From Tetragenococcus koreensis (GTDB lineage Bacteria > Bacillota > Bacilli > Lactobacillales > Enterococcaceae), in assembly GCF_003795145.1 (NCBI RefSeq), contig NZ_CP027786.1, forward strand, positions 1,240,001 through 1,304,000: a stretch of 64,000 nt of DNA, written 5' to 3'. This document shows, one piece after another, positions 1 through 64,000 of the stretch. Numbering within the stretch: the stretch's first letter is position 1; each line of letters starts with the position of its first letter. The notes under the pieces are model-generated. The model searched no databases, was not told where the DNA came from, and saw nothing but the letters and a program-made list of their open reading frames with translations. A program made the translations under genes and the position numbers.

Positions 1-418
1 CCTTACCTGGTCCTTCCATATCCGATGTCCACATAGTATTTCCTAACAAAATATTGTTATAAGGCACATAATTTTTTATGATATCTTCGTGACCAATGCC
101 ATTTAACAGGCACAGTACCTTTGTTTCTTCATGTAAAAGACTACTGATGGATTGCAACATATTGTCTAACTGCATCGCTTTGGTAAATAAAATCACTAAA
201 TCGGCGGAAAAATCGATCGTAGAAACTTCATTTTGGTTATAAATAGGGATTCTTTCTACAACTTCTTCCCCGTTAAAATTTGCTTTTAAACCATTTTTAT
301 TAATGGCGTCAATATGTTCTTGCCAGCCATCAACTAAAATGACTTCATTATCTGCTCGGTGTAACATTAAGCCAAAACGACTGCCCATCGCTCCCGCTCC
401 TGCTATGATAATTTTCAT
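1..418 (-). CDS. panE: 2-dehydropantoate 2-reductase (ketopantoate reductase), 3' end cut off
   Basis: Cytoplasmic NADPH-dependent enzyme that would reduce ketopantoate to pantoate in pantothenate/CoA synthesis. The visible 139 codons start at an ATG followed by MKIIIAGAGAMGSRFG, the glycine-rich Rossmann nucleotide-binding loop typical of ApbA/PanE. Later pieces such as VILFTKAMQ and LLNGIGHED fit the same N-terminal NADP domain. The C-terminal domain lies beyond the left edge of the window, so the catalytic residues cannot be checked. PanE-like paralogues acting on other 2-keto acids exist, so the exact substrate is inferred. Confidence 0.85.
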   Translation of the reverse strand, partial: MKIIIAGAGAMGSRFGLMLHRADNEVILVDGWQEHIDAINKNGLKANFNGEEVVERIPIYNQNEVSTIDFSADLVILFTKAMQLDNMLQSISSLLHEETKVLCLLNGIGHEDIIKNYVPYNNILLGNTMWTSDMEGPGK

Positions 419-541
419 GTTATGCACTCCTAATATTTATTTATTCTCATCAATTTTATTATACTACACTACCAAATTTTTTACGGTATGACACTGCTTA
501 TGCTACACTTTTATTATAAGAAAATAAATGGAGGAATAACA

Positions 542-1555
542 ATGAAACAAGAACAATTAATACTAAAAGAACGACCGAATGGTTTACCGGATGATAATAC
601 TTTTCAATATAAAGAAGTAGATACCCCTGAACCTGGACAAGATGAAATCTTGGTAAAAACATTATATCTATCGGTTGACCCGTATATGCGTGGTAGAATG
701 TCAGATGCTCCTTCTTATTCAGCGCCATTTGAAGTTGGCAAGCCTTTGAATGGCAGTACAGTCAGCCAAGTAATTCGCTCAAATAGCGACAAATTTTCAG
801 AGGGCGACCTCGTTACAGCGATGCTTGATTTTCAAGAGTATAACGTAGCCAAAGCCAGTGACGTACGTAAAGTACAAACAAACGGTTTAAAACCTAGTAA
901 TGCCTTAAGTGTGTTAGGAATGCCAGCTTTAACGGCTTACTTTGGCATGATGCACATTGGTGAACCCAAAAAAGACGAAACCGTCGTGGTATCTGGCGCA
1001 GCAGGTGCTGTTGGACAGGTAGCTGGTCAATTAGCCAAAAGCGCAGGTGCTCGTGTTGTTGGCATTGTTGGTTCGGAGAAAAAAGCCAAATATATTACTG
1101 AAACGCTAGGCTATGATGCAGCGGTTGAATATAAAAAAGGCAATGTCAGTGACCAACTCAAAGAAACTTGTCCTGATGGCATTGATGTTTACTACGAAAA
1201 TGTTGGCGGAGAAATCTCTGAAGCTGTGTGGCCACTACTTAATGTCTTTGCAAGAATCCCGGTCTGTGGCGCAATTTCTTCTTATAACCTTAAAGAAGGC
1301 GAAGAAGATATCGGCTTGCGTATGCAACGTTTCTTAATTAATTCCCGAGCAAAAATGCAAGGCTTACTGGTTGGCGATTTTGCTGATTCCTTTGACGAAG
1401 CCTATGACGCATTAGAAAAAGGAGTAGCTAACGGCGAATTAAAATTTGAAGAAACGATTTATGACGGCTTCCATAAAACGCCGGATGCCTTTTTAGGTCT
1501 GTTTAGCGGCGAAAATATCGGTAAGCAAATCGTGAAAGTAGCTGAAGAAGAATAA
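542..1555 (+). CDS. NADP-dependent MDR-family oxidoreductase (LTB4/curcumin reductase type)
   Basis: Predicted cytoplasmic zinc-free medium-chain reductase of 337 residues that reduces activated C=C bonds of enones or quinones with NADPH. An early LSVDPYMRGRM segment (about residues 43-55) and the nucleotide-binding GAAGAVG (about 152-158) are hallmarks of the prostaglandin/leukotriene reductase branch. An upstream in-frame start exists 18 codons earlier, but the ATG here follows a good GGAGG ribosome-binding site, so I use it. The gene is monocistronic: a strong hairpin terminator follows. The physiological substrate cannot be read from sequence. Confidence 0.85.
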   Translation: MKQEQLILKERPNGLPDDNTFQYKEVDTPEPGQDEILVKTLYLSVDPYMRGRMSDAPSYSAPFEVGKPLNGSTVSQVIRSNSDKFSEGDLVTAMLDFQEYNVAKASDVRKVQTNGLKPSNALSVLGMPALTAYFGMMHIGEPKKDETVVVSGAAGAVGQVAGQLAKSAGARVVGIVGSEKKAKYITETLGYDAAVEYKKGNVSDQLKETCPDGIDVYYENVGGEISEAVWPLLNVFARIPVCGAISSYNLKEGEEDIGLRMQRFLINSRAKMQGLLVGDFADSFDEAYDALEKGVANGELKFEETIYDGFHKTPDAFLGLFSGENIGKQIVKVAEEE

Positions 1556-1567
1556 CAAATACATGAA

Positions 1568-1608
1568 GGAGAAGGTTGTTAGTGTATTAACAGCCTTCTC
1601 CTTTTTAT
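1568..1608 (+). terminator. Rho-independent terminator of the MDR reductase gene
   Basis: A 14-bp stem (GGAGAAGGTTGTTA against TAACAGCCTTCTCC, one G-U pair) with a 6-base loop runs straight into CTTTTT. It lies 12 bases after the stop codon. Confidence 0.85.
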
Positions 1609-1660
1609 TATAATAATTTTGTGTTATATTTAAATTTGCTTATTCCACTTAAAACATTTC

Positions 1661-1731
1661 GGGGCCTTAGTATAATGGGATTACGTTTGGCTGGCAGCCA
1701 AATAATACGAGTTCGATCCTCGTAGGCTCCA
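1661..1731 (+). tRNA. tRNA-Ala (anticodon GGC)
   Basis: A 71-nt cloverleaf folds by eye: a 7-bp acceptor stem GGGGCCT/AGGCTCC, anticodon stem TTTGG/CCAAA around loop CTGGCAG, and T arm ACGAG-TTCGATC-CTCGT. The anticodon is GGC. The third acceptor pair is G-U, the classical identity element for alanyl-tRNA synthetase, which supports alanine. CCA is not encoded. The gene stands alone between two terminators and would read GCC/GCU alanine codons. Confidence 0.92.
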
Positions 1732-1737
1732 TAATTA

Positions 1738-1783
1738 AAAACACGCGTACTTATTCTAATTACAGTTTAAGTACGCGTGTTTT
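1738..1783 (+). terminator. Terminator after tRNA-Ala
   Basis: A 15-bp perfect inverted repeat (AAAACACGCGTACTT and its complement) has a 16-base loop and begins seven bases after the tRNA. Its A/T ends could let it act in both directions. Confidence 0.8.
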
Positions 1784-1867
1784 AAATATTTTATTCCTTA
1801 ATCTTTAAATGTAAGTTCCAGACGAGGAAGAAGGTTCTTTAAAGTGAATAGAAGCCTTTCCATTTCT

Positions 1868-1878
1868 TGTGTTATACT
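1868..1878 (+). promoter_or_regulatory. Extended -10 promoter of the holin-like toxin
   Basis: TGTTATACT is an extended -10 box (TGn plus TATACT) about 100 bases before the toxin start. No good -35 box is visible at 17 bases, which is usual for extended -10 promoters. The long untranslated leader fits a type I toxin mRNA. Confidence 0.55.
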
Positions 1879-1975
1879 ATATGGGACAGTAAAAGTTTGT
1901 GGCGGTGGCTATCTTTTTGAAAGGTGGTGGTGCTTATGCAAATAAGTGCTAAAGTCTGTAGAAAGGAGCAGCCTT

Positions 1976-2077
1976 TTGTCTGTAGCTGAAGCATTAGGAC
2001 TAATGATTGGTTTCGGTTCTTTAATCGCGACTTTAATCTTTGGCATCCTAGCAGCAGTAAAAAATGACAAGAAATAA
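1976..2077 (+). CDS. Putative holin-like toxin (Hol_Tox family, type I toxin)
   Basis: A 33-residue peptide starts at TTG, eight bases after AAAGGAG. It consists of a short hydrophilic start (SVAEAL), one hydrophobic helix (about residues 8-27, with GFGSLIATLIFGILAA) and a basic tail KNDKK. This is the layout of the Hol_Tox toxins of enterococci and lactobacilli, which insert in the membrane. A 17-codon upstream ORF (ATG at 1936) overlaps the start and could couple or block translation. A well-formed antisense promoter downstream gives a convergent RNA, so this is probably a complete type I toxin-antitoxin pair. Family membership is recalled from peptide pattern, not from a search. Confidence 0.8.
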   Translation: MSVAEALGLMIGFGSLIATLIFGILAAVKNDKK

Positions 2078-2190
2078 CCGTCAACTTTAGCCAGAGGACG
2101 ATTATTTCAAATAAATAATTCAATTTGGTCACCGACTTAAACGGTGCTGTCAATGAGGGGTTGTTTGTAGCAATCCCTCTTTCCTTATAT
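2070..2190 (-). ncRNA. Antisense antitoxin RNA of the holin-like toxin
   Basis: On the minus strand TTGAAG (2219-2224), a 17-base spacer and an extended TGC-TATACT (2196-2201) form a strong promoter reading toward the toxin gene. The RNA would run across the toxin 3' region and stop at the hairpin AAATAACCGTC/GACGATTATTT over the toxin stop codon. The ends are predicted from promoter and hairpin positions only. Confidence 0.65.
2143..2184 (+). terminator. Terminator of the holin-like toxin mRNA
   Basis: AGGGGTTG and CAATCCCT form a short GC-containing stem with a 7-base loop, followed by CTTTCC. It follows a second small hairpin CACCG/CGGTG. It is the first plausible stop for the toxin transcript and overlaps the start of the antisense RNA. 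Confidence 0.6.
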
Positions 2191-2421
2191 AAGGAAGTAT
2201 AGCATACAAAAGCGGATTCTTCAATTTTTATTTATCCTGAATCTTTTGCGCTGCTTCATTTTTTTCGTAAAAAAGAAATAAAAAGAAGAAAACCCACGTT
2301 TTTTCCTATTTTAATAAGGAAAAATAAACGTTTTCTTTTTTTCTTGAACAGTCTTTCTTTAAAAAAGAGCGCACGAAAGACACGGGTAAAAATACACCGT
2401 GTTTTTTTATGATGGCGAGAG

Positions 2422-3683
2422 TTACGCCGCGGGTCGTTTTTCTTGGGCTAAGGCGCGTTTTTTCTTCGCTAACATCAAGCAAAATGTGGTGGTCACGTGC
2501 AATTTCATTTTCGCTAAGCCCCGTACCCGGTGATCTTCAAAGAGATAATCGCGGTCGATACGACCGTTGACCCGTTCCACGGCGGAGCGCTCGTTATAAT
2601 AACGTTGAAATTTTTTCGAATCCCGCCCGATCAAGTTAAAGACCCGTGGATCTTCGGCACGTGGAATCGAAACCCGATGAATCCCCGCCCCATTTTTCGG
2701 ATGCGTTTCATAACGAAGGGTGTCCGAAGCGGCATGATACCCCTTGTATTGCGCTCGGATAAGCTTTCCTCGATCGCTCACATAATAAACTTCTCCTTTA
2801 TAAGTATAAACGAAGTCGGTGTCTTGATATTGTCGGGTGCTTTCTCCTTGCCAATGATTCACGATATCGATGATCGGCTTCATCCCTCGATCTTCAATGA
2901 TCTCGCGTAATTTTCCTCCGTCATAGCCTTTATCTGCGGATAAATGGTCGCAACGTTCCGCCAGCCAGGAAGGCATTTGGGCCACCATTTCCTTAGCCAC
3001 CGTTTTTTCCCCATTCGCCGCGGGTGTTACTCGAAATAAAAGGGGCAACTCATATCTGGCATCGGCGATTAGATGCACGCGATAACCATAAAACCAAGCG
3101 GATTTTGTTTGGATTTTCCCTTCTTTCGTCGTAGAGGTATAAGTCTTTTGGGTATAATTGGCATCGTGATCTCGACGCCCTCGCATTTTTTCTTTTTTGG
3201 CGGTCTTTGGGCATAGGCTTCAATAATTTTGCCATCCAAAGCTAAGCTTTCGCCGAGGTCGGAGAGCGCTTCTTGTAGCTCCTCGGTCATATGGGCAAAT
3301 AGGGCGTCGAGCAGGTCTTGAACATCGATCAGTCGCCTTTGAAATCGTGTGAAAGCTGAAGGACTAGGAGCTAAACTTTTGTGGCCGTTTTTTCGATTGT
3401 AGCGTGGTTCAAGATGACAAGCATGACGTAAAAAAGGATTCCGCTCAAGTTCATTGATTAACTCCGTGGGCCCTTGATGATGGAAGACAAACATCGCAAT
3501 CCAGCAGCGAAACATCGCTTCGTTCGGCCAATCATCGCGACCGCTCGCACGTCGGTCATCTAATTCCTGGATCAAGTGCTGGTAAGGGATCTGATTTAAT
3601 AGAGCTTCAAACTCTTGAAGCGGTCCGCAATCAAAATCTTCAAATAAGTTGATATTGTATGGTACAATAGTTTCAGAATTCAT
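2422..3683 (-). CDS. IS1182-family transposase in two overlapping frames (possible -1 frameshift)
   Basis: Two overlapping reading frames together make a DDE transposase. The first carries the N-terminal DUF772-like region and the first aspartate (LALDGKIIEAY). The second carries ADKGYD and the glutamate region NERSAVERVNGRID. At the junction the zero frame reads CCA AAA AAG, a canonical A_AAA_AAG heptamer in the correct register (3198-3192). Slipping back one base joins the frames into about 420 residues. This can be programmed frameshifting or a knocked-out gene; IS1182 elements usually have one ORF. Exact IS ends and target duplication could not be found. Base composition is more GC-rich than its neighbours, in line with a recent arrival. 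Confidence 0.85.
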
Positions 3684-3804
3684 AAGAAAAGCCTCCTATT
3701 TAGTTTTGTCGTTACTACTATTATAGTGGAAATCGCTCGATTTGTCGGCTTTTCTTATGATTCTTTTTTCTATTTTCATTTATACCGTGAAATTCTAAAA
3801 AAAT

Positions 3805-3862
3805 AGAAATCGGAAAGGCCAAATCCTCATTTCATAGGGTTTTACCTTCCGATTTCTTTTTT
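3805..3862. terminator. Long hairpin beside the IS1182-type element
   Basis: AGAAATCGGAA and TTCCGATTTCT form a long stem with a 31-base loop, followed by a T-run on the plus strand. It lies outside the transposase gene and may be a terminator of the pre-insertion locus or part of the element end. Confidence 0.5.
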
Positions 3863-3972
3863 ATTACAATCGTTAATCCTTGTAAGACAAGGACTTTCAA
3901 CATCGCGATTTATTCATCCTTGCTAGACAACTCAAGGTTACTGGGCAAAGACAGCGAAAAAAATGCTGAACG

Positions 3973-4292
3973 GCTCCTGTTTTAGTAAGTTGAAAATGAT
4001 CTTCTTGTTTTTCAGACAAAATTTTCCAATTTCTTTCTCCATGATTGGATTCTCGGATAAGGTTTTCCTAAACTATTGTCCGTTATCCCGTTTTCGGACA
4101 ATAAATTGTCGAACTTTTATTCGTTAACTGCTATTAAAGAGCACTTAACGACCATTTTGCTTGTTTTTCAGACAAAACTTTTCCATTTCTTTCTCCATGT
4201 TTGGATTCTCGGATAAGATTTTTCTAAACTTTTGTCCATCTTTTCGTTTTTGGATAAAGGATTATCAAACTTTTGTCCGTTATCAGTTATTT
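3973..4292. repeat. 41-bp-period intergenic repeat array 1 (GGAYAA/TTGTCC type)
   Basis: Units begin at 4014, 4055, 4096, (4137), 4170, 4211 and 4252. The steps are 41 bases except for one 33-base step, and the sequence back to 3973 may be a further decayed unit. The better units open with GGATAAG and close 27 bases later with TTGTCC, forming an imperfect hairpin, followed by a 14-base linker such as GTTATCCCGTTTTC. The whole 3-unit block is also repeated at a distance of 156 bases. No ORF covers it. Two further arrays with the same period occur at 25728 and 38437. Confidence 0.8.
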
Positions 4293-4301
4293 ACTTGTCC
4301 A

Positions 4302-4331
4302 CTAGGGAGCTTTAATAAAATTTACACTTAG
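4302..4331. mobile_element. Solo end of an ISLre2-like element (remnant)
   Basis: A 30-base stretch from CTAGGG to TTTACACTTAG closely matches the right inverted repeat of the intact ISLre2 element at 57611-57642. No transposase or opposite end is near, so it looks like a scar or a fragment. A chance match is less likely but possible. Confidence 0.5.
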
Positions 4332-4426
4332 CCCTGACATATAAAGCAATTTATAAAAATTTTTCTAGCGCTTCAAATTCCACTCTATTTATTGAGATAA
4401 ATTAAAATATAGGACTACTCCAAAAG

Positions 4427-4460
4427 AAGCAACTACATTATTTTACGTAGTTGCTTTTTT
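4427..4460 (+). terminator. Orphan Rho-independent terminator
   Basis: A perfect 10-bp stem AAGCAACTAC/GTAGTTGCTT with a 10-base loop precedes a run of six T. No gene is recognised just before it. From the end of the IS1182 transposase to here (about 740 bases) I see only the hairpin, the repeat array and the IS scar. Confidence 0.8.
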
Positions 4461-4519
4461 ATTAGGCAGTTTTAAAGTTTAAAAAACCTATACTATATAA
4501 ACACCACCCCTTTTTTGCA

Positions 4520-4537
4520 TTGTAAGACTTTTGTAAG
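4520..4537 (+). promoter_or_regulatory. Direct repeat TTGTAAG, likely response-regulator site for the yxeA-ABC operon
   Basis: TTGTAAG occurs twice with starts exactly 11 bases apart, one helical turn, about 75 bases before the yxeA start codon. Tandem sites at one-turn spacing are typical for OmpR-type regulators, which usually control BceAB-like exporters. No dedicated regulator gene lies next to this operon. Confidence 0.45.
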
Positions 4538-4611
4538 GTTTACGAAAAAGATTTGAAAGTTTCTCTTATTAAGATAAGTACCATAATCAACTAAAGGATG
4601 GAGGTATATCT

Positions 4612-4977
4612 TTGAAGAAACTTTTAATCGGATTGATCCTGCTTGCTGTTTTCGCTTTTGGCGGACTAAGAGTCGCTGATTCTATCGTAAAAAGCGGCGA
4701 TGATTACTACGTGGAAATTACCAACAAAGGGCATAAGAAAAAGGAAGAAAGTGACAACGGAGCTCCCATAATCTCTTATGATTACACATTAACTGGTTTT
4801 GATGAAACGGGGCAAGAAAAAGAAATGAACTTTACCGCTTTTAAAGAACGACCTTTGATAGCAGGCGCCTATTTAAAAGTGACCTGGAATCAGAAAAGAG
4901 GCGTCACTTCTTATAAGCAAGTCAAAGAAAGTGACATACCAGATAAGGCTAAAGAAAAATTAATTGGAGGAAATTGA
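4612..4977 (+). CDS. YxeA-family protein (DUF1093)
   Basis: Small secreted or membrane-anchored protein of 121 residues. It has an N-terminal hydrophobic segment (about residues 3-20, LLIGLILLAVFAFGGL), then a soluble domain with the YxeA-type pattern YYVEITNKG...YDYTLTGFDETGQEKEMNFTA. In Bacillus, yxeA lies next to the yxdLM bacitracin-type exporter, and the same pairing is seen here. Translation appears to begin at a TTG shortly after GGAGG. The stop codon lies a few bases before the ABC ATPase start, so this is the first gene of a three-gene operon. Molecular function is unknown. Confidence 0.85.
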   Translation: MKKLLIGLILLAVFAFGGLRVADSIVKSGDDYYVEITNKGHKKKEESDNGAPIISYDYTLTGFDETGQEKEMNFTAFKERPLIAGAYLKVTWNQKRGVTSYKQVKESDIPDKAKEKLIGGN

Positions 4978-4978
4978 T

Positions 4979-5731
4979 ATGGAAAAAATTGTAGAAGCTC
5001 AAAATGTAAAAAAAGTTTACGGCAAAGAACAAGGAGAACAAACTGAAGCGTTAAAAAAACTTTCTTTTGCTGTAGAAAAAGGCGAATTTATCGGTATTAT
5101 GGGTCCTTCCGGTTCCGGAAAATCAACCTTATTAAATTTACTAGCAACGCTTGATAACCCAACGGATGGCACGATCACAATCAACGGAAATGATGTCACA
5201 AAATTAAAGGGCAATCAAGTAGCCGACTTTCGTAGCAAACAAATAGGTTTTATTTTTCAAGAGTTTAATTTATTGGAAAACTTAACCGCTTCTGAAAATA
5301 TCGCAGTACCGCTTTCGCTTCAAGGTGTAAAGCCAAAGGAAATTAAAAGTCGAGTAAAACAAATAGCACAGCGTTTATCCATCGATTCCATTTTAAAAAA
5401 ATATCCAGCCGAGATTTCCGGTGGTCAAAAACAGCGTGTCGCAGCTGCCCGTGCTTTAGTTACTCAACCTGCTATTTTATTAGGAGATGAACCAACGGGT
5501 GCACTTGATTCGCAAAGTTCACGCGATTTGTTAGATACCATGAAAGAATTAAATCAAAACGACCAGATTTCAATTTTACTTGTAACGCATGATCCTTTCT
5601 CTGCTAGTTATTGTCAACGAATTTTGTTTATCCAAGATGGCATGCTCCAACAAGAAGTAAAACGAGAAGATCAGAGTCGGGAAAGCTTTTATAAACAAAT
5701 ACTAACCATTTTAGGTACATTAGAACAATAG
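4979..5731 (+). CDS. BceA/YxdL-like ABC transporter ATP-binding protein
   Basis: Cytoplasmic ATPase of 250 residues that powers the FtsX-type permease encoded next. Visible motifs are Walker A GPSGSGKST, Q-loop FIFQEFNLL, signature SGGQKQR, Walker B AILLGDEPTGALD and the H-loop VTHD. The ATG chosen follows GGAGG by nine bases; an earlier in-frame start would overlap yxeA. BceA-type modules sense and remove cell-wall antibiotics such as bacitracin or antimicrobial peptides. That role is inferred from family and neighbours. Confidence 0.92.
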   Translation: MEKIVEAQNVKKVYGKEQGEQTEALKKLSFAVEKGEFIGIMGPSGSGKSTLLNLLATLDNPTDGTITINGNDVTKLKGNQVADFRSKQIGFIFQEFNLLENLTASENIAVPLSLQGVKPKEIKSRVKQIAQRLSIDSILKKYPAEISGGQKQRVAAARALVTQPAILLGDEPTGALDSQSSRDLLDTMKELNQNDQISILLVTHDPFSASYCQRILFIQDGMLQQEVKREDQSRESFYKQILTILGTLEQ

Positions 5732-5744
5732 GAGGTGGACAAAA

Positions 5745-7541
5745 ATGCTTTTAAAATTATCACTAACCGGGCTTAAGGGACGTTGGCGTGATTACGCAGT
5801 CTTATTTTCTGGGCTGACGATTGCCGCTGGGATATTTTACATGTTTCAATCGATGGCCAGTAACGATGACTTTCTAACAAATAATTCGACTGTTGCCATG
5901 ACGGGCATGATTTTCCAATTAGGCTCTGTTTTGCTGGCCATTATCACCTTAGTTTATATCTTATACGCGAATTCGTTTTTAATGAGTATGCGGCAAAAAG
6001 ACTATGCGATGTTTATGATGTTAGGCGCGAAACAGCGCAAAATCGGACTTCTGATCTTTATTGAAACATTTACGATTGGACTTTTGGCTACGCTTCTAGG
6101 TTCCGCGATAGGCATAGGGTTAACATCTATTGTAAGTCAATTGTTAACCAATCAATTAGATATTCAGGTAACCCATTTTTCACCTTTTAACCCTAAAGCG
6201 TTACTGATTACATTAATCTTCTTTACAATACTGTTTTTATTGGCGGCCACTATCAATGCCTCTTCTATTGTTAGAAAACCAATTTTGTCTTTATTAAAAG
6301 CAAATGAAACGCCAGCGAAATCTCGACGCAAACCAATTATGCTATTATTAGAAGCCATCGGCGGCATCCTTTTACTAGCGGTTGGCTATTATATGATGGA
6401 TAATGTCGCTACTTTTGCTTTATTAGCACTAGTTGTTGCCCTAATCACGATTGTATTAGGAACCTATTTCGTTTTCCATTCAGTCATGATTTTTATTTTA
6501 AATCTGCTGAAACGTTCGGATCGCTTAAGGTTAAAAAAATTAAATAACTTCACACTGTCTCAGTTAAGTTTTCGTATCCAAGACTACACGAAAATGCTTT
6601 CCATGGTAGCAATGATTTTTGCTTTAGCGTTAGGCGCACTGACAGTTGGACTAGGTTTTCGCAATGAGATCCCTAAAATGACAGACCAAGCATCAACTTA
6701 TGACTTGTTTTTAAATAACGCCCAAGATGCCGATCAAAAACAAGTGGAGGGCTTAAATCCAACCTTAAATGTTAGCTACCAAATAAAAGAAGATGAAGAT
6801 ACGGTCTACTTTAACCAAGAACAATTTGATAGCGAACCTTTAAACGCGATTTATTATGATACTACGCCGCAAAAAACCACTTATTCTGGTGAACAACTAG
6901 CCAATGATGAAGCAAAAATGGACAATTTACGCGTTTTATTGTTACCTGAACAACGGGAAAAAGAATTGGCGATGTTGCCAGAAGATCAATTTGCAGGACT
7001 TAACCATCAAACAAGCAGTTTACAAGTCGTTCAAGTAAACGACTTTATGACTCAAAAAGATGCGATCAAAAAAATTGTTGACGAAAATGTGCAGCAAAAT
7101 CCTTCTTTAACACAAGACCAATTGGCGATGAACCAAAAGTATGATATTTATACAATCTTCAACGAAACATTTTCCGGCTTCGAATTCATGGGATTTTTCC
7201 TCGGGATCGCTTTTTTGACAATGCTTGCCAGTTGCTTAATGTTTAAGATCCTATCAGGTGCAGCAAGTGACGTCGCTCGTTACGATATGTTAAATAAGAT
7301 CGGTACCCGAATGAGTCTGCTAAAAAAATCAATTAGACGTGAAATTGCTGTATTATTTTTAGCTCCAGGAGTTTTAGGTGCTATTCATGTGTTGTTTGGA
7401 CTCAAAATGTTTACCGGTTTGCTTAGCGAACCTTATACTGGAATCTGGCTACCTTTTCTCATTTTCTTTGTCTTATATTTTCTCTATTATTTACTGACTA
7501 TCTGGTTGTATACAGATATCGTTTTAAAAAAGAATAAATAA
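5745..7541 (+). CDS. BceB/YxdM-like FtsX-type ABC permease
   Basis: Membrane protein of 598 residues. Four transmembrane helices occur in the first 170 residues, then further pairs, and a large extracytoplasmic domain at about residues 305-472 precedes the last helices. This one-chain permease with a big sensor-like loop is the BceB plan, used for antimicrobial peptide resistance together with a BceS-type kinase. No short BceS-type kinase is encoded in the window; the kinase at 10.4-11.7 kb has its own long sensor domain. The ATG lies 13 bases after the ATPase stop with its own AGGAGG. Confidence 0.9.
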   Translation: MLLKLSLTGLKGRWRDYAVLFSGLTIAAGIFYMFQSMASNDDFLTNNSTVAMTGMIFQLGSVLLAIITLVYILYANSFLMSMRQKDYAMFMMLGAKQRKIGLLIFIETFTIGLLATLLGSAIGIGLTSIVSQLLTNQLDIQVTHFSPFNPKALLITLIFFTILFLLAATINASSIVRKPILSLLKANETPAKSRRKPIMLLLEAIGGILLLAVGYYMMDNVATFALLALVVALITIVLGTYFVFHSVMIFILNLLKRSDRLRLKKLNNFTLSQLSFRIQDYTKMLSMVAMIFALALGALTVGLGFRNEIPKMTDQASTYDLFLNNAQDADQKQVEGLNPTLNVSYQIKEDEDTVYFNQEQFDSEPLNAIYYDTTPQKTTYSGEQLANDEAKMDNLRVLLLPEQREKELAMLPEDQFAGLNHQTSSLQVVQVNDFMTQKDAIKKIVDENVQQNPSLTQDQLAMNQKYDIYTIFNETFSGFEFMGFFLGIAFLTMLASCLMFKILSGAASDVARYDMLNKIGTRMSLLKKSIRREIAVLFLAPGVLGAIHVLFGLKMFTGLLSEPYTGIWLPFLIFFVLYFLYYLLTIWLYTDIVLKKNK

Positions 7542-7557
7542 TTGTTGGTTTAGGACA

Positions 7558-7592
7558 ACGAAAAAAGCTCCCTTTAAAGGGGCTTTTTTCGT
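7558..7592 (+). terminator. Terminator of the yxeA-ABC operon
   Basis: AAAAAAGCTCC and GGGGCTTTTTT form an 11-bp stem with a 7-base loop directly after the permease stop. Its symmetric A/T flanks allow termination in both directions. Confidence 0.85.
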
Positions 7593-7873
7593 TTGCTAAC
7601 CAATGTAGGCTGTAGTCTTATTAATAGACAAATATTTAAGTTTTGTTTATGATAAAAATAAGCCCTAATCAATAGCATCACTCTAAAAATATATATTACT
7701 ATCACCGTTAAATAGCTTATTGGCATTAAGAAAACTAGTAGGTTAGTAAACTTCATCAGTAAACAAGTGCAGCACAACTTACCGCACAACAAGTAATCCA
7801 CTCTATATAACATAACATGGCAACGATATTTGAACGCGCTAACAATTCCAACTCAAGAGAGGTGGTGAAGTTT
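7593..7873. other. Intergenic stretch without a supported gene
   Basis: AT-rich sequence between the ABC operon terminator and the DUF6199 gene. The open frame on the minus strand here has no ribosome-binding site and reads through the terminator, so I do not count it. The promoter of the next gene must lie here, but no clear -35/-10 pair stands out. Confidence 0.5.
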
Positions 7874-8095
7874 ATGAATTTAACATACCTTTTTATTATC
7901 ACAATAGCTGTTATTGTACTTATCTTTGGTTTTATTAATATATTTTCGCCTAAAACAGGCTGGTGGCTAGAATTAGGTTGGCGGATAAAAGATGCTGAAC
8001 CCTCCAATTCTGCTTTAATTATGAATCGTGTAAGCGGCGTTTTCATGATTATTATTGCTAGTATAATAATATACAAAATTATTCAGCTAATGTAG
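7874..8095 (+). CDS. DUF6199-family small membrane protein
   Basis: A 73-residue protein with two hydrophobic helices (about residues 3-20 and 50-70) and between them the pattern SPKTGWWLELGWRIKDAEPSNSAL, which is characteristic of DUF6199. The chosen ATG follows AGAGGTGGTG; an upstream in-frame ATG would add 19 polar residues without a ribosome-binding site. The function of the family is unknown. It is a single gene ending at a strong terminator that was later used as an IS target. Confidence 0.75.
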   Translation: MNLTYLFIITIAVIVLIFGFINIFSPKTGWWLELGWRIKDAEPSNSALIMNRVSGVFMIIIASIIIYKIIQLM

Positions 8096-8110
8096 TGAAT
8101 AAATATAGCC

Positions 8111-8153
8111 AAAAGCTCATTGCCAACGTAATTAGCAATGAGCTTTTTTTACT
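8111..8153. terminator. Bidirectional terminator, interrupted by an ISL3 element
   Basis: A 12-bp stem AAAGCTCATTGC/GCAATGAGCTTT has T-runs on both strands. It lies between the DUF6199 gene and, before the IS arrived, the convergent PepSY gene. The ISL3 element sits in its T-tract and duplicated TTTTTACT. Confidence 0.85.
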
Positions 8154-9681
8154 GGCTCTTTGTCAACTGGTGTTGGTAAAGAAAACTCGATAAATAAAGG
8201 AAGCAGTTAGGCGCTATGGTCTAGCTGCTTTTTTTAGTTTGTATAGGTAAGGGTCCGGGTTGGAAATACTTTCCTCGGTATAAAAAGATCCGTTGCCGAA
8301 AGTTCTCAAAGCTATGGAAACCATAAGCGACTCGTTTTAGGACTTTAATATGATTATTTAAACCTTCTAAAGGACCATTAGAGTAAGGCACCGTTAAAGC
8401 CAGCCGGATCTCTTGTCGATACTTGCGAAAGGTCTTGACTACGGGCTGAAACGGGTCAGGAAGCTGAGACAAATCGGTTTTTAATAATTGATCCAAACGT
8501 TCGATATCTTGCTTATGAAATGCAGAAAGGAACGATTGATAGATTTTATAGCCTTGTCTAAGCGTGGAATGATAACTTAATAAGCGGTCGACAATCTCTT
8601 GCTCGGTTAAATGATCCCGAAAACTAGGCCGCCAATATCGTTTTTTGTAATCCAGTGCCCAAGCTTTTTTCTGTAGAAGTTTCCAATATTTTTTGAGGTG
8701 CTTATATTCTTTTTGCCGACGGTTAAAGGTGTTCATCACTTGTTTCCGTTGTTGTTGGAAAGCTCGCCCAATATGTTGGCTCATATGGAAACGATCAATG
8801 ACTAACTGCGCATTAGGAAAAAGGGCTTTAACTAAGGAAGCATACGGACTGTAAAAATCCGAAACGACATAGTGCACCTTGGCTCTTTCCTCTCTAGGAT
8901 AACGAGCGAAAAAGGCTTCTAAATGAGGCAGTTGTCGATTAGCGACAATCTCTAAGAGTTGCCGCGTTTTCCCATTCATCATAATAAAACTCATGGCACC
9001 AGAAACTCGTTTGACCGATTGAAATTCATCAAAACAAAGTACTTCCGGTAAGGAAGTATTGGGGGTTAGCTGTTTAGGTTGAAAACTATGCAGCACACGT
9101 AAAACTGTCGTCGGCGAAACATGCTTCAACCGGGCGACCATTGACATCGACAAGGGTTGAGCTAATTTTTCTGCAATGGCGAGTTTGACGCGTCGAGCGA
9201 TCGAACAATGACGGTCCGCGACACTGGTTTCGGCGATAGAAGTTTTCCCGCAAGTTTTACAACGAAAACGTTGTTTCTTCATTTTAAGTAAGGTTTTGTA
9301 TTCACTCACATCGTTAAGCTGAATCGTCACTTCCTTGAATCCCCATTTCATTAAACAAGCCGTATCTTCTTCGCCACAGTGAAAACAGGCTTGTGGACGA
9401 TAAGAAAGCTGACCATAAAAGACAAAACAAATGACGCCGTTAATGGCTTCTTTTTGGAAACAATCTTCTTCAAAAGTCAGATTTAAGTCTAGGATATCTA
9501 GGATTTCTTTAGTATAATGAGAGATGGACATCTTGAAACACTCCTTTGGATATTTGTTTGGTACCTTTATTCTACGGGTTTTCAAGGTGTCTGTTTTCTA
9601 TTTTGCTCAGAAAATATAAAAAAACTAGTATGGGCTACAAGAAAATCATTCTTGTCTACCAACACTAGAAATTATAGAGCC
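8154..9681. mobile_element. ISL3-family insertion sequence, intact, 1528 bp
   Basis: The two ends begin with GGCTCT and share the inner GTGTTGGTA block as imperfect inverted repeats of about 27 bases. The element is flanked on both sides by the same 8 bases, TTTTTACT (8146-8153 and 9682-9689), the target duplication size usual for ISL3. It contains one transposase gene and a hairpin terminator (AAGCAGTTAG...CTAGCTGCTT) at its left end. It looks recent, since the duplication is perfect. Confidence 0.95.
8221..9531 (-). CDS. ISL3-family transposase
   Basis: DDE transposase of 436 residues that binds the element ends and catalyses cut-and-paste movement. The N-terminus has paired CxxC zinc-binding motifs (CFHCG and CKTCG). 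The catalytic core shows FDEFQ, the aspartate of VVSDFYSPY and the C-terminal glutamate region GPLEGLNNHIKVLKR. The ATG at MSISHYTKEIL follows AAAGGAG at good distance; a start 18 codons upstream lacks one. The gene is full length and probably active. Confidence 0.95.
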   Translation of the reverse strand: MSISHYTKEILDILDLNLTFEEDCFQKEAINGVICFVFYGQLSYRPQACFHCGEEDTACLMKWGFKEVTIQLNDVSEYKTLLKMKKQRFRCKTCGKTSIAETSVADRHCSIARRVKLAIAEKLAQPLSMSMVARLKHVSPTTVLRVLHSFQPKQLTPNTSLPEVLCFDEFQSVKRVSGAMSFIMMNGKTRQLLEIVANRQLPHLEAFFARYPREERAKVHYVVSDFYSPYASLVKALFPNAQLVIDRFHMSQHIGRAFQQQRKQVMNTFNRRQKEYKHLKKYWKLLQKKAWALDYKKRYWRPSFRDHLTEQEIVDRLLSYHSTLRQGYKIYQSFLSAFHKQDIERLDQLLKTDLSQLPDPFQPVVKTFRKYRQEIRLALTVPYSNGPLEGLNNHIKVLKRVAYGFHSFENFRQRIFLYRGKYFQPGPLPIQTKKSS

Positions 9682-9689
9682 TTTTTACT

Positions 9690-10259
9690 TTAATCATCAT
9701 CTTGTTCTACTTCTAACACTTCTCCGGATTCTGCATTAATAGCTACTTCAGTTTCCATTCCCTTTTCAAGAACGTTGACTTCCCAAGTCTGTGTGGAATC
9801 AGAAACACGTTCTAATTTCCATTCACGCGCTTTACCGCTGTCTGCTTCTTTTTCTGCAATCTTACTTGCCTCTTTTCGACTGATCACATCTTTTTGGTCT
9901 AATTCGTAACGAGTTTCTTCTTCGTCATCGTCCTCATCATCTTTATCGCTTTTTGTAGAAATGAAATCACCTGAAGCTGCATCGATTTTTGTATTATATT
10001 CAACCTGCTTATCATTATCATAGCTTTCTACTTCATATACATATCCTTCACGTGTAGGCTCTAACTCCATGCTTTCAACTTTTTTGTCATATTTATCCGA
10101 AAATTTATCCAGTGCCTGTTTTTCTGTCAACTTGATTTCACTAGGATCGGAATTATTGATTTCTTGGTTACTCGTTGAAGCCCAAGCATAGCTTCCCCCT
10201 GTGACAAAAACGGCTGCTACTGCAATGCCACCAATGATTTTTTTTCGATAATTTTTCAC
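9690..10259 (-). CDS. PepSY-domain secreted/membrane protein
   Basis: A 189-residue exported protein with an N-terminal signal or anchor helix (about residues 8-27, IIGGIAVAAVFVTGGSYAWA) and two PepSY repeats. The repeats open at LTEKQALDKF and ISRKEASKIAEKEA, with an acidic DDEDDDEEE linker between them. It follows the histidine kinase gene and probably acts outside the membrane, possibly tuning the sensor, as in other PepSY-two-component operons. The ISL3 element begins directly behind its stop codon, so the original terminator is now 1.5 kb away. Confidence 0.8.
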   Translation of the reverse strand: MKNYRKKIIGGIAVAAVFVTGGSYAWASTSNQEINNSDPSEIKLTEKQALDKFSDKYDKKVESMELEPTREGYVYEVESYDNDKQVEYNTKIDAASGDFISTKSDKDDEDDDEEETRYELDQKDVISRKEASKIAEKEADSGKAREWKLERVSDSTQTWEVNVLEKGMETEVAINAESGEVLEVEQDDD

Positions 10260-10352
10260 TTTGCATTCCTTCCTTTCCTTTTGCTATCTTCATACTAACA
10301 AGGATTACATTTAGGAAAATCAAAATACAAAATAAATTAGATGAAAATTTCT

Positions 10353-11675
10353 TCATTTTTTAGGAAATAGGATCGTAAATACTGTTCCTTGAGGCTGATT
10401 GTCGTCTACCTGGATTTCCCCTTCATATTTTTCAACGAGTGCTTTTACAATCGATAGTCCAATACCTGAACCCTTAACTTCACTAGCTCGCGATTGATCA
10501 ACGCGGTAAAGTCGTTCAAAAATTTTTTCTTTTTCCTCATCAGCAATACCGATTCCATGATCGGCCACTTGTAAACGAATAGTATCTTCTTTTTGCAGCG
10601 AAATCTGGATTTCGCCAGTAGGTGCGTATTTCAAAGCATTTCCTACTAAATTTTGAATGATCTGCTGTAGTTCGGACTTTGCTGCTTTAAAGTAAATTCC
10701 TGGTTCTATTTGTGAAACGATCTCTCGTTCAGTGGTCGCTTGTAACTGTTCTACTTCCCGGCTAACAAGTGTTGAAAAATCAATATCTTCCAATTGAGTT
10801 TTGTTCTCTGCGCGACTAAGGTTCAGCAATTGTTCACTTAGCTGGTCTATGCGCTTTGATTCCTTATCGATAAAACTAAGAGATTGTGGGATCACTTCCG
10901 GATGAGCCTCACTTCTTCGCTGAATCAAATTGACATGCCCACGAATAGCTGTGATGGGCGTTCGTAATTCGTGTGAAGCATCGCTGACAAATTGTTTTTC
11001 CCGCTGAATCGCCTGCCGTTGTTTTTCTAACAATGTATTAAATGCAGTGGCAACCTGATACATTTCTTTAGGATCATCTGGCACAGTCAAGAAATCTTGT
11101 GTTTCATCTAGTTGGTTCAATTCTGTAGACATTTTGCTTAACCTTAGACTCCAACGGCCTACCATCCAATAAATCAACAAAGCCCCAACCACTAAACCAA
11201 CTACATTCAGCAAAAGGTTCACGATTAATAGGTTCACTACAATATCTGTGATTGCTTCACTATCAATTACCAAAGCTACCTTAGTATTTCCTAACTCCTT
11301 TTCCTCGTAGTAGTAACGCTCGTCATCCACAAATACCAAATGTTCTAAGAAGGGTAAGCTTCGTCCTTTCGCAACATCTTCAAATGTTTCCGCCGCATCT
11401 TCTGAATAATGAACTTCGCCATTGGGTAAACTGACTTTCAGTGCTTCTTCTTCATCTTGTATTACATAACTGTCAACTAGACTAGACCAATCTTGTCCTG
11501 ACGGGTCACTTTTTTCGATTGTTTCAAAAATATGTTCGCTTCGATCAGAAATGTAATTATAGACAAACGCAATCGATATGCCGACAAAAATCAAATTGAT
11601 TAAGAGTAATATCAGAGCAAATAACCCCATAAAGCGTACAGTTAATTGTCGTTTTGCTGTTTGTTTAGTTTTCAT
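10353..11675 (-). CDS. Sensor histidine kinase (OmpR-type partner)
   Basis: Membrane kinase of 440 residues. A first helix at about residues 15-40, an extracellular sensor domain of about 110 residues and a second helix near 148-170 are followed by a HAMP region. The H-box SDASHELRTPITA places the phosphorylated histidine near residue 235. N (NLVGNALKYAP), G1 (DHGIGI) and G2 (GSGIGLSIV) boxes complete the ATPase. Its start overlaps the response regulator end by 11 bases, so the two are translationally coupled. The signal is unknown; the layout resembles ArlS/LisK-type kinases. Confidence 0.9.
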   Translation of the reverse strand: MKTKQTAKRQLTVRFMGLFALILLLINLIFVGISIAFVYNYISDRSEHIFETIEKSDPSGQDWSSLVDSYVIQDEEEALKVSLPNGEVHYSEDAAETFEDVAKGRSLPFLEHLVFVDDERYYYEEKELGNTKVALVIDSEAITDIVVNLLIVNLLLNVVGLVVGALLIYWMVGRWSLRLSKMSTELNQLDETQDFLTVPDDPKEMYQVATAFNTLLEKQRQAIQREKQFVSDASHELRTPITAIRGHVNLIQRRSEAHPEVIPQSLSFIDKESKRIDQLSEQLLNLSRAENKTQLEDIDFSTLVSREVEQLQATTEREIVSQIEPGIYFKAAKSELQQIIQNLVGNALKYAPTGEIQISLQKEDTIRLQVADHGIGIADEEKEKIFERLYRVDQSRASEVKGSGIGLSIVKALVEKYEGEIQVDDNQPQGTVFTILFPKK

Positions 11676-12363
11676 AAGGAACCCTCAAAACATAACCAAC
11701 ACCGCGGATTGTCTGAATGAAAGAATCCGCCCCAACATCTTTTAATTTATTCCGCAATGTCCTGATGTACACATCGACAACGTTTGTTTGTCCAAAGTAA
11801 TCATAGCCCCAAACTTCATTCAATAACTCATCACGTTTTTTTACAACTTCGGGTTCTTTCATTAGCTGATACAAGATTCCAAACTCCTTTGGTGTCAGTT
11901 CGATCAACTCATCTTTAATCCGTACTTGATGTTTTGCTATGTCCATGGCGATTCCATGATATTGCAATGAACTACCTTCTTCATTTTGTTCTTGTAAACG
12001 TCGTTCAACCACACGGATACGCGCAAATAGTTCTTCGATTTCAAAGGGTTTTGTGATGTAATCATCTAATCCAGTATCTAAACCTACTACAATATCTGTT
12101 GTTTGAGTACGAGCGGTCATCATAATGATCGGAATCTTACTGACTTTGCGAATTTTTCGAGCAACTGTAATTCCGTCTATTCCAGGTAACATCCAATCTA
12201 ATAAGATCAAGTCAAATTGTTCTTTTTGCTTTAAAAAAATTTCTAACGCTGTTTGTCCATTTGCTTCCCAAGTTGTTTTATACCCTTCAAATTGCAATTC
12301 ACTTTGAATAAAGCTAGCCAAACTTTCTTCATCTTCTACTAATAACAAGTTTAACGGTTCCAT
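11665..12363 (-). CDS. OmpR/PhoB-family response regulator
   Basis: DNA-binding regulator of 232 residues paired with the following kinase. The receiver domain has the acidic pocket EDEE and the phosphorylation aspartate D56 in LLDWMLPG, with the conserved T in MMTART and K in ITKPFE. The C-terminal winged helix shows LTPKEFGILYQLM and VVDVYIRTLRNKL. It is the first gene of the operon regulator-kinase-PepSY. Targets are not evident; the TTGTAAG repeats before the yxeA operon are one untested candidate. Confidence 0.93.
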   Translation of the reverse strand: MEPLNLLLVEDEESLASFIQSELQFEGYKTTWEANGQTALEIFLKQKEQFDLILLDWMLPGIDGITVARKIRKVSKIPIIMMTARTQTTDIVVGLDTGLDDYITKPFEIEELFARIRVVERRLQEQNEEGSSLQYHGIAMDIAKHQVRIKDELIELTPKEFGILYQLMKEPEVVKKRDELLNEVWGYDYFGQTNVVDVYIRTLRNKLKDVGADSFIQTIRGVGYVLRVPYEN

Positions 12364-12519
12364 TTTCCCACCTCTAATTTCTTATTATAAAGGATACACT
12401 CACTTTTATTGTAGCAAAAGAATTAAATTTCGCCTCAGTTTATCCATTGTCGAATAATTTTAACCCATTAGCTTAAAAATAAATCAAAAATTCGATGAAG
12501 ATTTTTTCATTTAAGCAGA

Positions 12520-12579
12520 TTGACATGAATAAAAAAATTATATAAAATGACTTTATAGTCATTTTTGACTAAATAGTCA
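12520..12579 (+). promoter_or_regulatory. Promoter with double TetR operator
   Basis: TTGACA (12520-12525) and TAAAAT (12543-12548) are 17 bases apart. Two 14-bp palindromes follow, TGACTTTATAGTCA (12548-12561) and TGACTAAATAGTCA (12566-12579), with centres 18 bases apart. They start at the -10 box and end just before the ribosome-binding site, the place for an autorepressor. Confidence 0.85.
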
Positions 12580-12595
12580 TTTAGAGGAAATCATT

Positions 12596-13186
12596 ATGTC
12601 AAAAGAAAAAAAGTTTCAGCTACGAAACCAAAAAATTCTCACTACCGCAGAAAAACTCTTAAAAGAAAAAGGCTATTATCGTTTTAAAATCAGTGATATA
12701 TCTGAAGAGTTAGAGATAGCAAAAGGAACGATTTATAACCACTATGTTTCAAAAGAAGATCTTCTTTTCGCCGTTATTTACCCAAAACTCCAACATTTAA
12801 AAGACGCTTTACAGAAAATTCCACATTCTGACTTGTTTTTTAAACAGCAACTCCAACAAGCTGTTCAAATTGTTTTAGAAAGTGATTACCATCAATTTTT
12901 AAAGCTTACTTATTCCGATATGGCCGTACTATTTCAAGAAAAAAATCAAACGGAAATGACGACTGTGCAAGAAGAAATTATACATGCATTTGAAAAAATA
13001 CTTGTTGTAGGAAGCAATGAAGGTATCCTGAGAGAAGATTTATCGCTATCTTTTTTAAGTCATCAAATCCTTTTGCTTTTAGATCCATTATTAAATAGTT
13101 TACTAGTGGACTCAGGAAAAATGAAAAAAGAAGAATTTACACGCCAAACAACTGAACTTTTATTATATGGAATGACGAAAGGATAA
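12596..13186 (+). CDS. TetR/AcrR-family transcriptional regulator
   Basis: A 196-residue repressor. The N-terminal helix-turn-helix is clear (ILTTAEKLLKEKGYYRFKISDISEELEIAKGTIYNHY), while the ligand-binding C-terminal half is variable as usual. It is the first gene of an operon with a cytidine deaminase-like and an MBL-fold gene. Two perfect palindromes over its own promoter strongly suggest autoregulation of the whole operon. The inducer is unknown. Confidence 0.9.
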   Translation: MSKEKKFQLRNQKILTTAEKLLKEKGYYRFKISDISEELEIAKGTIYNHYVSKEDLLFAVIYPKLQHLKDALQKIPHSDLFFKQQLQQAVQIVLESDYHQFLKLTYSDMAVLFQEKNQTEMTTVQEEIIHAFEKILVVGSNEGILREDLSLSFLSHQILLLLDPLLNSLLVDSGKMKKEEFTRQTTELLLYGMTKG

Positions 13187-13190
13187 AACC

Positions 13191-13589
13191 ATGAACAATC
13201 AAAAACTTTATAAAATTGCTTCAAAACAAATGAACCCTCTCCAACTTAGGCAACTAGGTACAGCAGGACATGTTGCCTGTGCTTTAGAAAGCGTAGACGG
13301 CAGTATTTATACTGGTATATGTATTGATATGCCTTGTTCCATTGGTTTGTGTGCAGAACAATCTGCTATTGCAGAAATGCTAAAAAACGGAAAAACACAA
13401 ATTACCAAACTTATAGCTGTCTATGAAGATGGAAGTATTCTTCCGCCATGTGGAAGATGCAGAGAATTTATTAGCCAATTAGATAATAATAACTATGAGA
13501 CAAAAATACTATTACCAGAGTTAAGAGAAACGACTCTAAACAAATTACTACCTGAAAGATGGGATGATAAATGGAATTACGACAATTAA
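13191..13589 (+). CDS. Cytidine/blasticidin-S deaminase-like protein
   Basis: Zinc-dependent nucleoside deaminase fold of 132 residues. Zinc ligands and catalytic glutamate are present as CAEQ (C54, E56) and PPCGRC (C87, C90). The sequence looks closer to blasticidin-S-deaminase-like small enzymes than to housekeeping Cdd. Its start is four bases after the TetR stop, and its end overlaps the MBL gene by 19 bases, so the three genes are tightly coupled. The substrate is uncertain; a role in detoxifying a nucleoside drug is an inference. Confidence 0.85.
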   Translation: MNNQKLYKIASKQMNPLQLRQLGTAGHVACALESVDGSIYTGICIDMPCSIGLCAEQSAIAEMLKNGKTQITKLIAVYEDGSILPPCGRCREFISQLDNNNYETKILLPELRETTLNKLLPERWDDKWNYDN

Positions 13590-14263
13590 CCAAACATATC
13601 TTTTACTATCCGCACCAACCTGAAACAGACCGTCCTATGTTAGCTTATATAAAGGGGGATAAATTATCACTTGCTATCGACGCTGGCAATTCTAGTGATC
13701 ATGTAGCTGAATTTTATCAAGCTCTACAGGCTAAAAAGCACAAGTTACCAGATCTAACTGCTATAACTCATTGGCATTGGGATCATACTTTTGGTATGCA
13801 CAAAATTAACGGCTTATCTATTGCTCATAATAAAACCAATCAAATATTACAAACAGAAAAAGAAAAAATGCAAGATAATGCATACTTAAAATCACTAAAA
13901 TCAGAAAACCAATTTCTTGCAAAAGAGTTTTCTGATGATAAATCGATCGAAGTTGTTTCTTCTGATATTCAATTTGAAAATCAATTGAGTGTTTTACTTG
14001 GCAATTTAACTGCCTAAGTGTTTCATACAGAATCCCCCCATTCACCTGATAGTACTCTAATTTATATTCCAGAAGAAAAAGTATTATTTTTAGGCGATGC
14101 AACGAGTGAAGATTTTGAAAATGATGGCTATATGGATCAAGAAAAATTGAAAACACTAATAACTGTCATCGAAGAAGTTGACTGTAAATATTGTATGTTA
14201 GGTCATGCCCAACCGCTACAAAAGCCCGAATTATTAGATTATCTGAAGACAATTGTTTATTAA
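13571..14263 (+). pseudogene. MBL-fold metallohydrolase gene with an in-frame stop
   Basis: The zinc motif HWHWDHTFG, the internal helix region and the late PHSPDSTLIYIPEEKVLFLGDAT and LGHAQPL parts together make one metallo-beta-lactamase-fold protein of about 230 residues. A TAA at 14015-14017 splits it, and the frame continues uninterrupted on both sides, so this is one nonsense change rather than a frameshift. The second half lacks a ribosome-binding site; its first codon after the stop is GTG. It is probably inactive, although readthrough or reinitiation cannot be excluded. Confidence 0.8.
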
Positions 14264-14334
14264 AAGTATTTAATTATAGAGGTGGTTCGTAAAAGTAAGC
14301 TTCTATAGCAAGTTCATTAAGGTAAGCACATAAA

Positions 14335-14384
14335 AAGAGTGGAAACAGACAGCAATAAAAAAATGCCGTCTGCTTCCACTCTTC
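14335..14384. terminator. Bidirectional terminator between MBL and VOC genes
   Basis: GAGTGGAAACAGAC and GTCTGCTTCCACTC form a stem with one mismatch and an AT-rich loop, with A-rich and T-rich flanks on both sides. It serves two convergent genes. Confidence 0.75.
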
Positions 14385-14402
14385 TAATAATTAATAGTTT
14401 TA

Positions 14403-14795
14403 CTACGGACCAAATGAATACATTCCCATATGATTTCCTTCAGTATCACTAAACACGGCCCATACCGGCCCACCAAATTGCCTCTCGTCTTGCGCAGGAT
14501 AGATCACTTTACCTCCTGCTCTTTCTACTTTTTTCAATTGATGATCAACATCATCAACTAGAATCATAATTAACGGGCGATCAAGACCTTTATCCCGTGG
14601 TCTAAAATCACCATTGATAGCTCCTGTCTCTAACAGATTGCCCTGCTTATCAGTTGGAGCTGTATAAGCCCATCTATTACTACCACCTTGTTCTGGCGTT
14701 TCCCATTTGAAAACTTCAGCATAAAATTTACTAGCTCGTTCCATGTCATCAGTAGGTAATTCAAAAAAAGATACTCGACTTGTTTGGTCTGTCAT
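14403..14795 (-). CDS. VOC-family (glyoxalase/bleomycin-resistance) protein
   Basis: A 130-residue vicinal-oxygen-chelate protein with two beta-alpha-beta halves: SFFELPTDDMERASKFYAEVFKWE at the start and PVWAVFSDTEGNHMGMYS at the end. The final E/H region resembles metal-binding glyoxalase modules. Such small VOC proteins bind or modify small molecules; the ligand is not predictable. It stands next to an AraC regulator on the same strand, 75 bases downstream of its end. Confidence 0.85.
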   Translation of the reverse strand: MTDQTSRVSFFELPTDDMERASKFYAEVFKWETPEQGGSNRWAYTAPTDKQGNLLETGAINGDFRPRDKGLDRPLIMILVDDVDHQLKKVERAGGKVIYPAQDERQFGGPVWAVFSDTEGNHMGMYSFGP

Positions 14796-14870
14796 GTTAT
14801 TCCACTCCTTTATTTATATTAGTAATACATATCCAATATATTATGTCGGAGCTGTTGTGTATTGTACAAA

Positions 14871-15605
14871 TCAGACATCAAACTTTTTTGTATATCTCAT
14901 AGGCGAATAACCTGTCGCTTTGCGAAAGGAGCGTATAAAATGTGATTGATCGGTATAATATAATGAATAACCATCATCACCAATAGATTGTTGTAAGTGC
15001 AAAATCTTGAGGAAATCGTGTGGTTTAAATCCTACAGAATTTTTTAGTATTCTCTGAAGTTGGCGCGAAGATACTCCAACAATATCAGCCATATCTTCTA
15101 CTGTATGTATGATATCAATATGAGAAGCTAATTTTTCAGCTATCGGATTAGCCACCACTATTTTTTCTTTAATTAATTGTTCTATCAGCCTAATAAGTAC
15201 AGCCTGCTTTGCAGTAAAGTCTAGACAAGCAAGTTGATAGTTCGTCTCTTTAAGTGGCAAAATACCTGTATAAGGTAAATTCACTAATCCATATTTCACT
15301 TGCCCTTTCCACACTCCAGGCAAAAAACGCACCCAAACATAATGAAATTCTTTTCCCAAATTTAGTTCTTCAGAAATAGTATAAAGATTCGTAACTCCAG
15401 CTATTTTTACGTCTAATTGATCAAAAATAAGATAAGTACATGCATCAGGTAAAGCATGATGAAGATATTCTTCATCCAAAGGAACATTCGTCTTTATTTC
15501 AGAAAAACGATGAACGATCCCCATCAAAAACTTTGGTGGTTTCATTTCGATAAATTGTACCTGTTTTGCTTTTTTCAGTTCACCATTGCCTTTTGGATTG
15601 TACAT
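14871..15605 (-). CDS. AraC-family transcriptional regulator
   Basis: A 244-residue regulator. The last 90 residues hold the two helix-turn-helix units (VEDMADIVGVSSRQLQRILK and the FRKATGYSPMRY signature). The N-terminal 150 residues are a DUF6597-like sensing domain with the pattern HALPDACTYLIFD. The ATG follows AAAGGTGGG. It may control the VOC gene behind it; no operator is recognised. Confidence 0.88.
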   Translation of the reverse strand: MYNPKGNGELKKAKQVQFIEMKPPKFLMGIVHRFSEIKTNVPLDEEYLHHALPDACTYLIFDQLDVKIAGVTNLYTISEELNLGKEFHYVWVRFLPGVWKGQVKYGLVNLPYTGILPLKETNYQLACLDFTAKQAVLIRLIEQLIKEKIVVANPIAEKLASHIDIIHTVEDMADIVGVSSRQLQRILKNSVGFKPHDFLKILHLQQSIGDDGYSLYYTDQSHFIRSFRKATGYSPMRYTKKFDV

Positions 15606-15903
15606 TTTTATCCCACCTTTTCAAATTTGCACTTAAGCTGTATGACAGTTCTAAATACCCCTTATTATACCAACAAATTAGTATAGTAAAAATATAACTG
15701 CTTTGAAAAAAATTCTGCCTTTATTTCGTTATATTAAATACTCTGAATTCTTAGTGTTTTAATAAAAAGACTCTATTTTATTTCTAAGTGATTTGAACCT
15801 TAAGTTGATAGCTATAGCCACCAATTATTTTTAGCCGATATGCGAAGATTTTATTTTGTAGATGAATCATATACAATTCTATATGGAAATTAAACAAATG
15901 AAA
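15606..15903. other. Intergenic stretch upstream of the araC-type gene
   Basis: About 300 AT-rich bases between the AraC regulator start and the terminator of the GPP34 operon. I see no ORF with a ribosome-binding site, no repeat and no RNA motif. Confidence 0.5.
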
Positions 15904-15941
15904 AAAGAAGGAGCTACGCAAAACAAGTAGTTCCTTCTTTA
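15904..15941 (-). terminator. Terminator of the ABC-GPP34 operon
   Basis: AAAGAAGGAGCTAC/GTAGTTCCTTCTTT forms a 14-bp stem with one G-U pair just behind the GPP34 stop codon. T-rich sequence follows on the minus strand. Confidence 0.8.
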
Positions 15942-15952
15942 ACTTTAGACCC

Positions 15953-16612
15953 TTATCTCATCATGAAAGCGCCAGCTGATGAATTCAACGTGTCTATTGT
16001 ATTTATCGCAGACTGGATTTCTTTATTTATTAACGAGGAGGATTTGAGTTTTTTTATTTGTTTTTTTGCTTCCTTTATTTCATTGTTGTTTGGGAATAAT
16101 ATGGGAAGTAACTTTGCTGAATCAATCAAGCCCAGTAGCAATAGCTGCTCTTGTTCTTCTGGTTGTAATTGCTCCTCACGTTCTAATTTTGATAGCGAGA
16201 ATTTTATTTCAGCTTTAATTTTTAATACATAATCCGTTCTCTTTTTTTCGTTCAACTCGTACTTTTCTTTATTAAATAAAGAAGTTTTTGTCGTTAAAAT
16301 ACCTGATTGTACAAATGTATGTTTAATTGTTGCTTCAATATCTTTCGATCTTTTTTGCAAGTTTTGCATCCAAAACTTGATTGTTTTTTCCTGTTCTGAC
16401 ATTGCAACCAAAATATCTTTTAGTAACGACTTATCGGTTTGTTGGTTAATGACAACGACTTTTTTCCCATTCAATTGAACATACTGATTAACAAGTAGAT
16501 CTCCTAATAAGGCGCCGCTTAAAACAGCGGGAAAGTAGCTTATTGTACGTACATAAGGCTTATTTGTTTGCGGATTTATTGATAAAAGTTGCAACTTTTC
16601 TGTTAGTAACAA
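15953..16612 (-). CDS. GPP34/GOLPH3-family protein
   Basis: A 219-residue soluble protein. Its opening LLTEKLQLLSINPQTNKP and the segment LSGALLGDLLVNQYVQL are the pattern of the GPP34 (GOLPH3) domain, which in eukaryotes binds phosphoinositide and in bacteria has no fixed role. Translation seems to start at TTG; an in-frame stop lies just upstream and no nearby ATG exists. It is the third gene of an ABC exporter operon, so a membrane-associated helper role is plausible but inferred. Confidence 0.7.
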   Translation of the reverse strand: MLLTEKLQLLSINPQTNKPYVRTISYFPAVLSGALLGDLLVNQYVQLNGKKVVVINQQTDKSLLKDILVAMSEQEKTIKFWMQNLQKRSKDIEATIKHTFVQSGILTTKTSLFNKEKYELNEKKRTDYVLKIKAEIKFSLSKLEREEQLQPEEQEQLLLLGLIDSAKLLPILFPNNNEIKEAKKQIKKLKSSSLINKEIQSAINTIDTLNSSAGAFMMR

Positions 16613-16649
16613 TGAATTTCACTCACTCTCAATTTTTATGGTCTGTCAT

Positions 16650-17261
16650 TCAAAACTTTTTGCGTTGATAAACAATAGTACTTGCGCCCCAAGAAAACAA
16701 ATAAACTAAAAGAAGTAATACGGCGCTTCCAGTGTATAACGTGACTTGGGTTAAACTTGCCAACAATTCATTTAACTCCATTAAATATTCCGAAAAAAAG
16801 CCTGCCAATCGCGGAATTAGTATCACACCTGCAACAAACCCAATAATCACTGCGACACCAATATATCCAGGTTTAATTAAATAAAGTAGTGGGAAAAAAA
16901 TCGATACGGTTAACAGCGACAACATAGCAGCGATCAAAGCCTCTTTAAAAGTAAAATGAAATTGCAATAAGTAAAGAGCGCCTGCTGTAATTGCGATTGT
17001 CACTGGTATATAAAAAATTGAACCTAGATAGCGTGCTGCGACTATCTCCTTACGGGTATATGGCAATGAATTTAAAAGAAAATCGGCTCCTGCTTGCTCA
17101 TCATAAATATAAGCGTTCATAGGGATAAAAACGCTTATAATAGAAAAAATAAAAATTGGACTAAATGATTCGCCGAATATAGCAAAAATAGCAATAAGGG
17201 GTAGCAGCATTAGCAACTGCTTTTTTTGAATAATTAAGTCTTTTCTTATTAAATTAAGCAT
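16650..17261 (-). CDS. ABC-2-type transporter permease
   Basis: Membrane protein of 203 residues with about six hydrophobic helices (for example LLMLLPLIAIFAIFG, IFIFSIISVFIPM, IGVAVIIGFVAGVILI). The conserved YDEQAGADFLLNSLPYTRKEIVAARYLG segment after helix 2 is typical of small ABC-2 permeases in Firmicutes. It overlaps the ATPase gene by eight bases. Together they would form an exporter of unknown substrate, related to the Bacillus Ytr cell-wall-stress transporter. Confidence 0.87.
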   Translation of the reverse strand: MLNLIRKDLIIQKKQLLMLLPLIAIFAIFGESFSPIFIFSIISVFIPMNAYIYDEQAGADFLLNSLPYTRKEIVAARYLGSIFYIPVTIAITAGALYLLQFHFTFKEALIAAMLSLLTVSIFFPLLYLIKPGYIGVAVIIGFVAGVILIPRLAGFFSEYLMELNELLASLTQVTLYTGSAVLLLLVYLFSWGASTIVYQRKKF

Positions 17262-18129
17262 CTTCTCGTTTCACCCCAATCATAAAATACATAATATCTT
17301 CTAACGTTGCACTTTCAAGTTCCACTTTTCTAGCAAATCGGGCATTAACTTCATCTATTTGGTCAGTTAATCCCTGAAATTCGGTGGTAGTTTGTTCAAA
17401 ATGGATAAATAATTGACGCAAATCAGGGTTTTCTATCAATACTTCTTGTTTACCTTTAACCAACAAGTACTGATTTAATAAGCTATTCATTGATTGATTA
17501 AATAAAATTTTTCCGTCATGTATAAAGGCAATATGATCCGCTATCTTATCAAGGTCACTGGTAATGTGTGTAGAAAAAAAGATCGTTCTTTGTTCTTCCA
17601 CCATAAGGTTACGTAAAATGTTTAACATTTCTCTACGAAAAGTCGGGTCTAGCCCAGCTGTAGGCTCATCCATTATAATAAATTCAGCATCATGGGAAAG
17701 TGCAATTGCCAAAGATACCTTCATTTGCATTCCTTTTGAGAAAGTTTTGAGAGTTTTATCCATTGGCAAATCAAATTGCTCAATATAATACTCAAACTGT
17801 CTCTCATCCCAAGAAACATAGGCAGGCGCAATAATTGTATGCAATGTTTCAAGATCTAAATTTTCGTAAAAGACATTTTCATCATATACAAAGCCAATAC
17901 GCTCTTTAATCTCTTTTTCATTTCGCTCATAATTCAAACCAAAAAGCTCGATCGCACCTTCATCTGCCTTTAAAAGATGCATCATCAGCTTAATTGTTGT
18001 TGATTTTCCTGCACCGTTAGCCCCAATAAATCCTGTAATGGCTCCTTTTTTTATTGCTAAATCATTATTTTTTAAAGAAAAACCTTTAAAGTATTTTGAG
18101 ACATTCTTAAATTCAACTATATTCTCCAA
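17254..18129 (-). CDS. ABC transporter ATP-binding protein (YtrB-like)
   Basis: ATPase of 291 residues with Walker A GANGAGKST, Q-loop near GFVYDENVF, signature FSKGMQMKVSLA and Walker B FIIMDEPTAGLD. About 70 C-terminal residues of regulatory domain follow. The start is a TTG behind GGAGTG. It has its own promoter region upstream: TATAAT and TATATAC repeats on the minus strand resemble those before the GntR gene, so both units are probably controlled by that repressor. Confidence 0.9.
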   Translation of the reverse strand: MENIVEFKNVSKYFKGFSLKNNDLAIKKGAITGFIGANGAGKSTTIKLMMHLLKADEGAIELFGLNYERNEKEIKERIGFVYDENVFYENLDLETLHTIIAPAYVSWDERQFEYYIEQFDLPMDKTLKTFSKGMQMKVSLAIALSHDAEFIIMDEPTAGLDPTFRREMLNILRNLMVEEQRTIFFSTHITSDLDKIADHIAFIHDGKILFNQSMNSLLNQYLLVKGKQEVLIENPDLRQLFIHFEQTTTEFQGLTDQIDEVNARFARKVELESATLEDIMYFMIGVKREDA

Positions 18130-18139
18130 AAAATCACTC

Positions 18140-18185
18140 CGTTTAAAATTGTATATATACTATATTTACATTATATACATATTGA
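18140..18185 (-). promoter_or_regulatory. AT-rich promoter/operator of the second ABC unit
   Basis: On the minus strand TATGTATATAATG and GTATATATAC lie 20-60 bases before the ATPase start. Similar TATATA-rich half-sites precede the GntR gene at about 21035-21080. YtrA-type GntR repressors bind such palindromes, so a shared operator is likely, but exact half-sites are unclear in AT-rich DNA. Confidence 0.4.
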
Positions 18186-18213
18186 AGTGGGAGTCAACTC
18201 TTTCAGCACAAAA

Positions 18214-18250
18214 AAGAAACTTCCTGTCAGAAAGTTTCTTTTTTTAAATA
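18214..18250 (-). terminator. Terminator overlapping the original end of the first ABC ATPase gene
   Basis: GAAACTT/AAGTTTC with an 8-base loop and T/A runs on both sides. Before the IS insertion this hairpin lay over the last codons and stop of the ATPase gene now ending in the IS. Confidence 0.65.
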
Positions 18251-19774
18251 ACTCAAGTTTCGCACATGTAAAATGATATTAAACAACGGTCTTATCAACT
18301 CTTAGGTCGAAAAAAGTCCTGATATTGACTGCCTACCTTTTTATACAAAAAGAACTCCTTTTGTTTTATAATTGATTTAACCACAAACCAAAAACAAAGG
18401 AGTTCTTGCCTTTATGGTACACTTAAAAGCTATTAAAAATCAATTACCGAATGAAATAAAAGCCCTTTTTTCTGAATTAAAAGTCACGCAATTTTTAAAA
18501 CAAGCCCATATGGAAAAGCAAAAAGGGTATTCGGTGGCTATTCTATTCACTTTTCTCTTTAGCCTCGTCTTTAAAGGAAAATCCTTAAACCAAGTTCTCA
18601 GTGGGCGGGAAAGCGACCAATACATGAAAAAAGATACCGTGTATCGATGGATGAACAATCCCCATAACAACTGGCGTCTGTTTTTACTTCGGTTTAGTGC
18701 GTCTGTCATCGAAAAGCTCCATTCTTTAACGGATACGAAAACCCATATTCGGACGTTGATCTTGGATGATTCGACGTTTTATCGTAATCGAAGCCAAGAG
18801 GTACCAGGCTTAGCTCGTCTTTGGGATCATGCGCTCAAACAAGGATACAAAGGGTATCGTATGCTTACTTTAGGGTTCTCCGATGGCTATTCTTTCATTC
18901 CGATTGATTTCGGGTTACTATCCGGTAAGAAAAAAGTGAACCAAACAATAGCAGAAAAAGATCAACGAACCGTAGGAGCCAAACGATTCAACGAATCAAG
19001 TCGTAAAATGCCCGAAGTGGCACTTGAGATGGTTCAACGCGCCTTGAACCAAGGGATTTACGCCACCCATGTGTTGATGGATAAATGGTTTACTTCCCCT
19101 AAAATGATAGACCAATTACACGATATGGGGATTCACACCATTGGGATGGTGAAAAATGGAAAAACCAAATACCTTTTTCATCAACGTTTATACAAGCTGG
19201 AAGAACTTTATGCCAAATCTACGAAAGAATATACACAAGAAGCGATTATTTCCTCGATTGTGGTGAAACCAAGCTCCGGCAAAAATCCCGTGAAAATCGT
19301 TTTTGTCAAAAATCACAATAAGAAAAGTGCTTGGTTGGCGATTATGACCGATGATCTGGATTTATCTTCCCAAGAAATGGTCAAAACATACTCGGCGAGA
19401 TGGGACATCGAGACATTTTTTAAGGCATCGAAATCATTGCTTCATCTGACTAAAGAAACACAAACGCGACATTATCAAGCCTTAATTTGTCACACCACCA
19501 TTGTGTTCACACGGTATATTTTATTAAGCTGGCAGCAGCGCTGTGCCAATGATGAGCGGACCTTAGGTGGCTTATTTTATGAACTGGGCGATCAAATAAA
19601 AGAACTCGATTGGTCCGCTGCTCTTATCGAATTAGTACATATTATTCAAGCGGTAAGCGAAGAATCAGGAAGCCAATTACAAGATTTTATTACAAGTCAA
19701 CTCCAACACTGGGTGGATACTCTGCCCCGTTATATCAAGGCTTATCTCCCAGATTTGGTGTGCGAAACTTGAGT
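18251..19774. mobile_element. IS4-superfamily insertion sequence, 1524 bp, with 5-bp target duplication
   Basis: Perfect 16-bp terminal inverted repeats begin ACTCAAGTTTCGCACA at both ends. AAATA flanks the element on both sides (18246-18250 and 19775-19779). One transposase gene fills it. The 5-bp duplication suits IS1380-type elements better than classical IS4, so I leave the family at superfamily level. Confidence 0.93.
18414..19772 (+). CDS. IS4/IS1380-like DDE transposase
   Basis: Transposase of 452 residues. The catalytic aspartates are likely in TLILDDSTFYRN and THVLMDKWFTSPKM, and the glutamate in YSARWDIETFFKASKSLL, the Y-(2)-R-(3)-E-(6)-K signature of IS4-type enzymes. The frame reaches into the right inverted repeat, so the stop codon lies two bases from the element end. 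The gene is full length and probably functional. Confidence 0.92.
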   Translation: MVHLKAIKNQLPNEIKALFSELKVTQFLKQAHMEKQKGYSVAILFTFLFSLVFKGKSLNQVLSGRESDQYMKKDTVYRWMNNPHNNWRLFLLRFSASVIEKLHSLTDTKTHIRTLILDDSTFYRNRSQEVPGLARLWDHALKQGYKGYRMLTLGFSDGYSFIPIDFGLLSGKKKVNQTIAEKDQRTVGAKRFNESSRKMPEVALEMVQRALNQGIYATHVLMDKWFTSPKMIDQLHDMGIHTIGMVKNGKTKYLFHQRLYKLEELYAKSTKEYTQEAIISSIVVKPSSGKNPVKIVFVKNHNKKSAWLAIMTDDLDLSSQEMVKTYSARWDIETFFKASKSLLHLTKETQTRHYQALICHTTIVFTRYILLSWQQRCANDERTLGGLFYELGDQIKELDWSAALIELVHIIQAVSEESGSQLQDFITSQLQHWVDTLPRYIKAYLPDLVCET

Positions 19775-20628
19775 AAATAATATAAAATATCTGCTAATGT
19801 CGGAACTTCAATCGTTACATAGCTTCCAAAAGTTTGAGTGACTTCTTCTATTTGGTCTGTCATAGCAACAAAACCATTGTTTGTATAATTAATTGTTATA
19901 AAATAGCTTCGAATGTCCCTATCTAGAAGCATTTGGCTACCCTTTACAATAGCAAAATTTCCTTTTAACTCCTCTAATGTTTGGTTAAAAAGAACTTCTC
20001 CTTGATCAATTAGTGCAATATAATCTGCAAAATTCTCTAGCTCTTCAACTAAATGGGTCGTAAAGAAAATGCTACACTGAGCATCCAACATTACTTCTCG
20101 TAATAAATTTACAAGTTCCCGTCGAAAAGCAGCGTCTAACCCTGCAAAAGGCTCATCCATAATAATTAATTGTGCATGATGAGATAAAGCAACAGCTAAA
20201 GACATTTTCATTTGCATACCTTTAGAAAAACTTTTCAGCGTTTTATTTAGAGGTAACCCGAATTTTTCCACATATTGATAGAATAACTCATTATCCCATT
20301 TTTTATATGAATGTTTAAGAATTTTATTTAACTCTTTGATATTCAAGTTCTCATAATAAATATTTTTATCATATACAAAACCAATTTGTTCTTTAATCTC
20401 TTTGGATTGCGTTGCTGACTGATTATTATCTAAACCAAAAGCTTCAATGCTTCCTTTATCTGGCGTCAAAAGGTTCATAATTAATTTTATGAGCGTTGAT
20501 TTTCCAGAACCGTTTGTTCCGATCAATCCAGTAACATAGCCTTGTTTAATTGACAAGTTAACATCAGACAATGAAAAGCCTTTGTACTCTTTTGTTACAT
20601 GATTAAATTCAATTACGTTATTTGTCAT
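19735..20628 (-). CDS. ABC transporter ATP-binding protein, C-terminus rewritten by an IS
   Basis: ATPase of 297 residues with Walker A GTNGSGKST, signature FSKGMQMKMSLA and Walker B LIIMDEPFAGLD, closely related to the ATPase encoded downstream. Its last residues (LKFRTPNLGDKP) come from the IS4-type element. Removing the IS and one copy of AAATA restores the frame ending LYYLKKETF followed by TGA at 18227, so only about six original residues are lost. The protein is probably still active. The ATG lies two bases after the GntR stop. Confidence 0.9.
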   Translation of the reverse strand: MTNNVIEFNHVTKEYKGFSLSDVNLSIKQGYVTGLIGTNGSGKSTLIKLIMNLLTPDKGSIEAFGLDNNQSATQSKEIKEQIGFVYDKNIYYENLNIKELNKILKHSYKKWDNELFYQYVEKFGLPLNKTLKSFSKGMQMKMSLAVALSHHAQLIIMDEPFAGLDAAFRRELVNLLREVMLDAQCSIFFTTHLVEELENFADYIALIDQGEVLFNQTLEELKGNFAIVKGSQMLLDRDIRSYFITINYTNNGFVAMTDQIEEVTQTFGSYVTIEVPTLADILYYLLKFRTPNLGDKP

Positions 20629-20630
20629 TT

Positions 20631-21002
20631 TTACACCTCATATAACATAGTTAGTAGCTCTTTTAATTCAGTAAACGAAAGCCCGATCTCTTTACTGTTT
20701 GCAATTACCGCATTCAGTTGCTCTTCAATCACCTTTAACTTTTTTTCACGAATCAGTTCTAAGTTTTGTTCCGCAACAAACGAACCTTTACCCACAATCG
20801 AATAAGTAAAACCAGATCTTTCTAGCTCCTCGTAAGCTCTTTTGGTAGTAATTACACTTATTTCAAGGTCTTTTGCTAGTTGACGAATTGACGGTAGTCC
20901 TTCTCCCTCTGTTAATTCTCCAGATAAAATGGCTGCTTGAATTTGTTTTTTTATCTGCAAATAAATCGGTTCTTTAGACGAATTAGAAATAATAATTTCC
21001 AT
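20631..21002 (-). CDS. GntR-family regulator, YtrA subfamily
   Basis: A 123-residue repressor. The winged helix-turn-helix (EPIYLQIKKQIQAAILSGEL, then LPSIRQLAKDLEISVITTKRAYEELERSG) is followed by only a short C-terminal two-helix dimerisation part. That is the YtrA type, which controls cell-wall-stress ABC exporters in Bacillus. It heads the operon regulator-ATPase and probably represses both ABC units. Confidence 0.92.
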   Translation of the reverse strand: MEIIISNSSKEPIYLQIKKQIQAAILSGELTEGEGLPSIRQLAKDLEISVITTKRAYEELERSGFTYSIVGKGSFVAEQNLELIREKKLKVIEEQLNAVIANSKEIGLSFTELKELLTMLYEV

Positions 21003-21291
21003 TTCAGTACCTCTTTTAAATAATTTTAAGTGTCATATTACATATATATAATATGTTCATTATATATACTTTAAAGTATATAGTCTATGGTCAAAACAAA
21101 AAGCCTTTTAAGTATCCTTTTATATAATCTACCGACAATCAATAACGCCTTCTGAATCTTCCATTATATTTCTCTTCGTTAATTGCTATATATCACTCTA
21201 CAATAGCTAGTATTACCCTAAAAAACCATAATTTTCTTCGTTAAGATTAAAACCAAATTCCACTTCTATCTTATATTTACGTCTCTTACGT

Positions 21292-21650
21292 TTAAAAAAT
21301 TTCTTCAAAAACTTGTAAAGCAGTTTTTAAATCTAGTATAAGATCTTGCGGACCTTCAAACCCAACAGACAATCTTAATAAGTCCGGCGTCAAACCATAA
21401 GATTCGCGTAGCTTCTGTGGTATATCAGCATGTGTTTGGGTTGTTGGGTAAGTAATCATCGTCTCTATACGCCCTAAACTTTCGGCAAAGGTAATTAATT
21501 GAAGTTTAGCCAAAAATTGGCTGATTTTCTCTTCTTGAGATACATAAAAGGTGATCATTCCACCTCTTTCAGGATAAAGGACTTTTTTGTAATATGAAAC
21601 AATTGCAAAGAAATTTCCTTCATGAAGATTTATTTTTTCTACTGCGTGAA
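21292..21650 (-). pseudogene. Remnant of a PLP-dependent trans-sulfuration enzyme (MetB/MetC/CGL type)
   Basis: The C-terminal 88 residues carry the family pattern MITYPTTQTHADIP and YGLTPDLLRLSVGFEGPQDLILDL. The frame can be followed upstream through YYKKVLYPERGGMITF, where about 15 residues normally found between YP and GGM are missing, and then reaches a stop. The N-terminal two thirds with the PLP lysine are absent. A T-box leader remains upstream on the same strand, so this was a regulated Met/Cys metabolism gene that has decayed. Confidence 0.75.
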
Positions 21651-21722
21651 TTTTTCATTAAGCGCCTTTAAGCTTCATTTTAATAAATGATCTAATACCT
21701 CCCTTCATCCATTTTTAGAAAC

Positions 21723-21900
21723 AAAAAAATCTCCATCCCTTTGCTTATTATTTATAATAAACAAAGGGACGAAGACTTTTCGTGTTACTACCCTTATTCG
21801 TATCAACTTCACAGTTGATACCTCAACGGTACCCATGATACCCGGCAGTATATCGGCTGCTTTTCCGTCTATCCAGCGCTAACGATATAAGTCCTTAGAT
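21723..21900 (-). promoter_or_regulatory. T-box riboswitch remnant upstream of the decayed trans-sulfuration gene
   Basis: On the minus strand there is a stem GTATCAACT/AGTTGATAC (stem III), then AGGGTAGTAACACG, which fits the T-box antiterminator core AGGGTGGTACCGCG. A terminator with stem TCCCTTTG/CAAAGGGA and a T-run follows. The 5' part with stem I and specifier is not clearly recognisable, so the amino acid cannot be named. The leader now controls only a pseudogene. Confidence 0.65.
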
Positions 21901-21974
21901 AAAAAATTATTAGAAAATTATGATTAATCGTTGACGTTTATTTCTTTGTTTGTTATGCTCCTTTTAATCTCATA

Positions 21975-22257
21975 ATTAAACACGTTGAAGAAGAAAGTAA
22001 ATTCATAAATTTTCCACAGAGAGTCTCGTTTGCTGAAAGAGATGAAAAACATGGATTGAAAATGGCTTTGGAGTGCATGCAGTGAGTTTTAAAATAACTG
22101 CATACGGAAGTTTCCGTTATCAAAATATAAGTATAGTTTATGAAAACCGTATTGTACTTAGTAAGGTGTCAACCGTGAGATTGGCATAAAAAAAGGTGGT
22201 AACATGTATACATATGCATCCTTAAAAGACCCAGGTCTTTTAAGGATGCTTTTTTTT
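21975..22257 (+). promoter_or_regulatory. T-box riboswitch of metQ, probably tRNA-Met-responsive
   Basis: Leader elements in order are a purine-rich start GAAGAAGAAAGTAAAT, an AGAGAG...GCTGAAAGAGAT stem I region, and AUG triplets as candidate specifier. The AGGTGGTAACATG antiterminator lies at 22193-22206. A 16-bp terminator stem GCATCCTTAAAAGACC/GGTCTTTTAAGGATGC with eight T ends at 22257. Uncharged tRNA would stabilise the antiterminator and open metQ and the following hydrolase. Met as effector is inferred from the gene and the AUG codons. Confidence 0.85.
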
Positions 22258-22279
22258 ATAAAAAAAGAGGAGGAAAAAA

Positions 22280-23113
22280 ATGCGTAAAAAGAAGGTTATT
22301 GGAAGTATTGTTGGAGTATTAAGTACTACTTTACTGCTAGCTGCTGGGTGTAGTAATGGTGGCGAAAGCACAGAAGAAACAAACGAAATCCATGTGGGTA
22401 CCTCCCCTGGTCCTTATAGTGAATTATTCACTGACGGGATTGCCCCTATTTTAGAAGAACAAGGGTATTCCGTGACAGCAACAGATTTCGATGAATTATT
22501 ACAAGCAGACATCGCTTTAAATGAAGGGGACATTGATGTAAATGTCGATCAGCATGAAGCCTATTTAGAGGACTTTAATAAAAATAATGACGCAAATTTA
22601 ACAGGCTTAATCTCAATTCCTACCGTACCAACAGGGATTTATGGTGGTAGAAAAGACGCACTAGACGAAATAGAAGAAAATGACACTGTCGCCATTCCAG
22701 ATGACGCTTCAAATACTGCACGGGCTTTGTTAGTACTAGAAGATGCAGAATGGATTACCCTTGAAGAAGGCGTGGACCCAATTGTAGCCACATCTAGTAA
22801 TATTGCAGAAAATCCTTACAACTTAGATATCGTGGAAATGGACTCCAACCAAATTCCAAGAAGCTTAGAAGATATAGACTATGGTGTTATTCCTGGAAGT
22901 ATTGTCTATAATGCGGATATCGACGCTTCGTTAAGTCTTTTAAATGAAGATATCTTAGACGAATATGAACTAGTAGTTACTGTGGACGAACAAAATGAAG
23001 ATTCCGAGTGGGCTCAAGCGATCGTTGAGGCTTATCAATCAGATGAATTTGCTGACTATTTAGAAGAACGAAATGAAGATGATTATTGGTTTATACCTGA
23101 AGATTTACAATAA
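22280..23113 (+). CDS. metQ: MetQ/NlpA-family methionine-binding lipoprotein
   Basis: Substrate-binding protein of 277 residues for a MetNI-type ABC importer. It has a lipoprotein signal peptide with lipobox LLAAGC (lipidated C24). The mature part opens with IHVGTSPGPYSEL and has ALNEGDIDVNVDQHEAYLEDFN, both hallmarks of the NlpA family. No metN or metI lies nearby, so it must work with a transporter encoded elsewhere. The T-box upstream and the M20 hydrolase downstream suggest methionine or N-acyl-methionine/peptide salvage. Confidence 0.92.
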   Translation: MRKKKVIGSIVGVLSTTLLLAAGCSNGGESTEETNEIHVGTSPGPYSELFTDGIAPILEEQGYSVTATDFDELLQADIALNEGDIDVNVDQHEAYLEDFNKNNDANLTGLISIPTVPTGIYGGRKDALDEIEENDTVAIPDDASNTARALLVLEDAEWITLEEGVDPIVATSSNIAENPYNLDIVEMDSNQIPRSLEDIDYGVIPGSIVYNADIDASLSLLNEDILDEYELVVTVDEQNEDSEWAQAIVEAYQSDEFADYLEERNEDDYWFIPEDLQ

Positions 23114-23125
23114 GGAGACTTTCTT

Positions 23126-24262
23126 ATGTATAATGACTCTACTTTTTTTAACAAATTGACACAAATACGTCGACATATCCATCAACATCCAGAACTTTCA
23201 AAACAAGAATATCAAACAACCGCCTTTATAAGAAATTTTCTTGAAGAACGTAATATCAGAATTTTAGAAAGTAACCTTGAGACAGGTCTTATTGCGGAGA
23301 TCGGAGAAAAGGAAGGAAAAATAATCGGATTACGGGCAGACATTGACGCTCTTCCAATTACTGAAAAAACACAACTTTCTTATAAATCGATAAACGAAGG
23401 TGTAATGCATGCTTGCGGCCATGACCTTCACACTACTTCTCTTTTAGGAGCCGCTGAATTATTAAAACAACACGAAAAAGAATTACCAGGGAAAGTTCGT
23501 CTTATCTTTCAACCAGCAGAAGAAATTTTCCAAGGTGCTCAATTAGTCATCGATACAGTTGATTTTAATGGCTGGTCAGCTTTGGTCGGGTTTCATAATG
23601 CTCCCGATCTCCCGTTAGGAGCTATTGGGTTTCGTGAAACCAAACAAATGGCGAGTGTCGACCGCTTCTATGGAATCATTCACGGCGTCGGAACACACGC
23701 AGCTCATCCAGAGCAAGGAAATGATCCAATCGTAACTGGATCTCAAATTGTTGCAAATTTGCAAGCAATCGTAAGTAGACACATCCCCGCCAGTGAACAA
23801 GCAGTTGTTTCGATCACCCACACGACAGCCGGAAACACTTGGAACGTTATCCCTGATGAATTTCACTTTGAAGGAACTGTTCGAACCTTTGACAATAAAG
23901 TAAGAGAAAAAGTATTATATTTGTTAGAAAAAATTGTTCATAATACAGCAGATAGTTTTGTGCAAAAAGCTGATTTAGAATGGATTACAGGTCCTGGCCC
24001 TTTAAATAATGATCTAAACTTATTTAAAAGACTATCCTCAACATTTGCAAAAAACAAAAGTAACATTGTCCCAATGTCTAGTAACTTAGGTGGAGAAGAT
24101 TTTGCTTTTTATCAAGATCATGTTCCAACATTTTTTGCTTCTATCGGTACTGGGAAAAATTTTCCTCTCCACCACCCTGAATTTTTAGTTGACGATGCTG
24201 GATTAGTATACACAGTAAATTATTACTTAGATGCTGTAAAAGAACTTTTATTTAATGGATAA
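23126..24262 (+). CDS. M20-family amidohydrolase (N-acyl amino acid hydrolase)
   Basis: Cytoplasmic metallopeptidase-fold enzyme of 378 residues that would remove acyl groups from N-acyl amino acids. Metal ligands are visible in HACGHDLHT (near residue 94), QPAEE, GFHNAPDLP and the late HHPEF. The first motif includes the Cys ligand typical of the IAA/hippurate hydrolase branch. It lies 12 bases after metQ under the same T-box, so N-acetyl- or N-formyl-methionine recycling is a fair guess. Confidence 0.9.
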   Translation: MYNDSTFFNKLTQIRRHIHQHPELSKQEYQTTAFIRNFLEERNIRILESNLETGLIAEIGEKEGKIIGLRADIDALPITEKTQLSYKSINEGVMHACGHDLHTTSLLGAAELLKQHEKELPGKVRLIFQPAEEIFQGAQLVIDTVDFNGWSALVGFHNAPDLPLGAIGFRETKQMASVDRFYGIIHGVGTHAAHPEQGNDPIVTGSQIVANLQAIVSRHIPASEQAVVSITHTTAGNTWNVIPDEFHFEGTVRTFDNKVREKVLYLLEKIVHNTADSFVQKADLEWITGPGPLNNDLNLFKRLSSTFAKNKSNIVPMSSNLGGEDFAFYQDHVPTFFASIGTGKNFPLHHPEFLVDDAGLVYTVNYYLDAVKELLFNG

Positions 24263-24391
24263 GAAAATAAACAACTGAATAGAATTGGCCTGGAAGATAC
24301 ATTAACTTTATCTAATCACACTCCCGCTAAAAGAAACATCGATCTAGTCAATGACGTATTGGAAATGAAACGCACAATAAAACAAAGCTGA
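24263..24391 (+). pseudogene. C-terminal remnant resembling a BKACE/DUF849 enzyme
   Basis: Directly behind the M20 stop, in the same frame, an open stretch without a start codon reads NRIGLEDTLTLSNHTPAKRN and then LVNDVLEMKR up to a TGA. The GLEDTL...N..LV pattern resembles the end of beta-keto acid cleavage enzymes (DUF849). Only about 38 codons remain. The match is from memory and short, so it is tentative. Confidence 0.4.
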
Positions 24392-24421
24392 TAAAAACAA
24401 AAATCCAGTCTTATCAGCTAT
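24386..24421. terminator. Terminator of the metQ unit
   Basis: AGCTGATAA/TTATCAGCT, a 9-bp stem with a 16-base loop, lies behind the metQ-M20 unit. It may also serve the convergent S66 peptidase gene. Confidence 0.6.
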
Positions 24422-24465
24422 TATTCATTCTATTAGTTATTAAACACTAACCTCACTTAGTAGCT

Positions 24466-25539
24466 TTAGCTAAAATACGGCTCATCAAAAGTAACCGTTC
24501 TTTTATCTATATTTACCGTTACTTCCAGTCCATAAGGTAATAAGGTTCTAGGAAACGCATGTCCAAAGGGCAGATTGTATAGGATAGGCATTGTATCATC
24601 GGCTATAACTTCTCGATAAATTTTTTTATATTCATTATAGTAGACTTCATTTTGTGGTTTTCCTATGATTAACCCATTAATAACTGAAAAAATCCCTTTT
24701 TCTTTCAATACATTGAGCATTTTTTCTAACTTTTCTGGCGAAGGTTTTTCTTCACTAGTTTCTAAAAACATCATTTTTCCTTTCCATTCTTCTAAGGTTA
24801 GAAAAATATGATATTGTTGAATAATTTCTTTTTGTTCAGGGTAGCGTTCTCCAATTAAACATTCATATAAACTTTCTAAGCATCCGCCTAATAATTTACC
24901 AGAAACATTTTTGTCTCCCTGCAAAACCTCAATCCCACGAGTTTCAACGTGTCGTGTTCTTTTTGTTCCGACAGCTTCAGCTGAAAAATCTTCTCGTTCC
25001 TCATACCACCATTGTGTCTCAGGAACAGCCGTTAATTCATTTCCTGCAAAATATTTTAGAAAAGTTTCCTTTGTATAAGGTAGCATTTCGTTCTCTAACT
25101 CAGCTAGATCACTTAAAATATTTAAGCCATAAATGGATTCCATACCTAATCGATAAAACATTAAATGGTTCACTGTTGTATCTGAAAATCCAGAAAAGAT
25201 TTTCGGGTTACTTAGCACATTTTGGATAAATTCGTTATCTTCCATTAGGTAGGAAAGCAAACGGAAAGTGTCATCTCCCCCAATTGCACAGAAAATTCCA
25301 GAAATCGTATCGTCTGCAAAAGCATCTTTTAAATCTTGCGCACGCGCTTCTGGATGTTTATTTAAATAATCTAAACCTTTCAATGCATTAGGCATTGTCA
25401 CAGGTTCCAAGCCAAATGATTTAATTCTTTGTTTGCCTAGCTTTAATTGATGAGTAGCAAAAGACTCTCCTAAGATCCCACTGGAAAGACTCACAATAGC
25501 TACTCGATCTCCCTTTTTTAATCCTTTAGGTTTCTTCAT
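24466..25539 (-). CDS. S66-family peptidase (LD-carboxypeptidase/MccF-like)
   Basis: Serine peptidase of 357 residues. The N-terminus MKKPKGLKKGDRVAIVSLSSG, the IFCAIGGDD turn and the nucleophile serine in FSGFSDTTVN are S66 hallmarks; GKLLGGCLESL follows further on. Members cut LD-peptide bonds in peptidoglycan recycling or inactivate microcin-C-like nucleotide peptides (MccF). Length and the inserted middle region fit MccF-like proteins somewhat better than LdcA. It is a single gene with AAAGGAG before the ATG. Confidence 0.88.
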   Translation of the reverse strand: MKKPKGLKKGDRVAIVSLSSGILGESFATHQLKLGKQRIKSFGLEPVTMPNALKGLDYLNKHPEARAQDLKDAFADDTISGIFCAIGGDDTFRLLSYLMEDNEFIQNVLSNPKIFSGFSDTTVNHLMFYRLGMESIYGLNILSDLAELENEMLPYTKETFLKYFAGNELTAVPETQWWYEEREDFSAEAVGTKRTRHVETRGIEVLQGDKNVSGKLLGGCLESLYECLIGERYPEQKEIIQQYHIFLTLEEWKGKMMFLETSEEKPSPEKLEKMLNVLKEKGIFSVINGLIIGKPQNEVYYNEYKKIYREVIADDTMPILYNLPFGHAFPRTLLPYGLEVTVNIDKRTVTFDEPYFS

Positions 25540-25727
25540 AGTTTTCGCTCCTTTTTCCTTATCAATACTACCTTGATGTAATTACTATACTACATTTTAA
25601 CCATTAATGTAGTATAATGATGTCACATGTACCCATCATTTTTTCAATAAAATGAGAAGAGTTTTTTGCTTACTGACAATTCAAATATGTAAGTATTCTT
25701 TTTAAAGATTAGCCGAAAATAGCAAAA

Positions 25728-25932
25728 CTAGAGGAAGTCAAGCTGAGGAACTCTAGAAAGTAGCAAAGCTAGAGGTAGTTCAGCTGAAGAGCTCTAGAAA
25801 ATAACAAAACTAGAGGTAATTCAGCTGAAGAGCTCTAGAAAATAACAAAACTAGAGGTAATTCAGCTGAAGAGCTCTAGAAAGTAGCAAAACTAGAGGAA
25901 GTTCAGCTGAAAAGCTCTAGAAAACTGAAATA
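25728..25932. repeat. 41-bp-period intergenic repeat array 2 (CTAGAG/CTCTAG type)
   Basis: Five units start at 25728, 25769, 25810, 25851 and 25892, exactly 41 bases each. Every unit is a 29-base inverted repeat from CTAGAGG to CTCTAG with an inner TCAGCTGA palindrome, followed by a 12-base linker AAAATAACAAAA or AAAGTAGCAAAA. Units 2-4 are nearly identical and the outer two more diverged. It lies between the S66 gene and the DJ-1 gene; nothing else is recognised in that 465-base gap. Confidence 0.95.
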
Positions 25933-26004
25933 GAAAACTTACAAAAGGTTTTTACTACCAGTAAAAAAACATCTATTTCATTTCAGTCAATAAGGAGGCA
26001 GTTT

Positions 26005-26362
26005 ATGATCAACGTAAATTTTTTAGTATTTGATGATTTTGAATCTTTGGATCTATTTGGTGTGGTGGAAATTTTTGGGCGTTTGCAAAATAACTACGTC
26101 TTAAACTATTACTCTATGGAAGGCGGATTGATTAAAAGTAGACAGAATGTAGAAATGATGACTCAACCAATTACCCGTTTAATGAATGACGGGATCTTAA
26201 TCGTACCTGGTGGTGCAGGAACTAGAACGTTGGTCAATGACGAAGAGTGGATAGGAAAACTAAAACGGGTTAGTCTAGTAGCTGCTAATGTTCTAACAAT
26301 TTGCACTGGGTCTGCTTTATTAGCAAAAACAGGGCTTTTAAATAATAAAAAAGCAACAAGTA
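26005..26362 (+). pseudogene. DJ-1/PfpI-family protein gene, 5' part, interrupted by a group II intron
   Basis: N-terminal 119 codons of a DJ-1/PfpI-like glutamine-amidotransferase-fold protein. They include the opening NFLVFDDFESLDLFG, LIVPGGAGT and the nucleophile-elbow cysteine in LTICTGSALLAKTGLL near residue 100. The frame breaks at the intron insertion; joining to 28251 restores a 195-residue protein. Because the intron lies antisense, the mRNA cannot splice it out, so the gene is inactive unless the intron is lost. Confidence 0.9.
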
Positions 26363-28250
26363 ATAGGGTAGAGGGGAAATAAAATTTCCGCCCCTCCCGT
26401 CGCACCGTACGTACGGTTCTCGTATACGGCGCTACGTTTGTATTGTTTTCACACTTTATTTAGATAGTAAGTTAAGGGATCGACCAATCCAGGTCTATCC
26501 TTTTTCTTTATGGCTAAAACTTTCGGACTCAGCGTAAAATTGACAACGTGCATTCCACATTTCCTATACCAACCTAATCTAGAATTAGCGACCTTATAAA
26601 TGTCTTCTTTCTTGAAATGACACTTGAATAGTCGATTCAATTGTTGTAAATTCGTATAGATTCGTTGCGGAAGTTTCCATTGTTTTATGATAATGACACG
26701 GACTTTATGTCGTAACCATTGACCAAACTTCGCTAGATAGGTTTTCATACTACCGATACGGTAGTAATTGATCCAGCCCCTTACAATTTGGTTCAATTTC
26801 GTAAATGTCACAGTTAAAGGTCGCGACACGGCATGTTTCCTTTTAAGAATTTCTTTGGTTTTGTCATAGAGCTTTGTTTTACTGACTTTGCTCGGTTTAC
26901 ACTGCCAACCCTTTTGGTTCTTCCAAAAGGTAAATCCTAAAAATTTACTTTGTGTCGGTCGTACGACCTTGGTTTTCGTGACATTCACTTGCAAGAATAA
27001 CTTTCTTTCTATCCAATCCGTAATAGATTTCATCACACGGTTGGCTGCCATCTCACTTTTGACAAAAATATCCGTATCATCCGCGTACCGAACAAAATGC
27101 AGCCCTCTTGCTTCTAATTCTTTATCCAGTTTGTCCAGATAAATATTCGCTAAAATTGGACTTAACGGGCCTCCTTGCGGAACCCCGGTTTCGTTCGGAC
27201 TAACGAAGCCATTCTCCATAATACCTGCTTTTAAGAAAACACGTATTAAATGAAGGGTCTCTCTATCTTTGACCCGTTCTCTGAGGGTCGAGATTAATTT
27301 ATCATGGTGAACGGTATCAAAATATTTCTCAATATCCATATCGATGAGCCATTCATAGCCTTCATTCAAGTAATCAAGTACTTTTTCAATTGCTTGATGA
27401 GCACTTCGATTCGGACGAAAACCATAACTGGTTTCACTGAAGTGGACATCGAAGATGCGACTTAATTGTTGCGCTGTTGCTTGTTGCACCACACGGTCTA
27501 CCACAGTTGGAATCCCTAAGGGTCTTTGTTTCCCATCGGATTTAGGGATATAAACCCTTTTGACCGCCTTTGGTCGGTAGGTCATCGAACGAATCTCTTG
27601 AACAAGATCTCGCCCCTGTTGATAAAAATAATGGTCGAGTTCATCAACTGTCATTTCATCCACGCCCGGGGCCCCTTTATTCTTTTTGACCTGTTCGATG
27701 GCTTGTGTCATATTTTGATAACTCGTAATCTTTTCAATTAATCTCATGCGCTGTTCCTCCTCTAGGCGTAAATTTATCCAAAACCGCCCCCACTACCTTT
27801 CCCATCAATAGTTACGTTCTATTGTTCTAGGGTATTCTCGTTTTCGGACTATTTGGACATTTCCTTCTAGCGATTCACACTATACAAACATTCGGCCCTT
27901 CACTACATGAAATGCAATAGCTACTATGGCCTCAGCTGACTTCTTACGACAAACCTTTTTCGACCGTTCGCAAACGTTCGTAAGACCTCCCAGGGTAAGA
28001 CATTTATCTTTCTCTCCACAACCTCTTGATTTACTGTCTTGGTTTTACGTTTACCTTTTGGACTTTAGCTTGTTATGCAGCCTTATCCACCATTTAGCCT
28101 CATCAAGTTCCTGTGCGTAGGCTCAAGAGATTTGCGTCACCACTTCCTTCCCCCCATCATCACTGATTTCGGCTTGTGGCTCGCTACACTTGGCGGTAAC
28201 TACCCGTGACTGGACTTTCACCAGCTAGATAAATGCCATGCCTGGCACAC
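26363..28250 (-). mobile_element. Bacterial group II intron, 1888 bp, antisense to its host gene
   Basis: On the minus strand the intron begins GTGTGCCAGG and ends CTACCCTAT. Domain V is seen as CCGTATAC-GAGA-like loop and ACCGTACGTACGGT near 26405-26430, with domain VI after it. The boundaries are fixed by host-gene continuity: removing the intron gives an unbroken DJ-1 frame without duplication. About 500 bases before the RT gene hold domains I-IV. The intron can splice only from a minus-strand transcript. Confidence 0.92.
26449..27747 (-). CDS. Group II intron reverse transcriptase/maturase (LtrA-type)
   Basis: Protein of 432 residues that binds the intron RNA, aids splicing and copies it into DNA. 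RT blocks are clear: KNKGAPGVDEMTVDEL, GKQRPLGIPTVVDRVVQQA, the SYGFRPNRSAHQA motif, GVPQGGPLSPILANI and the catalytic RYADD near residue 220. Domain X contains GWINYYRIG. No HNH endonuclease domain follows, so mobility is of the endonuclease-free kind that uses nascent DNA strands at replication forks. Confidence 0.96.
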   Translation of the reverse strand: MRLIEKITSYQNMTQAIEQVKKNKGAPGVDEMTVDELDHYFYQQGRDLVQEIRSMTYRPKAVKRVYIPKSDGKQRPLGIPTVVDRVVQQATAQQLSRIFDVHFSETSYGFRPNRSAHQAIEKVLDYLNEGYEWLIDMDIEKYFDTVHHDKLISTLRERVKDRETLHLIRVFLKAGIMENGFVSPNETGVPQGGPLSPILANIYLDKLDKELEARGLHFVRYADDTDIFVKSEMAANRVMKSITDWIERKLFLQVNVTKTKVVRPTQSKFLGFTFWKNQKGWQCKPSKVSKTKLYDKTKEILKRKHAVSRPLTVTFTKLNQIVRGWINYYRIGSMKTYLAKFGQWLRHKVRVIIIKQWKLPQRIYTNLQQLNRLFKCHFKKEDIYKVANSRLGWYRKCGMHVVNFTLSPKVLAIKKKDRPGLVDPLTYYLNKV

Positions 28251-28480
28251 ATAAAAGAGCCTTTGAATGGGTGAAGTCCGTTAATGAATCAGTTCTTTGG
28301 CAAGAAAAGGCAAGATGGGTTGTTGCTGATAAGTACTATACTTCTTCTGGAGTATCAGCTGGAATGGACATGGCTTTAGGTTTTATTGCAGATCAGCGTG
28401 GTAAAAATATAGCAGAAAAAATTTCATTTGAAATTGAGTACAGTTGGAATGATAATCCAAACAATGACTTATTTGCTTAA
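28251..28480 (+). pseudogene. DJ-1/PfpI-family protein gene, 3' part
   Basis: Continuation of the interrupted gene: KRAFEWVKSV, ARWVVADKYYTSSGVSAGMD and MALGFIADQRG are the conserved second half of DJ-1/PfpI proteins of the AraC-associated type. It has no start codon of its own; an apparent ATG just upstream is intron sequence. Confidence 0.9.
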
Positions 28481-28593
28481 AAATTTACCTATTTACTTCC
28501 AGCTCTCTTTTTTATTATTGTAAGCGTATTTAATGCAAAAGTTTCGTTCCATTGATAAAGTGGAACTAACAAATACTACAGGGAGTGAGCAAA

Positions 28594-29337
28594 ATGTATG
28601 AATTACATGAACTACTTGCTAAATTAAAAGATTACGAATGGATCGATTTAACACACGTAGTCACTGAAGATATTCCGGTTTATCATACTTTTAACCCTCT
28701 GTCAGAAACCACGATTTCAACGATCAAAGAGACGGGTTCGTATTCAGTGGAGTACAGTATCGGAAATTCTCATGGAACTCATATCGACGCACCCAGCCAT
28801 TTTGCAAACGGAAAAAGAGACCTATTAGATATACCGCAAAAAGAACGTGCACTTCCTCTGTATGTTCTTCATTTGGAAGATAAAGTAGCAGAAAACGCTG
28901 GATATGCAGTAACAGTTGATGATTTAAAAGCGTTTGAAGCAACTTACGGAAAAATTCCAGAAGGTAGTTTTGTCGCTTTTTCAAGCGGTTGGTATAAAAA
29001 CTTTGATAATGAAGAGAAATTTTTAAACAAAGACGAAAACGGTGTTGAACACACGCCCGGCTGGTCGATTTCTGCGTTAGAATACCTAAGTCGCAAGCGA
29101 AATGTAACTGCAATTGGGCATGAAACACTAAACACTGATAGCGGACCGGAAGCAGCAGAAGCCAACTTTTTGCCTGCGCAACAATACTGGCTAAAGGAAG
29201 ATAAATACCAAAATGAACTATTAGCTAATTTAGATAAAGTCCCTGCTATTGGCAGTATCATTTTCACGGGAATGCCGCATATTTCTAATGCGCCAGGTTT
29301 CCCAGCTGAAGTTTTTGCGATTGTACCGAAAAAGTAA
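28594..29337 (+). CDS. Cyclase-family metal-dependent hydrolase (kynurenine formamidase-like)
   Basis: Enzyme of 247 residues with the cyclase-family signature HGTHIDAPSHF near residue 60 and the second conserved segment ITAIGHETLN followed by D-GPEAA. The family hydrolyses cyclic amides or aryl formamides, using Zn or Mn bound by the H-x-x-x-H-x-D motif, which is present. I use the ATG after GGGAG; a GTG three codons earlier is inside the ribosome-binding site. The substrate is unknown and there are no tryptophan-degradation genes nearby. Confidence 0.88.
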   Translation: MYELHELLAKLKDYEWIDLTHVVTEDIPVYHTFNPLSETTISTIKETGSYSVEYSIGNSHGTHIDAPSHFANGKRDLLDIPQKERALPLYVLHLEDKVAENAGYAVTVDDLKAFEATYGKIPEGSFVAFSSGWYKNFDNEEKFLNKDENGVEHTPGWSISALEYLSRKRNVTAIGHETLNTDSGPEAAEANFLPAQQYWLKEDKYQNELLANLDKVPAIGSIIFTGMPHISNAPGFPAEVFAIVPKK

Positions 29338-29354
29338 ACGATCCATTTATTTGC

Positions 29355-29408
29355 CAAAAAATACCATTCCTCTTGTTCATTGACAATTAAGGAATAGTAT
29401 TTTTCATT
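29355..29408. terminator. Convergent-gene terminator
   Basis: AAAAATAC-ATTCCT and AGGAAT-GTATTTTT pair with single bulges and long A/T flanks. It lies between the cyclase-like gene and the convergent glyoxalase II gene. Confidence 0.65.
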
Positions 29409-29431
29409 TTTAAAATGAATTCATTTTACGA

Positions 29432-30139
29432 TCAATTAAACCCATCACGTTTGTTTCTTAATTGAACAAATTCATCAAAGTCATTTGCTCGCATAAATGG
29501 ATTAACCTCTTTTTCAACTTCAATGGTTGAAGGCAAGGTTGGTTCATTTTTTTCTCTTTGTTGGCGAACTTTTCTTAATGCTTCTTCTACAGCTGAATTC
29601 GATGGATCAACTTCATTGGCAAAACGCAAATTAGTTTCCGAATATTCATGAGCTGCATATACTTTTACATCATCTGCTAACTGACTAAATTTATTCACAG
29701 TTTCATACTGAGCCTGATAATCGCCGGTAAAGACCCTGCCACAACCGGCCATAAATAAGGCATCGCCGCAGAATACTTTGTCGTCAACTAAATAAGCAAT
29801 GTGACCATTCGTATGTCCAGGAACTGCGATAATTTCCCAATCTTGCCCCAACAAACCAATTGTTTCACCGTCATGAACAATATTTTCAGCATAAGCACGA
29901 CATTCTTCTGGTCCATATACTGCAATATCCGGGTACTTAGCTACAATTTCTTTTACACCCCCAGTATGATCTGCGTGATTGTGCGTGAGCAAAATAGCTG
30001 ATAAGTGTTCATCTTTGTGGTTCGCTAAATAATCCAAAACAGGCATTGCTTCACCAGGATCTATAACTACAAGTTCCTGTTCTTTTTGATAGAGCCAAAT
30101 ATAATTATCTGATAGCGCTTCTAAAGCGGTAACTGTCAT
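29432..30139 (-). CDS. gloB: Hydroxyacylglutathione hydrolase (glyoxalase II)
   Basis: MBL-fold thioesterase of 235 residues that would release lactate from S-lactoyl-thiols in methylglyoxal removal. Metal ligands are THNHADHTGG (H53, H55, D57, H58), the VPGHTNGH histidine, GDALF and AAHEYSETNL. The CGRVFTGD segment and the C-terminal HAGH domain ending NPFMR are typical of GloB. It is a single gene with GGAGATAAA before ATG. The family call is firm; which thiol is used is not visible. Confidence 0.93.
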   Translation of the reverse strand: MTVTALEALSDNYIWLYQKEQELVVIDPGEAMPVLDYLANHKDEHLSAILLTHNHADHTGGVKEIVAKYPDIAVYGPEECRAYAENIVHDGETIGLLGQDWEIIAVPGHTNGHIAYLVDDKVFCGDALFMAGCGRVFTGDYQAQYETVNKFSQLADDVKVYAAHEYSETNLRFANEVDPSNSAVEEALRKVRQQREKNEPTLPSTIEVEKEVNPFMRANDFDEFVQLRNKRDGFN

Positions 30140-30540
30140 TTTATCTCCTACTTTCCATCTATAATTTCCTTATGTCTATTTTACTGTAAATAAGAGTATA
30201 TGTTAACTCATAGCCTTGAAACCATTTATTAAACAAGAAAAATTAATAAGTAAGTTGCTTTTTAAATGGAGCCAAGATGTAATAAACACAACAGAAGTAG
30301 TTTAGAGAAAAAAAGAGGAAGCTGTTTCGCACGAAGGCTTTAAAAGAAAAAATGTTTTGTTAGCTGAATATTTCCAACTGGAGTCAAAAAAGATGCTTCT
30401 TCAACCAATCCCCTTGCTAAATTTGTTAGATTATCATGAATATATTAGTGATAACGAGATTTTGCAGTTTAAATTTTTCCACAGGTTTTATAATGCTTTA
30501 TAAAAAAATGTAACGACTTACGTTTATAAGTTCATAATTA
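30140..30540. other. Intergenic stretch with a decayed open frame
   Basis: Four hundred bases upstream of gloB. On the plus strand an open frame without start or ribosome-binding site runs from 30306 to 30503 and ends in FFHRFYNAL. It looks like the tail of a lost gene, but I do not recognise it. Otherwise only promoter-like AT-rich sequence is seen. Confidence 0.4.
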
Positions 30541-30550
30541 TAAGCTCGTG

Positions 30551-30637
30551 TGCTATAATAAAATTGTGAAACGAGATTATCACACAATTGAGGCACCAAA
30601 AAAGCCACCCTATGTCAGTAGGATGGCTTTTTTCTTA
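30551..30637 (+). ncRNA. RNA II antitoxin of the Fst/par-type system
   Basis: An extended -10 TGCTATAAT (30551-30559) starts a short RNA of about 70 nt. It contains ACGAGATTAT and CACACAATTG, which repeat sequence at the toxin start (antisense contact points like DRa/DRb of par), then ends at the hairpin AAAAAAGCCACCCTA/TAGGATGGCTTTTTT. Layout and order match RNA II of plasmid pAD1 par and its chromosomal relatives. Confidence 0.85.
30598..30637. terminator. Shared bidirectional terminator of the Fst toxin-antitoxin pair
   Basis: A 15-base stem AAAAAAGCCACCCTA/TAGGATGGCTTTTTT with one mismatch and a small loop ends both RNA I and RNA II, which therefore are complementary in this hairpin. It provides the initial kissing contact in par-type loci. 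Confidence 0.88.
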
Positions 30638-30693
30638 GCACTGTTGTAATTTCCAAATGCTAAGGCTAGAATAGCAACTGCTTCGATCACTTA

Positions 30694-30780
30694 TTAACCA
30701 TCTAGCCAATGATCAACTAGTACAATGACTAGACCCACAAAAAGCGGGGCAATGATTAACGAGATTATTTTTTCACACAA
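30694..30780 (-). CDS. Fst-family type I toxin
   Basis: A 28-residue membrane peptide: short start MCEKII, hydrophobic helix with the family core APLFVGLVIVL and tail DHWLDG. It starts at TTG behind AAAGGGG, and a 5' hairpin CCCTAG-AAAGGGG would hide that ribosome-binding site, as in RNA I of par. Overproduced Fst peptides damage the membrane and cell division. The matching antitoxin RNA is encoded downstream in opposite direction. Confidence 0.9.
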   Translation of the reverse strand: MCEKIISLIIAPLFVGLVIVLVDHWLDG

Positions 30781-30943
30781 TCGAATCACCCCTTTCTAGG
30801 GCAGTTGCCAAAAATATTATGACATATTTTATTAATTAGTATCACAAAAAAGAAAGTGCTTTAAATGTTTAACAATAAAAAATACTAAAACTCTTATTAA
30901 CAAAAGTTTTAGCGTATTTTTATTTTGCTTATTCATTTTTTAG

Positions 30944-31618
30944 CTATACATTCTCCAAAAATTTCTGAGCTACAGCTCGTGCGGAGTATGGATTTTGCCC
31001 AGTAATGATTCGTCCGTCCTGTATGGAAAATGATTTAAAGGCTCTTGCTTTAACAAATTCAGCTCCATGTTCTTCAGCGACTTTCTCATTATAAAATGGA
31101 ACAACGGAGCTTTTTCCACTAAGTTGTTCTTCAGTAGTCGTAAAGCCCGTAATCTTTTTATCTTTTACAAAATATTCTCCATTTATATCTTTTATAAATA
31201 ACAAGCCTGCGATACCGTGGCAAACCGACATAACATACCCATTATTCTGATAAATTTGTAAACTAATTCTTTCTAATGCTGAATGATTAGGAAAATCCCA
31301 CATTACGCCATGTCCACCTGTATAATAAATACCGCAATAGTCAGCAGCGTTAACTTCGCTTGGTTTAAGCGAATTACCTAGGGCTTTGTCTTGGAATTGA
31401 CGTTGTTCATAAATAGCAAAAGAAGCATCATCAACAGATTTTAGACTTCGCGGATCTAACGGAACAAAACCTCCTTGAGGACTGACGTAATCTACCGCAA
31501 AACCTTGCTTTTGGACTTCATCTACAAACTCAGTTGCTTCGCCTAGCCACAACCCTGTCGCTGCATTTTTTTTGCCATATTTTACCGTATTCGTTAATAC
31601 AACGAGAATTTTTTTCAT
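30944..31618 (-). CDS. DJ-1/PfpI-family protein (Hsp31/glyoxalase III-like)
   Basis: A 224-residue protein of the class I glutamine-amidotransferase fold. KILVVLTNTVKYG opens the fold, the GGHGVMWDFP segment carries the conserved glycine/histidine, and the nucleophile cysteine lies in MSVCHGIAGLL. This arrangement matches Hsp31-like glyoxalase III or deglycase proteins. The start chosen (MKKILVV) follows GGAGG; a start seven codons upstream overlaps that site. It lies 17 bases behind the MDR reductase gene in one operon, fitting aldehyde/electrophile defence. Confidence 0.88.
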   Translation of the reverse strand: MKKILVVLTNTVKYGKKNAATGLWLGEATEFVDEVQKQGFAVDYVSPQGGFVPLDPRSLKSVDDASFAIYEQRQFQDKALGNSLKPSEVNAADYCGIYYTGGHGVMWDFPNHSALERISLQIYQNNGYVMSVCHGIAGLLFIKDINGEYFVKDKKITGFTTTEEQLSGKSSVVPFYNEKVAEEHGAEFVKARAFKSFSIQDGRIITGQNPYSARAVAQKFLENV

Positions 31619-31635
31619 CAGGACTCCTCCTTCCA

Positions 31636-32649
31636 TCATTCTTTTATTTTTATAATAATTTTTCCTTTGGCGTGACCAGATTCAGAATATTCTACTGCTT
31701 CTTGCGTTTGTTCAAAAGGAAAAACTCGATCAACAATGGGTTCCAATTTTTCATCTTCGATATAATCACGTAAGATTTCTAATTGCGCGCCACTTGGTTT
31801 CATAAATAGAAAATGATAGTCAACGTCGTATTTCTTTTCTAAACGAGTTAATTTAAATGAAGCTAAACCAAATAGCATTGTTTTAAACCAACCTGCACCG
31901 TATTCTTTACCAAAACGAGCATTCGGTGTTCCACTGAGAGTGACTATTTTTCCACCTGGTTTTAGAACTTTAAAGCCATCGATTAAATTTTGTCCACCTA
32001 GAGTATCGTAAACATCGTCATAATCGCTTAAGACATCCGCAAAATTTTCTTCACGATAATTAATGATTTGATCAGCACCTAGACGAGTAACTAAATCCTT
32101 TCCTCGATTACTTGCCGTAGTAGCAACATAAACGTCCATCAACTTAGCCAATTGAATCGCAATGGTACCAATTCCACCAGAGCCCGCTTGAATCAATACT
32201 TTATCTCCTGGTTGTACTTGCATGATATCATGTAAGGCTTGATAACTTGTTAAACCAACTAAGGGGATTGAAGCTGCCTCTTCAAACGTAAGGTTCTTAG
32301 GTTTGAGTGCAATATCTGCTTGATCAACGCCAAGATATTCAGCAAAGGTCCCGATTTTAGACTTTTGTGGGCGTCCATATACTTCATCGCCTACTTTAAA
32401 TTTTGTGACATTGCCTCCTACTTTTACAATTCTACCAGCAAAATCATTTCCCAGTACTAAAGGCATATCATAGTGTAATAATAACTTCAATTTTCCATCA
32501 CGGATTTTCAAATCAATTGGGTTAATACTTGCAGCTACAATTTCTATTAGTACTTCATCGGCCGAAATTTCAGGTATAGGTAAAGTCAGTTCTTCTAATT
32601 TTTCTTGTTTATAATGGGAAATCCCCATTGCTTTCATCGTCTGTGCCAC
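31636..32649 (-). CDS. NADP-dependent MDR reductase (quinone oxidoreductase-like)
   Basis: Zinc-free medium-chain reductase of 337 residues. It has the GroES-like N-terminal part with the ASINPIDLKIRDG motif and the nucleotide loop AGSGGIGTIAIQLAK. A GTG start is chosen because AGGAGG stands six bases before it, whereas the first ATG is too far. It forms an operon with the Hsp31-like gene. The promoter TTGACT-17-TAAGAT is followed by a 24-base motif also found at the arsR promoter, so electrophile- or oxidant-responsive control by that regulator is likely. Confidence 0.9.
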   Translation of the reverse strand: MAQTMKAMGISHYKQEKLEELTLPIPEISADEVLIEIVAASINPIDLKIRDGKLKLLLHYDMPLVLGNDFAGRIVKVGGNVTKFKVGDEVYGRPQKSKIGTFAEYLGVDQADIALKPKNLTFEEAASIPLVGLTSYQALHDIMQVQPGDKVLIQAGSGGIGTIAIQLAKLMDVYVATTASNRGKDLVTRLGADQIINYREENFADVLSDYDDVYDTLGGQNLIDGFKVLKPGGKIVTLSGTPNARFGKEYGAGWFKTMLFGLASFKLTRLEKKYDVDYHFLFMKPSGAQLEILRDYIEDEKLEPIVDRVFPFEQTQEAVEYSESGHAKGKIIIKIKE

Positions 32650-32663
32650 TTTCTTCCTCCTAA

Positions 32664-32687
32664 TCGTTCAAAGGTTTAAACCATTGA
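32664..32687 (-). promoter_or_regulatory. Operator shared with the arsR-type gene
   Basis: On the minus strand TCAATGGTTTAA, four bases, then TTGAACGA match the plus-strand motif at 33397-33420 in 20 of 24 positions. It lies between the promoter (TTGACT and TAAGAT, about 32696-32724) and the start of the reductase operon. Confidence 0.7.
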
Positions 32688-32841
32688 ATTTACGAACATT
32701 ATCTTATGCTTTTTGAAAGTATTAGTCAACTGTTTCGTTTTCAATTAAAAATAAACTTTCAAGAAGGTTTTAAAGCAAGCACAATATCTTTCTCATCAGT
32801 TTTTGTGAATATGGTATAGTATTAAAAAAAGAGGTGATTTG

Positions 32842-33306
32842 ATGAGATTGATTGAATACACGGCAAAATATAAAGAGTATCTGGATAACTACTATTTAGC
32901 CGATGACACTTTTTCTAGAAGCCCACAAGAGTCGCTTTTACAAACACAACGAGGCAAAGAGTTTCATCGTATTTTAGCTTTCTATCACGATGATTTAGTT
33001 ACTTTCTTTATTTTAGATGAAGGCAAAGATAAATATGACTATAGCGATCGTGCTGATAGTCTCCTTCTACGTAGCTTTTCAACCGATAGCAGATATACTA
33101 AAAAAGGATTTGCTTTACAAGCGCTTAAGGAATTACCTGTCTTTGTTCAAAAGAAATTTCCTCATATCGGGACAATTGTCTTAGGCGTCAATGAAGAAAA
33201 CACTAAAGCTATTCAATTGTATAAAAAAAGTAATTTTAATGATACTGGCAGAAAATATCATGGGCGAAAAGGTTGGCAACTTATTTTTGAATTACCTATC
33301 CATTAA
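32842..33306 (+). CDS. GNAT-family N-acetyltransferase
   Basis: A 154-residue acetyltransferase. The acetyl-CoA loop is seen as DSRYTKKGFALQAL (R/Q-x-x-G/A type), and the later VLGVNEENTKAIQLYKKSNF is the usual last motif. The ATG after GAGGTG is used. Divergent from the reductase operon and just before the ArsR gene. Its substrate, possibly an amine or a protein N-terminus, is unknown. Confidence 0.87.
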   Translation: MRLIEYTAKYKEYLDNYYLADDTFSRSPQESLLQTQRGKEFHRILAFYHDDLVTFFILDEGKDKYDYSDRADSLLLRSFSTDSRYTKKGFALQALKELPVFVQKKFPHIGTIVLGVNEENTKAIQLYKKSNFNDTGRKYHGRKGWQLIFELPIH

Positions 33307-33380
33307 TATTGTTTTAACTAGTAGTGCTATCGCATCCCAACAAGCATGCTTTTGCTTTATAACCCTTTTTACTCGATGGT

Positions 33381-33420
33381 TTGACAACCCATTTAATCAA
33401 TGGTTTAATTGATTGAACGA
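33381..33420 (+). promoter_or_regulatory. Promoter and operator of the arsR-type gene
   Basis: TTGACA (33381-33386) and TTTAAT (33404-33409) are 17 bases apart. The 24-base operator-like motif (33397-33420) covers the -10 box and the likely start point, the classical place for autorepression. The same motif stands before the MDR reductase operon. Confidence 0.75.
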
Positions 33421-33442
33421 ATGAACCAAAGAGGAGAGCATC

Positions 33443-33805
33443 ATGGAAAAGCAAGATTTTCAACAGTTAAAAAACGAATTTGCAAATATTAGTGAGTTTC
33501 TTTTAGCTTTAGGAGATGAAAAACGACAAATTATTATTATGGCCTTGTTAGAACAAGAATCTTGTGAAGGGCTACGGGTAACAGATTTGACTGAACTTAC
33601 TCACCTCTCTAGACCAGCAGTCTCCCATCACTTAAATATTTTAAAACAAGCTAATATTGTTGCTATTCGTAGTGAAGGGACCAAAAATTATTATTATTTT
33701 TCTAACATGATTGATAGTGTTAAAGATATGAAAAAATTAAACGACCACCTATTCACTTTGTTGGAAGAAAAGGAGAACGATATTAAAAATAATTTACATG
33801 AATGA
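33443..33805 (+). CDS. ArsR-family transcriptional regulator
   Basis: A 120-residue winged-helix repressor: ALGDEKRQIIIMALLEQ, then VTDLTELTHLSRPAVSHHLNILKQANIV, with the wing SEGTKNYYYF. The ELTHL segment lacks the ELCVC metal-binding cysteines of ArsR/SmtB, so it is probably a metal-independent, perhaps redox- or small-molecule-responsive member; one Cys lies at ESCEG. It likely represses itself and the reductase-Hsp31 operon. Its stop overlaps a possible upstream start of the HAD gene. Confidence 0.9.
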   Translation: MEKQDFQQLKNEFANISEFLLALGDEKRQIIIMALLEQESCEGLRVTDLTELTHLSRPAVSHHLNILKQANIVAIRSEGTKNYYYFSNMIDSVKDMKKLNDHLFTLLEEKENDIKNNLHE

Positions 33806-33855
33806 ATAATCTTTTCAATTACACAGTTTTAAAAAAACTTGTTAAGGAGGCACCA

Positions 33856-34659
33856 ATGATTAAAGCAATTGCAGCAGATATGGATGGTACTTTTTTAAAT
33901 TCAAATAACACTTATGATAAAGCTCGATTTGAAGCTATCTATAAGCAACTCGTTGATCAAAACATAAAATTTATTGTAGCCAGTGGGAATCAATATGCGC
34001 AGTTAAAATCTTTCTTCCCAGAAAAAGATGGTACGATCACTTATATTTCCGAAAATGGCGCGATTATTGGCCAATCTGGACAATTACAAAGCATCGCTTC
34101 TTTTCCCCATGAATTTATCCAAGAAGTACTTGATGACTTAATTTATCGTACAAACAATAACGAGTTTATCTTGTGTGGCGCAAAAAGTGCTTATCTGTTA
34201 AAAGCAGCTAGTTCCCATTTCAAAAATTTTGCAAAAAAATATTATTATAAATTGGCAGAAGTCGATACTCTTAATCCTTTACCTGACGATACATTAGTCA
34301 AAATTGCCTTAGACGTAGGAATAGAAAAAGCTGAGTTAATCGTTGATCAATTAAATAAAAAATATGCTCATCAGCTGTTAGCTGTCTCCAGCGGACATGG
34401 AAGTATTGACATTACTATTCCAGAGATCAATAAAGGGAGCACGCTTGCAAAACTACTAAACAAATGGTCTATCCAACCGAATGAACTATTAGCTTTCGGT
34501 GATGCAAACAATGATCTTGAAATGATTGCTTTGACCAAACATAGTTATGCGATGCAAAACAGCACCTCAAACAAAGTCCGGCAAACCGCTCAACATCAAG
34601 CGCCTTCTAACGATGAATCCGGTGTATTGTCAGTCATTGAATCGTATTTATTTGAATAA
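33856..34659 (+). CDS. Cof-type HAD-IIB phosphatase
   Basis: Cytoplasmic sugar-phosphate phosphatase of 267 residues. The catalytic motif I is AADMDGTFLNS (nucleophile and acid aspartates), motif II is IVASGN, and the motif III/IV end is KGSTLAKLL followed by LAFGDANNDLEMI. The C2 cap between identifies the Cof/YidA-YbjI class. The ATG after GGAGG is used; an in-frame ATG 18 codons earlier overlaps the ArsR stop and might be used by coupling. Substrates are probably phosphorylated sugars or FMN. Confidence 0.92.
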   Translation: MIKAIAADMDGTFLNSNNTYDKARFEAIYKQLVDQNIKFIVASGNQYAQLKSFFPEKDGTITYISENGAIIGQSGQLQSIASFPHEFIQEVLDDLIYRTNNNEFILCGAKSAYLLKAASSHFKNFAKKYYYKLAEVDTLNPLPDDTLVKIALDVGIEKAELIVDQLNKKYAHQLLAVSSGHGSIDITIPEINKGSTLAKLLNKWSIQPNELLAFGDANNDLEMIALTKHSYAMQNSTSNKVRQTAQHQAPSNDESGVLSVIESYLFE

Positions 34660-34699
34660 GCGAAAAAAAATAGTGCTATGACATAAGTCCATTTGATAA

Positions 34700-34828
34700 T
34701 AAAATATCCGAACTATAGAGAGATTGCTCCTGCGATTACTCGTCGCATGAAAAAACTGTGCTCCTGCGATTACTCGTCGCAAATCCACAACGATTAGCAG
34801 ATCTCAATAATATAGTTCGGATATTTTT
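34700..34828. repeat. Long hairpin with inner 23-bp direct repeat (terminator-like element)
   Basis: The outer arms AAAATATCCGAACTATA and TATAGTTCGGATATTTTT pair perfectly. Inside, TGCTCCTGCGATTACTCG followed by TCGCA occurs twice, 34 bases apart, each able to form its own TGCGA/TCGCA hairpin. It lies between convergent genes (HAD phosphatase and TspO), so it probably serves as a bidirectional terminator, but the inner repeat is unusual. Confidence 0.7.
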
Positions 34829-34863
34829 ATCTTGTTTTTACTTATGTTATAGCTCCTTATTTT

Positions 34864-35331
34864 TTAATTTAAAATTGCTAAACCCAAACATAGATATCCG
34901 GCATAAAAACACCATACAAGATAAGGAACGAATAAATAACTTGCCGCTTTATTGATGTAATAAAATACGCGGATACAGGCAATGATCATCACAATTAAAC
35001 CGATAATTACAAGGCTTGCTATCCAGTAATGATTACCACCAAAGAAAAGAATACTCCAAGAAAAATTCAGTATTTGTTGTATCGCAAAAAGAGTAATCGC
35101 TGAAATTTTCAATTTATTGGCAACTTTGGAGATAATCAGTAAAAATAAGGCCGTCCCCATCAACGCATACAAAATTGTCCAAACCGTACCAATGATGTTG
35201 CCGGGCGGTGACAAAGGCGGTTTTTGCAATTCTTGATAAACACTTTGAATATCTCCTGCAAACAATCCTGAGATAATTCCTGTTAACTCAATTCCTACGA
35301 CACTTATTAACCAAATGACCCACTTTCTCAT
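34864..35331 (-). CDS. TspO/MBR-family membrane protein
   Basis: A 155-residue protein with five transmembrane helices. QELQKPPLSPPGNIIGTVWTI is the signature loop between helices 1 and 2, and QQILNFSWSILFF the helix 3 signature. Bacterial TspO binds porphyrins and may degrade or transport them under stress; the physiological role in Firmicutes is unsettled. The opening MRKWVIWLISVVGIEL is helix 1. Single gene. Confidence 0.92.
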   Translation of the reverse strand: MRKWVIWLISVVGIELTGIISGLFAGDIQSVYQELQKPPLSPPGNIIGTVWTILYALMGTALFLLIISKVANKLKISAITLFAIQQILNFSWSILFFGGNHYWIASLVIIGLIVMIIACIRVFYYINKAASYLFVPYLVWCFYAGYLCLGLAILN

Positions 35332-35371
35332 CCTATCGTCCTCCTCAAAAATTTAAATACATTTCAACTGT

Positions 35372-36007
35372 TTAAAACCGATAGAGCATATGATACATGT
35401 CAAAATCACTTGTTTGACTCTGTTCAATCACTGCATATCCAGCACGCGAATAGATCTCTTTATTCTTTTTATCTGCAGTATATAAATACACAGCTTCAAA
35501 ATCCTTTGCATAACGTTGATGAACTTCATTTAAAAATCGTTTACCTATACCTTGACCTTGATATTTTGCAGATACAGCAATCGCTGATAACGTCACGTGT
35601 TTTTCTTTTATCGGTTGGGACAACCTCATAGCTTTAGATATAGCAACGGCATTTTTATATTTAACCTTTGTCACTAAGGGAAAAAGGTTAAATATCTTGG
35701 GAACAACAATTTTTAATAAACTTGCAAAAGAGCCCTTAATCGTTTTTTTAATAACCGCAATTCCTACTATAGCGTCATTGCTTTTAGCAATGATAATATC
35801 ATGACCCCTTGCAAGATAAACTCTGGCGTTCAGCAAAGTAGCTTCATAGAACTGTTTTTCTGTCTGCTTATGGTCAAAATTATAGGTATAAGCAGTGATC
35901 GCTTCTGTTTTGAATGTTTCCGCAAACAACTGCATCGCTTGTATGAATTCATCGTTGTCTTCTTTAAGCATGTGAAAAGTTACTTGATTCTTAGTCAAAT
36001 TTCTCAT
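35372..36007 (-). CDS. GNAT-family N-acetyltransferase
   Basis: Acetyltransferase of 211 residues. AIAVSAKYQGQGIGKRFLNEV is the acetyl-CoA-binding motif A with the Q-x-x-G-x-G loop, and AVYLYTADKKNKEIYSRAGYAV follows as motif B. The pattern resembles the large group of small-molecule GNATs with an N-terminal extension. The paralogue at about 45 kb has similar layout. It lies 21 bases behind the UvrA-like gene and could be co-transcribed with it. Confidence 0.88.
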   Translation of the reverse strand: MRNLTKNQVTFHMLKEDNDEFIQAMQLFAETFKTEAITAYTYNFDHKQTEKQFYEATLLNARVYLARGHDIIIAKSNDAIVGIAVIKKTIKGSFASLLKIVVPKIFNLFPLVTKVKYKNAVAISKAMRLSQPIKEKHVTLSAIAVSAKYQGQGIGKRFLNEVHQRYAKDFEAVYLYTADKKNKEIYSRAGYAVIEQSQTSDFDMYHMLYRF

Positions 36008-36028
36008 CCTTTTTTCAGTTGAATACCT

Positions 36029-38272
36029 TCATTGTGTTAAATACGGGGCTGTTACTGTCTGATCTGCTTTTGCTAATTCTTCCACGGTTCCTGAAAAAGT
36101 AAGATAGCCACCCTTACTGCCGCCTTCAGGACCAATCTCGATAACCCAGTCGGCTCGTTTAATCACACTAATGTGATGTTCCAAAAGAATGATACTGTTT
36201 CCTGTTTCAACCATTTGTTCAAATAAATCTAAAAGTTGTTGAATATCGTCTAAATGTAAGCCATCGGTTGGCTCATCTAATAGATAAATTGTTCCCTTGC
36301 GGTGAAGGTTATCCGCTAGTTTTAGGCGTTGTAACTCCCCGCCTGATAATGTAGATAACGATTGGTTTAATTTTAAGTAGCCTAATCCGACATCCAAAAG
36401 CTGTTTTAATTCCTCTGCAAATGATTGGTCTTTAAAAAACGCAAAACTTTCATTCACGTTCATTTCCAACACATCCACAATGGTTTTTCCTTGGTATAAA
36501 TATTGGGTAGCTTCTTCATTATAGCGAGTTCCATGACACAATTCACACACCGTCGTTACGTCCTCCATGAAAGACATATCAGAAACGATAACTCCTTTTC
36601 CTTTACATCTAGGACAAGCGCCTTTTGAATTATAACTAAATAATGCAGGACTTACGTTGTTTTCTTTGGCAAATAACGAGCGAATCTTATCAAAAATATT
36701 CAGATAGGTCATTGGCGTAGAACGTAAATTAACACCAATACTTTTTTGCGAAATATAAACCAATTCTTGTTCTTGTTGCACAATTTCTTGATAAATAACA
36801 CTGGCTAAAGAAGATTTTCCTGAGCCAGCTACTCCACAAATAACTGTCAGCACACCTAATGGAATATCAACGGAAAGATTTTTTAGGTTATGAAGATCCG
36901 CATTTTTGACTGCTAATGTGCTTTTTGACTTTCTTGGTGCCGTATTTAATGGTATTTTTTCTTGTAGTGCTCGGCTGGTGATCGTATTTGATTGTAAAAA
37001 CTTATCATATGGACCAGCAAATTGAATCTCTCCACCATCTTCCCCTGCTTTAGGTCCTAAATCAACAATATAATCCGCCATTTTAATGAGTTGCGGATGG
37101 TGTTCGACTAAAATCACCGTATTACCTTTATTTTTTATTGCAAGTAGTGCTTGACTGACGCGTTCAATATCTTGTGGATGCAAGCCAGCACTGGGCTCAT
37201 CTAAAATGTACATAATATCATTTAATGAACTATTAATATATTTGGCTATTTTTATTCGTTGCGCTTCGCCGCCTGATAATGTGCCCGTCGCTCTTTCCAG
37301 TGTTAAATAGGATAAACCGATATCAATTAATGCTTGGACGCGTAACATAATTTCTGATTTTACATTGACCGCTAAAGGATCAGTAACCGCAGCAACAAAT
37401 TCTTTTAATTGCTCTAACGATAAATTTACAACATCCGCAATATTTTTATCCATAATCTTACAACTTCTGACTCTTTCGTTCACTCGACTGCCATGACAAT
37501 CTGGACATTCTTTTACTGTTACAAAACGATCCAGTTGCTTTTGATGCCGGCGTCCTTCATCAGAATGAATAATACTTCTTTGCACCCGTGGAATGATCCC
37601 TTCATACAAAGCGGTATGTGGCCATTCAGGCGGTGCATTTTTAATTTGTTGCTGGGGCGCGTAAAACAATAAGTCTTGTTCTTCTGGCGTGTAGTCCGCA
37701 ATTTTCTTATCTAAATCAAATAAGCCACTATCCGCATAACGTTTCCAGCGCCATTTTCCTTTATGAAACGTCGGAAAGTCGATAGGGTCTTCGTTTAACG
37801 ATTTATTAAAATCAACCAACTGATGAAGATGAATTTCTGTTACTTTCCCAAGACCATCACAAGTTGGGCACTTACCGTCTGGATGATTAAATGAAAACGT
37901 ATCTGAATAACCAATAAAAGGTTTGCCAACACGCGAAAATAATAGCCGCAAAAAAGTATAGATATCCGTATATGTTCCCACGGTCGAACGAGAATTGGCC
38001 GAGACTTTCTTTTGTTCGATCATAATCGATACGGGCAAATTTTCGATTTTTTCTACATCCGGCCGTCCGTATTTAGGTAGATACCTTTGTGTATAGCTAC
38101 TAAAGGTATCGTTTAATTCTCTTCTTGACTCTGCTGCTAAAGTATCAAAAACTAGCGAGGACTTTCCTGAACCAGAAACTCCAGTTACAACAGACAATTG
38201 ATGCTTAGGAATTTTTACCGTGACGTCTTTTAAGTTATTTTGTTTAACATGTTTCATTTTAATATATTCCAT
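36029..38272 (-). CDS. UvrA paralogue (UvrA2-like excinuclease ATPase)
   Basis: ABC ATPase of 747 residues with two nucleotide-binding domains, shorter than the roughly 940-residue housekeeping UvrA. Walker A motifs GVSGSGKSSLVF and GVAGSGKSSLAS, two LSGGEAQR/LSGGELQR signatures, and zinc-finger pairs CPTCDG/CPDCHG and CPRCKG/CELCHG are visible. The UvrB-binding domain seems reduced, as in UvrA2 or drug-resistance paralogues, which help tolerate DNA-binding drugs. The ATG after GGAGGG is used; the TTG five codons upstream overlaps this site. Confidence 0.92.
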   Translation of the reverse strand: MEYIKMKHVKQNNLKDVTVKIPKHQLSVVTGVSGSGKSSLVFDTLAAESRRELNDTFSSYTQRYLPKYGRPDVEKIENLPVSIMIEQKKVSANSRSTVGTYTDIYTFLRLLFSRVGKPFIGYSDTFSFNHPDGKCPTCDGLGKVTEIHLHQLVDFNKSLNEDPIDFPTFHKGKWRWKRYADSGLFDLDKKIADYTPEEQDLLFYAPQQQIKNAPPEWPHTALYEGIIPRVQRSIIHSDEGRRHQKQLDRFVTVKECPDCHGSRVNERVRSCKIMDKNIADVVNLSLEQLKEFVAAVTDPLAVNVKSEIMLRVQALIDIGLSYLTLERATGTLSGGEAQRIKIAKYINSSLNDIMYILDEPSAGLHPQDIERVSQALLAIKNKGNTVILVEHHPQLIKMADYIVDLGPKAGEDGGEIQFAGPYDKFLQSNTITSRALQEKIPLNTAPRKSKSTLAVKNADLHNLKNLSVDIPLGVLTVICGVAGSGKSSLASVIYQEIVQQEQELVYISQKSIGVNLRSTPMTYLNIFDKIRSLFAKENNVSPALFSYNSKGACPRCKGKGVIVSDMSFMEDVTTVCELCHGTRYNEEATQYLYQGKTIVDVLEMNVNESFAFFKDQSFAEELKQLLDVGLGYLKLNQSLSTLSGGELQRLKLADNLHRKGTIYLLDEPTDGLHLDDIQQLLDLFEQMVETGNSIILLEHHISVIKRADWVIEIGPEGGSKGGYLTFSGTVEELAKADQTVTAPYLTQ

Positions 38273-38362
38273 CGCATAACCCTCCAAATGTAACTATATT
38301 ATAACATGTTTCATCTAAAATTAGTTTTTCCAGCCTTAGAGCTTTAGGTAAAAAGAAGCCAG

Positions 38363-38398
38363 GGGTTACGAAAAAAGTTGTAAAAATTTCGTAACCCT
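38363..38398. terminator. Hairpin upstream of the UvrA-like gene
   Basis: GGGTTACGAAA and TTTCGTAACCC form a perfect 11-bp stem with a 14-base loop. It lies between repeat array 3 and the uvrA-like start and could stop transcription entering from the array side. Confidence 0.55.
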
Positions 38399-38436
38399 TG
38401 ACTTCATTATACTAAGCGTTTCTATCGTCCTCTTTT

Positions 38437-38714
38437 GAGTAAGACTTTGGCCTTTCTTTACTCGTTATTTTATTTTTGAGTAAGACTTTCTTTTTTCCTT
38501 ACTCGTTATCTTATTAATGAGTAAGGTTTTTTTCTTTCTTTACTCATTATTGGCTAATTTTTGTCTTTTTGTACTTTAAAGAGGCGCTTTTGAGGAACGC
38601 TTTACCTTTTTTTTACTCATTATTTCATTTTTGAGTAACGTTTTGCTTTTTTCTTACTCATTATTTCATTTTTGAGTAAGGTTTTCTTTATCCATCTATT
38701 TCAGTATCTCATCA
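38437..38714. repeat. 41-bp-period intergenic repeat array 3 (GAGTAA/TTACTC type)
   Basis: Units begin at 38437, 38478, 38519, (38552, decayed), 38592, 38633 and 38674. The regular steps are 41 bases; the decayed unit breaks the run into steps of 33 and 40. Each good unit is a 27-base imperfect hairpin, GAGTAAG to TTACTC, plus a 14-base linker such as GTTATTTTATTTTT or ATTATTTCATTTTT. The last unit runs into the lipoprotein gene end. The same period and a similar linker are found in array 1. Confidence 0.9.
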
Positions 38715-39191
38715 ATCAAGTACTTGGTTCACTAAAAGATCGTCATTAGCTATATCAATGATTTTCAAACGGTTCTTCTGTTTGATAAATACACTTTTAT
38801 ATTGTTTTTGTCCTTCATCATTGGAAAATAACAGGACTCTTTTATTTGGATTATCAGTAGCTGTTTCCACATTCAAATTGTCCAAGTCATCAATTGTATC
38901 TTGTAACACAGCTCCTTCTTCTAAATCAGCCACATCATTTTCTGTTTCTGAACTTTCTGTTTCAGTAGTTGAAGTTTCCTCACTTGTTTCTTCAACAGAA
39001 GATTCTTCTGTAGATTCTGTTTGTTCCGTTGATTCAGAACTCACAGCTGAAGATTGCGCTGTTGCTTCTACAGTTTCAGAGGTTGTAGCTGCCTCGTTAT
39101 CCTCATTATTTTCAGAAGTTGTTTGTTGCGTACAACCCACTAATAACATCGTTGATGCTACGACAAGCGTCATTAATTTTAAACGTTTCAT
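38712..39191 (-). CDS. Lipoprotein with Ser/Thr/Glu-rich linker
   Basis: Surface lipoprotein of 159 residues. The signal peptide MKRLKLMTLVVASTMLLVGC ends in a lipobox LLVGC. About 70 residues rich in S, T and E follow (TEQTESTEESSVEETSEET), a disordered cell-wall-spanning linker, then a small C-terminal domain with KRVLLFSNDEGQKQYKSVFI. The ATG after AAAGGAG is used; a longer frame upstream lacks a signal sequence. The C-terminal domain is not recognised, so the function is unknown. Confidence 0.82.
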   Translation of the reverse strand: MKRLKLMTLVVASTMLLVGCTQQTTSENNEDNEAATTSETVEATAQSSAVSSESTEQTESTEESSVEETSEETSTTETESSETENDVADLEEGAVLQDTIDDLDNLNVETATDNPNKRVLLFSNDEGQKQYKSVFIKQKNRLKIIDIANDDLLVNQVLD

Positions 39192-39481
39192 CAAAACACT
39201 CTCCTTTAAAATTATCTTCTTCAGTTTATCATGTTTGCAAAATGAACCCAAACTTTTTGCTGAAAAACGTGCTTTTTTAAAACAACGTTTATCTAAAAAA
39301 AGTATCAATTTATTTGAAGCGCTCTTCGCAATACCACTTTTAATAAAGGCATCAAGTTAGCCTTTTATTTAACTGCATACAAAAAAAGACAAAAGTTTCA
39401 TCTACTTACAAACTGTATCAAAATAACGTTCATAAGTACCGTTAACTTTTGCCTTATTTCAAACTTTTATGAATACTATAA

Positions 39482-39979
39482 TTATTGTTCATGAGGATTA
39501 GATGTAGCAGCTTTTCGTAACTGGTCGATATCCAACTTTTTCATGGAAAACAGTGCGCGATTTACATTTTCAACTTTTACTGGATCCGAGTTGTCGAGCA
39601 GCTCGTTTAATTCGGTAGGGACAATTTGCCAAGAAAGCCCAAATTTATCAGTCAACCAACCACATTCCTCGGGTTTACCTTCTTCACAAAAAGCAGTCCA
39701 CAGTCGGTCAATTTCTTCTTGCGTATCGCAATTTACCATCAACGAAATGGCGTGAGTAAACGTAAATGCCGGTCCGCCGTTAATTGCGATATATTCCTGT
39801 CCGTTCAACGTATACTCAACTGTCAAAACTGAACCTTCCGGCATCCCAGAAACTTCCGCACCTGAGGGCCCATAACGGGTGATATTATGAATACGACTAT
39901 CTTCAAACAATGAAACATAAAACTGAGCAGCTTCTTCTGCTTGAGTATCAAACCATAAATTTGTTACTATTTTTTGCAT
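39482..39979 (-). CDS. VOC-family protein of the PhnB-like/3-demethylubiquinone methyltransferase type
   Basis: A 165-residue PhnB-like protein (glyoxalase_6 fold): NLWFDTQAEEAAQFYVSLF at the start, VEYTLNGQEYIAINGGPAF, and CGWLTDKFGLSWQIVP near the end, a characteristic string of this family. Despite old database names, no methyltransferase or phosphonate role is shown for such proteins. AAAAGGAGG precedes the ATG. Single gene. Confidence 0.88.
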   Translation of the reverse strand: MQKIVTNLWFDTQAEEAAQFYVSLFEDSRIHNITRYGPSGAEVSGMPEGSVLTVEYTLNGQEYIAINGGPAFTFTHAISLMVNCDTQEEIDRLWTAFCEEGKPEECGWLTDKFGLSWQIVPTELNELLDNSDPVKVENVNRALFSMKKLDIDQLRKAATSNPHEQ

Positions 39980-40138
39980 TTGAAAAGCCTCCTTTTCAAA
40001 CTAAAACATTGACCAACAAATTTGTTTAGTTAACATCAATTGACTGACATTACTGTTATTAACGACTTTACTTCATCCTTATTTTATCACAGTTGGTTCA
40101 GCAAAGTTCATAAATGGCTCTTTAGAATTAATTTACTT

Positions 40139-40717
40139 TCATTTAATCTTATCTTCTAAATTCGAAATGAATTTTGCCGGATTCCCGCCCACAATGGTAT
40201 TTGGTTCTACATCTTTAGTAACCACGGATCCAGCTGCCACAACCGAATTCTCCCCAACAGTTACTCCAGGAAGGATGGTTGAGTTTGAACCAATCCAGGT
40301 TCTTTCCTTCAATATGATAGGTGCTAAATGCATTGTGCCACGTTTCGTTGGATCATAATCATGGTTGATCGTCGCCATAACAACATTATGACCAATCAAG
40401 CTTTGATCGCCAAGGGTAATGCCACCTTGATCTTGAAAACGACAACCTGAATTAATGAACACATTTTTTCCTATTTTGATATTTTTACCAAAATCAGTGG
40501 TAAATGGAAGAAATAAAGAAAAATCACCGTCTAACTCTTGCTCTGTAATTTGCGACATTTGCTCTCTAATTTCTTCATTCGTATAAACGCTCGTATTTAA
40601 TTTTGCACTTAAACGCCGTGCTTCATTTGACACATCATTCATCGCCTGATGCAAATCAGTATTGGGATAAAGTACACCGTCAGCGTTCATTCTTGTTAAA
40701 AGCTCTCGCAATTCCAT
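40139..40717 (-). CDS. Sugar O-acetyltransferase (maltose/galactoside acetyltransferase-like)
   Basis: A 192-residue left-handed beta-helix enzyme that would transfer acetyl from acetyl-CoA to a sugar. A Mac-type N-terminal helix region is followed by hexapeptide repeats: GKNVFINSGCRFQDQGGITLG, IGHNVVMATINHD with the catalytic histidine, then TWIGSNSTILPGVTVGENSVVAAGSVVTKDV. The acceptor sugar cannot be inferred. Single gene. Confidence 0.88.
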   Translation of the reverse strand: MELRELLTRMNADGVLYPNTDLHQAMNDVSNEARRLSAKLNTSVYTNEEIREQMSQITEQELDGDFSLFLPFTTDFGKNIKIGKNVFINSGCRFQDQGGITLGDQSLIGHNVVMATINHDYDPTKRGTMHLAPIILKERTWIGSNSTILPGVTVGENSVVAAGSVVTKDVEPNTIVGGNPAKFISNLEDKIK

Positions 40718-40896
40718 CTGTACTATCTCCTTCTCGTAAAATTTTCTTCAAACCAACGCTTATTCGCAGAAAATACGAAGTGCTTGCGTTAAGAAAACTT
40801 ATCTTTATAATCATATATTAAAATGACCTGATTCAAATAGCAAACTTTGTAAACATATAGATCACACTTAAAAATCACAATCATTTTGTACCGTAA

Positions 40897-40931
40897 AAAA
40901 ACAGGGCCAACGAATTCGTTGGTCCTGTTTA
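40897..40931. terminator. Terminator of the GlsB-Asp23 operon
   Basis: ACAGGGCCAACGA and CGTTGGTCCTGT form a 12-bp stem with a very small AT loop and A/T-rich flanks, 35 bases behind the GlsB stop on the minus strand. Confidence 0.75.
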
Positions 40932-40965
40932 TGACTTACATTATTTTTAACTCTCTTCTTATCTC

Positions 40966-41208
40966 TTATGCTTTATCTAAGAAGAAAGAAACAACAATAA
41001 CTAAGATAACCGCTCCAATAATGGAAGGCAAAATTGCCATTCCTGCCAATGAAGGACCCCAATTACCTAACAATGATTGACCAATTGCTGATCCAACTAG
41101 ACCTGCAATAACATTTGCGATAATCCCCATAGAAGCGCCTCTTTTAGTGATCGCTCCGGCAATAACTCCGATAATACCTCCAACAATTAATGACCAAATT
41201 AAACCCAT
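40966..41208 (-). CDS. glsB: GlsB/YeaQ/YmgE-family membrane protein
   Basis: An 80-residue membrane protein with three hydrophobic, glycine-rich helices (GLIWSLIVGGIIGVIAGAI, IIANVIAGLVGSAIG, SIIGAVILVIVVSFFL). This is the transglycosylase-associated family, called GlsB in Enterococcus faecalis, where it belongs to the general stress locus. It is the last gene of the AmaP-DUF2273-Asp23-GlsB operon and ends at a terminator. Confidence 0.9.
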   Translation of the reverse strand: MGLIWSLIVGGIIGVIAGAITKRGASMGIIANVIAGLVGSAIGQSLLGNWGPSLAGMAILPSIIGAVILVIVVSFFLDKA

Positions 41209-41239
41209 AACTATTCACTCCTTTGTCTGGTTATTCCTT

Positions 41240-41755
41240 TTATTCTACGCGAGGTTCAGTTCTTTCTTTAACTTCATTTTTTGCTTTTTTGGTAGCTTTA
41301 TTTGTTTGTTTTGAAAGGTACTGACCTGTTGAACTAGCTGCACCACTTACTTTATCTTGAACTGTTTCGCTTTCTTCTTGGTATTGTTCTTGAGACTTGA
41401 TATCAACCACATTCACATTGATTTCGATCACTTCTAAATGTGTCATTTCACTTACTTCAGACGAAATAGTCTCTTTAACTTTATCGTAAATCGTTCTAAT
41501 ATCTTTACCGAATTCTACTACAATATCCATATCTACAGCGACTTGTTTCTTTCCTACTTCGGTGTGGATTCCAGTCGTTACATCGTTAGTGTTCACTAAC
41601 TTTTCTGTAATGTTTGAGAAAAAGCCACCATCAATTGTTAATAAGCCATCAATATCGCTTAAAGCAAAGCCAATAATTTTTTGTATGACTTTGTCTGAAA
41701 AAGTTAATTCACCTGAAATTTGATTTGTTGCTGTGTTAGTTGTTTTGTCTTCCAT
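41240..41755 (-). CDS. Asp23/Gls24-family envelope stress protein
   Basis: A 171-residue Asp23-fold protein: SGELTFSDKVIQKIIGFALSD, GLLTIDGGFFSN, then GKQVAVDMDIVVEFGKDIRTI and VDIKS. The charged C-terminal tail with KQTNKATKKAKNEVKER is typical of Gls24. Such proteins bind near the membrane through AmaP and report or relieve envelope stress, including bile and alkali. The ATG after GGAGG is used; a TTG five codons earlier overlaps this site. It is a paralogue of the protein encoded at 42655. Confidence 0.9.
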   Translation of the reverse strand: MEDKTTNTATNQISGELTFSDKVIQKIIGFALSDIDGLLTIDGGFFSNITEKLVNTNDVTTGIHTEVGKKQVAVDMDIVVEFGKDIRTIYDKVKETISSEVSEMTHLEVIEINVNVVDIKSQEQYQEESETVQDKVSGAASSTGQYLSKQTNKATKKAKNEVKERTEPRVE

Positions 41756-41784
41756 CTGTTTTTCCTCCAATTTCTACTGCTTTT

Positions 41785-41973
41785 TTATTTTTGTTTAAAA
41801 CGATCAAAAAATCCGATCGCATTTAAATAAAATCCAATAAAAGTACCTAATAAAACGCAAACGACGACTAATAATGTTTCTAAAAAGCCAATCGTCAGCA
41901 GAAGAATTGCCAATACTAAACCAATTCCACCGCCTAGGATGCCATATTGATAACGCTGAATTAATTCTTGCAT
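41785..41973 (-). CDS. DUF2273-family small membrane protein
   Basis: A 62-residue protein with two hydrophobic helices (GILGGGIGLVLAILLLTIGF and TLLVVVCVLLGTFIGFYLNAIGFF) and a basic end FKQK. DUF2273 proteins are always found beside asp23 and amaP. Function is not known in detail; membrane partner of AmaP is an inference. Confidence 0.88.
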   Translation of the reverse strand: MQELIQRYQYGILGGGIGLVLAILLLTIGFLETLLVVVCVLLGTFIGFYLNAIGFFDRFKQK

Positions 41974-41985
41974 TTGACAACCTCC

Positions 41986-42546
41986 CTATTCTACTTTGCT
42001 TCTTTCAGCTGCATTTTCTTTCCGCTCATCTTCTAAACGTACTTCTGTTTTAATATTATCCGTTGTACCCATCAAAGCAGAAACTTCATTTTTTACTTCA
42101 TCTACTAAAGCATTTTGTTTATCGGGTATACTCATAAACTTACGTAAATTACCAGCAATTTTTATCCTAATTTTTTGTTTATACATTTTTACTTTCACTC
42201 TAGGATTTTCAATAAAAGGTTCTTTGCTTACGATTTTCAGCACAAAATTTTCAACCGCTTTTTTCTGAACTTTTAAAGTACCATTTTCGTGTTTAATCGT
42301 TAGCGTATTGCTTTTTTTAGGATAAAAAATGGTCATAATTAAAAGCAACACTGCTAGCACGATAAAAACTAAGCTTAACCAAAAGAGGACTGGTTGAATA
42401 TATTGCCCGACGAGTGGGTAGTCATCCATTGAAATAAAATAAATTGGTAAATTGATTGCTTGTTGATTTTCGATAATGACAAAAAACAATGTGATAAATA
42501 AACCGAGCAACAAAATACTGATTAAAAGCTTTCGTAATTTCCCCAT
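41986..42546 (-). CDS. amaP: Alkaline shock response membrane anchor protein AmaP
   Basis: A 186-residue membrane protein with two helices in the first 95 residues and a cytoplasmic C-terminal domain (NGTLKVQKKAVENFVLKIVS, PRVKVKMYKQKIRIKIAG). It anchors Asp23 at the membrane in Staphylococcus. It is the first gene of the downstream four-gene operon, after a terminator that separates it from the first gls24 gene. Confidence 0.9.
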   Translation of the reverse strand: MGKLRKLLISILLLGLFITLFFVIIENQQAINLPIYFISMDDYPLVGQYIQPVLFWLSLVFIVLAVLLLIMTIFYPKKSNTLTIKHENGTLKVQKKAVENFVLKIVSKEPFIENPRVKVKMYKQKIRIKIAGNLRKFMSIPDKQNALVDEVKNEVSALMGTTDNIKTEVRLEDERKENAAERSKVE

Positions 42547-42586
42547 TACTTCACCCTCTCTGACACATTAGACGACCCAAAAACTA

Positions 42587-42642
42587 AAAGAGGGGGCTTT
42601 CACTATTTTAGTTATTAGTTGTTGTGAAGCCCCTCTTTTAAA
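42587..42642 (-). terminator. Terminator between gls24 and the amaP operon
   Basis: AAAAGAGGGGGCTT-TCAC and GTGA-AGCCCCTCTTTT form an 18-bp stem with a 24-base loop and T-run. It would make most gls24 transcripts monocistronic. Confidence 0.8.
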
Positions 42643-42654
42643 CCAAATGATAAG

Positions 42655-43215
42655 TTATTGGACTTTGGGTTCAGTTTTTTCTTTCGCTTTGTCGACACCT
42701 TCATTTATTTTTCCGGCTGCTTGGTCAGTTTTTTCAGACGTATAAGCACCTACAGTATCAGCAGCGTCACTTGCTTTGTCTTGCAAAGTTTCTTTATTTT
42801 GTTCGTATTCTTCTTCTGTTTGGATATCAGCCACGTTTACATTGACTTCAATCACATCTAAATGCGTCATTTTTTTAACTTCTGTTACAACAACTTGTTT
42901 AATTTCATCATAGATTTTCGCCGCATCTTTGCCATATTCACAGATAATTTCCATATCAACGGCTACTTGTTTTTGGCCTACTTCTGTTTCTATACCGGCT
43001 GTCACGTTGTCTGTATTAGCGATCTTCCCAGCAACAGATGAAAAGAAACCACCTTGGACATTCAATAAGCCATCTATTTTTTCCATTGCAATCCCGATAA
43101 TCTTTTGGATTACTTTATCGTTAAAAGTTAGTTCACCGGAGACTTGTGTATCCCCTTCAGTTGGTTGAACTGAATCATTTCCTGTTGAAACAAAATCTTC
43201 TGGTTGATTTGCCAT
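42655..43215 (-). CDS. gls24: Gls24/Asp23-family general stress protein
   Basis: A 186-residue Asp23-fold protein with VSGELTFNDKVIQKIIGIAMEKIDGLL, GKQVAVDMEIICEYGKDAAKI and a repetitive charged C-terminus TDQAAGKINEGVDKAKEKTEPKVQ. In E. faecalis Gls24 is induced by starvation and bile and affects virulence. It has its own upstream region and a terminator behind, so it can be expressed separately from its paralogue. Confidence 0.9.
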   Translation of the reverse strand: MANQPEDFVSTGNDSVQPTEGDTQVSGELTFNDKVIQKIIGIAMEKIDGLLNVQGGFFSSVAGKIANTDNVTAGIETEVGQKQVAVDMEIICEYGKDAAKIYDEIKQVVVTEVKKMTHLDVIEVNVNVADIQTEEEYEQNKETLQDKASDAADTVGAYTSEKTDQAAGKINEGVDKAKEKTEPKVQ

Positions 43216-43505
43216 GTTTATTCCTCCTTGCTTATTTTTATATCACTTGCTATTTTCAGCTTACTCATATCTTTTAATTTTTTCAAGCAAAACGCAAGAA
43301 CATCGTTATATTAAGTTCTAAAGAGGTTAAATTTATCCTGCTATAACGATATATGATGTTTTTTTAACATCCTATAAAGGATTCTATCTTCCCGTTAATA
43401 AAACAATGGGTTTACCCTAACATTAACCAACTTACTCATCTAATTGATCTACTCTTATTATATTTGAAATAAGTTTAAACTACCAGCAATAACCACTCAA
43501 ATCCC
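43216..43505. other. Intergenic stretch upstream of gls24
   Basis: AT-rich 290 bases containing the gls24 promoter. I see no ORF with a ribosome-binding site and no obvious sigma-B-type promoter; a small dyad around TTAACATCC is the only structure. Confidence 0.45.
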
Positions 43506-43682
43506 CTATATATTAACAATATGTACCCAAATAAATAAAGCAACGAATAAGGCAAGTCCTAAGTTACAAATCAAGCTAAAAATTGGTTTATGAATTTCAT
43601 CTTTTACAATTCCTTTTTTAACCTCTAAAACTATTTGTTCATAAATTGGGAAATAATCATCTAAGTCTACCTTAATAAACAT
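43506..43682 (-). CDS. Small single-helix membrane protein of unknown function
   Basis: A 58-residue ORF behind AAGGTAGG. It has a soluble N-terminal part MFIKVDLDDYFPIYEQIVLE, a basic region KKGIVKDEIHK, then one hydrophobic helix at about residues 35-56 (SLICNLGLALFVALFIWVHI). The helix, charge distribution and ribosome-binding site make it a credible gene. I do not recognise the family. It stands alone between gls24 and another membrane protein gene. Confidence 0.6.
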   Translation of the reverse strand: MFIKVDLDDYFPIYEQIVLEVKKGIVKDEIHKPIFSLICNLGLALFVALFIWVHIVNI

Positions 43683-43748
43683 TTTTTTCCTACCTTCGTT
43701 CTATTTGTTGTATATTATTGTTCCAACTTAACTGTCTTACCTAACTAC

Positions 43749-43799
43749 AAAAAAGCAGCACTTTTACACGATTTTCAGTCTCGTGCAAAAATGCTGTCT
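43749..43799 (-). terminator. Terminator of the 191-residue membrane protein gene
   Basis: GACAGCA...GCACGAGA and TCGTG...TGCTGCTTTTTTG form an interrupted stem with a T-run on the minus strand, 47 bases behind the stop codon. Confidence 0.7.
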
Positions 43800-43845
43800 T
43801 TAAAATAAATTTTTACTTTTTGTATTATTATGAAAAAAATATCCC

Positions 43846-44421
43846 TCAGCGAGAAGAAGATTTTTCATTGTCGTTGTTATCTTCGCTATCGGTGTTTACA
43901 AATTGAACTTCAAAAATCGTTTTATCTGCACTATTGTCACTAAATGAATCAAATTGAGCAACTAATGTAACAGCTTGCCATTTTTGTCTAATACTACTCT
44001 TGTATTGCATTTCAATCGTTAGTTCAGTTGGCTCTTCTTTTTCTATTAGCGCTTGTTTTAACCCATCATGTACCTTGTCATTTACAGGAAGTAAATAGCT
44101 TTCATTTCCTGGCAAAATATGAACATATTTATTTTGTAGGGACTCATTGTCCAAATAAATATCAATATTAATGTTTTTTGCGGTGCCGCCGCCTAGATTA
44201 TATAGACTAAAGTAATCAATGCCTTCTTCTCCTATTCTTAATAAGTCCACGGCGTTTTGCAATTTAAATTTGCCATCTTCATGAATAATAAAAGTTTGTT
44301 CAAATCCAAGAGCTGGGCTAAAACCTAAGCGCATTTGATAAAGTTGCATTGAAACAGATATAAAGTAAAAAAATGCCATCACAAGCGTGCCAATAGAACC
44401 AATAGCGTTAATAACATCCAT
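43846..44421 (-). CDS. Membrane-anchored protein of unknown function
   Basis: A 191-residue protein. One N-terminal helix (about residues 8-26, IGSIGTLVMAFFYFISVSM) is followed by a beta-rich soluble part with FSLYNLGGGTAKNINIDIYL and ELTIEMQYKSSIRQKWQAVT and a polar end SEDNNDNEKSSSR. The YNLGGGTAKNI pattern is common in anchored proteins of unknown role. AAAGGAG precedes the ATG. Single gene with its own terminator. Confidence 0.7.
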   Translation of the reverse strand: MDVINAIGSIGTLVMAFFYFISVSMQLYQMRLGFSPALGFEQTFIIHEDGKFKLQNAVDLLRIGEEGIDYFSLYNLGGGTAKNINIDIYLDNESLQNKYVHILPGNESYLLPVNDKVHDGLKQALIEKEEPTELTIEMQYKSSIRQKWQAVTLVAQFDSFSDNSADKTIFEVQFVNTDSEDNNDNEKSSSR

Positions 44422-44810
44422 AAATTATCGCTCCTTTATTCTTTTTTCTAAGAGTCTTGCGAAAAATCCAAGTGGCTCCTACTGTTTACAATAATGTTTA
44501 TTATTAAATAACCTGTTTTCAAATATACAAACTCTGATGTTGCGTTTATTTGTCTATCAGCAGCAAAAACAGTCATTACATAACTTAGTATAAAATAAAA
44601 CTTATTTTTAATAAAGATTTTTCATCTGTCAGTTTTTAGCCTACGGATTCTCGCACTCCAATAATTAACTTTTCTCTTCCAACTTGTATAATTGCTTGTA
44701 TAGGGCTCTTTTGTTAGGATGTTAGTTATAAGAAAGATCGTCATACGGCAATTTTAGCTGGTTTCAATGAATGTGTTAATTACCAACAAATTCTATCAAA
44801 GGACCAAACC
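44422..44810. other. Intergenic stretch, possibly with a gene remnant
   Basis: About 390 AT-rich bases. On the plus strand a short open frame with KKDRHTAILAGFNECVNYQQ just before the terminator has no start or ribosome-binding site. It could be the end of a lost gene; I do not recognise it. Confidence 0.35.
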
Positions 44811-44855
44811 AAAAAATTCCGCGTAAAGTTAGTCATGCTTTACGCGGAATTTTTT
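44811..44855. terminator. Strong bidirectional terminator
   Basis: AAAAAATTCCGCGTAAAG and CTTTACGCGGAATTTTTT form a perfect 18-bp stem with a 9-base loop. It lies behind the GNAT gene on the minus strand. Confidence 0.88.
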
Positions 44856-44918
44856 TGATTGATTGAAGGCAAGCAGCTTTGTAAAAAAAGCTTAAGTGAA
44901 GCAGCGATTTCTTTTCGT

Positions 44919-45542
44919 TCAAGCGTGAACTTTTTTACGGTAGCTCCAATCTTTAACACTGCGTCCGTCGATGGTTAAGTCGGCTTCTTTGTATTCGTCA
45001 AAGCCATTTTTTTGGTAAAATTTACGATTCAATTCGGTATTGGTGGCTAAAAATAAGGTCCCTCCACCGTTTTTCTTGATGTAAGGCACAATAACACAAT
45101 CCAGTATTTCACTACCCAATCCTAGTCCTTGGGCTTTGCTAGAAATAGCTAGCATATCTAGATACCAGCCTTTACTTTGTGAGCTGGCTACAGGCTCCTC
45201 TACATTTCTCATTAATTTCAGATACCTCAGCGTTTTAAAAAGAAGTCCTTTTCTAAGCAGACGATAAAAACCCAATCGAATATAGGAAATAAATTCTCCT
45301 CGAACATCTTGTAAATCTTTTAATAACGCCACACCCATTAAGTTTTGTTCATCGATGACCACAAAACATTTATGCTTAGCCATAAATAACTTCGCATTTA
45401 TATATTGTAATTCGTAAATAAATTGATATCTTTTTTTCCTATCTTCTTCGATAATTGAAAATAAGGGATAATCCAAAAAAGAAGTTGCCAATAATTCTGC
45501 AACACTTGTAAGATCCTCTTTATTTGCTTCTCGAAAACGCAA
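44919..45542 (-). CDS. GNAT-family N-acetyltransferase
   Basis: Acetyltransferase of 207 residues: RFREANKEDLTSVAELLATSF at the start, acetyl-CoA motif LAISSKAQGLGLGSEIL, and FLATNTELNRKFYQKNGFDEY. I choose TTG as start, because GGAGG stands seven bases before it and would lie inside the coding region if the ATG nine codons upstream were used. Related to the GNAT beside the UvrA-like gene. Substrate unknown. Confidence 0.85.
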   Translation of the reverse strand: MRFREANKEDLTSVAELLATSFLDYPLFSIIEEDRKKRYQFIYELQYINAKLFMAKHKCFVVIDEQNLMGVALLKDLQDVRGEFISYIRLGFYRLLRKGLLFKTLRYLKLMRNVEEPVASSQSKGWYLDMLAISSKAQGLGLGSEILDCVIVPYIKKNGGGTLFLATNTELNRKFYQKNGFDEYKEADLTIDGRSVKDWSYRKKVHA

Positions 45543-45727
45543 AATGTTCACCTCCAACTCATTTTTCATATGTTTATCTTAAATAGTGAATTTTGTTTTA
45601 TTTTACCTGATTTAAAGGAGGTTGCCATCAGACTTTTAGCCTATCTTTTGCATTGGCAATTTTATTTATAAATTTTTTATGCAAAAAAATTTAAAGTTGA
45701 ACGTTTTTCCTGATCTTTCTATCAAAA

Positions 45728-46528
45728 TTATTTATTGGATAAACGTCGATTTACTTTTTGAATGACATCAGGTAATTCACTTATCGTTTGGATTGTAAAA
45801 TCAGCTCCGTTTTGTAAAAAAGTGTCCTCCACTTTCTGGATTTTTTCTGCTTGTTCTTTTTCCGATAATGCTTGAAATTCTGCCAAAGTTAGACCTAACT
45901 CTGAACTTCCTATGATCACACCTGCTGACCAAACGCCAGCATTGCGTGCTTCTTTTAAATCTTGTAGAGTATCGCCTACTTTGATCACTTTATTTGTAGC
46001 TGTCATTTTTAAAGATTCCATATTGCGAAAAATCATATACGGATAAGGTCGACCTAGTGAATTTGTGTCCACTGAAGTATAACAAGCATCCACTTCGAGT
46101 CCTTTTTTACGCGCCTCAGCTAATAAAATTTCCATCATTTTTGGCGTATAACCGGTTGTAGAACCAATTTTTAGCCCCTTTGCTCTTAGCCAATTGATTG
46201 TTTCTACTACACCAGAAATAGGTTCAGAATAACGTGGCAAAATTGATAGTAATGTTGTTTCAAATGTTTCGTAAAGATTTTGAAGATCTTGTTCATTAGA
46301 TTCACGTTGCAATGTTTCTTTCCATAGTTTGTTGATCCTAGGCATCGCTAACATGGCACGAAGATGTTCCAATTTGTTCAAACCCATAGGTTCTCTTGCT
46401 TCTTTAGCTGATACCGTAATGCCGTGCTTTTTAAATACTTCAATAAAGGTATCGACTGGAGCGAAACAACCAAAATCTACTGTGGTCCCCGCCCAATCAA
46501 AGATAACGCCTTCAACCTCTGATCCCAT
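45728..46528 (-). CDS. phnX: Phosphonoacetaldehyde hydrolase (phosphonatase)
   Basis: HAD-type enzyme of 266 residues that splits phosphonoacetaldehyde into acetaldehyde and phosphate. The nucleophile region is IFDWAGTTVDFG (D11), the Schiff-base lysine of the cap is in REPMGLNKLEHLRAM (K52), then GSTTGY and KVGDTLQDLKEARNAGVW. Spacing agrees with known PhnX. The usual partner PhnW (aminoethylphosphonate transaminase) is not here. Instead it lies downstream of a TIM-like/YjbQ/aldolase operon, separated by a terminator, so the source of its aldehyde is unclear. Confidence 0.88.
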   Translation of the reverse strand: MGSEVEGVIFDWAGTTVDFGCFAPVDTFIEVFKKHGITVSAKEAREPMGLNKLEHLRAMLAMPRINKLWKETLQRESNEQDLQNLYETFETTLLSILPRYSEPISGVVETINWLRAKGLKIGSTTGYTPKMMEILLAEARKKGLEVDACYTSVDTNSLGRPYPYMIFRNMESLKMTATNKVIKVGDTLQDLKEARNAGVWSAGVIIGSSELGLTLAEFQALSEKEQAEKIQKVEDTFLQNGADFTIQTISELPDVIQKVNRRLSNK

Positions 46529-46711
46529 TCAATCACATCCTTAATCTTCTTTGCTTATGTAAAGCTGGATCTATACTTAGTATATTGACTTATTCAAATG
46601 CTTACGTCAATAAAATCAAGCGATGTACAAGTAAACAATTAGAGAACGTTCAAGTTTAAAAAAGTACTCTCTCTAAAGTTAAGTATTTTAAATACTCAAT
46701 GGGCAAAAATA

Positions 46712-46749
46712 AACCAAGTAAATTCGTTTTTAGCAAATTTACTTGGTTC
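46712..46749. terminator. Terminator between the class II aldolase gene and phnX
   Basis: AAACCAAGTAAATT and AATTTACTTGGTT form a 13-bp stem with a short AT loop and T-rich flanks. It begins just behind the aldolase stop and would make phnX depend on readthrough or its own promoter. Confidence 0.8.
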
Positions 46750-46753
46750 TTTT

Positions 46754-47593
46754 TTAAGCTTTAACTGACTTTGTTTCAAATACAGTATAATAATGATCTA
46801 AAACTTCTTCCATTGTTTGATTAGCGATATTTTTTAACTCTAAATAATCTTTAGGCTGTTGATCTTTAATCGCGGAAAAAGCATCATTAATAAAGTCGGA
46901 GAAAATATTTACTTTACTAATACCATGTGTTGCACAGTGATTCAAATTCGTATCGCCACTAGAAGACCCGCCGTGTAAGACAAGCGGTATTTCTGTCATT
47001 TGGTCAATCTCTTCTAACCGATCAAAATTAATTTGGGGCGCTGCTTTGTAAATCCCATGGGCCGTTCCAATTGAAATGGCTAAAGAATCTACTCCAGTTT
47101 GATCAACAAATTCAAGCACATCCTCTACTTCTGTATAAATCGAATCGGTCATCGTAGGTGATTCTGAAAAGTCGTTAGAACCAACATGCCCTAATTCTGC
47201 TTCTACTGTTACATCAAACTTATGCGCATATTCGACTACCTTTTTTGTGATTGCTATATTATCTTTAAATGACTCACTAGAAGCATCTATCATGACTGAA
47301 GCAAATCCTAATTCAATCGCTTTAAAAATAAAATCCGTATCTTCGCCATGATCTAAGTGAAGAATAATTGGAACATCACTTTTTTCTGCTAAAAATTTGC
47401 CAATTAACGCGGCTTCTTCAATCGATAGCACTTCTCTATGTGACTGTGCATAAGCCAAGATCAAAGGCAGTCCTCTTTTTTCGGCAACAGTAACGTAAGA
47501 ACGTGCAGTATCTAAATCAATGAAGTTCGTCGCTGGAACAGCAAAGTTCTCTTTTTTAGCATCAAGTAATATTTTTTTGGAGTTCACTAACAT
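46754..47593 (-). CDS. Class II (ketose-bisphosphate) aldolase family protein
   Basis: Zinc-dependent aldolase of 279 residues, clearly different from the glycolytic Fba at 60 kb. Zinc and catalytic residues are visible in ILHLDHGED, AELGHVG, GTAHGIYK and VLHGGSSSGD. It lacks the C-terminal pattern of true FBP aldolase and groups by eye with GatY/KbaY-like sugar-phosphate aldolases. It is the third gene of a SorC-linked operon. The substrate is unknown; with a TIM-like isomerase in the same operon a short phosphorylated ketose is plausible. Confidence 0.87.
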   Translation of the reverse strand: MLVNSKKILLDAKKENFAVPATNFIDLDTARSYVTVAEKRGLPLILAYAQSHREVLSIEEAALIGKFLAEKSDVPIILHLDHGEDTDFIFKAIELGFASVMIDASSESFKDNIAITKKVVEYAHKFDVTVEAELGHVGSNDFSESPTMTDSIYTEVEDVLEFVDQTGVDSLAISIGTAHGIYKAAPQINFDRLEEIDQMTEIPLVLHGGSSSGDTNLNHCATHGISKVNIFSDFINDAFSAIKDQQPKDYLELKNIANQTMEEVLDHYYTVFETKSVKA

Positions 47594-47621
47594 TTTCTCT
47601 CTCCTTTTAAATTGGTTATTT

Positions 47622-48140
47622 TTAATTACCCATCATTAATAAATTACAGGTTCGATTACGTTGTCTGTTTTGATCCCAATCTACAAAATAAATGTAGCCG
47701 ACCGAACCGATTAGCGGTTCACCGTCTTTAATAATTAAAGTCTGGCTGGAACCAAAAAGAGAAGCTCGTAAATGGGCATCTGCGTTTAAAATCGTTGTTA
47801 AATCATTAGGATAATCCGGTGTTTGTTGTGATAGTTCTTCTAAAAAACTGACATGTTCAGCTCCTGGATATAAGTAATCGCTTTCTGTTAATTGCCTAGG
47901 AATCAGTTTGTCCAAAATACGATTCAGATCCACTTGTAATAACTCATCGCCATTCCAATCCTTATCATGTACAAATTCTTCAAAGATAACCGAACAGGTA
48001 GTATGTTGAGAGCTAACAAAACATACGCCATCCTGCACACCAGCCTCTTGAATTTGTTGTCGCACTTGCTCAGTGATGTCTGAATAAGTGACTCTAGTAC
48101 CATTTGATTTAACTTTTAACGAGCCGTGTTCAATTTTCAT
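47622..48140 (-). CDS. YjbQ-family protein (UPF0047)
   Basis: A 172-residue protein of the YjbQ fold, with SSQHTTCSVIFEEFVHDKDW, PNDLTTILNADAHLRASLFGSSQTL and GEPLIGSVGYIYFVDWDQNR. The HTT and H-x-R residues form the conserved anion-binding site. Some members show weak thiamine-phosphate synthase activity, but the real role is unsettled. Here it is placed between a TIM-like isomerase and an aldolase, three bases behind the first. That suggests a role on a phosphorylated sugar or aldehyde. Confidence 0.87.
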   Translation of the reverse strand: MKIEHGSLKVKSNGTRVTYSDITEQVRQQIQEAGVQDGVCFVSSQHTTCSVIFEEFVHDKDWNGDELLQVDLNRILDKLIPRQLTESDYLYPGAEHVSFLEELSQQTPDYPNDLTTILNADAHLRASLFGSSQTLIIKDGEPLIGSVGYIYFVDWDQNRQRNRTCNLLMMGN

Positions 48141-48142
48141 AC

Positions 48143-48838
48143 TTATTTTTCCTCTCTTTCTTTATATATGCGATTGACCGCTTCAATCATTTCTTCTAAC
48201 ATTTTTGCAGGAGAATCTGCTTCGGTAATCCCACTGGTACAACCGGTGCCATCTGCCCCCATTTGCAATGTATGGTAGACATCTTCTGGTGTGCTTATCC
48301 CAGCAGCTTGTAAAATGAAAATATTTGGATCAATCTCTTTAATCGCACTGTTCGTTTTTTGTATATAACTCTCATCGCTTGTCTTGCCCGTACCAATTAA
48401 TTCAGTCGGTTCGCAAAGTAAAATATCCGGTTTCAGTAACGCGATCGAACGCGCTTCTTCTAACGAGTTAGCGCATACAATTGTTTTGATACCTAAATCT
48501 TGAGCTTTTTCTATGGATTGAACAAGCTCTGCTAGTTGTAAAGGACGTTCGGCATGATTTAAAAAGACGGCTCGTGCGCCAGCTTGGTAAATCGACTCTG
48601 GCAATACTGCGCCCATCCCGCGTCCTGGATCGATACCGTCCATATGTTGCGCTGTGACAATAATATGTTTGGTATGCGACGCAATATTTGCTAAATCTGC
48701 ATAAGGGGCTGTCACAAGTATAGTTAGATAAGGATATCTTTCTGCTAATTCATCTGCTTTTTTTGCTAATTCCAAGAGTTGCTCACCGTAAAAATAGGAC
48801 TTCGGATTAAAGGTAAAAAATGGCGCCTGTATTTCCAT
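48143..48838 (-). CDS. Triose-phosphate-isomerase-like protein (non-glycolytic paralogue)
   Basis: A 231-residue TIM-barrel protein. Equivalents of the catalytic residues remain: lysine in FNPKSYFYG, histidine in FLNHAERP and glutamate in LLCEPTELIGTGKTS, while the standard strings GNWK, GHSERR and YEPVWAIGTG are changed. This resembles TIM paralogues such as L-erythrulose-1-phosphate isomerases (EryH/LerI). The ATG behind GGAAGAG is used. It is the first gene of the operon, divergent from the SorC regulator. Confidence 0.85.
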   Translation of the reverse strand: MEIQAPFFTFNPKSYFYGEQLLELAKKADELAERYPYLTILVTAPYADLANIASHTKHIIVTAQHMDGIDPGRGMGAVLPESIYQAGARAVFLNHAERPLQLAELVQSIEKAQDLGIKTIVCANSLEEARSIALLKPDILLCEPTELIGTGKTSDESYIQKTNSAIKEIDPNIFILQAAGISTPEDVYHTLQMGADGTGCTSGITEADSPAKMLEEMIEAVNRIYKEREEK

Positions 48839-48857
48839 CGATCTCTTCCTTTCCATT

Positions 48858-48961
48858 TGTAAAATTATTTTACATTTGATATAATTTAGTATAACTTTCA
48901 CAAGATTTAATGTCAACACAAAATTTACCAAATGATAATCTGTTTTTCATTTGATAAATAA
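48858..48961. promoter_or_regulatory. Divergent promoter/operator region of the SorC-controlled operon
   Basis: Minus strand: TTGACA (48911-48916) and TATACT (48888-48893) are 17 bases apart, a near-consensus promoter for the TIM-like operon. Between it and the start lies a perfect 17-bp palindrome TGTAAAATTATTTTACA (48858-48874). The motif CATTTGATA occurs at 48872 and 48949, and its inverse near 48928. These are good candidates for SorC-type binding sites. Confidence 0.7.
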
Positions 48962-49019
48962 AACCTCGTGTTATAATAAATGAAAATACACAAGAATTTT
49001 ACCTGTATAGGAGAACATA

Positions 49020-49946
49020 ATGAATAATAGAGATAAAATGATAGTAAAAGCTGCTTTGCTTTTTTATAAAGAAAACGTGAACCAAACTGAAATAGCCCAA
49101 CAACTAGGCGTTTCTAGACCTACTGTTGCGACTTTATTGAAAGAAGCTGTAGAACGCGGGATCGTTAAAATTTCCATTCAAGATTCGGAAATTATGAATT
49201 TTGAACAACAAGAAATCTTAGCGAAAAAATATGGGCTAAAAACCGTGCTCATTTCTTCAGCAAGCGATTCGGAAGATGAGGCAAAACAAGAAGTTGGCAA
49301 CTTATGTGCAACTTTTGTGGAAAACAACCTAAAGCGTATAAAAAGTCTAGGGATCGGTTGGGGTTCTACTTTGAACAAATTTGCAGAAGCTGCAAGTTTT
49401 CATCATTTTGAAGACTTATCGATTGTACCGCTTATTGGAGGTGTTGATGTTTCCAATGTCAAAAATCAATCCAACCATTTAGCTTTTATATTGTCGCAAA
49501 AATATAATTGCAATGTTGATTATTTTTATGCTCCAGCGATTGCTGAAAGTTTGGAAATGAAGGAAACGTTTGACAAATCACAATTTATTAACAATATTAT
49601 CCGCAAAGGAAAAAATGTCGACATGGCAATTGCTGCGGTAGGCAATCCAATTGAATCCTCTTCTTATCGAAAGTTGGGTTATTTTAGTGAAGAAGATTCT
49701 CGAGAGATGAAGGAAAAAAACGTCATTGGTGATATACTTGCAACGTTTTTCAATCAAGAGGGCCAGCCGGTCGCAACAAATATTTCACAAAAAATAATTG
49801 GTATTAATTTAGAGGATCTGATGAACATCAAAGAAGTTGTGGTTGTAGCTTCTGGAAAAGAAAAAGCGCCTAGTATCCAATATTTGCTAAAACAACCTGT
49901 CATTGACCATTTAATTATTGATTCAGAAATTGCGGCTACATTATAA
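49020..49946 (+). CDS. SorC/DeoR-type sugar-binding transcriptional regulator
   Basis: A 308-residue regulator. The N-terminal helix-turn-helix VNQTEIAQQLGVSRPTVATLLKEAVERGIVKI is followed by the SorC effector domain with KRIKSLGIGWGSTLNKFAEA, DLSIVPLIGGVD and a late VVVASGKEKAPSIQYLLKQPVIDHLIID. Such regulators bind phosphorylated sugars. It is transcribed away from the TIM-like/YjbQ/aldolase operon and very probably controls it. GGAGAACATA precedes the ATG. Confidence 0.93.
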   Translation: MNNRDKMIVKAALLFYKENVNQTEIAQQLGVSRPTVATLLKEAVERGIVKISIQDSEIMNFEQQEILAKKYGLKTVLISSASDSEDEAKQEVGNLCATFVENNLKRIKSLGIGWGSTLNKFAEAASFHHFEDLSIVPLIGGVDVSNVKNQSNHLAFILSQKYNCNVDYFYAPAIAESLEMKETFDKSQFINNIIRKGKNVDMAIAAVGNPIESSSYRKLGYFSEEDSREMKEKNVIGDILATFFNQEGQPVATNISQKIIGINLEDLMNIKEVVVVASGKEKAPSIQYLLKQPVIDHLIIDSEIAATL

Positions 49947-50026
49947 GAAGAATCCTAAACAGGTGTATTTTTCATAAGTGGCAAACATGATACTATAACA
50001 GTACTAAGAAATGAAGGAGTAGCTAC

Positions 50027-50509
50027 ATGTTTACTTTTGAAAACTATCAACCTAAATACCTCGCCAAAATGACAGCCATTTGGAATAACGTACTAACGGA
50101 TGGCATTGCTTTTCCAGGAGAAGAGCTTTTCACCGAAAACGAGTTTGAAAAATACTTAACTGAGCATTCCATCGTTAGATGTATGACAATCGATGATGTT
50201 TTAGCTGGTTTTTACGTCGTCCACCCTAACAATATTGGTCGTTGTAGCCATACGGCCAATGCTAGTTATTGTATGGACAAAGCGTTTCGTGGAAAAAGAG
50301 CATTTCCCAGACTCGTACAAGATTCATTAAAACAAACAAAAGAAGCTGGGTTTATGGGAATGCAATTCAATGCTGTCGTTTCCTTAAATAAACCAGCAAT
50401 TCATACCTATCAGGAGAATGGTTTTGAAATAGTAGGCACAATTCCAGCAGGATTTCGTCTAAAAGATGATAGTTATTCGGATATGTATATTATGCATAGA
50501 AATTTGTAA
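50027..50509 (+). CDS. GNAT-family N-acetyltransferase
   Basis: Acetyltransferase of 160 residues. It starts TFENYQPKYLAKMTAIWN, has YCMDKAFRGKRAFPRLVQDSL as a weakly conserved acetyl-CoA loop and AVVSLNKPAIHTYQENGFEIVG as the last motif. AAGGAG precedes the ATG. Single gene ending at a terminator. Substrate unknown. Confidence 0.87.
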   Translation: MFTFENYQPKYLAKMTAIWNNVLTDGIAFPGEELFTENEFEKYLTEHSIVRCMTIDDVLAGFYVVHPNNIGRCSHTANASYCMDKAFRGKRAFPRLVQDSLKQTKEAGFMGMQFNAVVSLNKPAIHTYQENGFEIVGTIPAGFRLKDDSYSDMYIMHRNL

Positions 50510-50515
50510 TGTTAT

Positions 50516-50560
50516 AAAAAAGTGCTTGAACCTGATAAATGAAGGTCAAGCACTTTTATA
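50516..50560. terminator. Bidirectional terminator
   Basis: AAAAGTGCTTGA/TCAAGCACTTTT forms an 12-bp stem with inner ACCT/AGGT pairs and A/T flanks, between the GNAT gene and the convergent MDR reductase. Confidence 0.82.
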
Positions 50561-50570
50561 ATCGTTAATA

Positions 50571-51518
50571 TTACTCGTTTACTAAAACAATTTGTCCGAA
50601 TTTGCCTTTTTTATTGTAGTTTTCATAGGCTTCTTCCGCGTCCTCCAGTGAATAAGTAGCGTGTAGTGGTACTATCATTTCACCTTTTTCAACAAAAGGC
50701 AGCACTTCTTTTTCCACTGCGCGAATAGCTGTCGCTTTACCTTCTTTCGGTCTTTTGCGTAACGCTCTACCGTAAACCGCTGCTTGCTTAAAGGCAAGTT
50801 TGGATATATCCACATTGGCATCTGCGCCACTCATGAAACCAATACAAATAATTCTTCCCTGATAATTTAAGGCATCTATATTGGCTGCAAAATCTGCAGC
50901 TCCAATTAGTTCTAAAATAACATCATAAGGCCCATAATTTTCCATATCGGCTGGAGCAATCACTCCATCTGCTCCTAATTTTTTGGTCGCTTCTCTGGTA
51001 TCAGGATTTCTAACTGATGCAATCACTTCTGCGCCTATTGACTTAGCAATTTGTACAGCTGCGACTCCGACAGCGCCAGCAGCACCAGTAATTAGCACAC
51101 GTTCTCCCGGACGTAGGTTACCTTTAGTGCTTAAAGCATCATGCGCGGTAATAAAAGCTTCTGGAAAACTACCTGCTGCTTCCCAACTCAATGACCTAGG
51201 CATTGGCATTAAGAAACGTTCGTTAACAGCGATGATTTCAGCCTGCGCACCTCCACTAACTAACCCCATAACGCGGTCTCCAACAGAGAATCTTTCAGTT
51301 TCAGGCCCAATCTCAACGACTTCACCAGCAAATTCTAAACCAGGAATATCAGCCGGAGCATCGACAGGAGCAGGATAACCACCCATTTTTTGCATGACAT
51401 CTGCGTTATTCATGCCAGCAGCGTGAATTTTGACTAGAACTTCTCCTACACTTACTTGCGGAGCTTCCCGTTGTTTAACTGCGATTTCGTTATTTTCTGT
51501 TATCGTTACAGCCTTCAT
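50571..51518 (-). CDS. NADPH-dependent MDR oxidoreductase (quinone reductase-like)
   Basis: A 315-residue zinc-free medium-chain reductase: GroES-like part with AAGMNNADVMQKMGGYP and LEFAGEVV, then the nucleotide loop ITGAAGAVGVAAVQIAKS. Probably reduces quinones or enals with NADPH. The ATG behind AAGGAGAG is used; an in-frame start 24 codons upstream lacks a ribosome-binding site. Third MDR reductase of this window, not closely similar to the other two. Single gene. Confidence 0.9.
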   Translation of the reverse strand: MKAVTITENNEIAVKQREAPQVSVGEVLVKIHAAGMNNADVMQKMGGYPAPVDAPADIPGLEFAGEVVEIGPETERFSVGDRVMGLVSGGAQAEIIAVNERFLMPMPRSLSWEAAGSFPEAFITAHDALSTKGNLRPGERVLITGAAGAVGVAAVQIAKSIGAEVIASVRNPDTREATKKLGADGVIAPADMENYGPYDVILELIGAADFAANIDALNYQGRIICIGFMSGADANVDISKLAFKQAAVYGRALRKRPKEGKATAIRAVEKEVLPFVEKGEMIVPLHATYSLEDAEEAYENYNKKGKFGQIVLVNE

Positions 51519-51764
51519 TCTATCTCTCCTTACTCCTATTTTTAATAGAGTACCTTTATTTATCTTAGTGGTTAAACAAATGACGGTCAAATTTTTTGGA
51601 TAAAAATGTTATGTTTTCATTTGTCTATTTCAATATAATGGGCCACTTATCTTACAAAGTCACCCGCCTATCCATATTTTCTATACATTTCTAATAAAGT
51701 AAACTATGCTACACTGTTAATGAAACTTTTCAGATATGAAAACAAAAAAAGTGAGGAAATATAA

Positions 51765-52571
51765 ATGAAAACTTTTGAATTATCGTTAAAGACATCTGAG
51801 CCAAATATGCCGAGTTCAATTAATGTATACCTACGAGAAAATGTGACTGCAGAGAAAGAATCATTTCCTGCAGTGGTTATTTGTCCCGGCGGAGGGTATG
51901 AATTTATAGCCTCTGTAGAATCTGAACCACTAGCTCTAGCTTTTCTTTCACAGGGCTTTCAAGCTATCGTTTTGAACTATACAACCATGCAAGATGGGCT
52001 GCAAAAAAATTTCTTAAATTCAAATATCTTACAAATAGCAAAAACCTTCGAAATCATTGAACAAAACAAAGATGAATGGCAAATTGATCCAAATAAAATT
52101 TTCTTATTAGGTTGTTCTGCGGGTGGACATCTGGCAGCTTCTTATTCAACGAGTTGGCATACAATTAGGAGTGATGACCATTCTGTTAATCTGCAGCCAA
52201 GGGGAACCATTCTCTGCTATCCTGTTACTGGATTTGAATTTGGCTGGCCAAGGAATACGTCGCATTTTGATTTTTTAATTGAAGATTTGAAAGAGTTTGA
52301 AACGCCTGACAAAATAAATCAAAACACGCCCGATACTTTTATCTGGCATACAGCAAATGACCCCTCGGTTCCAGTCTTAAACACCTTGAAGTATTGTGAA
52401 AAATTAGAAGAAAACGACATAAAATTTGAATGTCATATTTTTGAAACAGGACTCCATGGTTTATCCTTAGCTACAAGATCATCGGCAAAATATATGACAC
52501 AAGATTATATTGATTCAGATATTGCAACGTGGTTTCCAACATGTATAAAGTGGCTAAACAAACGTCTTTAA
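51765..52571 (+). CDS. Alpha/beta hydrolase (esterase, BD-FAE/acetyl-xylan esterase-like)
   Basis: A 268-residue alpha/beta hydrolase. PAVVICPGGGYEFI is the oxyanion HGGG-like region, LLGCSAGGHLAASYS the nucleophile elbow (Ser), and the aspartate and histidine are likely in TANDPSVPV and ETGLHGLSLA. The pattern fits bacterial esterases that remove acetyl or feruloyl groups from carbohydrates. No signal peptide, so it is cytoplasmic. GTGAGGAAA before the ATG; terminator follows. Confidence 0.88.
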   Translation: MKTFELSLKTSEPNMPSSINVYLRENVTAEKESFPAVVICPGGGYEFIASVESEPLALAFLSQGFQAIVLNYTTMQDGLQKNFLNSNILQIAKTFEIIEQNKDEWQIDPNKIFLLGCSAGGHLAASYSTSWHTIRSDDHSVNLQPRGTILCYPVTGFEFGWPRNTSHFDFLIEDLKEFETPDKINQNTPDTFIWHTANDPSVPVLNTLKYCEKLEENDIKFECHIFETGLHGLSLATRSSAKYMTQDYIDSDIATWFPTCIKWLNKRL

Positions 52572-52627
52572 TAAAATAGCTTATAGTATAGCGGGTTGGC
52601 TATAGAAATGAAAAGTAAAATATCGAT

Positions 52628-52670
52628 TAAAAAAGAGAGTCCCTTTATTGAAGGGAACTCTCTTTTTTGG
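52628..52670. terminator. Terminator of the esterase gene
   Basis: AAAAAAGAGAGT-CCCTT and AAGGG-ACTCTCTTTTTT form a long stem with one mismatch and a 5-base loop, symmetric enough for both directions. Confidence 0.88.
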
Positions 52671-52748
52671 CAATGAAATTGTATTGAAATTTTAAGGATA
52701 CTCGAAGCTCTCAGTTCATGTTTGAAAAGAACACGATTATAAAATGCC

Positions 52749-54227
52749 TCATATTTCTTCTTTTGAAATCATCCGCAATTGCTGCTCTTTAAACTCATAC
52801 ACTTCATCAGCCACTTTTTCTACAAAATAAGGATCATGAGAAGTGAGTAAAACTGTGCCTTCGTATCCAGCTATTAATTTTTCTAAAGCTTCGGTTGTTT
52901 TCAAATCAATGAAATTTGTAGGCTCGTCTAATACCAGTACATTTGAAGGGCGAGCAAATAGTAATGCAATCGACAGTCTAGTTGCTTCACCTCCACTTAA
53001 ACCAGATAGCGGCTTGCTTACCTCGAATTGAGCAAAATTCAAATTATTTAAAATACTACGAACAAGGCTTTCCGGATATTCCGTATGCTTCATCAAAAAG
53101 GACAAAATCGTTTCATCACCAAATAATTTATAATCCATTTGACGATAAACTGAAAAAACTACTTTAGGCGATAAAATGATTCCTTCATTATTATTTACAA
53201 TATAATCAAGTAATGTCGACTTGCCGATGCCATTTTCACCAACAATCGCTATTTTCTTTCCTAAACTGAATTGAAAATCAACTTTATCCAAAAGAATTTT
53301 ATTACCCGCAACTAAATGAAGGTTTTCGCCACGGATCGGAAACTTATTATGAATTTCCACTGATTTTGGCGAAGGAAAAGCGATCTCTTGCTGTTTTTCA
53401 TTCGGTGTTACTTCTTGTAGCTTGGACAAACGTGCTTCCATTGATTTAGCAGTTTTTTGCATGTTCTTTTGTACGGTATCTTTTTGTTTTGAAGAAGCCA
53501 GGCGATCAGGACGAATATTTTGCTGCTTTTTCTTATTGGAAACTTTGCTTGCTTTTTCTGCTTGTTCTTTCTTTTTCGTAATAGCTGTTTCTAAACGTTT
53601 TTTCTCTTGCAAATAGTTTTCTGTCGCCCGTTCATTTTCGATATATTCTAATTCTTTCTGTTGTTTGTAAGAATCATAGTTACCCTCGTATTCAACGACT
53701 TTACCATCTTGAACTTCCCATATTTTGTTTGCCAATTGGTTCAAAAAGTAACGATCGTGGCTTACAAACAATAAAGTTCCATAATAATATCGTAATTCTT
53801 CCACTAATTTTTTTATACTTTCTTGATCAAGATGTGTGGTAGGTTCATCCAGCAAGAGCCCCATTTGATAAACCGAAAGAAGCTGAGCCAAACGAAACTT
53901 CGATTCTTCGCCACCACTTAGTGTCTGAACATTATTTTTAGGGATAGCAAACTGGCTTACCAATTCCCAATCGAGTGAATCTATATTAAATAATTCATCA
54001 AGCTCAGCTATTTGCGGATAATAATTAAATTCTGTTTCCCTTTGTACCTCTCCTTCTGGTATCAAATCGCCATGAATGATTTTTAGTAACGTGGACTTTC
54101 CTTGTCCGTTTCCTCCAATGATGCCAATTCGGTCATTTTCGTAAACAGATAATTCTTCGATATTTAGTATTTCTTTTGCTCCAAAATTTTGTTGTATATT
54201 CGTTAATTTAACGGTTAATTTTTCCAT
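52749..54227 (-). CDS. ABC-F ribosomal protection protein (Msr type)
   Basis: Cytoplasmic protein of 492 residues with two ATPase domains and no membrane part. Walker A GGNGQGKSTLL and GENGIGKSTLL, signatures LSGGEESK and LSGGEATRLS, and Walker B LLDEPTTHLD and VLDEPTNFID are visible. The charged linker between the domains (about residues 185-290) is the antibiotic-resistance domain that reaches into the ribosome to displace macrolides, streptogramin B or similar drugs. Length equals Msr(C) of E. faecium. Upstream an ErmDL-like leader peptide and a terminator indicate drug-inducible attenuation. Confidence 0.92.
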   Translation of the reverse strand: MEKLTVKLTNIQQNFGAKEILNIEELSVYENDRIGIIGGNGQGKSTLLKIIHGDLIPEGEVQRETEFNYYPQIAELDELFNIDSLDWELVSQFAIPKNNVQTLSGGEESKFRLAQLLSVYQMGLLLDEPTTHLDQESIKKLVEELRYYYGTLLFVSHDRYFLNQLANKIWEVQDGKVVEYEGNYDSYKQQKELEYIENERATENYLQEKKRLETAITKKKEQAEKASKVSNKKKQQNIRPDRLASSKQKDTVQKNMQKTAKSMEARLSKLQEVTPNEKQQEIAFPSPKSVEIHNKFPIRGENLHLVAGNKILLDKVDFQFSLGKKIAIVGENGIGKSTLLDYIVNNNEGIILSPKVVFSVYRQMDYKLFGDETILSFLMKHTEYPESLVRSILNNLNFAQFEVSKPLSGLSGGEATRLSIALLFARPSNVLVLDEPTNFIDLKTTEALEKLIAGYEGTVLLTSHDPYFVEKVADEVYEFKEQQLRMISKEEI

Positions 54228-54267
54228 AGTGCGTTCCTTTCTTACTTAGGAAAAGGAAAAATGAGCA

Positions 54268-54303
54268 CACAAAAAGGGATAGTCTTCTACGGAACTATCC
54301 CAG
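54268..54303 (-). terminator. Attenuator terminator of the ABC-F gene
   Basis: GGGATAGT and ACTATCCC make an 8-bp stem with a 10-base loop, followed by TTTTTG on the minus strand, between the leader peptide and the ABC-F start. It would stop basal transcription until a stalled ribosome on the leader ORF changes the folding. Confidence 0.78.
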
Positions 54304-54386
54304 CTATTTCAGTTTATATTTATCAGAAAAGTATACACTCATCCCTTGAAATCGCCATTCCTAAGACTTTTGAATTTAATATTTAA

Positions 54387-54431
54387 TTATTGATTCAAAA
54401 GTAAAAAACGCAATCTCATAGATGCAACCAT
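54387..54431 (-). CDS. ErmDL-like macrolide-sensing leader peptide
   Basis: A 14-residue ORF MVASMRLRFLLLNQ with AGGAGG ten bases before its ATG, about 160 bases before the ABC-F start. It is nearly identical in plan to the ErmD leader MTHSMRLRFPTLNQ and to the Msr(A) leader MTASMRLK. The Arg-Leu-Arg motif is the known site where macrolide-bound ribosomes stall. It should therefore act as the drug sensor for the gene downstream. Confidence 0.88.
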   Translation of the reverse strand: MVASMRLRFLLLNQ

Positions 54432-54546
54432 TGTATACTTCCCTCCTTCATAATTTTCATCCTAATAGTAACTTAATCGTTCAAAAAAGTAAAGTTTTTG
54501 CTTGTTTAAGTAGAATTAACACTCATTAAAATAATAATTATTATAT

Positions 54547-55278
54547 TTATTTTTCCAAAGTCGATTCATGAACCATATTTTTTTGAATATTAAAATTAGC
54601 TTCGTATTTGTTCTTTTCTACAAAGACTAATATAAAATTAACTAAAAGTGGAATTGCGATAAACCAAATGCTGTGAGCACCATAAAAATACCATGAAAAA
54701 TAGCCAACGACCACACCTATGTAAAAACTTAAAAATGTACTACCATAAAATTTTGCTTTTTCTAATTTTTCTCTTCTTTCAGGATTATTTTTTGTCATAA
54801 AAAGACATTCCATTATTGAAATTGTCGTTTGCTTCAGGTTATTTGTGCAAAAAACCGTAGCGCTCGCATATCCCTTAGCGCCTTTAAACACGCACCATTG
54901 GAACGCAGTAGCAAAGAAAAAAGGATATAGCGCAATAACAGGATCCATGCTAAGCGGGGAAAAACCAACGATAATAGCTGCCATAAAATCAAAAAAAATA
55001 GCAAGGTATCGCTGGTCTAATTTGCCTTTTTTTTCAAGTATAGTGGCTAAAACTATGCCGCTTATAAAAATTAGAACAGCTAGCAAACGGATGATTGCCC
55101 CTGTCAGATCTTTTCCTAGAATATTTCCTACCATTTCAATTAAATTAACTGTTTGGGCTTGGCCAAAATTTCCCATACGACTTACGATTGCATATACACC
55201 AAAAAAGCCACCACAAAGTGTGATCATATAGTGAATATAGGCATCCATTTTCTTCATATTTTTTAGGATTTTTTCCAA
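54547..55278 (-). CDS. YoaK/DUF1275-family membrane protein
   Basis: A 243-residue membrane protein with about six helices: YIHYMITLCGGFFGVYAI, LLAVLIFISGIVLATIL, FFDFMAAIIVGF, then FYIGVVVGYFSWYFYGAHSIWFIAIPLLVNFILVF. DUF1275 proteins are of unknown function. Starts are TTG codons behind AAAGGAG; I use the second, which has the better spacing, but the one two codons earlier or an ATG at codon 8 is possible. Single gene. Confidence 0.82.
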   Translation of the reverse strand: MEKILKNMKKMDAYIHYMITLCGGFFGVYAIVSRMGNFGQAQTVNLIEMVGNILGKDLTGAIIRLLAVLIFISGIVLATILEKKGKLDQRYLAIFFDFMAAIIVGFSPLSMDPVIALYPFFFATAFQWCVFKGAKGYASATVFCTNNLKQTTISIMECLFMTKNNPERREKLEKAKFYGSTFLSFYIGVVVGYFSWYFYGAHSIWFIAIPLLVNFILVFVEKNKYEANFNIQKNMVHESTLEK

Positions 55279-55555
55279 TGACAAACTCTCCTTTGGTCTA
55301 TTTGTTTTTTTAGAGAGTAAAATCTCTCATTCTTTTGGTGTTAATCCTAAAAAATAAGAATTAACAACATGCATAAGAAGCAGTGATTTATTGTTTTTGA
55401 CTCTCGTTTGACTTGTAATATAACAATTTACTCTATCAGAAAATACACACTCCATTTTTGGCAAAATAATTCTTTAAAAATCTTTTCCTTTGTTATGTAT
55501 AGTCCGTAATATCTTTTTTGAACGAAACGCAAAAAAATCGCTAAGGACAAAAGCA

Positions 55556-55593
55556 AAAAAAGAGAGCATCCTATGATCAGGATACCCTCTAAA
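55556..55593 (-). terminator. Terminator of rpmE2
   Basis: AGAGGGTATCCT and AGGATGCTCTCT form a stem with two mismatches and loop GATCAT, followed by seven T on the minus strand. The roughly 270 bases further left, up to the YoaK gene, are AT-rich with no supported gene. Confidence 0.82.
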
Positions 55594-55615
55594 AGCTGAT
55601 AAATCAGCGTTTTTA

Positions 55616-55879
55616 TTATTCCACAGCGTTGGTATCTTTGAAACCGTATTTTTTGTTGAAACGGTCCACTGGTCCATCTGCTTGCGTGAATTTTTGTCGT
55701 CCAGTATAGAATGGATGTGAATCAGAAGTTACTTCAACACGGATTACTGGGTAAGTATTGCCGTCTTCCCATTCGATGGTTTCTTCTGAGTTTTTTGTTG
55801 AACCTGACAAGAATTTAAAGCCGGTTGTTGTGTCCATAAATACAACTGGATGATATTCTGGATGAATATTTTGTCTCAT
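55616..55879 (-). CDS. rpmE2: 50S ribosomal protein L31, type B
   Basis: An 87-residue ribosomal protein. The [24 protein letters not shown] start and [27 protein letters not shown] end are the L31 pattern. Zinc-binding cysteines are absent, which identifies the zinc-independent B type used when zinc is scarce. In enterococci it follows rho directly; here an ISLre2 element has been inserted between them. Confidence 0.96.
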
Positions 55880-56073
55880 ATTATTACGCTCCTTTGCCCT
55901 GAGTTATTTACTAAATCAGAGTTATTTCTTTACAACACGAATATCTTAACATTTTTTATTGGTGGATGCAATTAACTTTTATCTCTTGTATGTGTCAAAT
56001 TTTCTGAGGTTGAATAAAAAAGAGGCATTTTGGACAGCCACTATTTATTTTTTGATCGTTCATAAGCCTCCCT

Positions 56074-56123
56074 TGCGGTCGGCTGGCCCCATTACTTATG
56101 ATGGAAAAAAGCCCCTTTCCATC
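56074..56123 (-). terminator. Terminator inside the ISLre2 element
   Basis: CCCCATTACTTATGATGGAAA and its exact complement form a 21-bp stem with a 7-10 base loop behind the transposase. It would block transcription from rho or the transposase into rpmE2. Confidence 0.85.
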
Positions 56124-57540
56124 ATAAGTAATGGGGAGTTGGATTTAATTGCTTAAGATTGTTCGAAAACTGGCCTAGCGGGGAACTCTTCGCATAGCCT
56201 TCCGCGATTTGTCCACTAAAAACTCCTTCATGCGAATAAAATTTCGGTTTTTTCTGAACAGCGCGTTTCATCTTTTTCCACTTTTGTTCCCGCTCAACGT
56301 CCTTCTGAGGGAGTTCATCATATTGATTGAGCCATCCGTTAATTTCATGGTTTCGAAGACTATCAATCACTTGAATCATAGCGGTGGCGCCTGTCTTCGT
56401 CCATAATCGTCCTTGCCGTTTCATTCGATAGGTGATTTTTCGATGCGTACTTTCAATGGTGCCAATACAAGCTTGGGGATCTTGAACCCCTCGATCTTTC
56501 AGCGGACGTAAATAAGGCCAGTTCCGTACGAAATACGCCGATAGAAGGCGCAGCTGCTCATTCGCTTTTTCTTCGTCTTCCACGATCAAACTCTCCGCAG
56601 TATCTAAACATGTTTGGACTTTATCCCAATCATACTGTCGAAGGGCTTCCTGTATTTTCGGTTGAAGTTGGGGGACGAAATACAAACGCTCTTTGACTTT
56701 TCGCTGCACGTGATAGCGATCGCGGAAGTGCTCATGTCGTAAACAACCGAGCGCCAATTCGTCAAAGACCGCTTTTTCATAACCTGAACCCCCATCACTG
56801 TTGGAAACCACAACCGTATCTCTCAAATCGTAATTCGCCTGGAGATAATGCATCATTTCTCGTTGGGCTTTTTGTCGATTCAGATCACTGATAAAATGCG
56901 GGTGGATCAAAGTCGAGCGTTTGCCTTCTTCCTGTTTTCCTTCACACACTTGAAAACGATGAATTTCGAGTGGTTGTTTTTTCTGTCCATGAATTCGCAC
57001 ACCGTCCCCTTCCAGGTAAAGAAACGGCACTTTTTTCTTCTCTACAACCTCGTCATAACGTTCTTCTCGCGTGCTTCTTGCTTGAATAAGTTTTCCGGTT
57101 TGAACAACGAGTTGTTGGACATTTTGATGGCTCATACTCCACGACGTTAAACAATCAACGGCTTTTGCGACATGGCGATAGACCATCATCGAACCTAACT
57201 CAGCGACGTTTCGCAGCACCAATGAACTATAACGGCTTCCTTTACGAATCCCTAAAAACTTATCGAGCGGGTAATAAATATCGCCTGACGCGTTTTTCAT
57301 TCGTCTTCGATGGAAGGTCACGGTGCCAAAAAGAAAGGTTACCGTCCGGGAGCTTTTTCGATCACTTTGATAGCCTTGCGCTTTGGCTTCGATAAAAAGC
57401 TCATCATCTAACTGGCGAAAGGCCTCTTGTGCTAAGAAAATGATCAGTTGGGAAAAGAAGTGCATCATCGCCTTTTCTCGTCTTAAAAAGGAGGTTTCCT
57501 CCTTCATTACTTTAACTAAATCTGTTATAATAGACTCCAT
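56122..57540 (-). CDS. ISLre2-family transposase (UPF0236)
   Basis: A 472-residue transposase of the UPF0236/ISLre2 family. Segments include FLFGTVTFHRRRMKN, VPFLYLEGDGVRIHGQKK (probable catalytic aspartate), VVVSNSDGGSGYEKAVFDEL and the late CIGTIESTHRKITYRMKRQGR with the likely glutamate. The gene is full length, with the ATG just inside the right end. Confidence 0.93.
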   Translation of the reverse strand: MESIITDLVKVMKEETSFLRREKAMMHFFSQLIIFLAQEAFRQLDDELFIEAKAQGYQSDRKSSRTVTFLFGTVTFHRRRMKNASGDIYYPLDKFLGIRKGSRYSSLVLRNVAELGSMMVYRHVAKAVDCLTSWSMSHQNVQQLVVQTGKLIQARSTREERYDEVVEKKKVPFLYLEGDGVRIHGQKKQPLEIHRFQVCEGKQEEGKRSTLIHPHFISDLNRQKAQREMMHYLQANYDLRDTVVVSNSDGGSGYEKAVFDELALGCLRHEHFRDRYHVQRKVKERLYFVPQLQPKIQEALRQYDWDKVQTCLDTAESLIVEDEEKANEQLRLLSAYFVRNWPYLRPLKDRGVQDPQACIGTIESTHRKITYRMKRQGRLWTKTGATAMIQVIDSLRNHEINGWLNQYDELPQKDVEREQKWKKMKRAVQKKPKFYSHEGVFSGQIAEGYAKSSPLGQFSNNLKQLNPTPHYL

Positions 57541-57672
57541 AAGAAACCGCCTCTGTTATTAGTGCCTGTCACAGCCCAATAACTAGAGTAACGGTTTCTT
57601 TTTTATTCGTCTAGGGTTGACCTCAATAAATTTTACACTTAGTTATCTCTTTGTTTCTTCTATTCGTAATTT

Positions 57673-58968
57673 CTATCTTTTTATATTTCTTTTGGGCTTT
57701 TTATCGGTAAATGAAACATCATGGAAAGTATCTAAGAATTCTTGATTGGTTTTCGTTTTCTTTAAGAAACGGATAAATTGTTCGGTATATTCTAATGAAT
57801 CACCAAGCATATTGTTCCGTAAACGCCAAGTTTCTTCCAATTGTTCTGGGCTCATCAATAATTCTTCTTTACGCGTACTTGAACGTTTCAAATCAATTGC
57901 TGGGAAGATGCGTCGTTCTGCTAACTGACGGGAAAGGTGCATTTCCATATTTCCCGTACCTTTAAATTCTTCATAGATCACATCATCCATCCGACTACCT
58001 GTATCGACCAAAGCAGTTGCTAAAATCGTTAGGCTGCCGCCTTCTTCAATGTTTCGAGCTGCCCCAAAGAATTTTTTGGGTTTGTATAAAGCAGCTGGAT
58101 CAATCCCACCGCTTAGTGTCCGGCCACTTGGTGGTACGACCAAATTATATGCTCGAGCTAAACGAGTAATACTATCCATTAAGATAACGACATCGCGCTT
58201 GTCTTCTACTAAACGCATCGCCCGCTCTAAAACTAGTTCTGAAACGCGCGTGTGGTTATTTGGTTGTAAATCAAAAGTAGAGTACACCACTTCGCCATTT
58301 ACACTACGTTCTAAATCCGTTACTTCTTCAGGACGTTCATCAATCAACAGAACGATTAATTCTACGTCCGGATAATTTTCTGTAATTCCATTAGCAACTT
58401 CTTTTAAAATGCTTGTCTTTCCTGCTTTAGGAGGCGCAACGATCAGTCCGCGTTGACCAAAACCAACGGGTGAAAATAAATCCATAATACGCGTAGAAAC
58501 TCGTCCTGGAGTTGTTTCTAAGGTAAAAGGTTTTTCTGGATAAAGAGCTGTCAATGCTGGAAAATGAGGACGTTTTTTTGCTTCTTCCGGATTTTTTCCG
58601 TTTACACTTTCAACGTGCATCAATCCGTAATAACGTTCTGATTCTTTAGGTGGACGTGCTTTTCCGGCGACCTTATCTCCGTTTCTTAAACTGAAACGAC
58701 GAATTTGTGAATTCGAAATATAAATATCTTCGGCACTCGGACCATAATTGATGGGTCTTAAGAAACCATAGCCATCTTGCGAAATGATATCTAAGATCCC
58801 TTCCATATAGAAGAAGCCTTGTTTTTCCGCTTGAGCACGGATTACAGCTAAAGATAATTCTTTTTTATTCATTTGGCTATAATACGAAATCTTAAAATCG
58901 CGCGCATAATTATAGATTTCTTTTAGCGTCATATTATCTAATTCCGCCATCGTTAAATAATCGCTCAT
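57673..58968 (-). CDS. rho: Transcription termination factor Rho
   Basis: Hexameric RNA helicase of 431 residues that ends transcription on untranslated RNA. It has the N-terminal Rho domain ([25 protein letters not shown]), the RNA-binding cold-shock-like part with [16 protein letters not shown], Walker [13 protein letters not shown], Walker [17 protein letters not shown] and the Q-loop [13 protein letters not shown]. It overlaps murA by four bases. Before the IS arrived it would have continued into rpmE2. Confidence 0.97.
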
Positions 58969-60230
58969 TTTGTCTCCTCTTCCATTTCTATATCGGCTCC
59001 TAGTTTGGTTAGTTTTTCTATAATATGATCATAACCACGTAAAATATAATCTACTTTTCCAATGGTTGTGGTTCCTTGAGCCATCAAGCCCGCAATGACC
59101 AAACAAGCTCCTGCCCGCAAGTCAGAAGCTTCGACTTCTGCCCCGTGCAATTGACTCGGACCATTGATGATCATCGTATTTCCTTCAATCGAAGCATTAG
59201 CACCCATGCGTACTAACTCGGGGATGTGGTTAATCCGTTTTGAATAAATCGTATCAATAACTTCAGAAGAGCCATTGGCTTTTAATAAAAGCGGAGTAAG
59301 CGGCTGCTGTAGATCAGTTGCCAAGCCCGGATAAGGATACGTTTTGACTGTTGCCGGACGTAAGTTCTCCGTTTTTGGAACATAAATCGTATCTTCTGTG
59401 ATATCAAGTTCTACACCAATTTCTTCTAATTTAGAAATATAGCTGTCTAAATGTTCATAAATAACGTTTTTGATTTTAATGCCTTCTCCACAAGCAGCGG
59501 CCAGCGCTAAATAAGTTCCGGCTTCAATTCGATCAGGAATAATTGCGTGCCGACAACCGTGTAAGCTTTCGACGCCTTCGATGCGAATTTCATTAGTACC
59601 AGCGCCACGAATTTTTGCGCCCATATTATTTAAAAGGGTGGATACATCGATAATTTCTGGCTCTCTTGCTGCGTTTTCGATGATCGTGCGTCCTTTAGCT
59701 TTTACAGCAGCTAGCATCACATTAATCGTTGCACCAATAGAGACCATATCAAGAAAAATGCGATCCCCCTGTAGACCTTCTTCTGGAGTACGTAAATACA
59801 TAGCCCCATGTTCATTAGTCACTTGGGCACCTAACGTTTCAAACCCTTTAATATGTAGATTAATTGGTCGCGGTCCTAAATCACAACCGCCCGGTAAGCC
59901 AACGACTCCTTCACCGAATTTCCCTAACAATGCTCCCATAAAGTAGTAAGAAGCGCGTAAACTATTAATTTTTCCACTTGGCATTGGGACTGAGACGATA
60001 TGAGTTGGATCAATTTCTAGTTGATTATTTTCAAAGGTTGTTTTAACACCCATGATTTCGAGGATTTCAATTAAGGAATGAACATCTTGGATATCGGGAA
60101 CTCCTTCTAAGATCACCGGAGAATCCGCTAATATTGCAGCAGGAATCAACGCGACAGCACTATTTTTAGCTCCGCTGATGGTTACTTCACCTGACAACGG
60201 GCGTCCGCCGTGAATTGCAAATTTTTTCAT
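58965..60230 (-). CDS. murA: UDP-N-acetylglucosamine 1-carboxyvinyltransferase
   Basis: Enolpyruvyl transferase of 421 residues for the first committed step of peptidoglycan synthesis. Features are [33 protein letters not shown] with the catalytic-loop lysine/asparagine, and [22 protein letters not shown] containing the fosfomycin-target cysteine. Firmicutes have two MurA paralogues; the position beside fba, pyrG and rho is that of MurA2/MurZ. It overlaps rho by four bases (ATGA). Confidence 0.95.
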
Positions 60231-60311
60231 TTATTTTCACCTATTAATTATTATTTGATATACATACGAACTTATTTTACCACAATGTAAGCTTTGAAAA
60301 AAGCTAAAAAA

Positions 60312-60342
60312 ACTCACGGACCCATGTTAAGATCCGTGAGAG
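60312..60342 (-). terminator. Terminator behind fba
   Basis: CTCACGGA and TCCGTGAG form a GC-rich 8-bp stem with an AT loop; A-rich sequence on the plus strand gives a T-run on the minus strand. Confidence 0.75.
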
Positions 60343-60358
60343 TCATCGAAAGGATAAG

Positions 60359-61228
60359 TTACGCTTTATTAGCTGAACCGAACCAGTCAATATGGTTTTG
60401 CGCTTCTTTAATGATTGCTTCTTTACCAGGTGCTAATAATTTACGAGGGTCAAAACCTTTACCTGCTTGGTCTTTACCTTCTTCAATATATTGGCGAGTT
60501 GCTCTAGCAAATGCAAGTTGGAATTCAGTATTTACATTAACTTTTGAAACGCCCATTGTGATAGCTTTTTCAATTTGATCTTGTGGAATTCCTGAACCAC
60601 CGTGTAGTACCAATGGCACATCTTTACCTACAGCATCAGTAATTGCTTGTAAGTGATCGAAGTCTAAACCTTTCCAGTTTTCAGGGTATACACCATGAAT
60701 GTTACCAATTCCGCAAGCTAAGAAGTCGATGCCTGTATTTACCATTTGGATACATTCGTCTATATCAGCTAATTCGCCTGTACCAACAATTCCGTCTTCT
60801 TCGCCGCCGATTGTTCCTACTTCACACTCAACAGACATGCCTTTTGCGTGGGCTCTTTCAACAACGTCTTTGGTTTTTGCCAAGTTTTCTTCAAATGGTA
60901 GTGAAGAACCATCAAACATAACTGAAGTATAACCAGCTTCAATACATTCTAGTGCATGTTCATATTCACCGTGGTCTAAATGAAGTACTACGGGAACAGT
61001 AATGTTCATTGATTCGATTAGGTCTTTGACCATATTAACAACTAATTTATAGCCGCCCATATATTTTGCAGCACCCATAGAAGTTTGAATTAATACTGGT
61101 GCGTTTTTTTCTTGCGCAGATTGAAGGATCGCTTGGGTCCATTCTAAGTTGTTTGTGTTATACGCGCCGATCGCATATCCATTTTTACGAGCTGCCTTAA
61201 AGATTTCTGATCCTGATACTAATGGCAT
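60359..61228 (-). CDS. fba: Fructose-bisphosphate aldolase, class II
   Basis: Glycolytic zinc aldolase of 289 residues cutting fructose-1,6-bisphosphate into two triose phosphates. Zinc and catalytic residues appear in VLHLDHGEYEHALE, ECEVGTIGGEEDG, GNIHGVYP and LHGGSGIPQ, and VNVNTEFQLAF follows. It has its own GGAGG and a terminator behind, so it can be expressed independently of pyrG. Confidence 0.97.
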   Translation of the reverse strand: MPLVSGSEIFKAARKNGYAIGAYNTNNLEWTQAILQSAQEKNAPVLIQTSMGAAKYMGGYKLVVNMVKDLIESMNITVPVVLHLDHGEYEHALECIEAGYTSVMFDGSSLPFEENLAKTKDVVERAHAKGMSVECEVGTIGGEEDGIVGTGELADIDECIQMVNTGIDFLACGIGNIHGVYPENWKGLDFDHLQAITDAVGKDVPLVLHGGSGIPQDQIEKAITMGVSKVNVNTEFQLAFARATRQYIEEGKDQAGKGFDPRKLLAPGKEAIIKEAQNHIDWFGSANKA

Positions 61229-61495
61229 AATTGTTTCCTCCTAAATTTTAATTGAACGTTTTTTGTTAAGACTTGCTTAACCAACATCCTTATTTTAGCA
61301 AATTATTCAAACTTTTTCTACTAAATCTAGCGGATTCTATCGATTTTACAATTTTTTCGCGTGCTAAGAGCTGCGGCAAAGGAAAATTTTCAGAAAAAAG
61401 AAGTATTTATCTTTTTATTTTTGAATTAATTGCTAAATGAATCCTCTTTATTTGTTTAGTGATTGAATGTGTAGTACTTCAGCTGACTAACTAAA
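61229..61495. other. Intergenic stretch between pyrG and fba
   Basis: About 270 AT-rich bases holding the fba promoter region. I see no ORF with a ribosome-binding site and no repeat. Confidence 0.5.
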
Positions 61496-61534
61496 AAATC
61501 TCGAAGAGCCGAGATAAGCTTTTCGAGATAGGAT
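61496..61534 (-). terminator. Terminator of pyrG
   Basis: ATCTCGAA and TTCGAGAT form the stem with an interior GAGCC/CGAGA region; it begins directly behind the pyrG stop and is followed by a T-run on the minus strand. Confidence 0.75.
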
Positions 61535-61539
61535 ATTTT

Positions 61540-63147
61540 CTAGTTTTGTTCCTTTGTTTCCATTGCTGCACCTACAAAAGCTTTAATTAGTCTTTGTGGG
61601 CGGTTTGGACGTGAAATTAATTCAGGATGGAATTGGCAGCCAACAAAGAATTTGTTTTCAGTAACTTCTACAATCTCTACCAAATGATTGTCTGGAGAGA
61701 CCCCAGAAAAACTCATCCCATTTTCTTTAAAGATTTCGCGGAATTCATTATTAAATTCATAACGATGGCGATGGCGTTCTTGTACAACTTCATCTTGATA
61801 GGCTTGAGCAGTTTTGGTTCCTGCTTGAACTTTGCAAGGATACAAACCTAAACGCAATGTTCCTCCCATATCTTCTACACCTTCTTGATCGGTCATAAGA
61901 TCGATAACGTTGTATGGAGTTTTTGGATCTCTTTCCGTCGTATTGGCATCTTTTAATCCAATGACATTTCGAGCAAATTCAACACACGCCATTTGCATAC
62001 CTAAACAAATACCTAAAAATGGTATGTCATTTTCACGAGCATAACGAATTGTCTCAATTTTTCCTTCGATACCGCGATCACCAAACCCGCCAGGAACTAA
62101 AATTCCATCTGCTTCTTTTAATTGTTCGGTGACATTTTCTTTACTGATTTCAGCCGAATTAATTAAATCAATTTGAACTTTAGTATCATGGAAAAAGCCA
62201 GCATGTTTTAATGATTCAACCACTGAAAGATAAGCGTCTGGTAATTCGACGTATTTACCGACCAAAGCAATTCGTACAGTCTTTTTCAAATGCAAGACAC
62301 GATCAATGAGTTCTTGCCATTCGGTCATATCTGCAACGGGTGCATCTAATTTTAAATGGTCCAAAGCGATTTGATCCATCCCTTGTTTTTGCAAATTCAT
62401 CGGAATGGAATATAGCGTATCTACATCCAATGATTCAATGACCGCTTCGGGCGCCACATCACAAAATTGAGCCAATTTATTTTTAGTACTTTGATCGATC
62501 GGTTCTTCTGTTCTTACTACTAAAATATTCGGTTGGATGCCTAGTCCGCGCAATTCTTTTACACTGTGTTGTGTTGGCTTAGTTTTCATTTCGCCAGCTG
62601 CTTTTAAATAAGGAATTAGCGTGGTGTGAACATAAAGTACATTATCTGGACCTACATCAGCTTTCATTTGACGTAGTGCTTCTAAAAAAGGTAAGGATTC
62701 GATATCGCCAACTGTACCGCCTACTTCTGTAATGATTACATCTGAATCAGTCATGTTAGCTGCTCGCATGATTTTTTCTTTAATTTCATTCGTAATATGC
62801 GGAATCACTTGAACCGTAGCCCCCAAGTACTCGCCTTTTCTTTCTTTGCGAATCACTTCAGAGTAAACTTTTCCTGTGGTTACATTGGAATATTGGTTCA
62901 AATTAATATCAATAAACCGTTCATAGTGTCCTAAATCCAAATCTGTTTCTGCGCCATCATCAGTGACAAATACCTCACCATGTTGATACGGACTCATCGT
63001 CCCCGGATCCACATTAATATAAGGATCAAACTTTTGGATAGTTACTTTCAATCCACGATTTTTCAATAAACGGCCTAGTGAAGCCGCTACGATTCCCTTT
63101 CCGATAGACGAAACAACGCCGCCAGTGACAAAAATGTATTTGGTCAT
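61540..63147 (-). CDS. pyrG: CTP synthase
   Basis: Enzyme of 535 residues that aminates UTP to CTP with glutamine and ATP. The synthase domain has [23 protein letters not shown] and [24 protein letters not shown]. The glutaminase domain has [12 protein letters not shown], the nucleophile cysteine in FLGICLGMQ and the late FHPE. AAGGAGTTTTTAATT precedes the ATG. An untranslated leader with GGGC start and GCUCCC terminator indicates CTP-controlled attenuation. Confidence 0.98.
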
Positions 63148-63201
63148 AATTAAAAACTCCTTATCCTTTTTTCAGGTGCTTAATTTAGAAATAAAAGAAA
63201 A

Positions 63202-63310
63202 CTCCCTATTCGGTTTGAATAGGGAGCATTATTTTCTAAAACGATCGTAGCTCTTTTATTATAAGAGCGCCCAAGCAAAATATTACCTTGTTCAATTTAG
63301 AAAGTCAATC
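63202..63310 (-). promoter_or_regulatory. pyrG promoter and reiterative-transcription attenuator
   Basis: TTGACT (63303-63308) and TAATAT (63280-63285) are 17 bases apart. The likely start lies seven bases on, at GGGCGC (63272). The leader ends in a terminator, GCTCCCTATTC and GAATAGGGAG with a T-rich tail (63202-63227). As known for Bacillus pyrG, low CTP makes polymerase add extra G at the start, and poly-G pairs with GCUCCC to prevent the terminator. Both required elements, GGGC start and GCUCCC arm, are present. Confidence 0.88.
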
Positions 63311-63326
63311 GTTATAGTAATTTTTA

Positions 63327-64000
63327 TTAATAAAGTTCTAAATATTGTTCTCGTTCCCACTCTGACACTGTTTGTCTAAAGGCTGCCCATTCCATTTGTT
63401 TTGCTTCAATAAAGTTTTCATAAATATGAGAACCTAAGGCGTCAATAATAATTGAGTCATCCTTTAACTCTTTAAGAGCATTATGCAAGGTAGAAGGTAA
63501 ATCAAAAATTTGTGCTTTTTCGCGTTCTTCTTCCGTCATTACATAAATATTGCGGTCCACACCTTCTGGAGGAACTAACTCATTTTGAACCCCATCTAAG
63601 CCTGCTTCTAATAAAGTGGCTAGTGCCAAGTAAGGATTGGCTGAAGGGTCAACTGACCGTAATTCCAAACGAGTAGACAACCCGCGCGAAGCAGGGACGC
63701 GAATTAATGGTGAACGGTTGTGACCAGACCAAGCGACATGAACCGGTGCTTCGTAACCTGGAACTAAACGTTTGTAAGAGTTAACCGTCGGATCACAAAT
63801 AGCGGTGTATGCCCGTGCATGTTTGATTAATCCCGCTAAAAACTGATAAGCAATTTTACTTAACTCCATCTCACCATTTTCATCATAAAAGGCATTTTCG
63901 TTTCCTTTAAATAACGACATATTACAATGCATTCCCGAGCCGGCAATGCCGTCCATGGGTTTAGGCATGAAAGTAGCATGCAGCCCATATTTTCTAGCAA
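63327..64000 (-). CDS. glnA: Glutamine synthetase, type I, 5' part beyond the window
   Basis: C-terminal 223 residues of GlnA, which makes glutamine from glutamate, ammonia and ATP. Visible are [21 protein letters not shown] with the ATP/glutamate-site histidine, [22 protein letters not shown] (glutamate-binding loop) and [29 protein letters not shown]. The end is the usual Firmicute GlnA-alpha C-terminus QYLELY. The start codon and any glnR operator lie right of the window. Confidence 0.97.

What the first reader, a model, noticed from the sequence alone, without database searches (positions are those of the whole stretch)
3973..38714. A family of 41-bp dyad arrays with constant architecture but unrelated cores
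Three intergenic arrays within 35 kb share a unit length of exactly 41 bases, a 27-29-base inverted repeat and a 12-14-base AT-rich linker. Arrays 1 and 3 have linkers such as GTTATCC and GTTATTTTATT. Read on the opposite strand, the linker of array 2 is TTTTGTTATTTT, which is similar. The inverted-repeat cores differ (GGAYAA, CTAGAG, GAGTAA), as if arms co-vary within an array while the frame is conserved. Array-specific co-variation with a fixed period suggests selection on structure. I know no described element with this design. It could be a structural-RNA family, a nucleoid-protein platform or a self-amplifying repeat.
Basis: partly seen in the sequence, partly recalled or inferred. Interest (0 to 1): 0.85.

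Follow-up and report, generated by a model that had tools for sequence, protein, structure and literature searches.

The report
Fixed-geometry 41-bp DNA site arrays
Between many genes of the salt-loving food bacterium Tetragenococcus lie arrays of mirror-image DNA sites, spaced 41 bases apart and often in two groups of three whose distance changes in steps of one DNA turn, although the site sequence differs from array to array, which suggests landing platforms for unknown DNA-binding proteins.

Summary
The window is from a Tetragenococcus. All three arrays exist, with 41-bp units. In a sample of the genus, lag 41 is the outstanding intergenic periodicity (54 clusters; other lags mean 0.87, max 5); stretches of ten other genera of the family gave none. 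About ten families, told apart by eye, share the period but differ in core.

New: typical F1, F3, F5 and F9 arrays are three dyads, a gap, three dyads. The trio-to-trio distance is mostly 155 or 165 bp, sometimes 145, ±1: steps of one helical turn. F1 (GGAtAA) and F3 (GAGtAA) align without gaps and differ mainly by a two-base swap made in both arms. Within F3 the arms vary independently, so stem pairing is not what is conserved.

Best reading: phased sites for sequence-specific, probably dimeric DNA-binding protein(s), with families for different specificities. A minority of arrays (some F1 and F2, array 1 among them) lie in elements with one ISLre2-type end. The REP-transposase idea fails. 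Binding protein and function are unknown. Closest kinds: BOX/BrickBuilt elements with tandem modules, BIMEs, the 43-bp parS of plasmid F.

The parts
4014..4122 (+). Array 1, first trio of dyads (family F1, GGAtAA..TTaTCC type), units at 4014, 4055, 4096
4123..4169 (+). Array 1 gap between trios (trio-to-trio distance 156 bp)
4170..4278 (+). Array 1, second trio (units at 4170, 4211, 4252)
4293..4331 (-). End module of array 1 resembling the terminal repeat of ISLre2-family insertion sequences (5 of 24 bases differ from the pattern)
3925..4013 (+). Other flank of the array-1 element, shared with some F1 copies (module with GGGCAAAGA)
   Evidence: read by eye
25728..25920 (+). Array 2, five CTAGAG..CTCTAG dyads at exactly 41 bp (family F2), no trio gap, no ISLre2-type end
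38437..38545 (+). Array 3, first trio (family F3, GAGtAA..TTaCTC), dyads 38437-38463, 38478-38504, 38519-38545
38546..38591 (+). Array 3 gap (trio-to-trio distance 155 bp)
38592..38700 (+). Array 3, second trio, dyads at 38592, 38633, 38674 (right arm of the last one decayed)
57618..57641 (-). Left end of an ISLre2-family insertion sequence, same sequence type as the end module of array 1 (transposase at 56122-57540, - strand)

Best explanation
The arrays are DNA-level platforms: phased series of sites for one or more sequence-specific, probably dimeric, DNA-binding proteins, dispersed between genes through the genus Tetragenococcus. Shown: each 41-bp unit holds an inverted pair of half-sites, 18-25 bp apart by family; units follow at 41 bp (about four turns); typical F1, F3, F5 and F9 arrays have two trios of units whose distance is 145, 155 or 165 bp (plus or minus 1), that is whole-turn steps; cores differ between families, and between F1 and F3 both arms change together, but arms do not track each other between units of F3. 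Inferred: bound units line up on one face of the helix and the two trios contact or bridge; families exist because the binding protein has paralogues or has changed specificity. Some F1 and F2 arrays sit in ISLre2-like non-autonomous elements; the others are gained or lost by a route not identified. Whether the platform serves the host (nucleoid organisation, local silencing or insulation) or mainly an element's own spread is open; I lean to a protein platform that also behaves as a repeat family.
For: Period. Trio layout and 10-bp quantisation: inside 68 array regions the lags that recur most are multiples of 41 and the series 73+41k and 83+41k (lags one base off these, and an 80/121/162/203/244 series, appear in 1-3 regions each, 164 and 123 in 9 and 14). 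Best trio lag in 45 regions: 155 x15, 165 x14, 164 x6 (four units of 41), 156 x3, 166 x2, and 145, 154, 157, 162, 169 once each. Check with a two-unit profile that never saw the gap: among 150 listed of 284 hits in eight genomes, same-strand distances from 125 to 185 bp are 143 x1, 145 x4 (two loci, each read on both strands), 155 x15, 156 x1, 164 x1, 165 x14, 166 x3. Half-site independence in F3: table 21/7/13/5, odds ratio 1.15, p=1; 90.6% of cells paired against 90.9% in shuffles. Between F1 and F3 both arms switch (columns 9/33 and 10/32; 46 cells against 22.0 in shuffles; gapless alignment of 34 two-unit windows). Outside ORFs: 56 of 57 clusters. Enriched in convergent gaps: 17 of 49 array gaps against 43 of 366 other gaps of 150 bp or more (crude gene calls). 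Profile hits 8 of 9 Tetragenococcus and 0 of 96 other family genomes.
Against: No binding protein was found: 432 ORFs from about 17% of this genome form 14 paralogue groups, of which I recognise insertion sequences, group II introns, transport proteins and one response-regulator-like pair, and no large DNA-binding family (mostly by eye); HTH_ParB gives one copy over the cut-off in each of nine genomes; 20 flanking proteins share no Pfam family (one had no hit). The F2 and F4 arrays read show no trio gap and vary in unit number, as an ordinary minisatellite would. Arrays 1-3 fold as RNA better than shuffles (z -2.9 to -4.9, both strands), L022 does not (z about -1.5). In one search two of five covariation measures do not exceed shuffles (385 and 383 of 500 reach them), and inheritance within families inflates the others. 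The 155 and 165 classes may descend from few ancestors; include orthologues and the same locus more than once, so events are fewer than rows.
Confidence: 0.55

Rival explanations
1. Minisatellites inside non-autonomous mobile elements (BOX- or BrickBuilt-like): tandem units multiply by slippage or unequal exchange and spread with the element; no host function. The 41-bp length is inherited from one ancestral unit whose cores drifted.
For: ISLre2-type end near 6 of 11 own-genome F1 and 3 of 4 own-genome F2 loci; presence/absence at orthologous sites; array length differs at an F4 site shared by two T. halophilus genomes, though one side is rearranged; trio 1 resembles trio 2 more than neighbouring units resemble each other in 29 of 37 rows, some of them the same locus, as after segment duplication; F1 and F3 are clearly related.
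Against: Most arrays have no such end: 4 of 54 clusters have one within 350 bp. Slippage does not explain 10-bp quantisation of the trio distance, nor half-site conservation in F1 and F3 with two-arm core switches, nor 41 bp in families with no evident sequence likeness.
Confidence: 0.27
2. Structural RNA or transcribed stem-loop arrays acting in mRNA 3' ends.
For: Inverted repeats fold; arrays favour convergent gaps, i.e. gene ends.
Against: No compensatory change within F3; position 4 of the stem is mispaired in 8 of 24 and 13 of 24 sequences; both strands fold alike; whole-turn spacing is a property of DNA; no Rfam match at the arrays searched.
Confidence: 0.08
3. REP/BIME-type repeats moved by a Y1 (REP-associated) transposase.
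For: Palindromic, intergenic, arrayed repeats.
Against: Y1_Tnp in 70 of 105 genomes, 63 of them without an F1/F3 profile hit, and not found in G007, which has arrays; G000 has one copy, in an IS200/IS605-like context judged by eye.
Confidence: 0.02

Closest known systems
BOX elements of Streptococcus pneumoniae (Croucher et al. 2011, PMC3049150; abstract and one results section read)
   Same: Dispersed small repeats, modular, with an inner module (boxB) that may be absent or repeated; largely confined to few species; some F1 and F2 elements look like A-(B)n-C.
   Different: Here the inner unit comes in many sequence families with one fixed period and trios with whole-turn spacing; most arrays show no ISLre2-type end.
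BrickBuilt MITE of Porphyromonas gingivalis (PMC4596501; passages read)
   Same: Minisatellite inside a MITE, many copies.
   Different: 23-nt unit; no phased trios mentioned in what I read.
parS/sopC of plasmid F (PMC6238139; passages read)
   Same: Twelve 43-bp tandem repeats with ten 16-bp inverted repeats bound by ParB: the nearest known case of a dyad array with a period near four turns that works as a protein platform.
   Different: One locus on a plasmid; here many chromosomal arrays, many cores, and no ParB expansion.
EFAR elements of enterococci (named in one passage of PMC3733652 as MITEs; all else recalled)
   Same: MITE-class repeats in a related genus; variable assembly of sub-sequences (recalled).
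   Different: No EFAR sequence was at hand; relation not tested.
REP/BIME
   Same: Intergenic palindromes in arrays with regular spacing (recalled, and listing).
   Different: No link to Y1 transposase here; different geometry.

Membership tests
BOX-like modular MITE | End modules flanking a repeatable inner module | tested here: inconclusive
   Seen in some F1 copies and in L003-L005; not in array 2, five F2 arrays of other genomes or eight F3 loci (one search tests the ISLre2-type end only)
BOX-like modular MITE | Sequence homology to pneumococcal boxA/B/C | not tested
   No BOX sequence was compared
MITE of ISLre2 | Terminal repeat of the IS at both ends | tested here: not met
   Only one end matches, second end judged by eye
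MITE of ISLre2 | Target-site duplication and empty site | tested here: inconclusive
   Sites without the array exist; one F5 insertion has a possible decayed duplication, 13 of 17 bases by eye; no clean case for an F1 or F2 element was examined
REP/RAYT | Co-occurrence with Y1 transposase | tested here: not met
Structural RNA family | Compensatory base changes within a family | tested here: not met
   (F3 only)
parS-like protein platform | Tandem dyads at a period near whole turns | tested here: met
parS-like protein platform | Cognate binding protein | tested here: inconclusive
   No expanded HTH_ParB family; no candidate in about 17% of the genome
CRISPR array | Identical repeats with unique spacers beside cas genes | tested here: not met
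   Units are contiguous dyads and most of 20 flanking proteins are housekeeping; one array (L097 7770-8087) lies next to a Cas3-like gene, where a separate lag-66-69 signal is seen

The most novel reading that the evidence does not exclude
A genus-wide system of addressable nucleoprotein scaffolds: about ten orthogonal dyad codes, built to one geometry (41-bp dyads, two trios locked in helical phase), read by a family of unknown DNA-binding proteins that changes specificity while the frame stays fixed. At the array-3 site the array carries GAG cores in this species and AGG/GGG-type cores in two others.
Probability: 0.3. Interest if true: 0.9.

Novelty: new variant of a known kind. Interest (0 to 1): 0.72.

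Why it matters
If it is a protein platform, Tetragenococcus offers many natural variants of one nucleoprotein geometry with different recognition cores, so helical-phase rules and specificity switching can be read from sequence and tested. If it is selfish DNA, it is a repeat whose layout respects the helical turn, which would also be new to me. Searches of the open library listed no paper on these repeats among the rows shown; that library lacks most subscription journals.

Tried and rejected
REP/RAYT link: rejected. RNA structure: rejected as the main constraint. ParB expansion: none. A regulator gene beside the arrays: 20 flanking proteins of this genome share no Pfam family. Paralogue search in 432 ORFs from about 17% of the genome: no candidate. 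Terminus-centred placement: the skew puts the terminus near 0.6 Mb and the arrays are not centred there. Core change at the array-3 site: whether by drift with homogenisation or by replacement with another array is not settled. The uniform-null p value printed treats related loci as independent and is not relied on; 8 of 45 rows (lags 162, 164, 169) were dropped before that count. Of 37 two-unit windows listed (F3) went into alignment A1 and 34 into A2; L331:6328, L335:15915 and L053:1717 were left out of A2.
Full report
Identity. The window is bases 1,240,001-1,304,000 of contig 1 of a 2.73-Mb genome. Its uvrA-like protein is 89-91% identical to three Tetragenococcus halophilus records and T. 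solitarius. Contig lengths tie G001 to T. halophilus DSM 20339, G002 to strain Tet1, G003 to subsp. flandriensis and G007 to T. solitarius.

Observation. Arrays 1, 2 and 3 are as described, with exact coordinates. Own-genome searches found further copies: family 2 in three clear places, family 3 in at least eight, family 1 in at least six (copies read).

Is 41 special? A lag scan of intergenic DNA in the window plus 20 evenly spaced stretches of the same genome gave 12 clusters at lag 41 (10 with a wider merging distance); the next were lags 66-68 (3, 6 and 4 clusters); the lag-67 signal lies in L097, which also holds a Cas3-like gene and is read as a CRISPR array. Over seven Tetragenococcus genomes (1.18 Mb, partly chosen around known hits) lag 41 gave 54 clusters against a mean of 0.87 and a maximum of 5 at other lags. 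G008 gave 12 more, from contigs picked in part by hits (13 listed, one all N); G006 gave one weak cluster (two listed, one all N). Control stretches from ten other genera gave none once the all-N stretch L353 was set aside. With no ORF mask, 56 of 57 lag-41 clusters lie outside long ORFs.

Families. Reading the arrays shows about ten cores at the same period: GGAtAA (F1), CTAGAG (F2), GAGtAA (F3), ATTGGnGGCA (F4), TAAGCACA (F5), a TATGGGCTAT type (F6), CAGGACAT (F7), a CCCTTCATTTT type (F8), GGtAATG/GGGAGTG (F9) and GAATAA (F10). The grouping is by eye, and the dyad of F6 is weak. Pooled F3 and F1 units (40 and 18) show conserved half-sites and mostly unconserved linkers; the F2, F4 and F5 pools are small. 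F1 and F3 align over two units without a gap; the main difference is AG to GA in the left arm with CT to TC in the right.

Arms. The finding says arms co-vary within an array. Between F1 and F3 they do: 46 cells with changes on both sides against 22.0 in shuffles, although two of five measures do not exceed shuffles and family inheritance contributes. Within F3 they do not: the variable fourth position is T or G on the left and A or C on the right without association, inside dyads (21, 7, 13, 5; odds ratio 1.15) or across linkers (18, 6, 9, 3; odds ratio 1.0), and the pair-count test agrees. That is what symmetric protein half-sites would do and what a conserved stem would not.

Geometry. F3 arrays read as three dyads, a gap, three dyads, with a few units missing or decayed. 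Across 68 array regions the commonest lags above 82 were multiples of 41 and the series 114/155/196 and 124/165/206. In the 45 regions with a best lag between 145 and 175, 155 and 165 account for 29, and 164 (four units) for six. Some of these rows are the same locus or orthologues. A sequence-only profile of two adjacent units, blind to the gap, was run over 105 genomes of the family: it hit 8 of 9 Tetragenococcus and none of 96 others (strict filters, and 44 candidates scored per genome, so counts are lower bounds). Same-strand distances up to 320 bp between the 150 listed of 284 hits were 145 (4, from two loci on both strands), 155 (15), 156 (1), 164 (1), 165 (14), 166 (3), 143 (1), 186 (1), and 41, 42, 82, 83, 114, 123, 124, 196, 206. 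F1, F3 and F5 each show two classes about ten bases apart. Ten bases are one helical turn. The half-sites within a unit stand 18-25 bp apart depending on family, so the phase argument is about units and trios, not single half-sites.

Mobility. An end like the terminal repeat of ISLre2-family elements, one of which lies in the window (transposase 56122-57540), is found near 6 of 11 own-genome F1 loci, L003-L005 of F2 and the T. halophilus F1 array L238, but not near array 2, five F2 arrays of other genomes, or eight F3 loci; 4 of the 54 clusters have it, 7 of 200 random windows do. In F2 the likeness runs on for about 100 bp, by eye. The other end does not match. The 24-base pattern occurs 29 times in this genome with up to three mismatches; those looked at include insertion sequences and array-bearing elements. 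Orthologous sites often differ in having an array: array 2 is absent at the matching place in G001, G002, G004 and G005, and L289 2417-2678 is absent in G001 with flanks 91-95% identical. At the array-3 site T. solitarius has an array with AGG/GGG-type cores and a 165 layout, flandriensis three such units, T. halophilus one remnant, G004 none evident, while the window has GAG cores and a 155 layout.

Placement. Of 49 gaps with arrays, 17 are convergent, 21 tandem and 11 divergent, against 43, 222 and 101 of 366 other gaps. Gene calls were crude: array 3 is really tandem, between the end of the 38712-39308 gene and the uvrA-like gene.

Mechanism. These facts favour a DNA-binding protein as the thing that fixes the frame. 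No such protein was identified. The step from phased sites to a bridged two-trio complex is inference. The main rival is a mobile minisatellite with no host role; it explains presence/absence and trio duplication but not the quantised distance.

Known kinds. BOX (PMC3049150: abstract and one section read), BrickBuilt (PMC4596501: passages), MITE review (PMC10969869: passages), REP/MITE paper naming EFAR (PMC3733652: one passage), parS of F (PMC6238139: passages), T. halophilus comparative genomics (PMC8249745: 12 of 14 matching places shown; those on repeats concern CRISPR). None of what I read describes this geometry.

Noticed in passing
window 26005-28170: A group II intron (reverse transcriptase 26449-27747, Rfam intron hits) abuts the short DJ-1/PfpI-like frame that follows array 2; the frame may be interrupted by it.
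   Followed up: no
L097 4558-17692 (G000 near 2.46 Mb): Lag-67 repeats in a stretch with a Cas3-like gene (L097:8491-10977), read as a CRISPR locus, with an F1 array next to it.
   Followed up: no
window 3880-3920: A 36-41-base stretch is repeated at seven other genome places at 98-100% identity, next to an IS1182/IS5-like transposase (3069-3683).
   Followed up: no
G000 1.07-1.51 Mb: 10 of 18 listed profile places fall in one 450-kb arc (simulation p 0.007, capped list, arc chosen after the fact); by GC skew it is not at the terminus.
   Followed up: partly
L331 6442-6523 (G008): A dyad that seems hybrid, with a GGA-type left arm and a CTC-type right arm.
   Followed up: no
window 30629-30809: Match to the Enterococcus sRNA family RefB11; rli28-type sRNA at 1863-2036; T-box leader at 21976-22226.
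   Followed up: no
G006: The one Tetragenococcus genome of nine with no F1/F3 profile hit; like G007 it has no Y1 transposase hit.
   Followed up: partly
L023 and L025: Two F3 arrays lie beside genes for a DNA topoisomerase and a 37-kD nucleoid-associated protein; may be chance.
   Followed up: no
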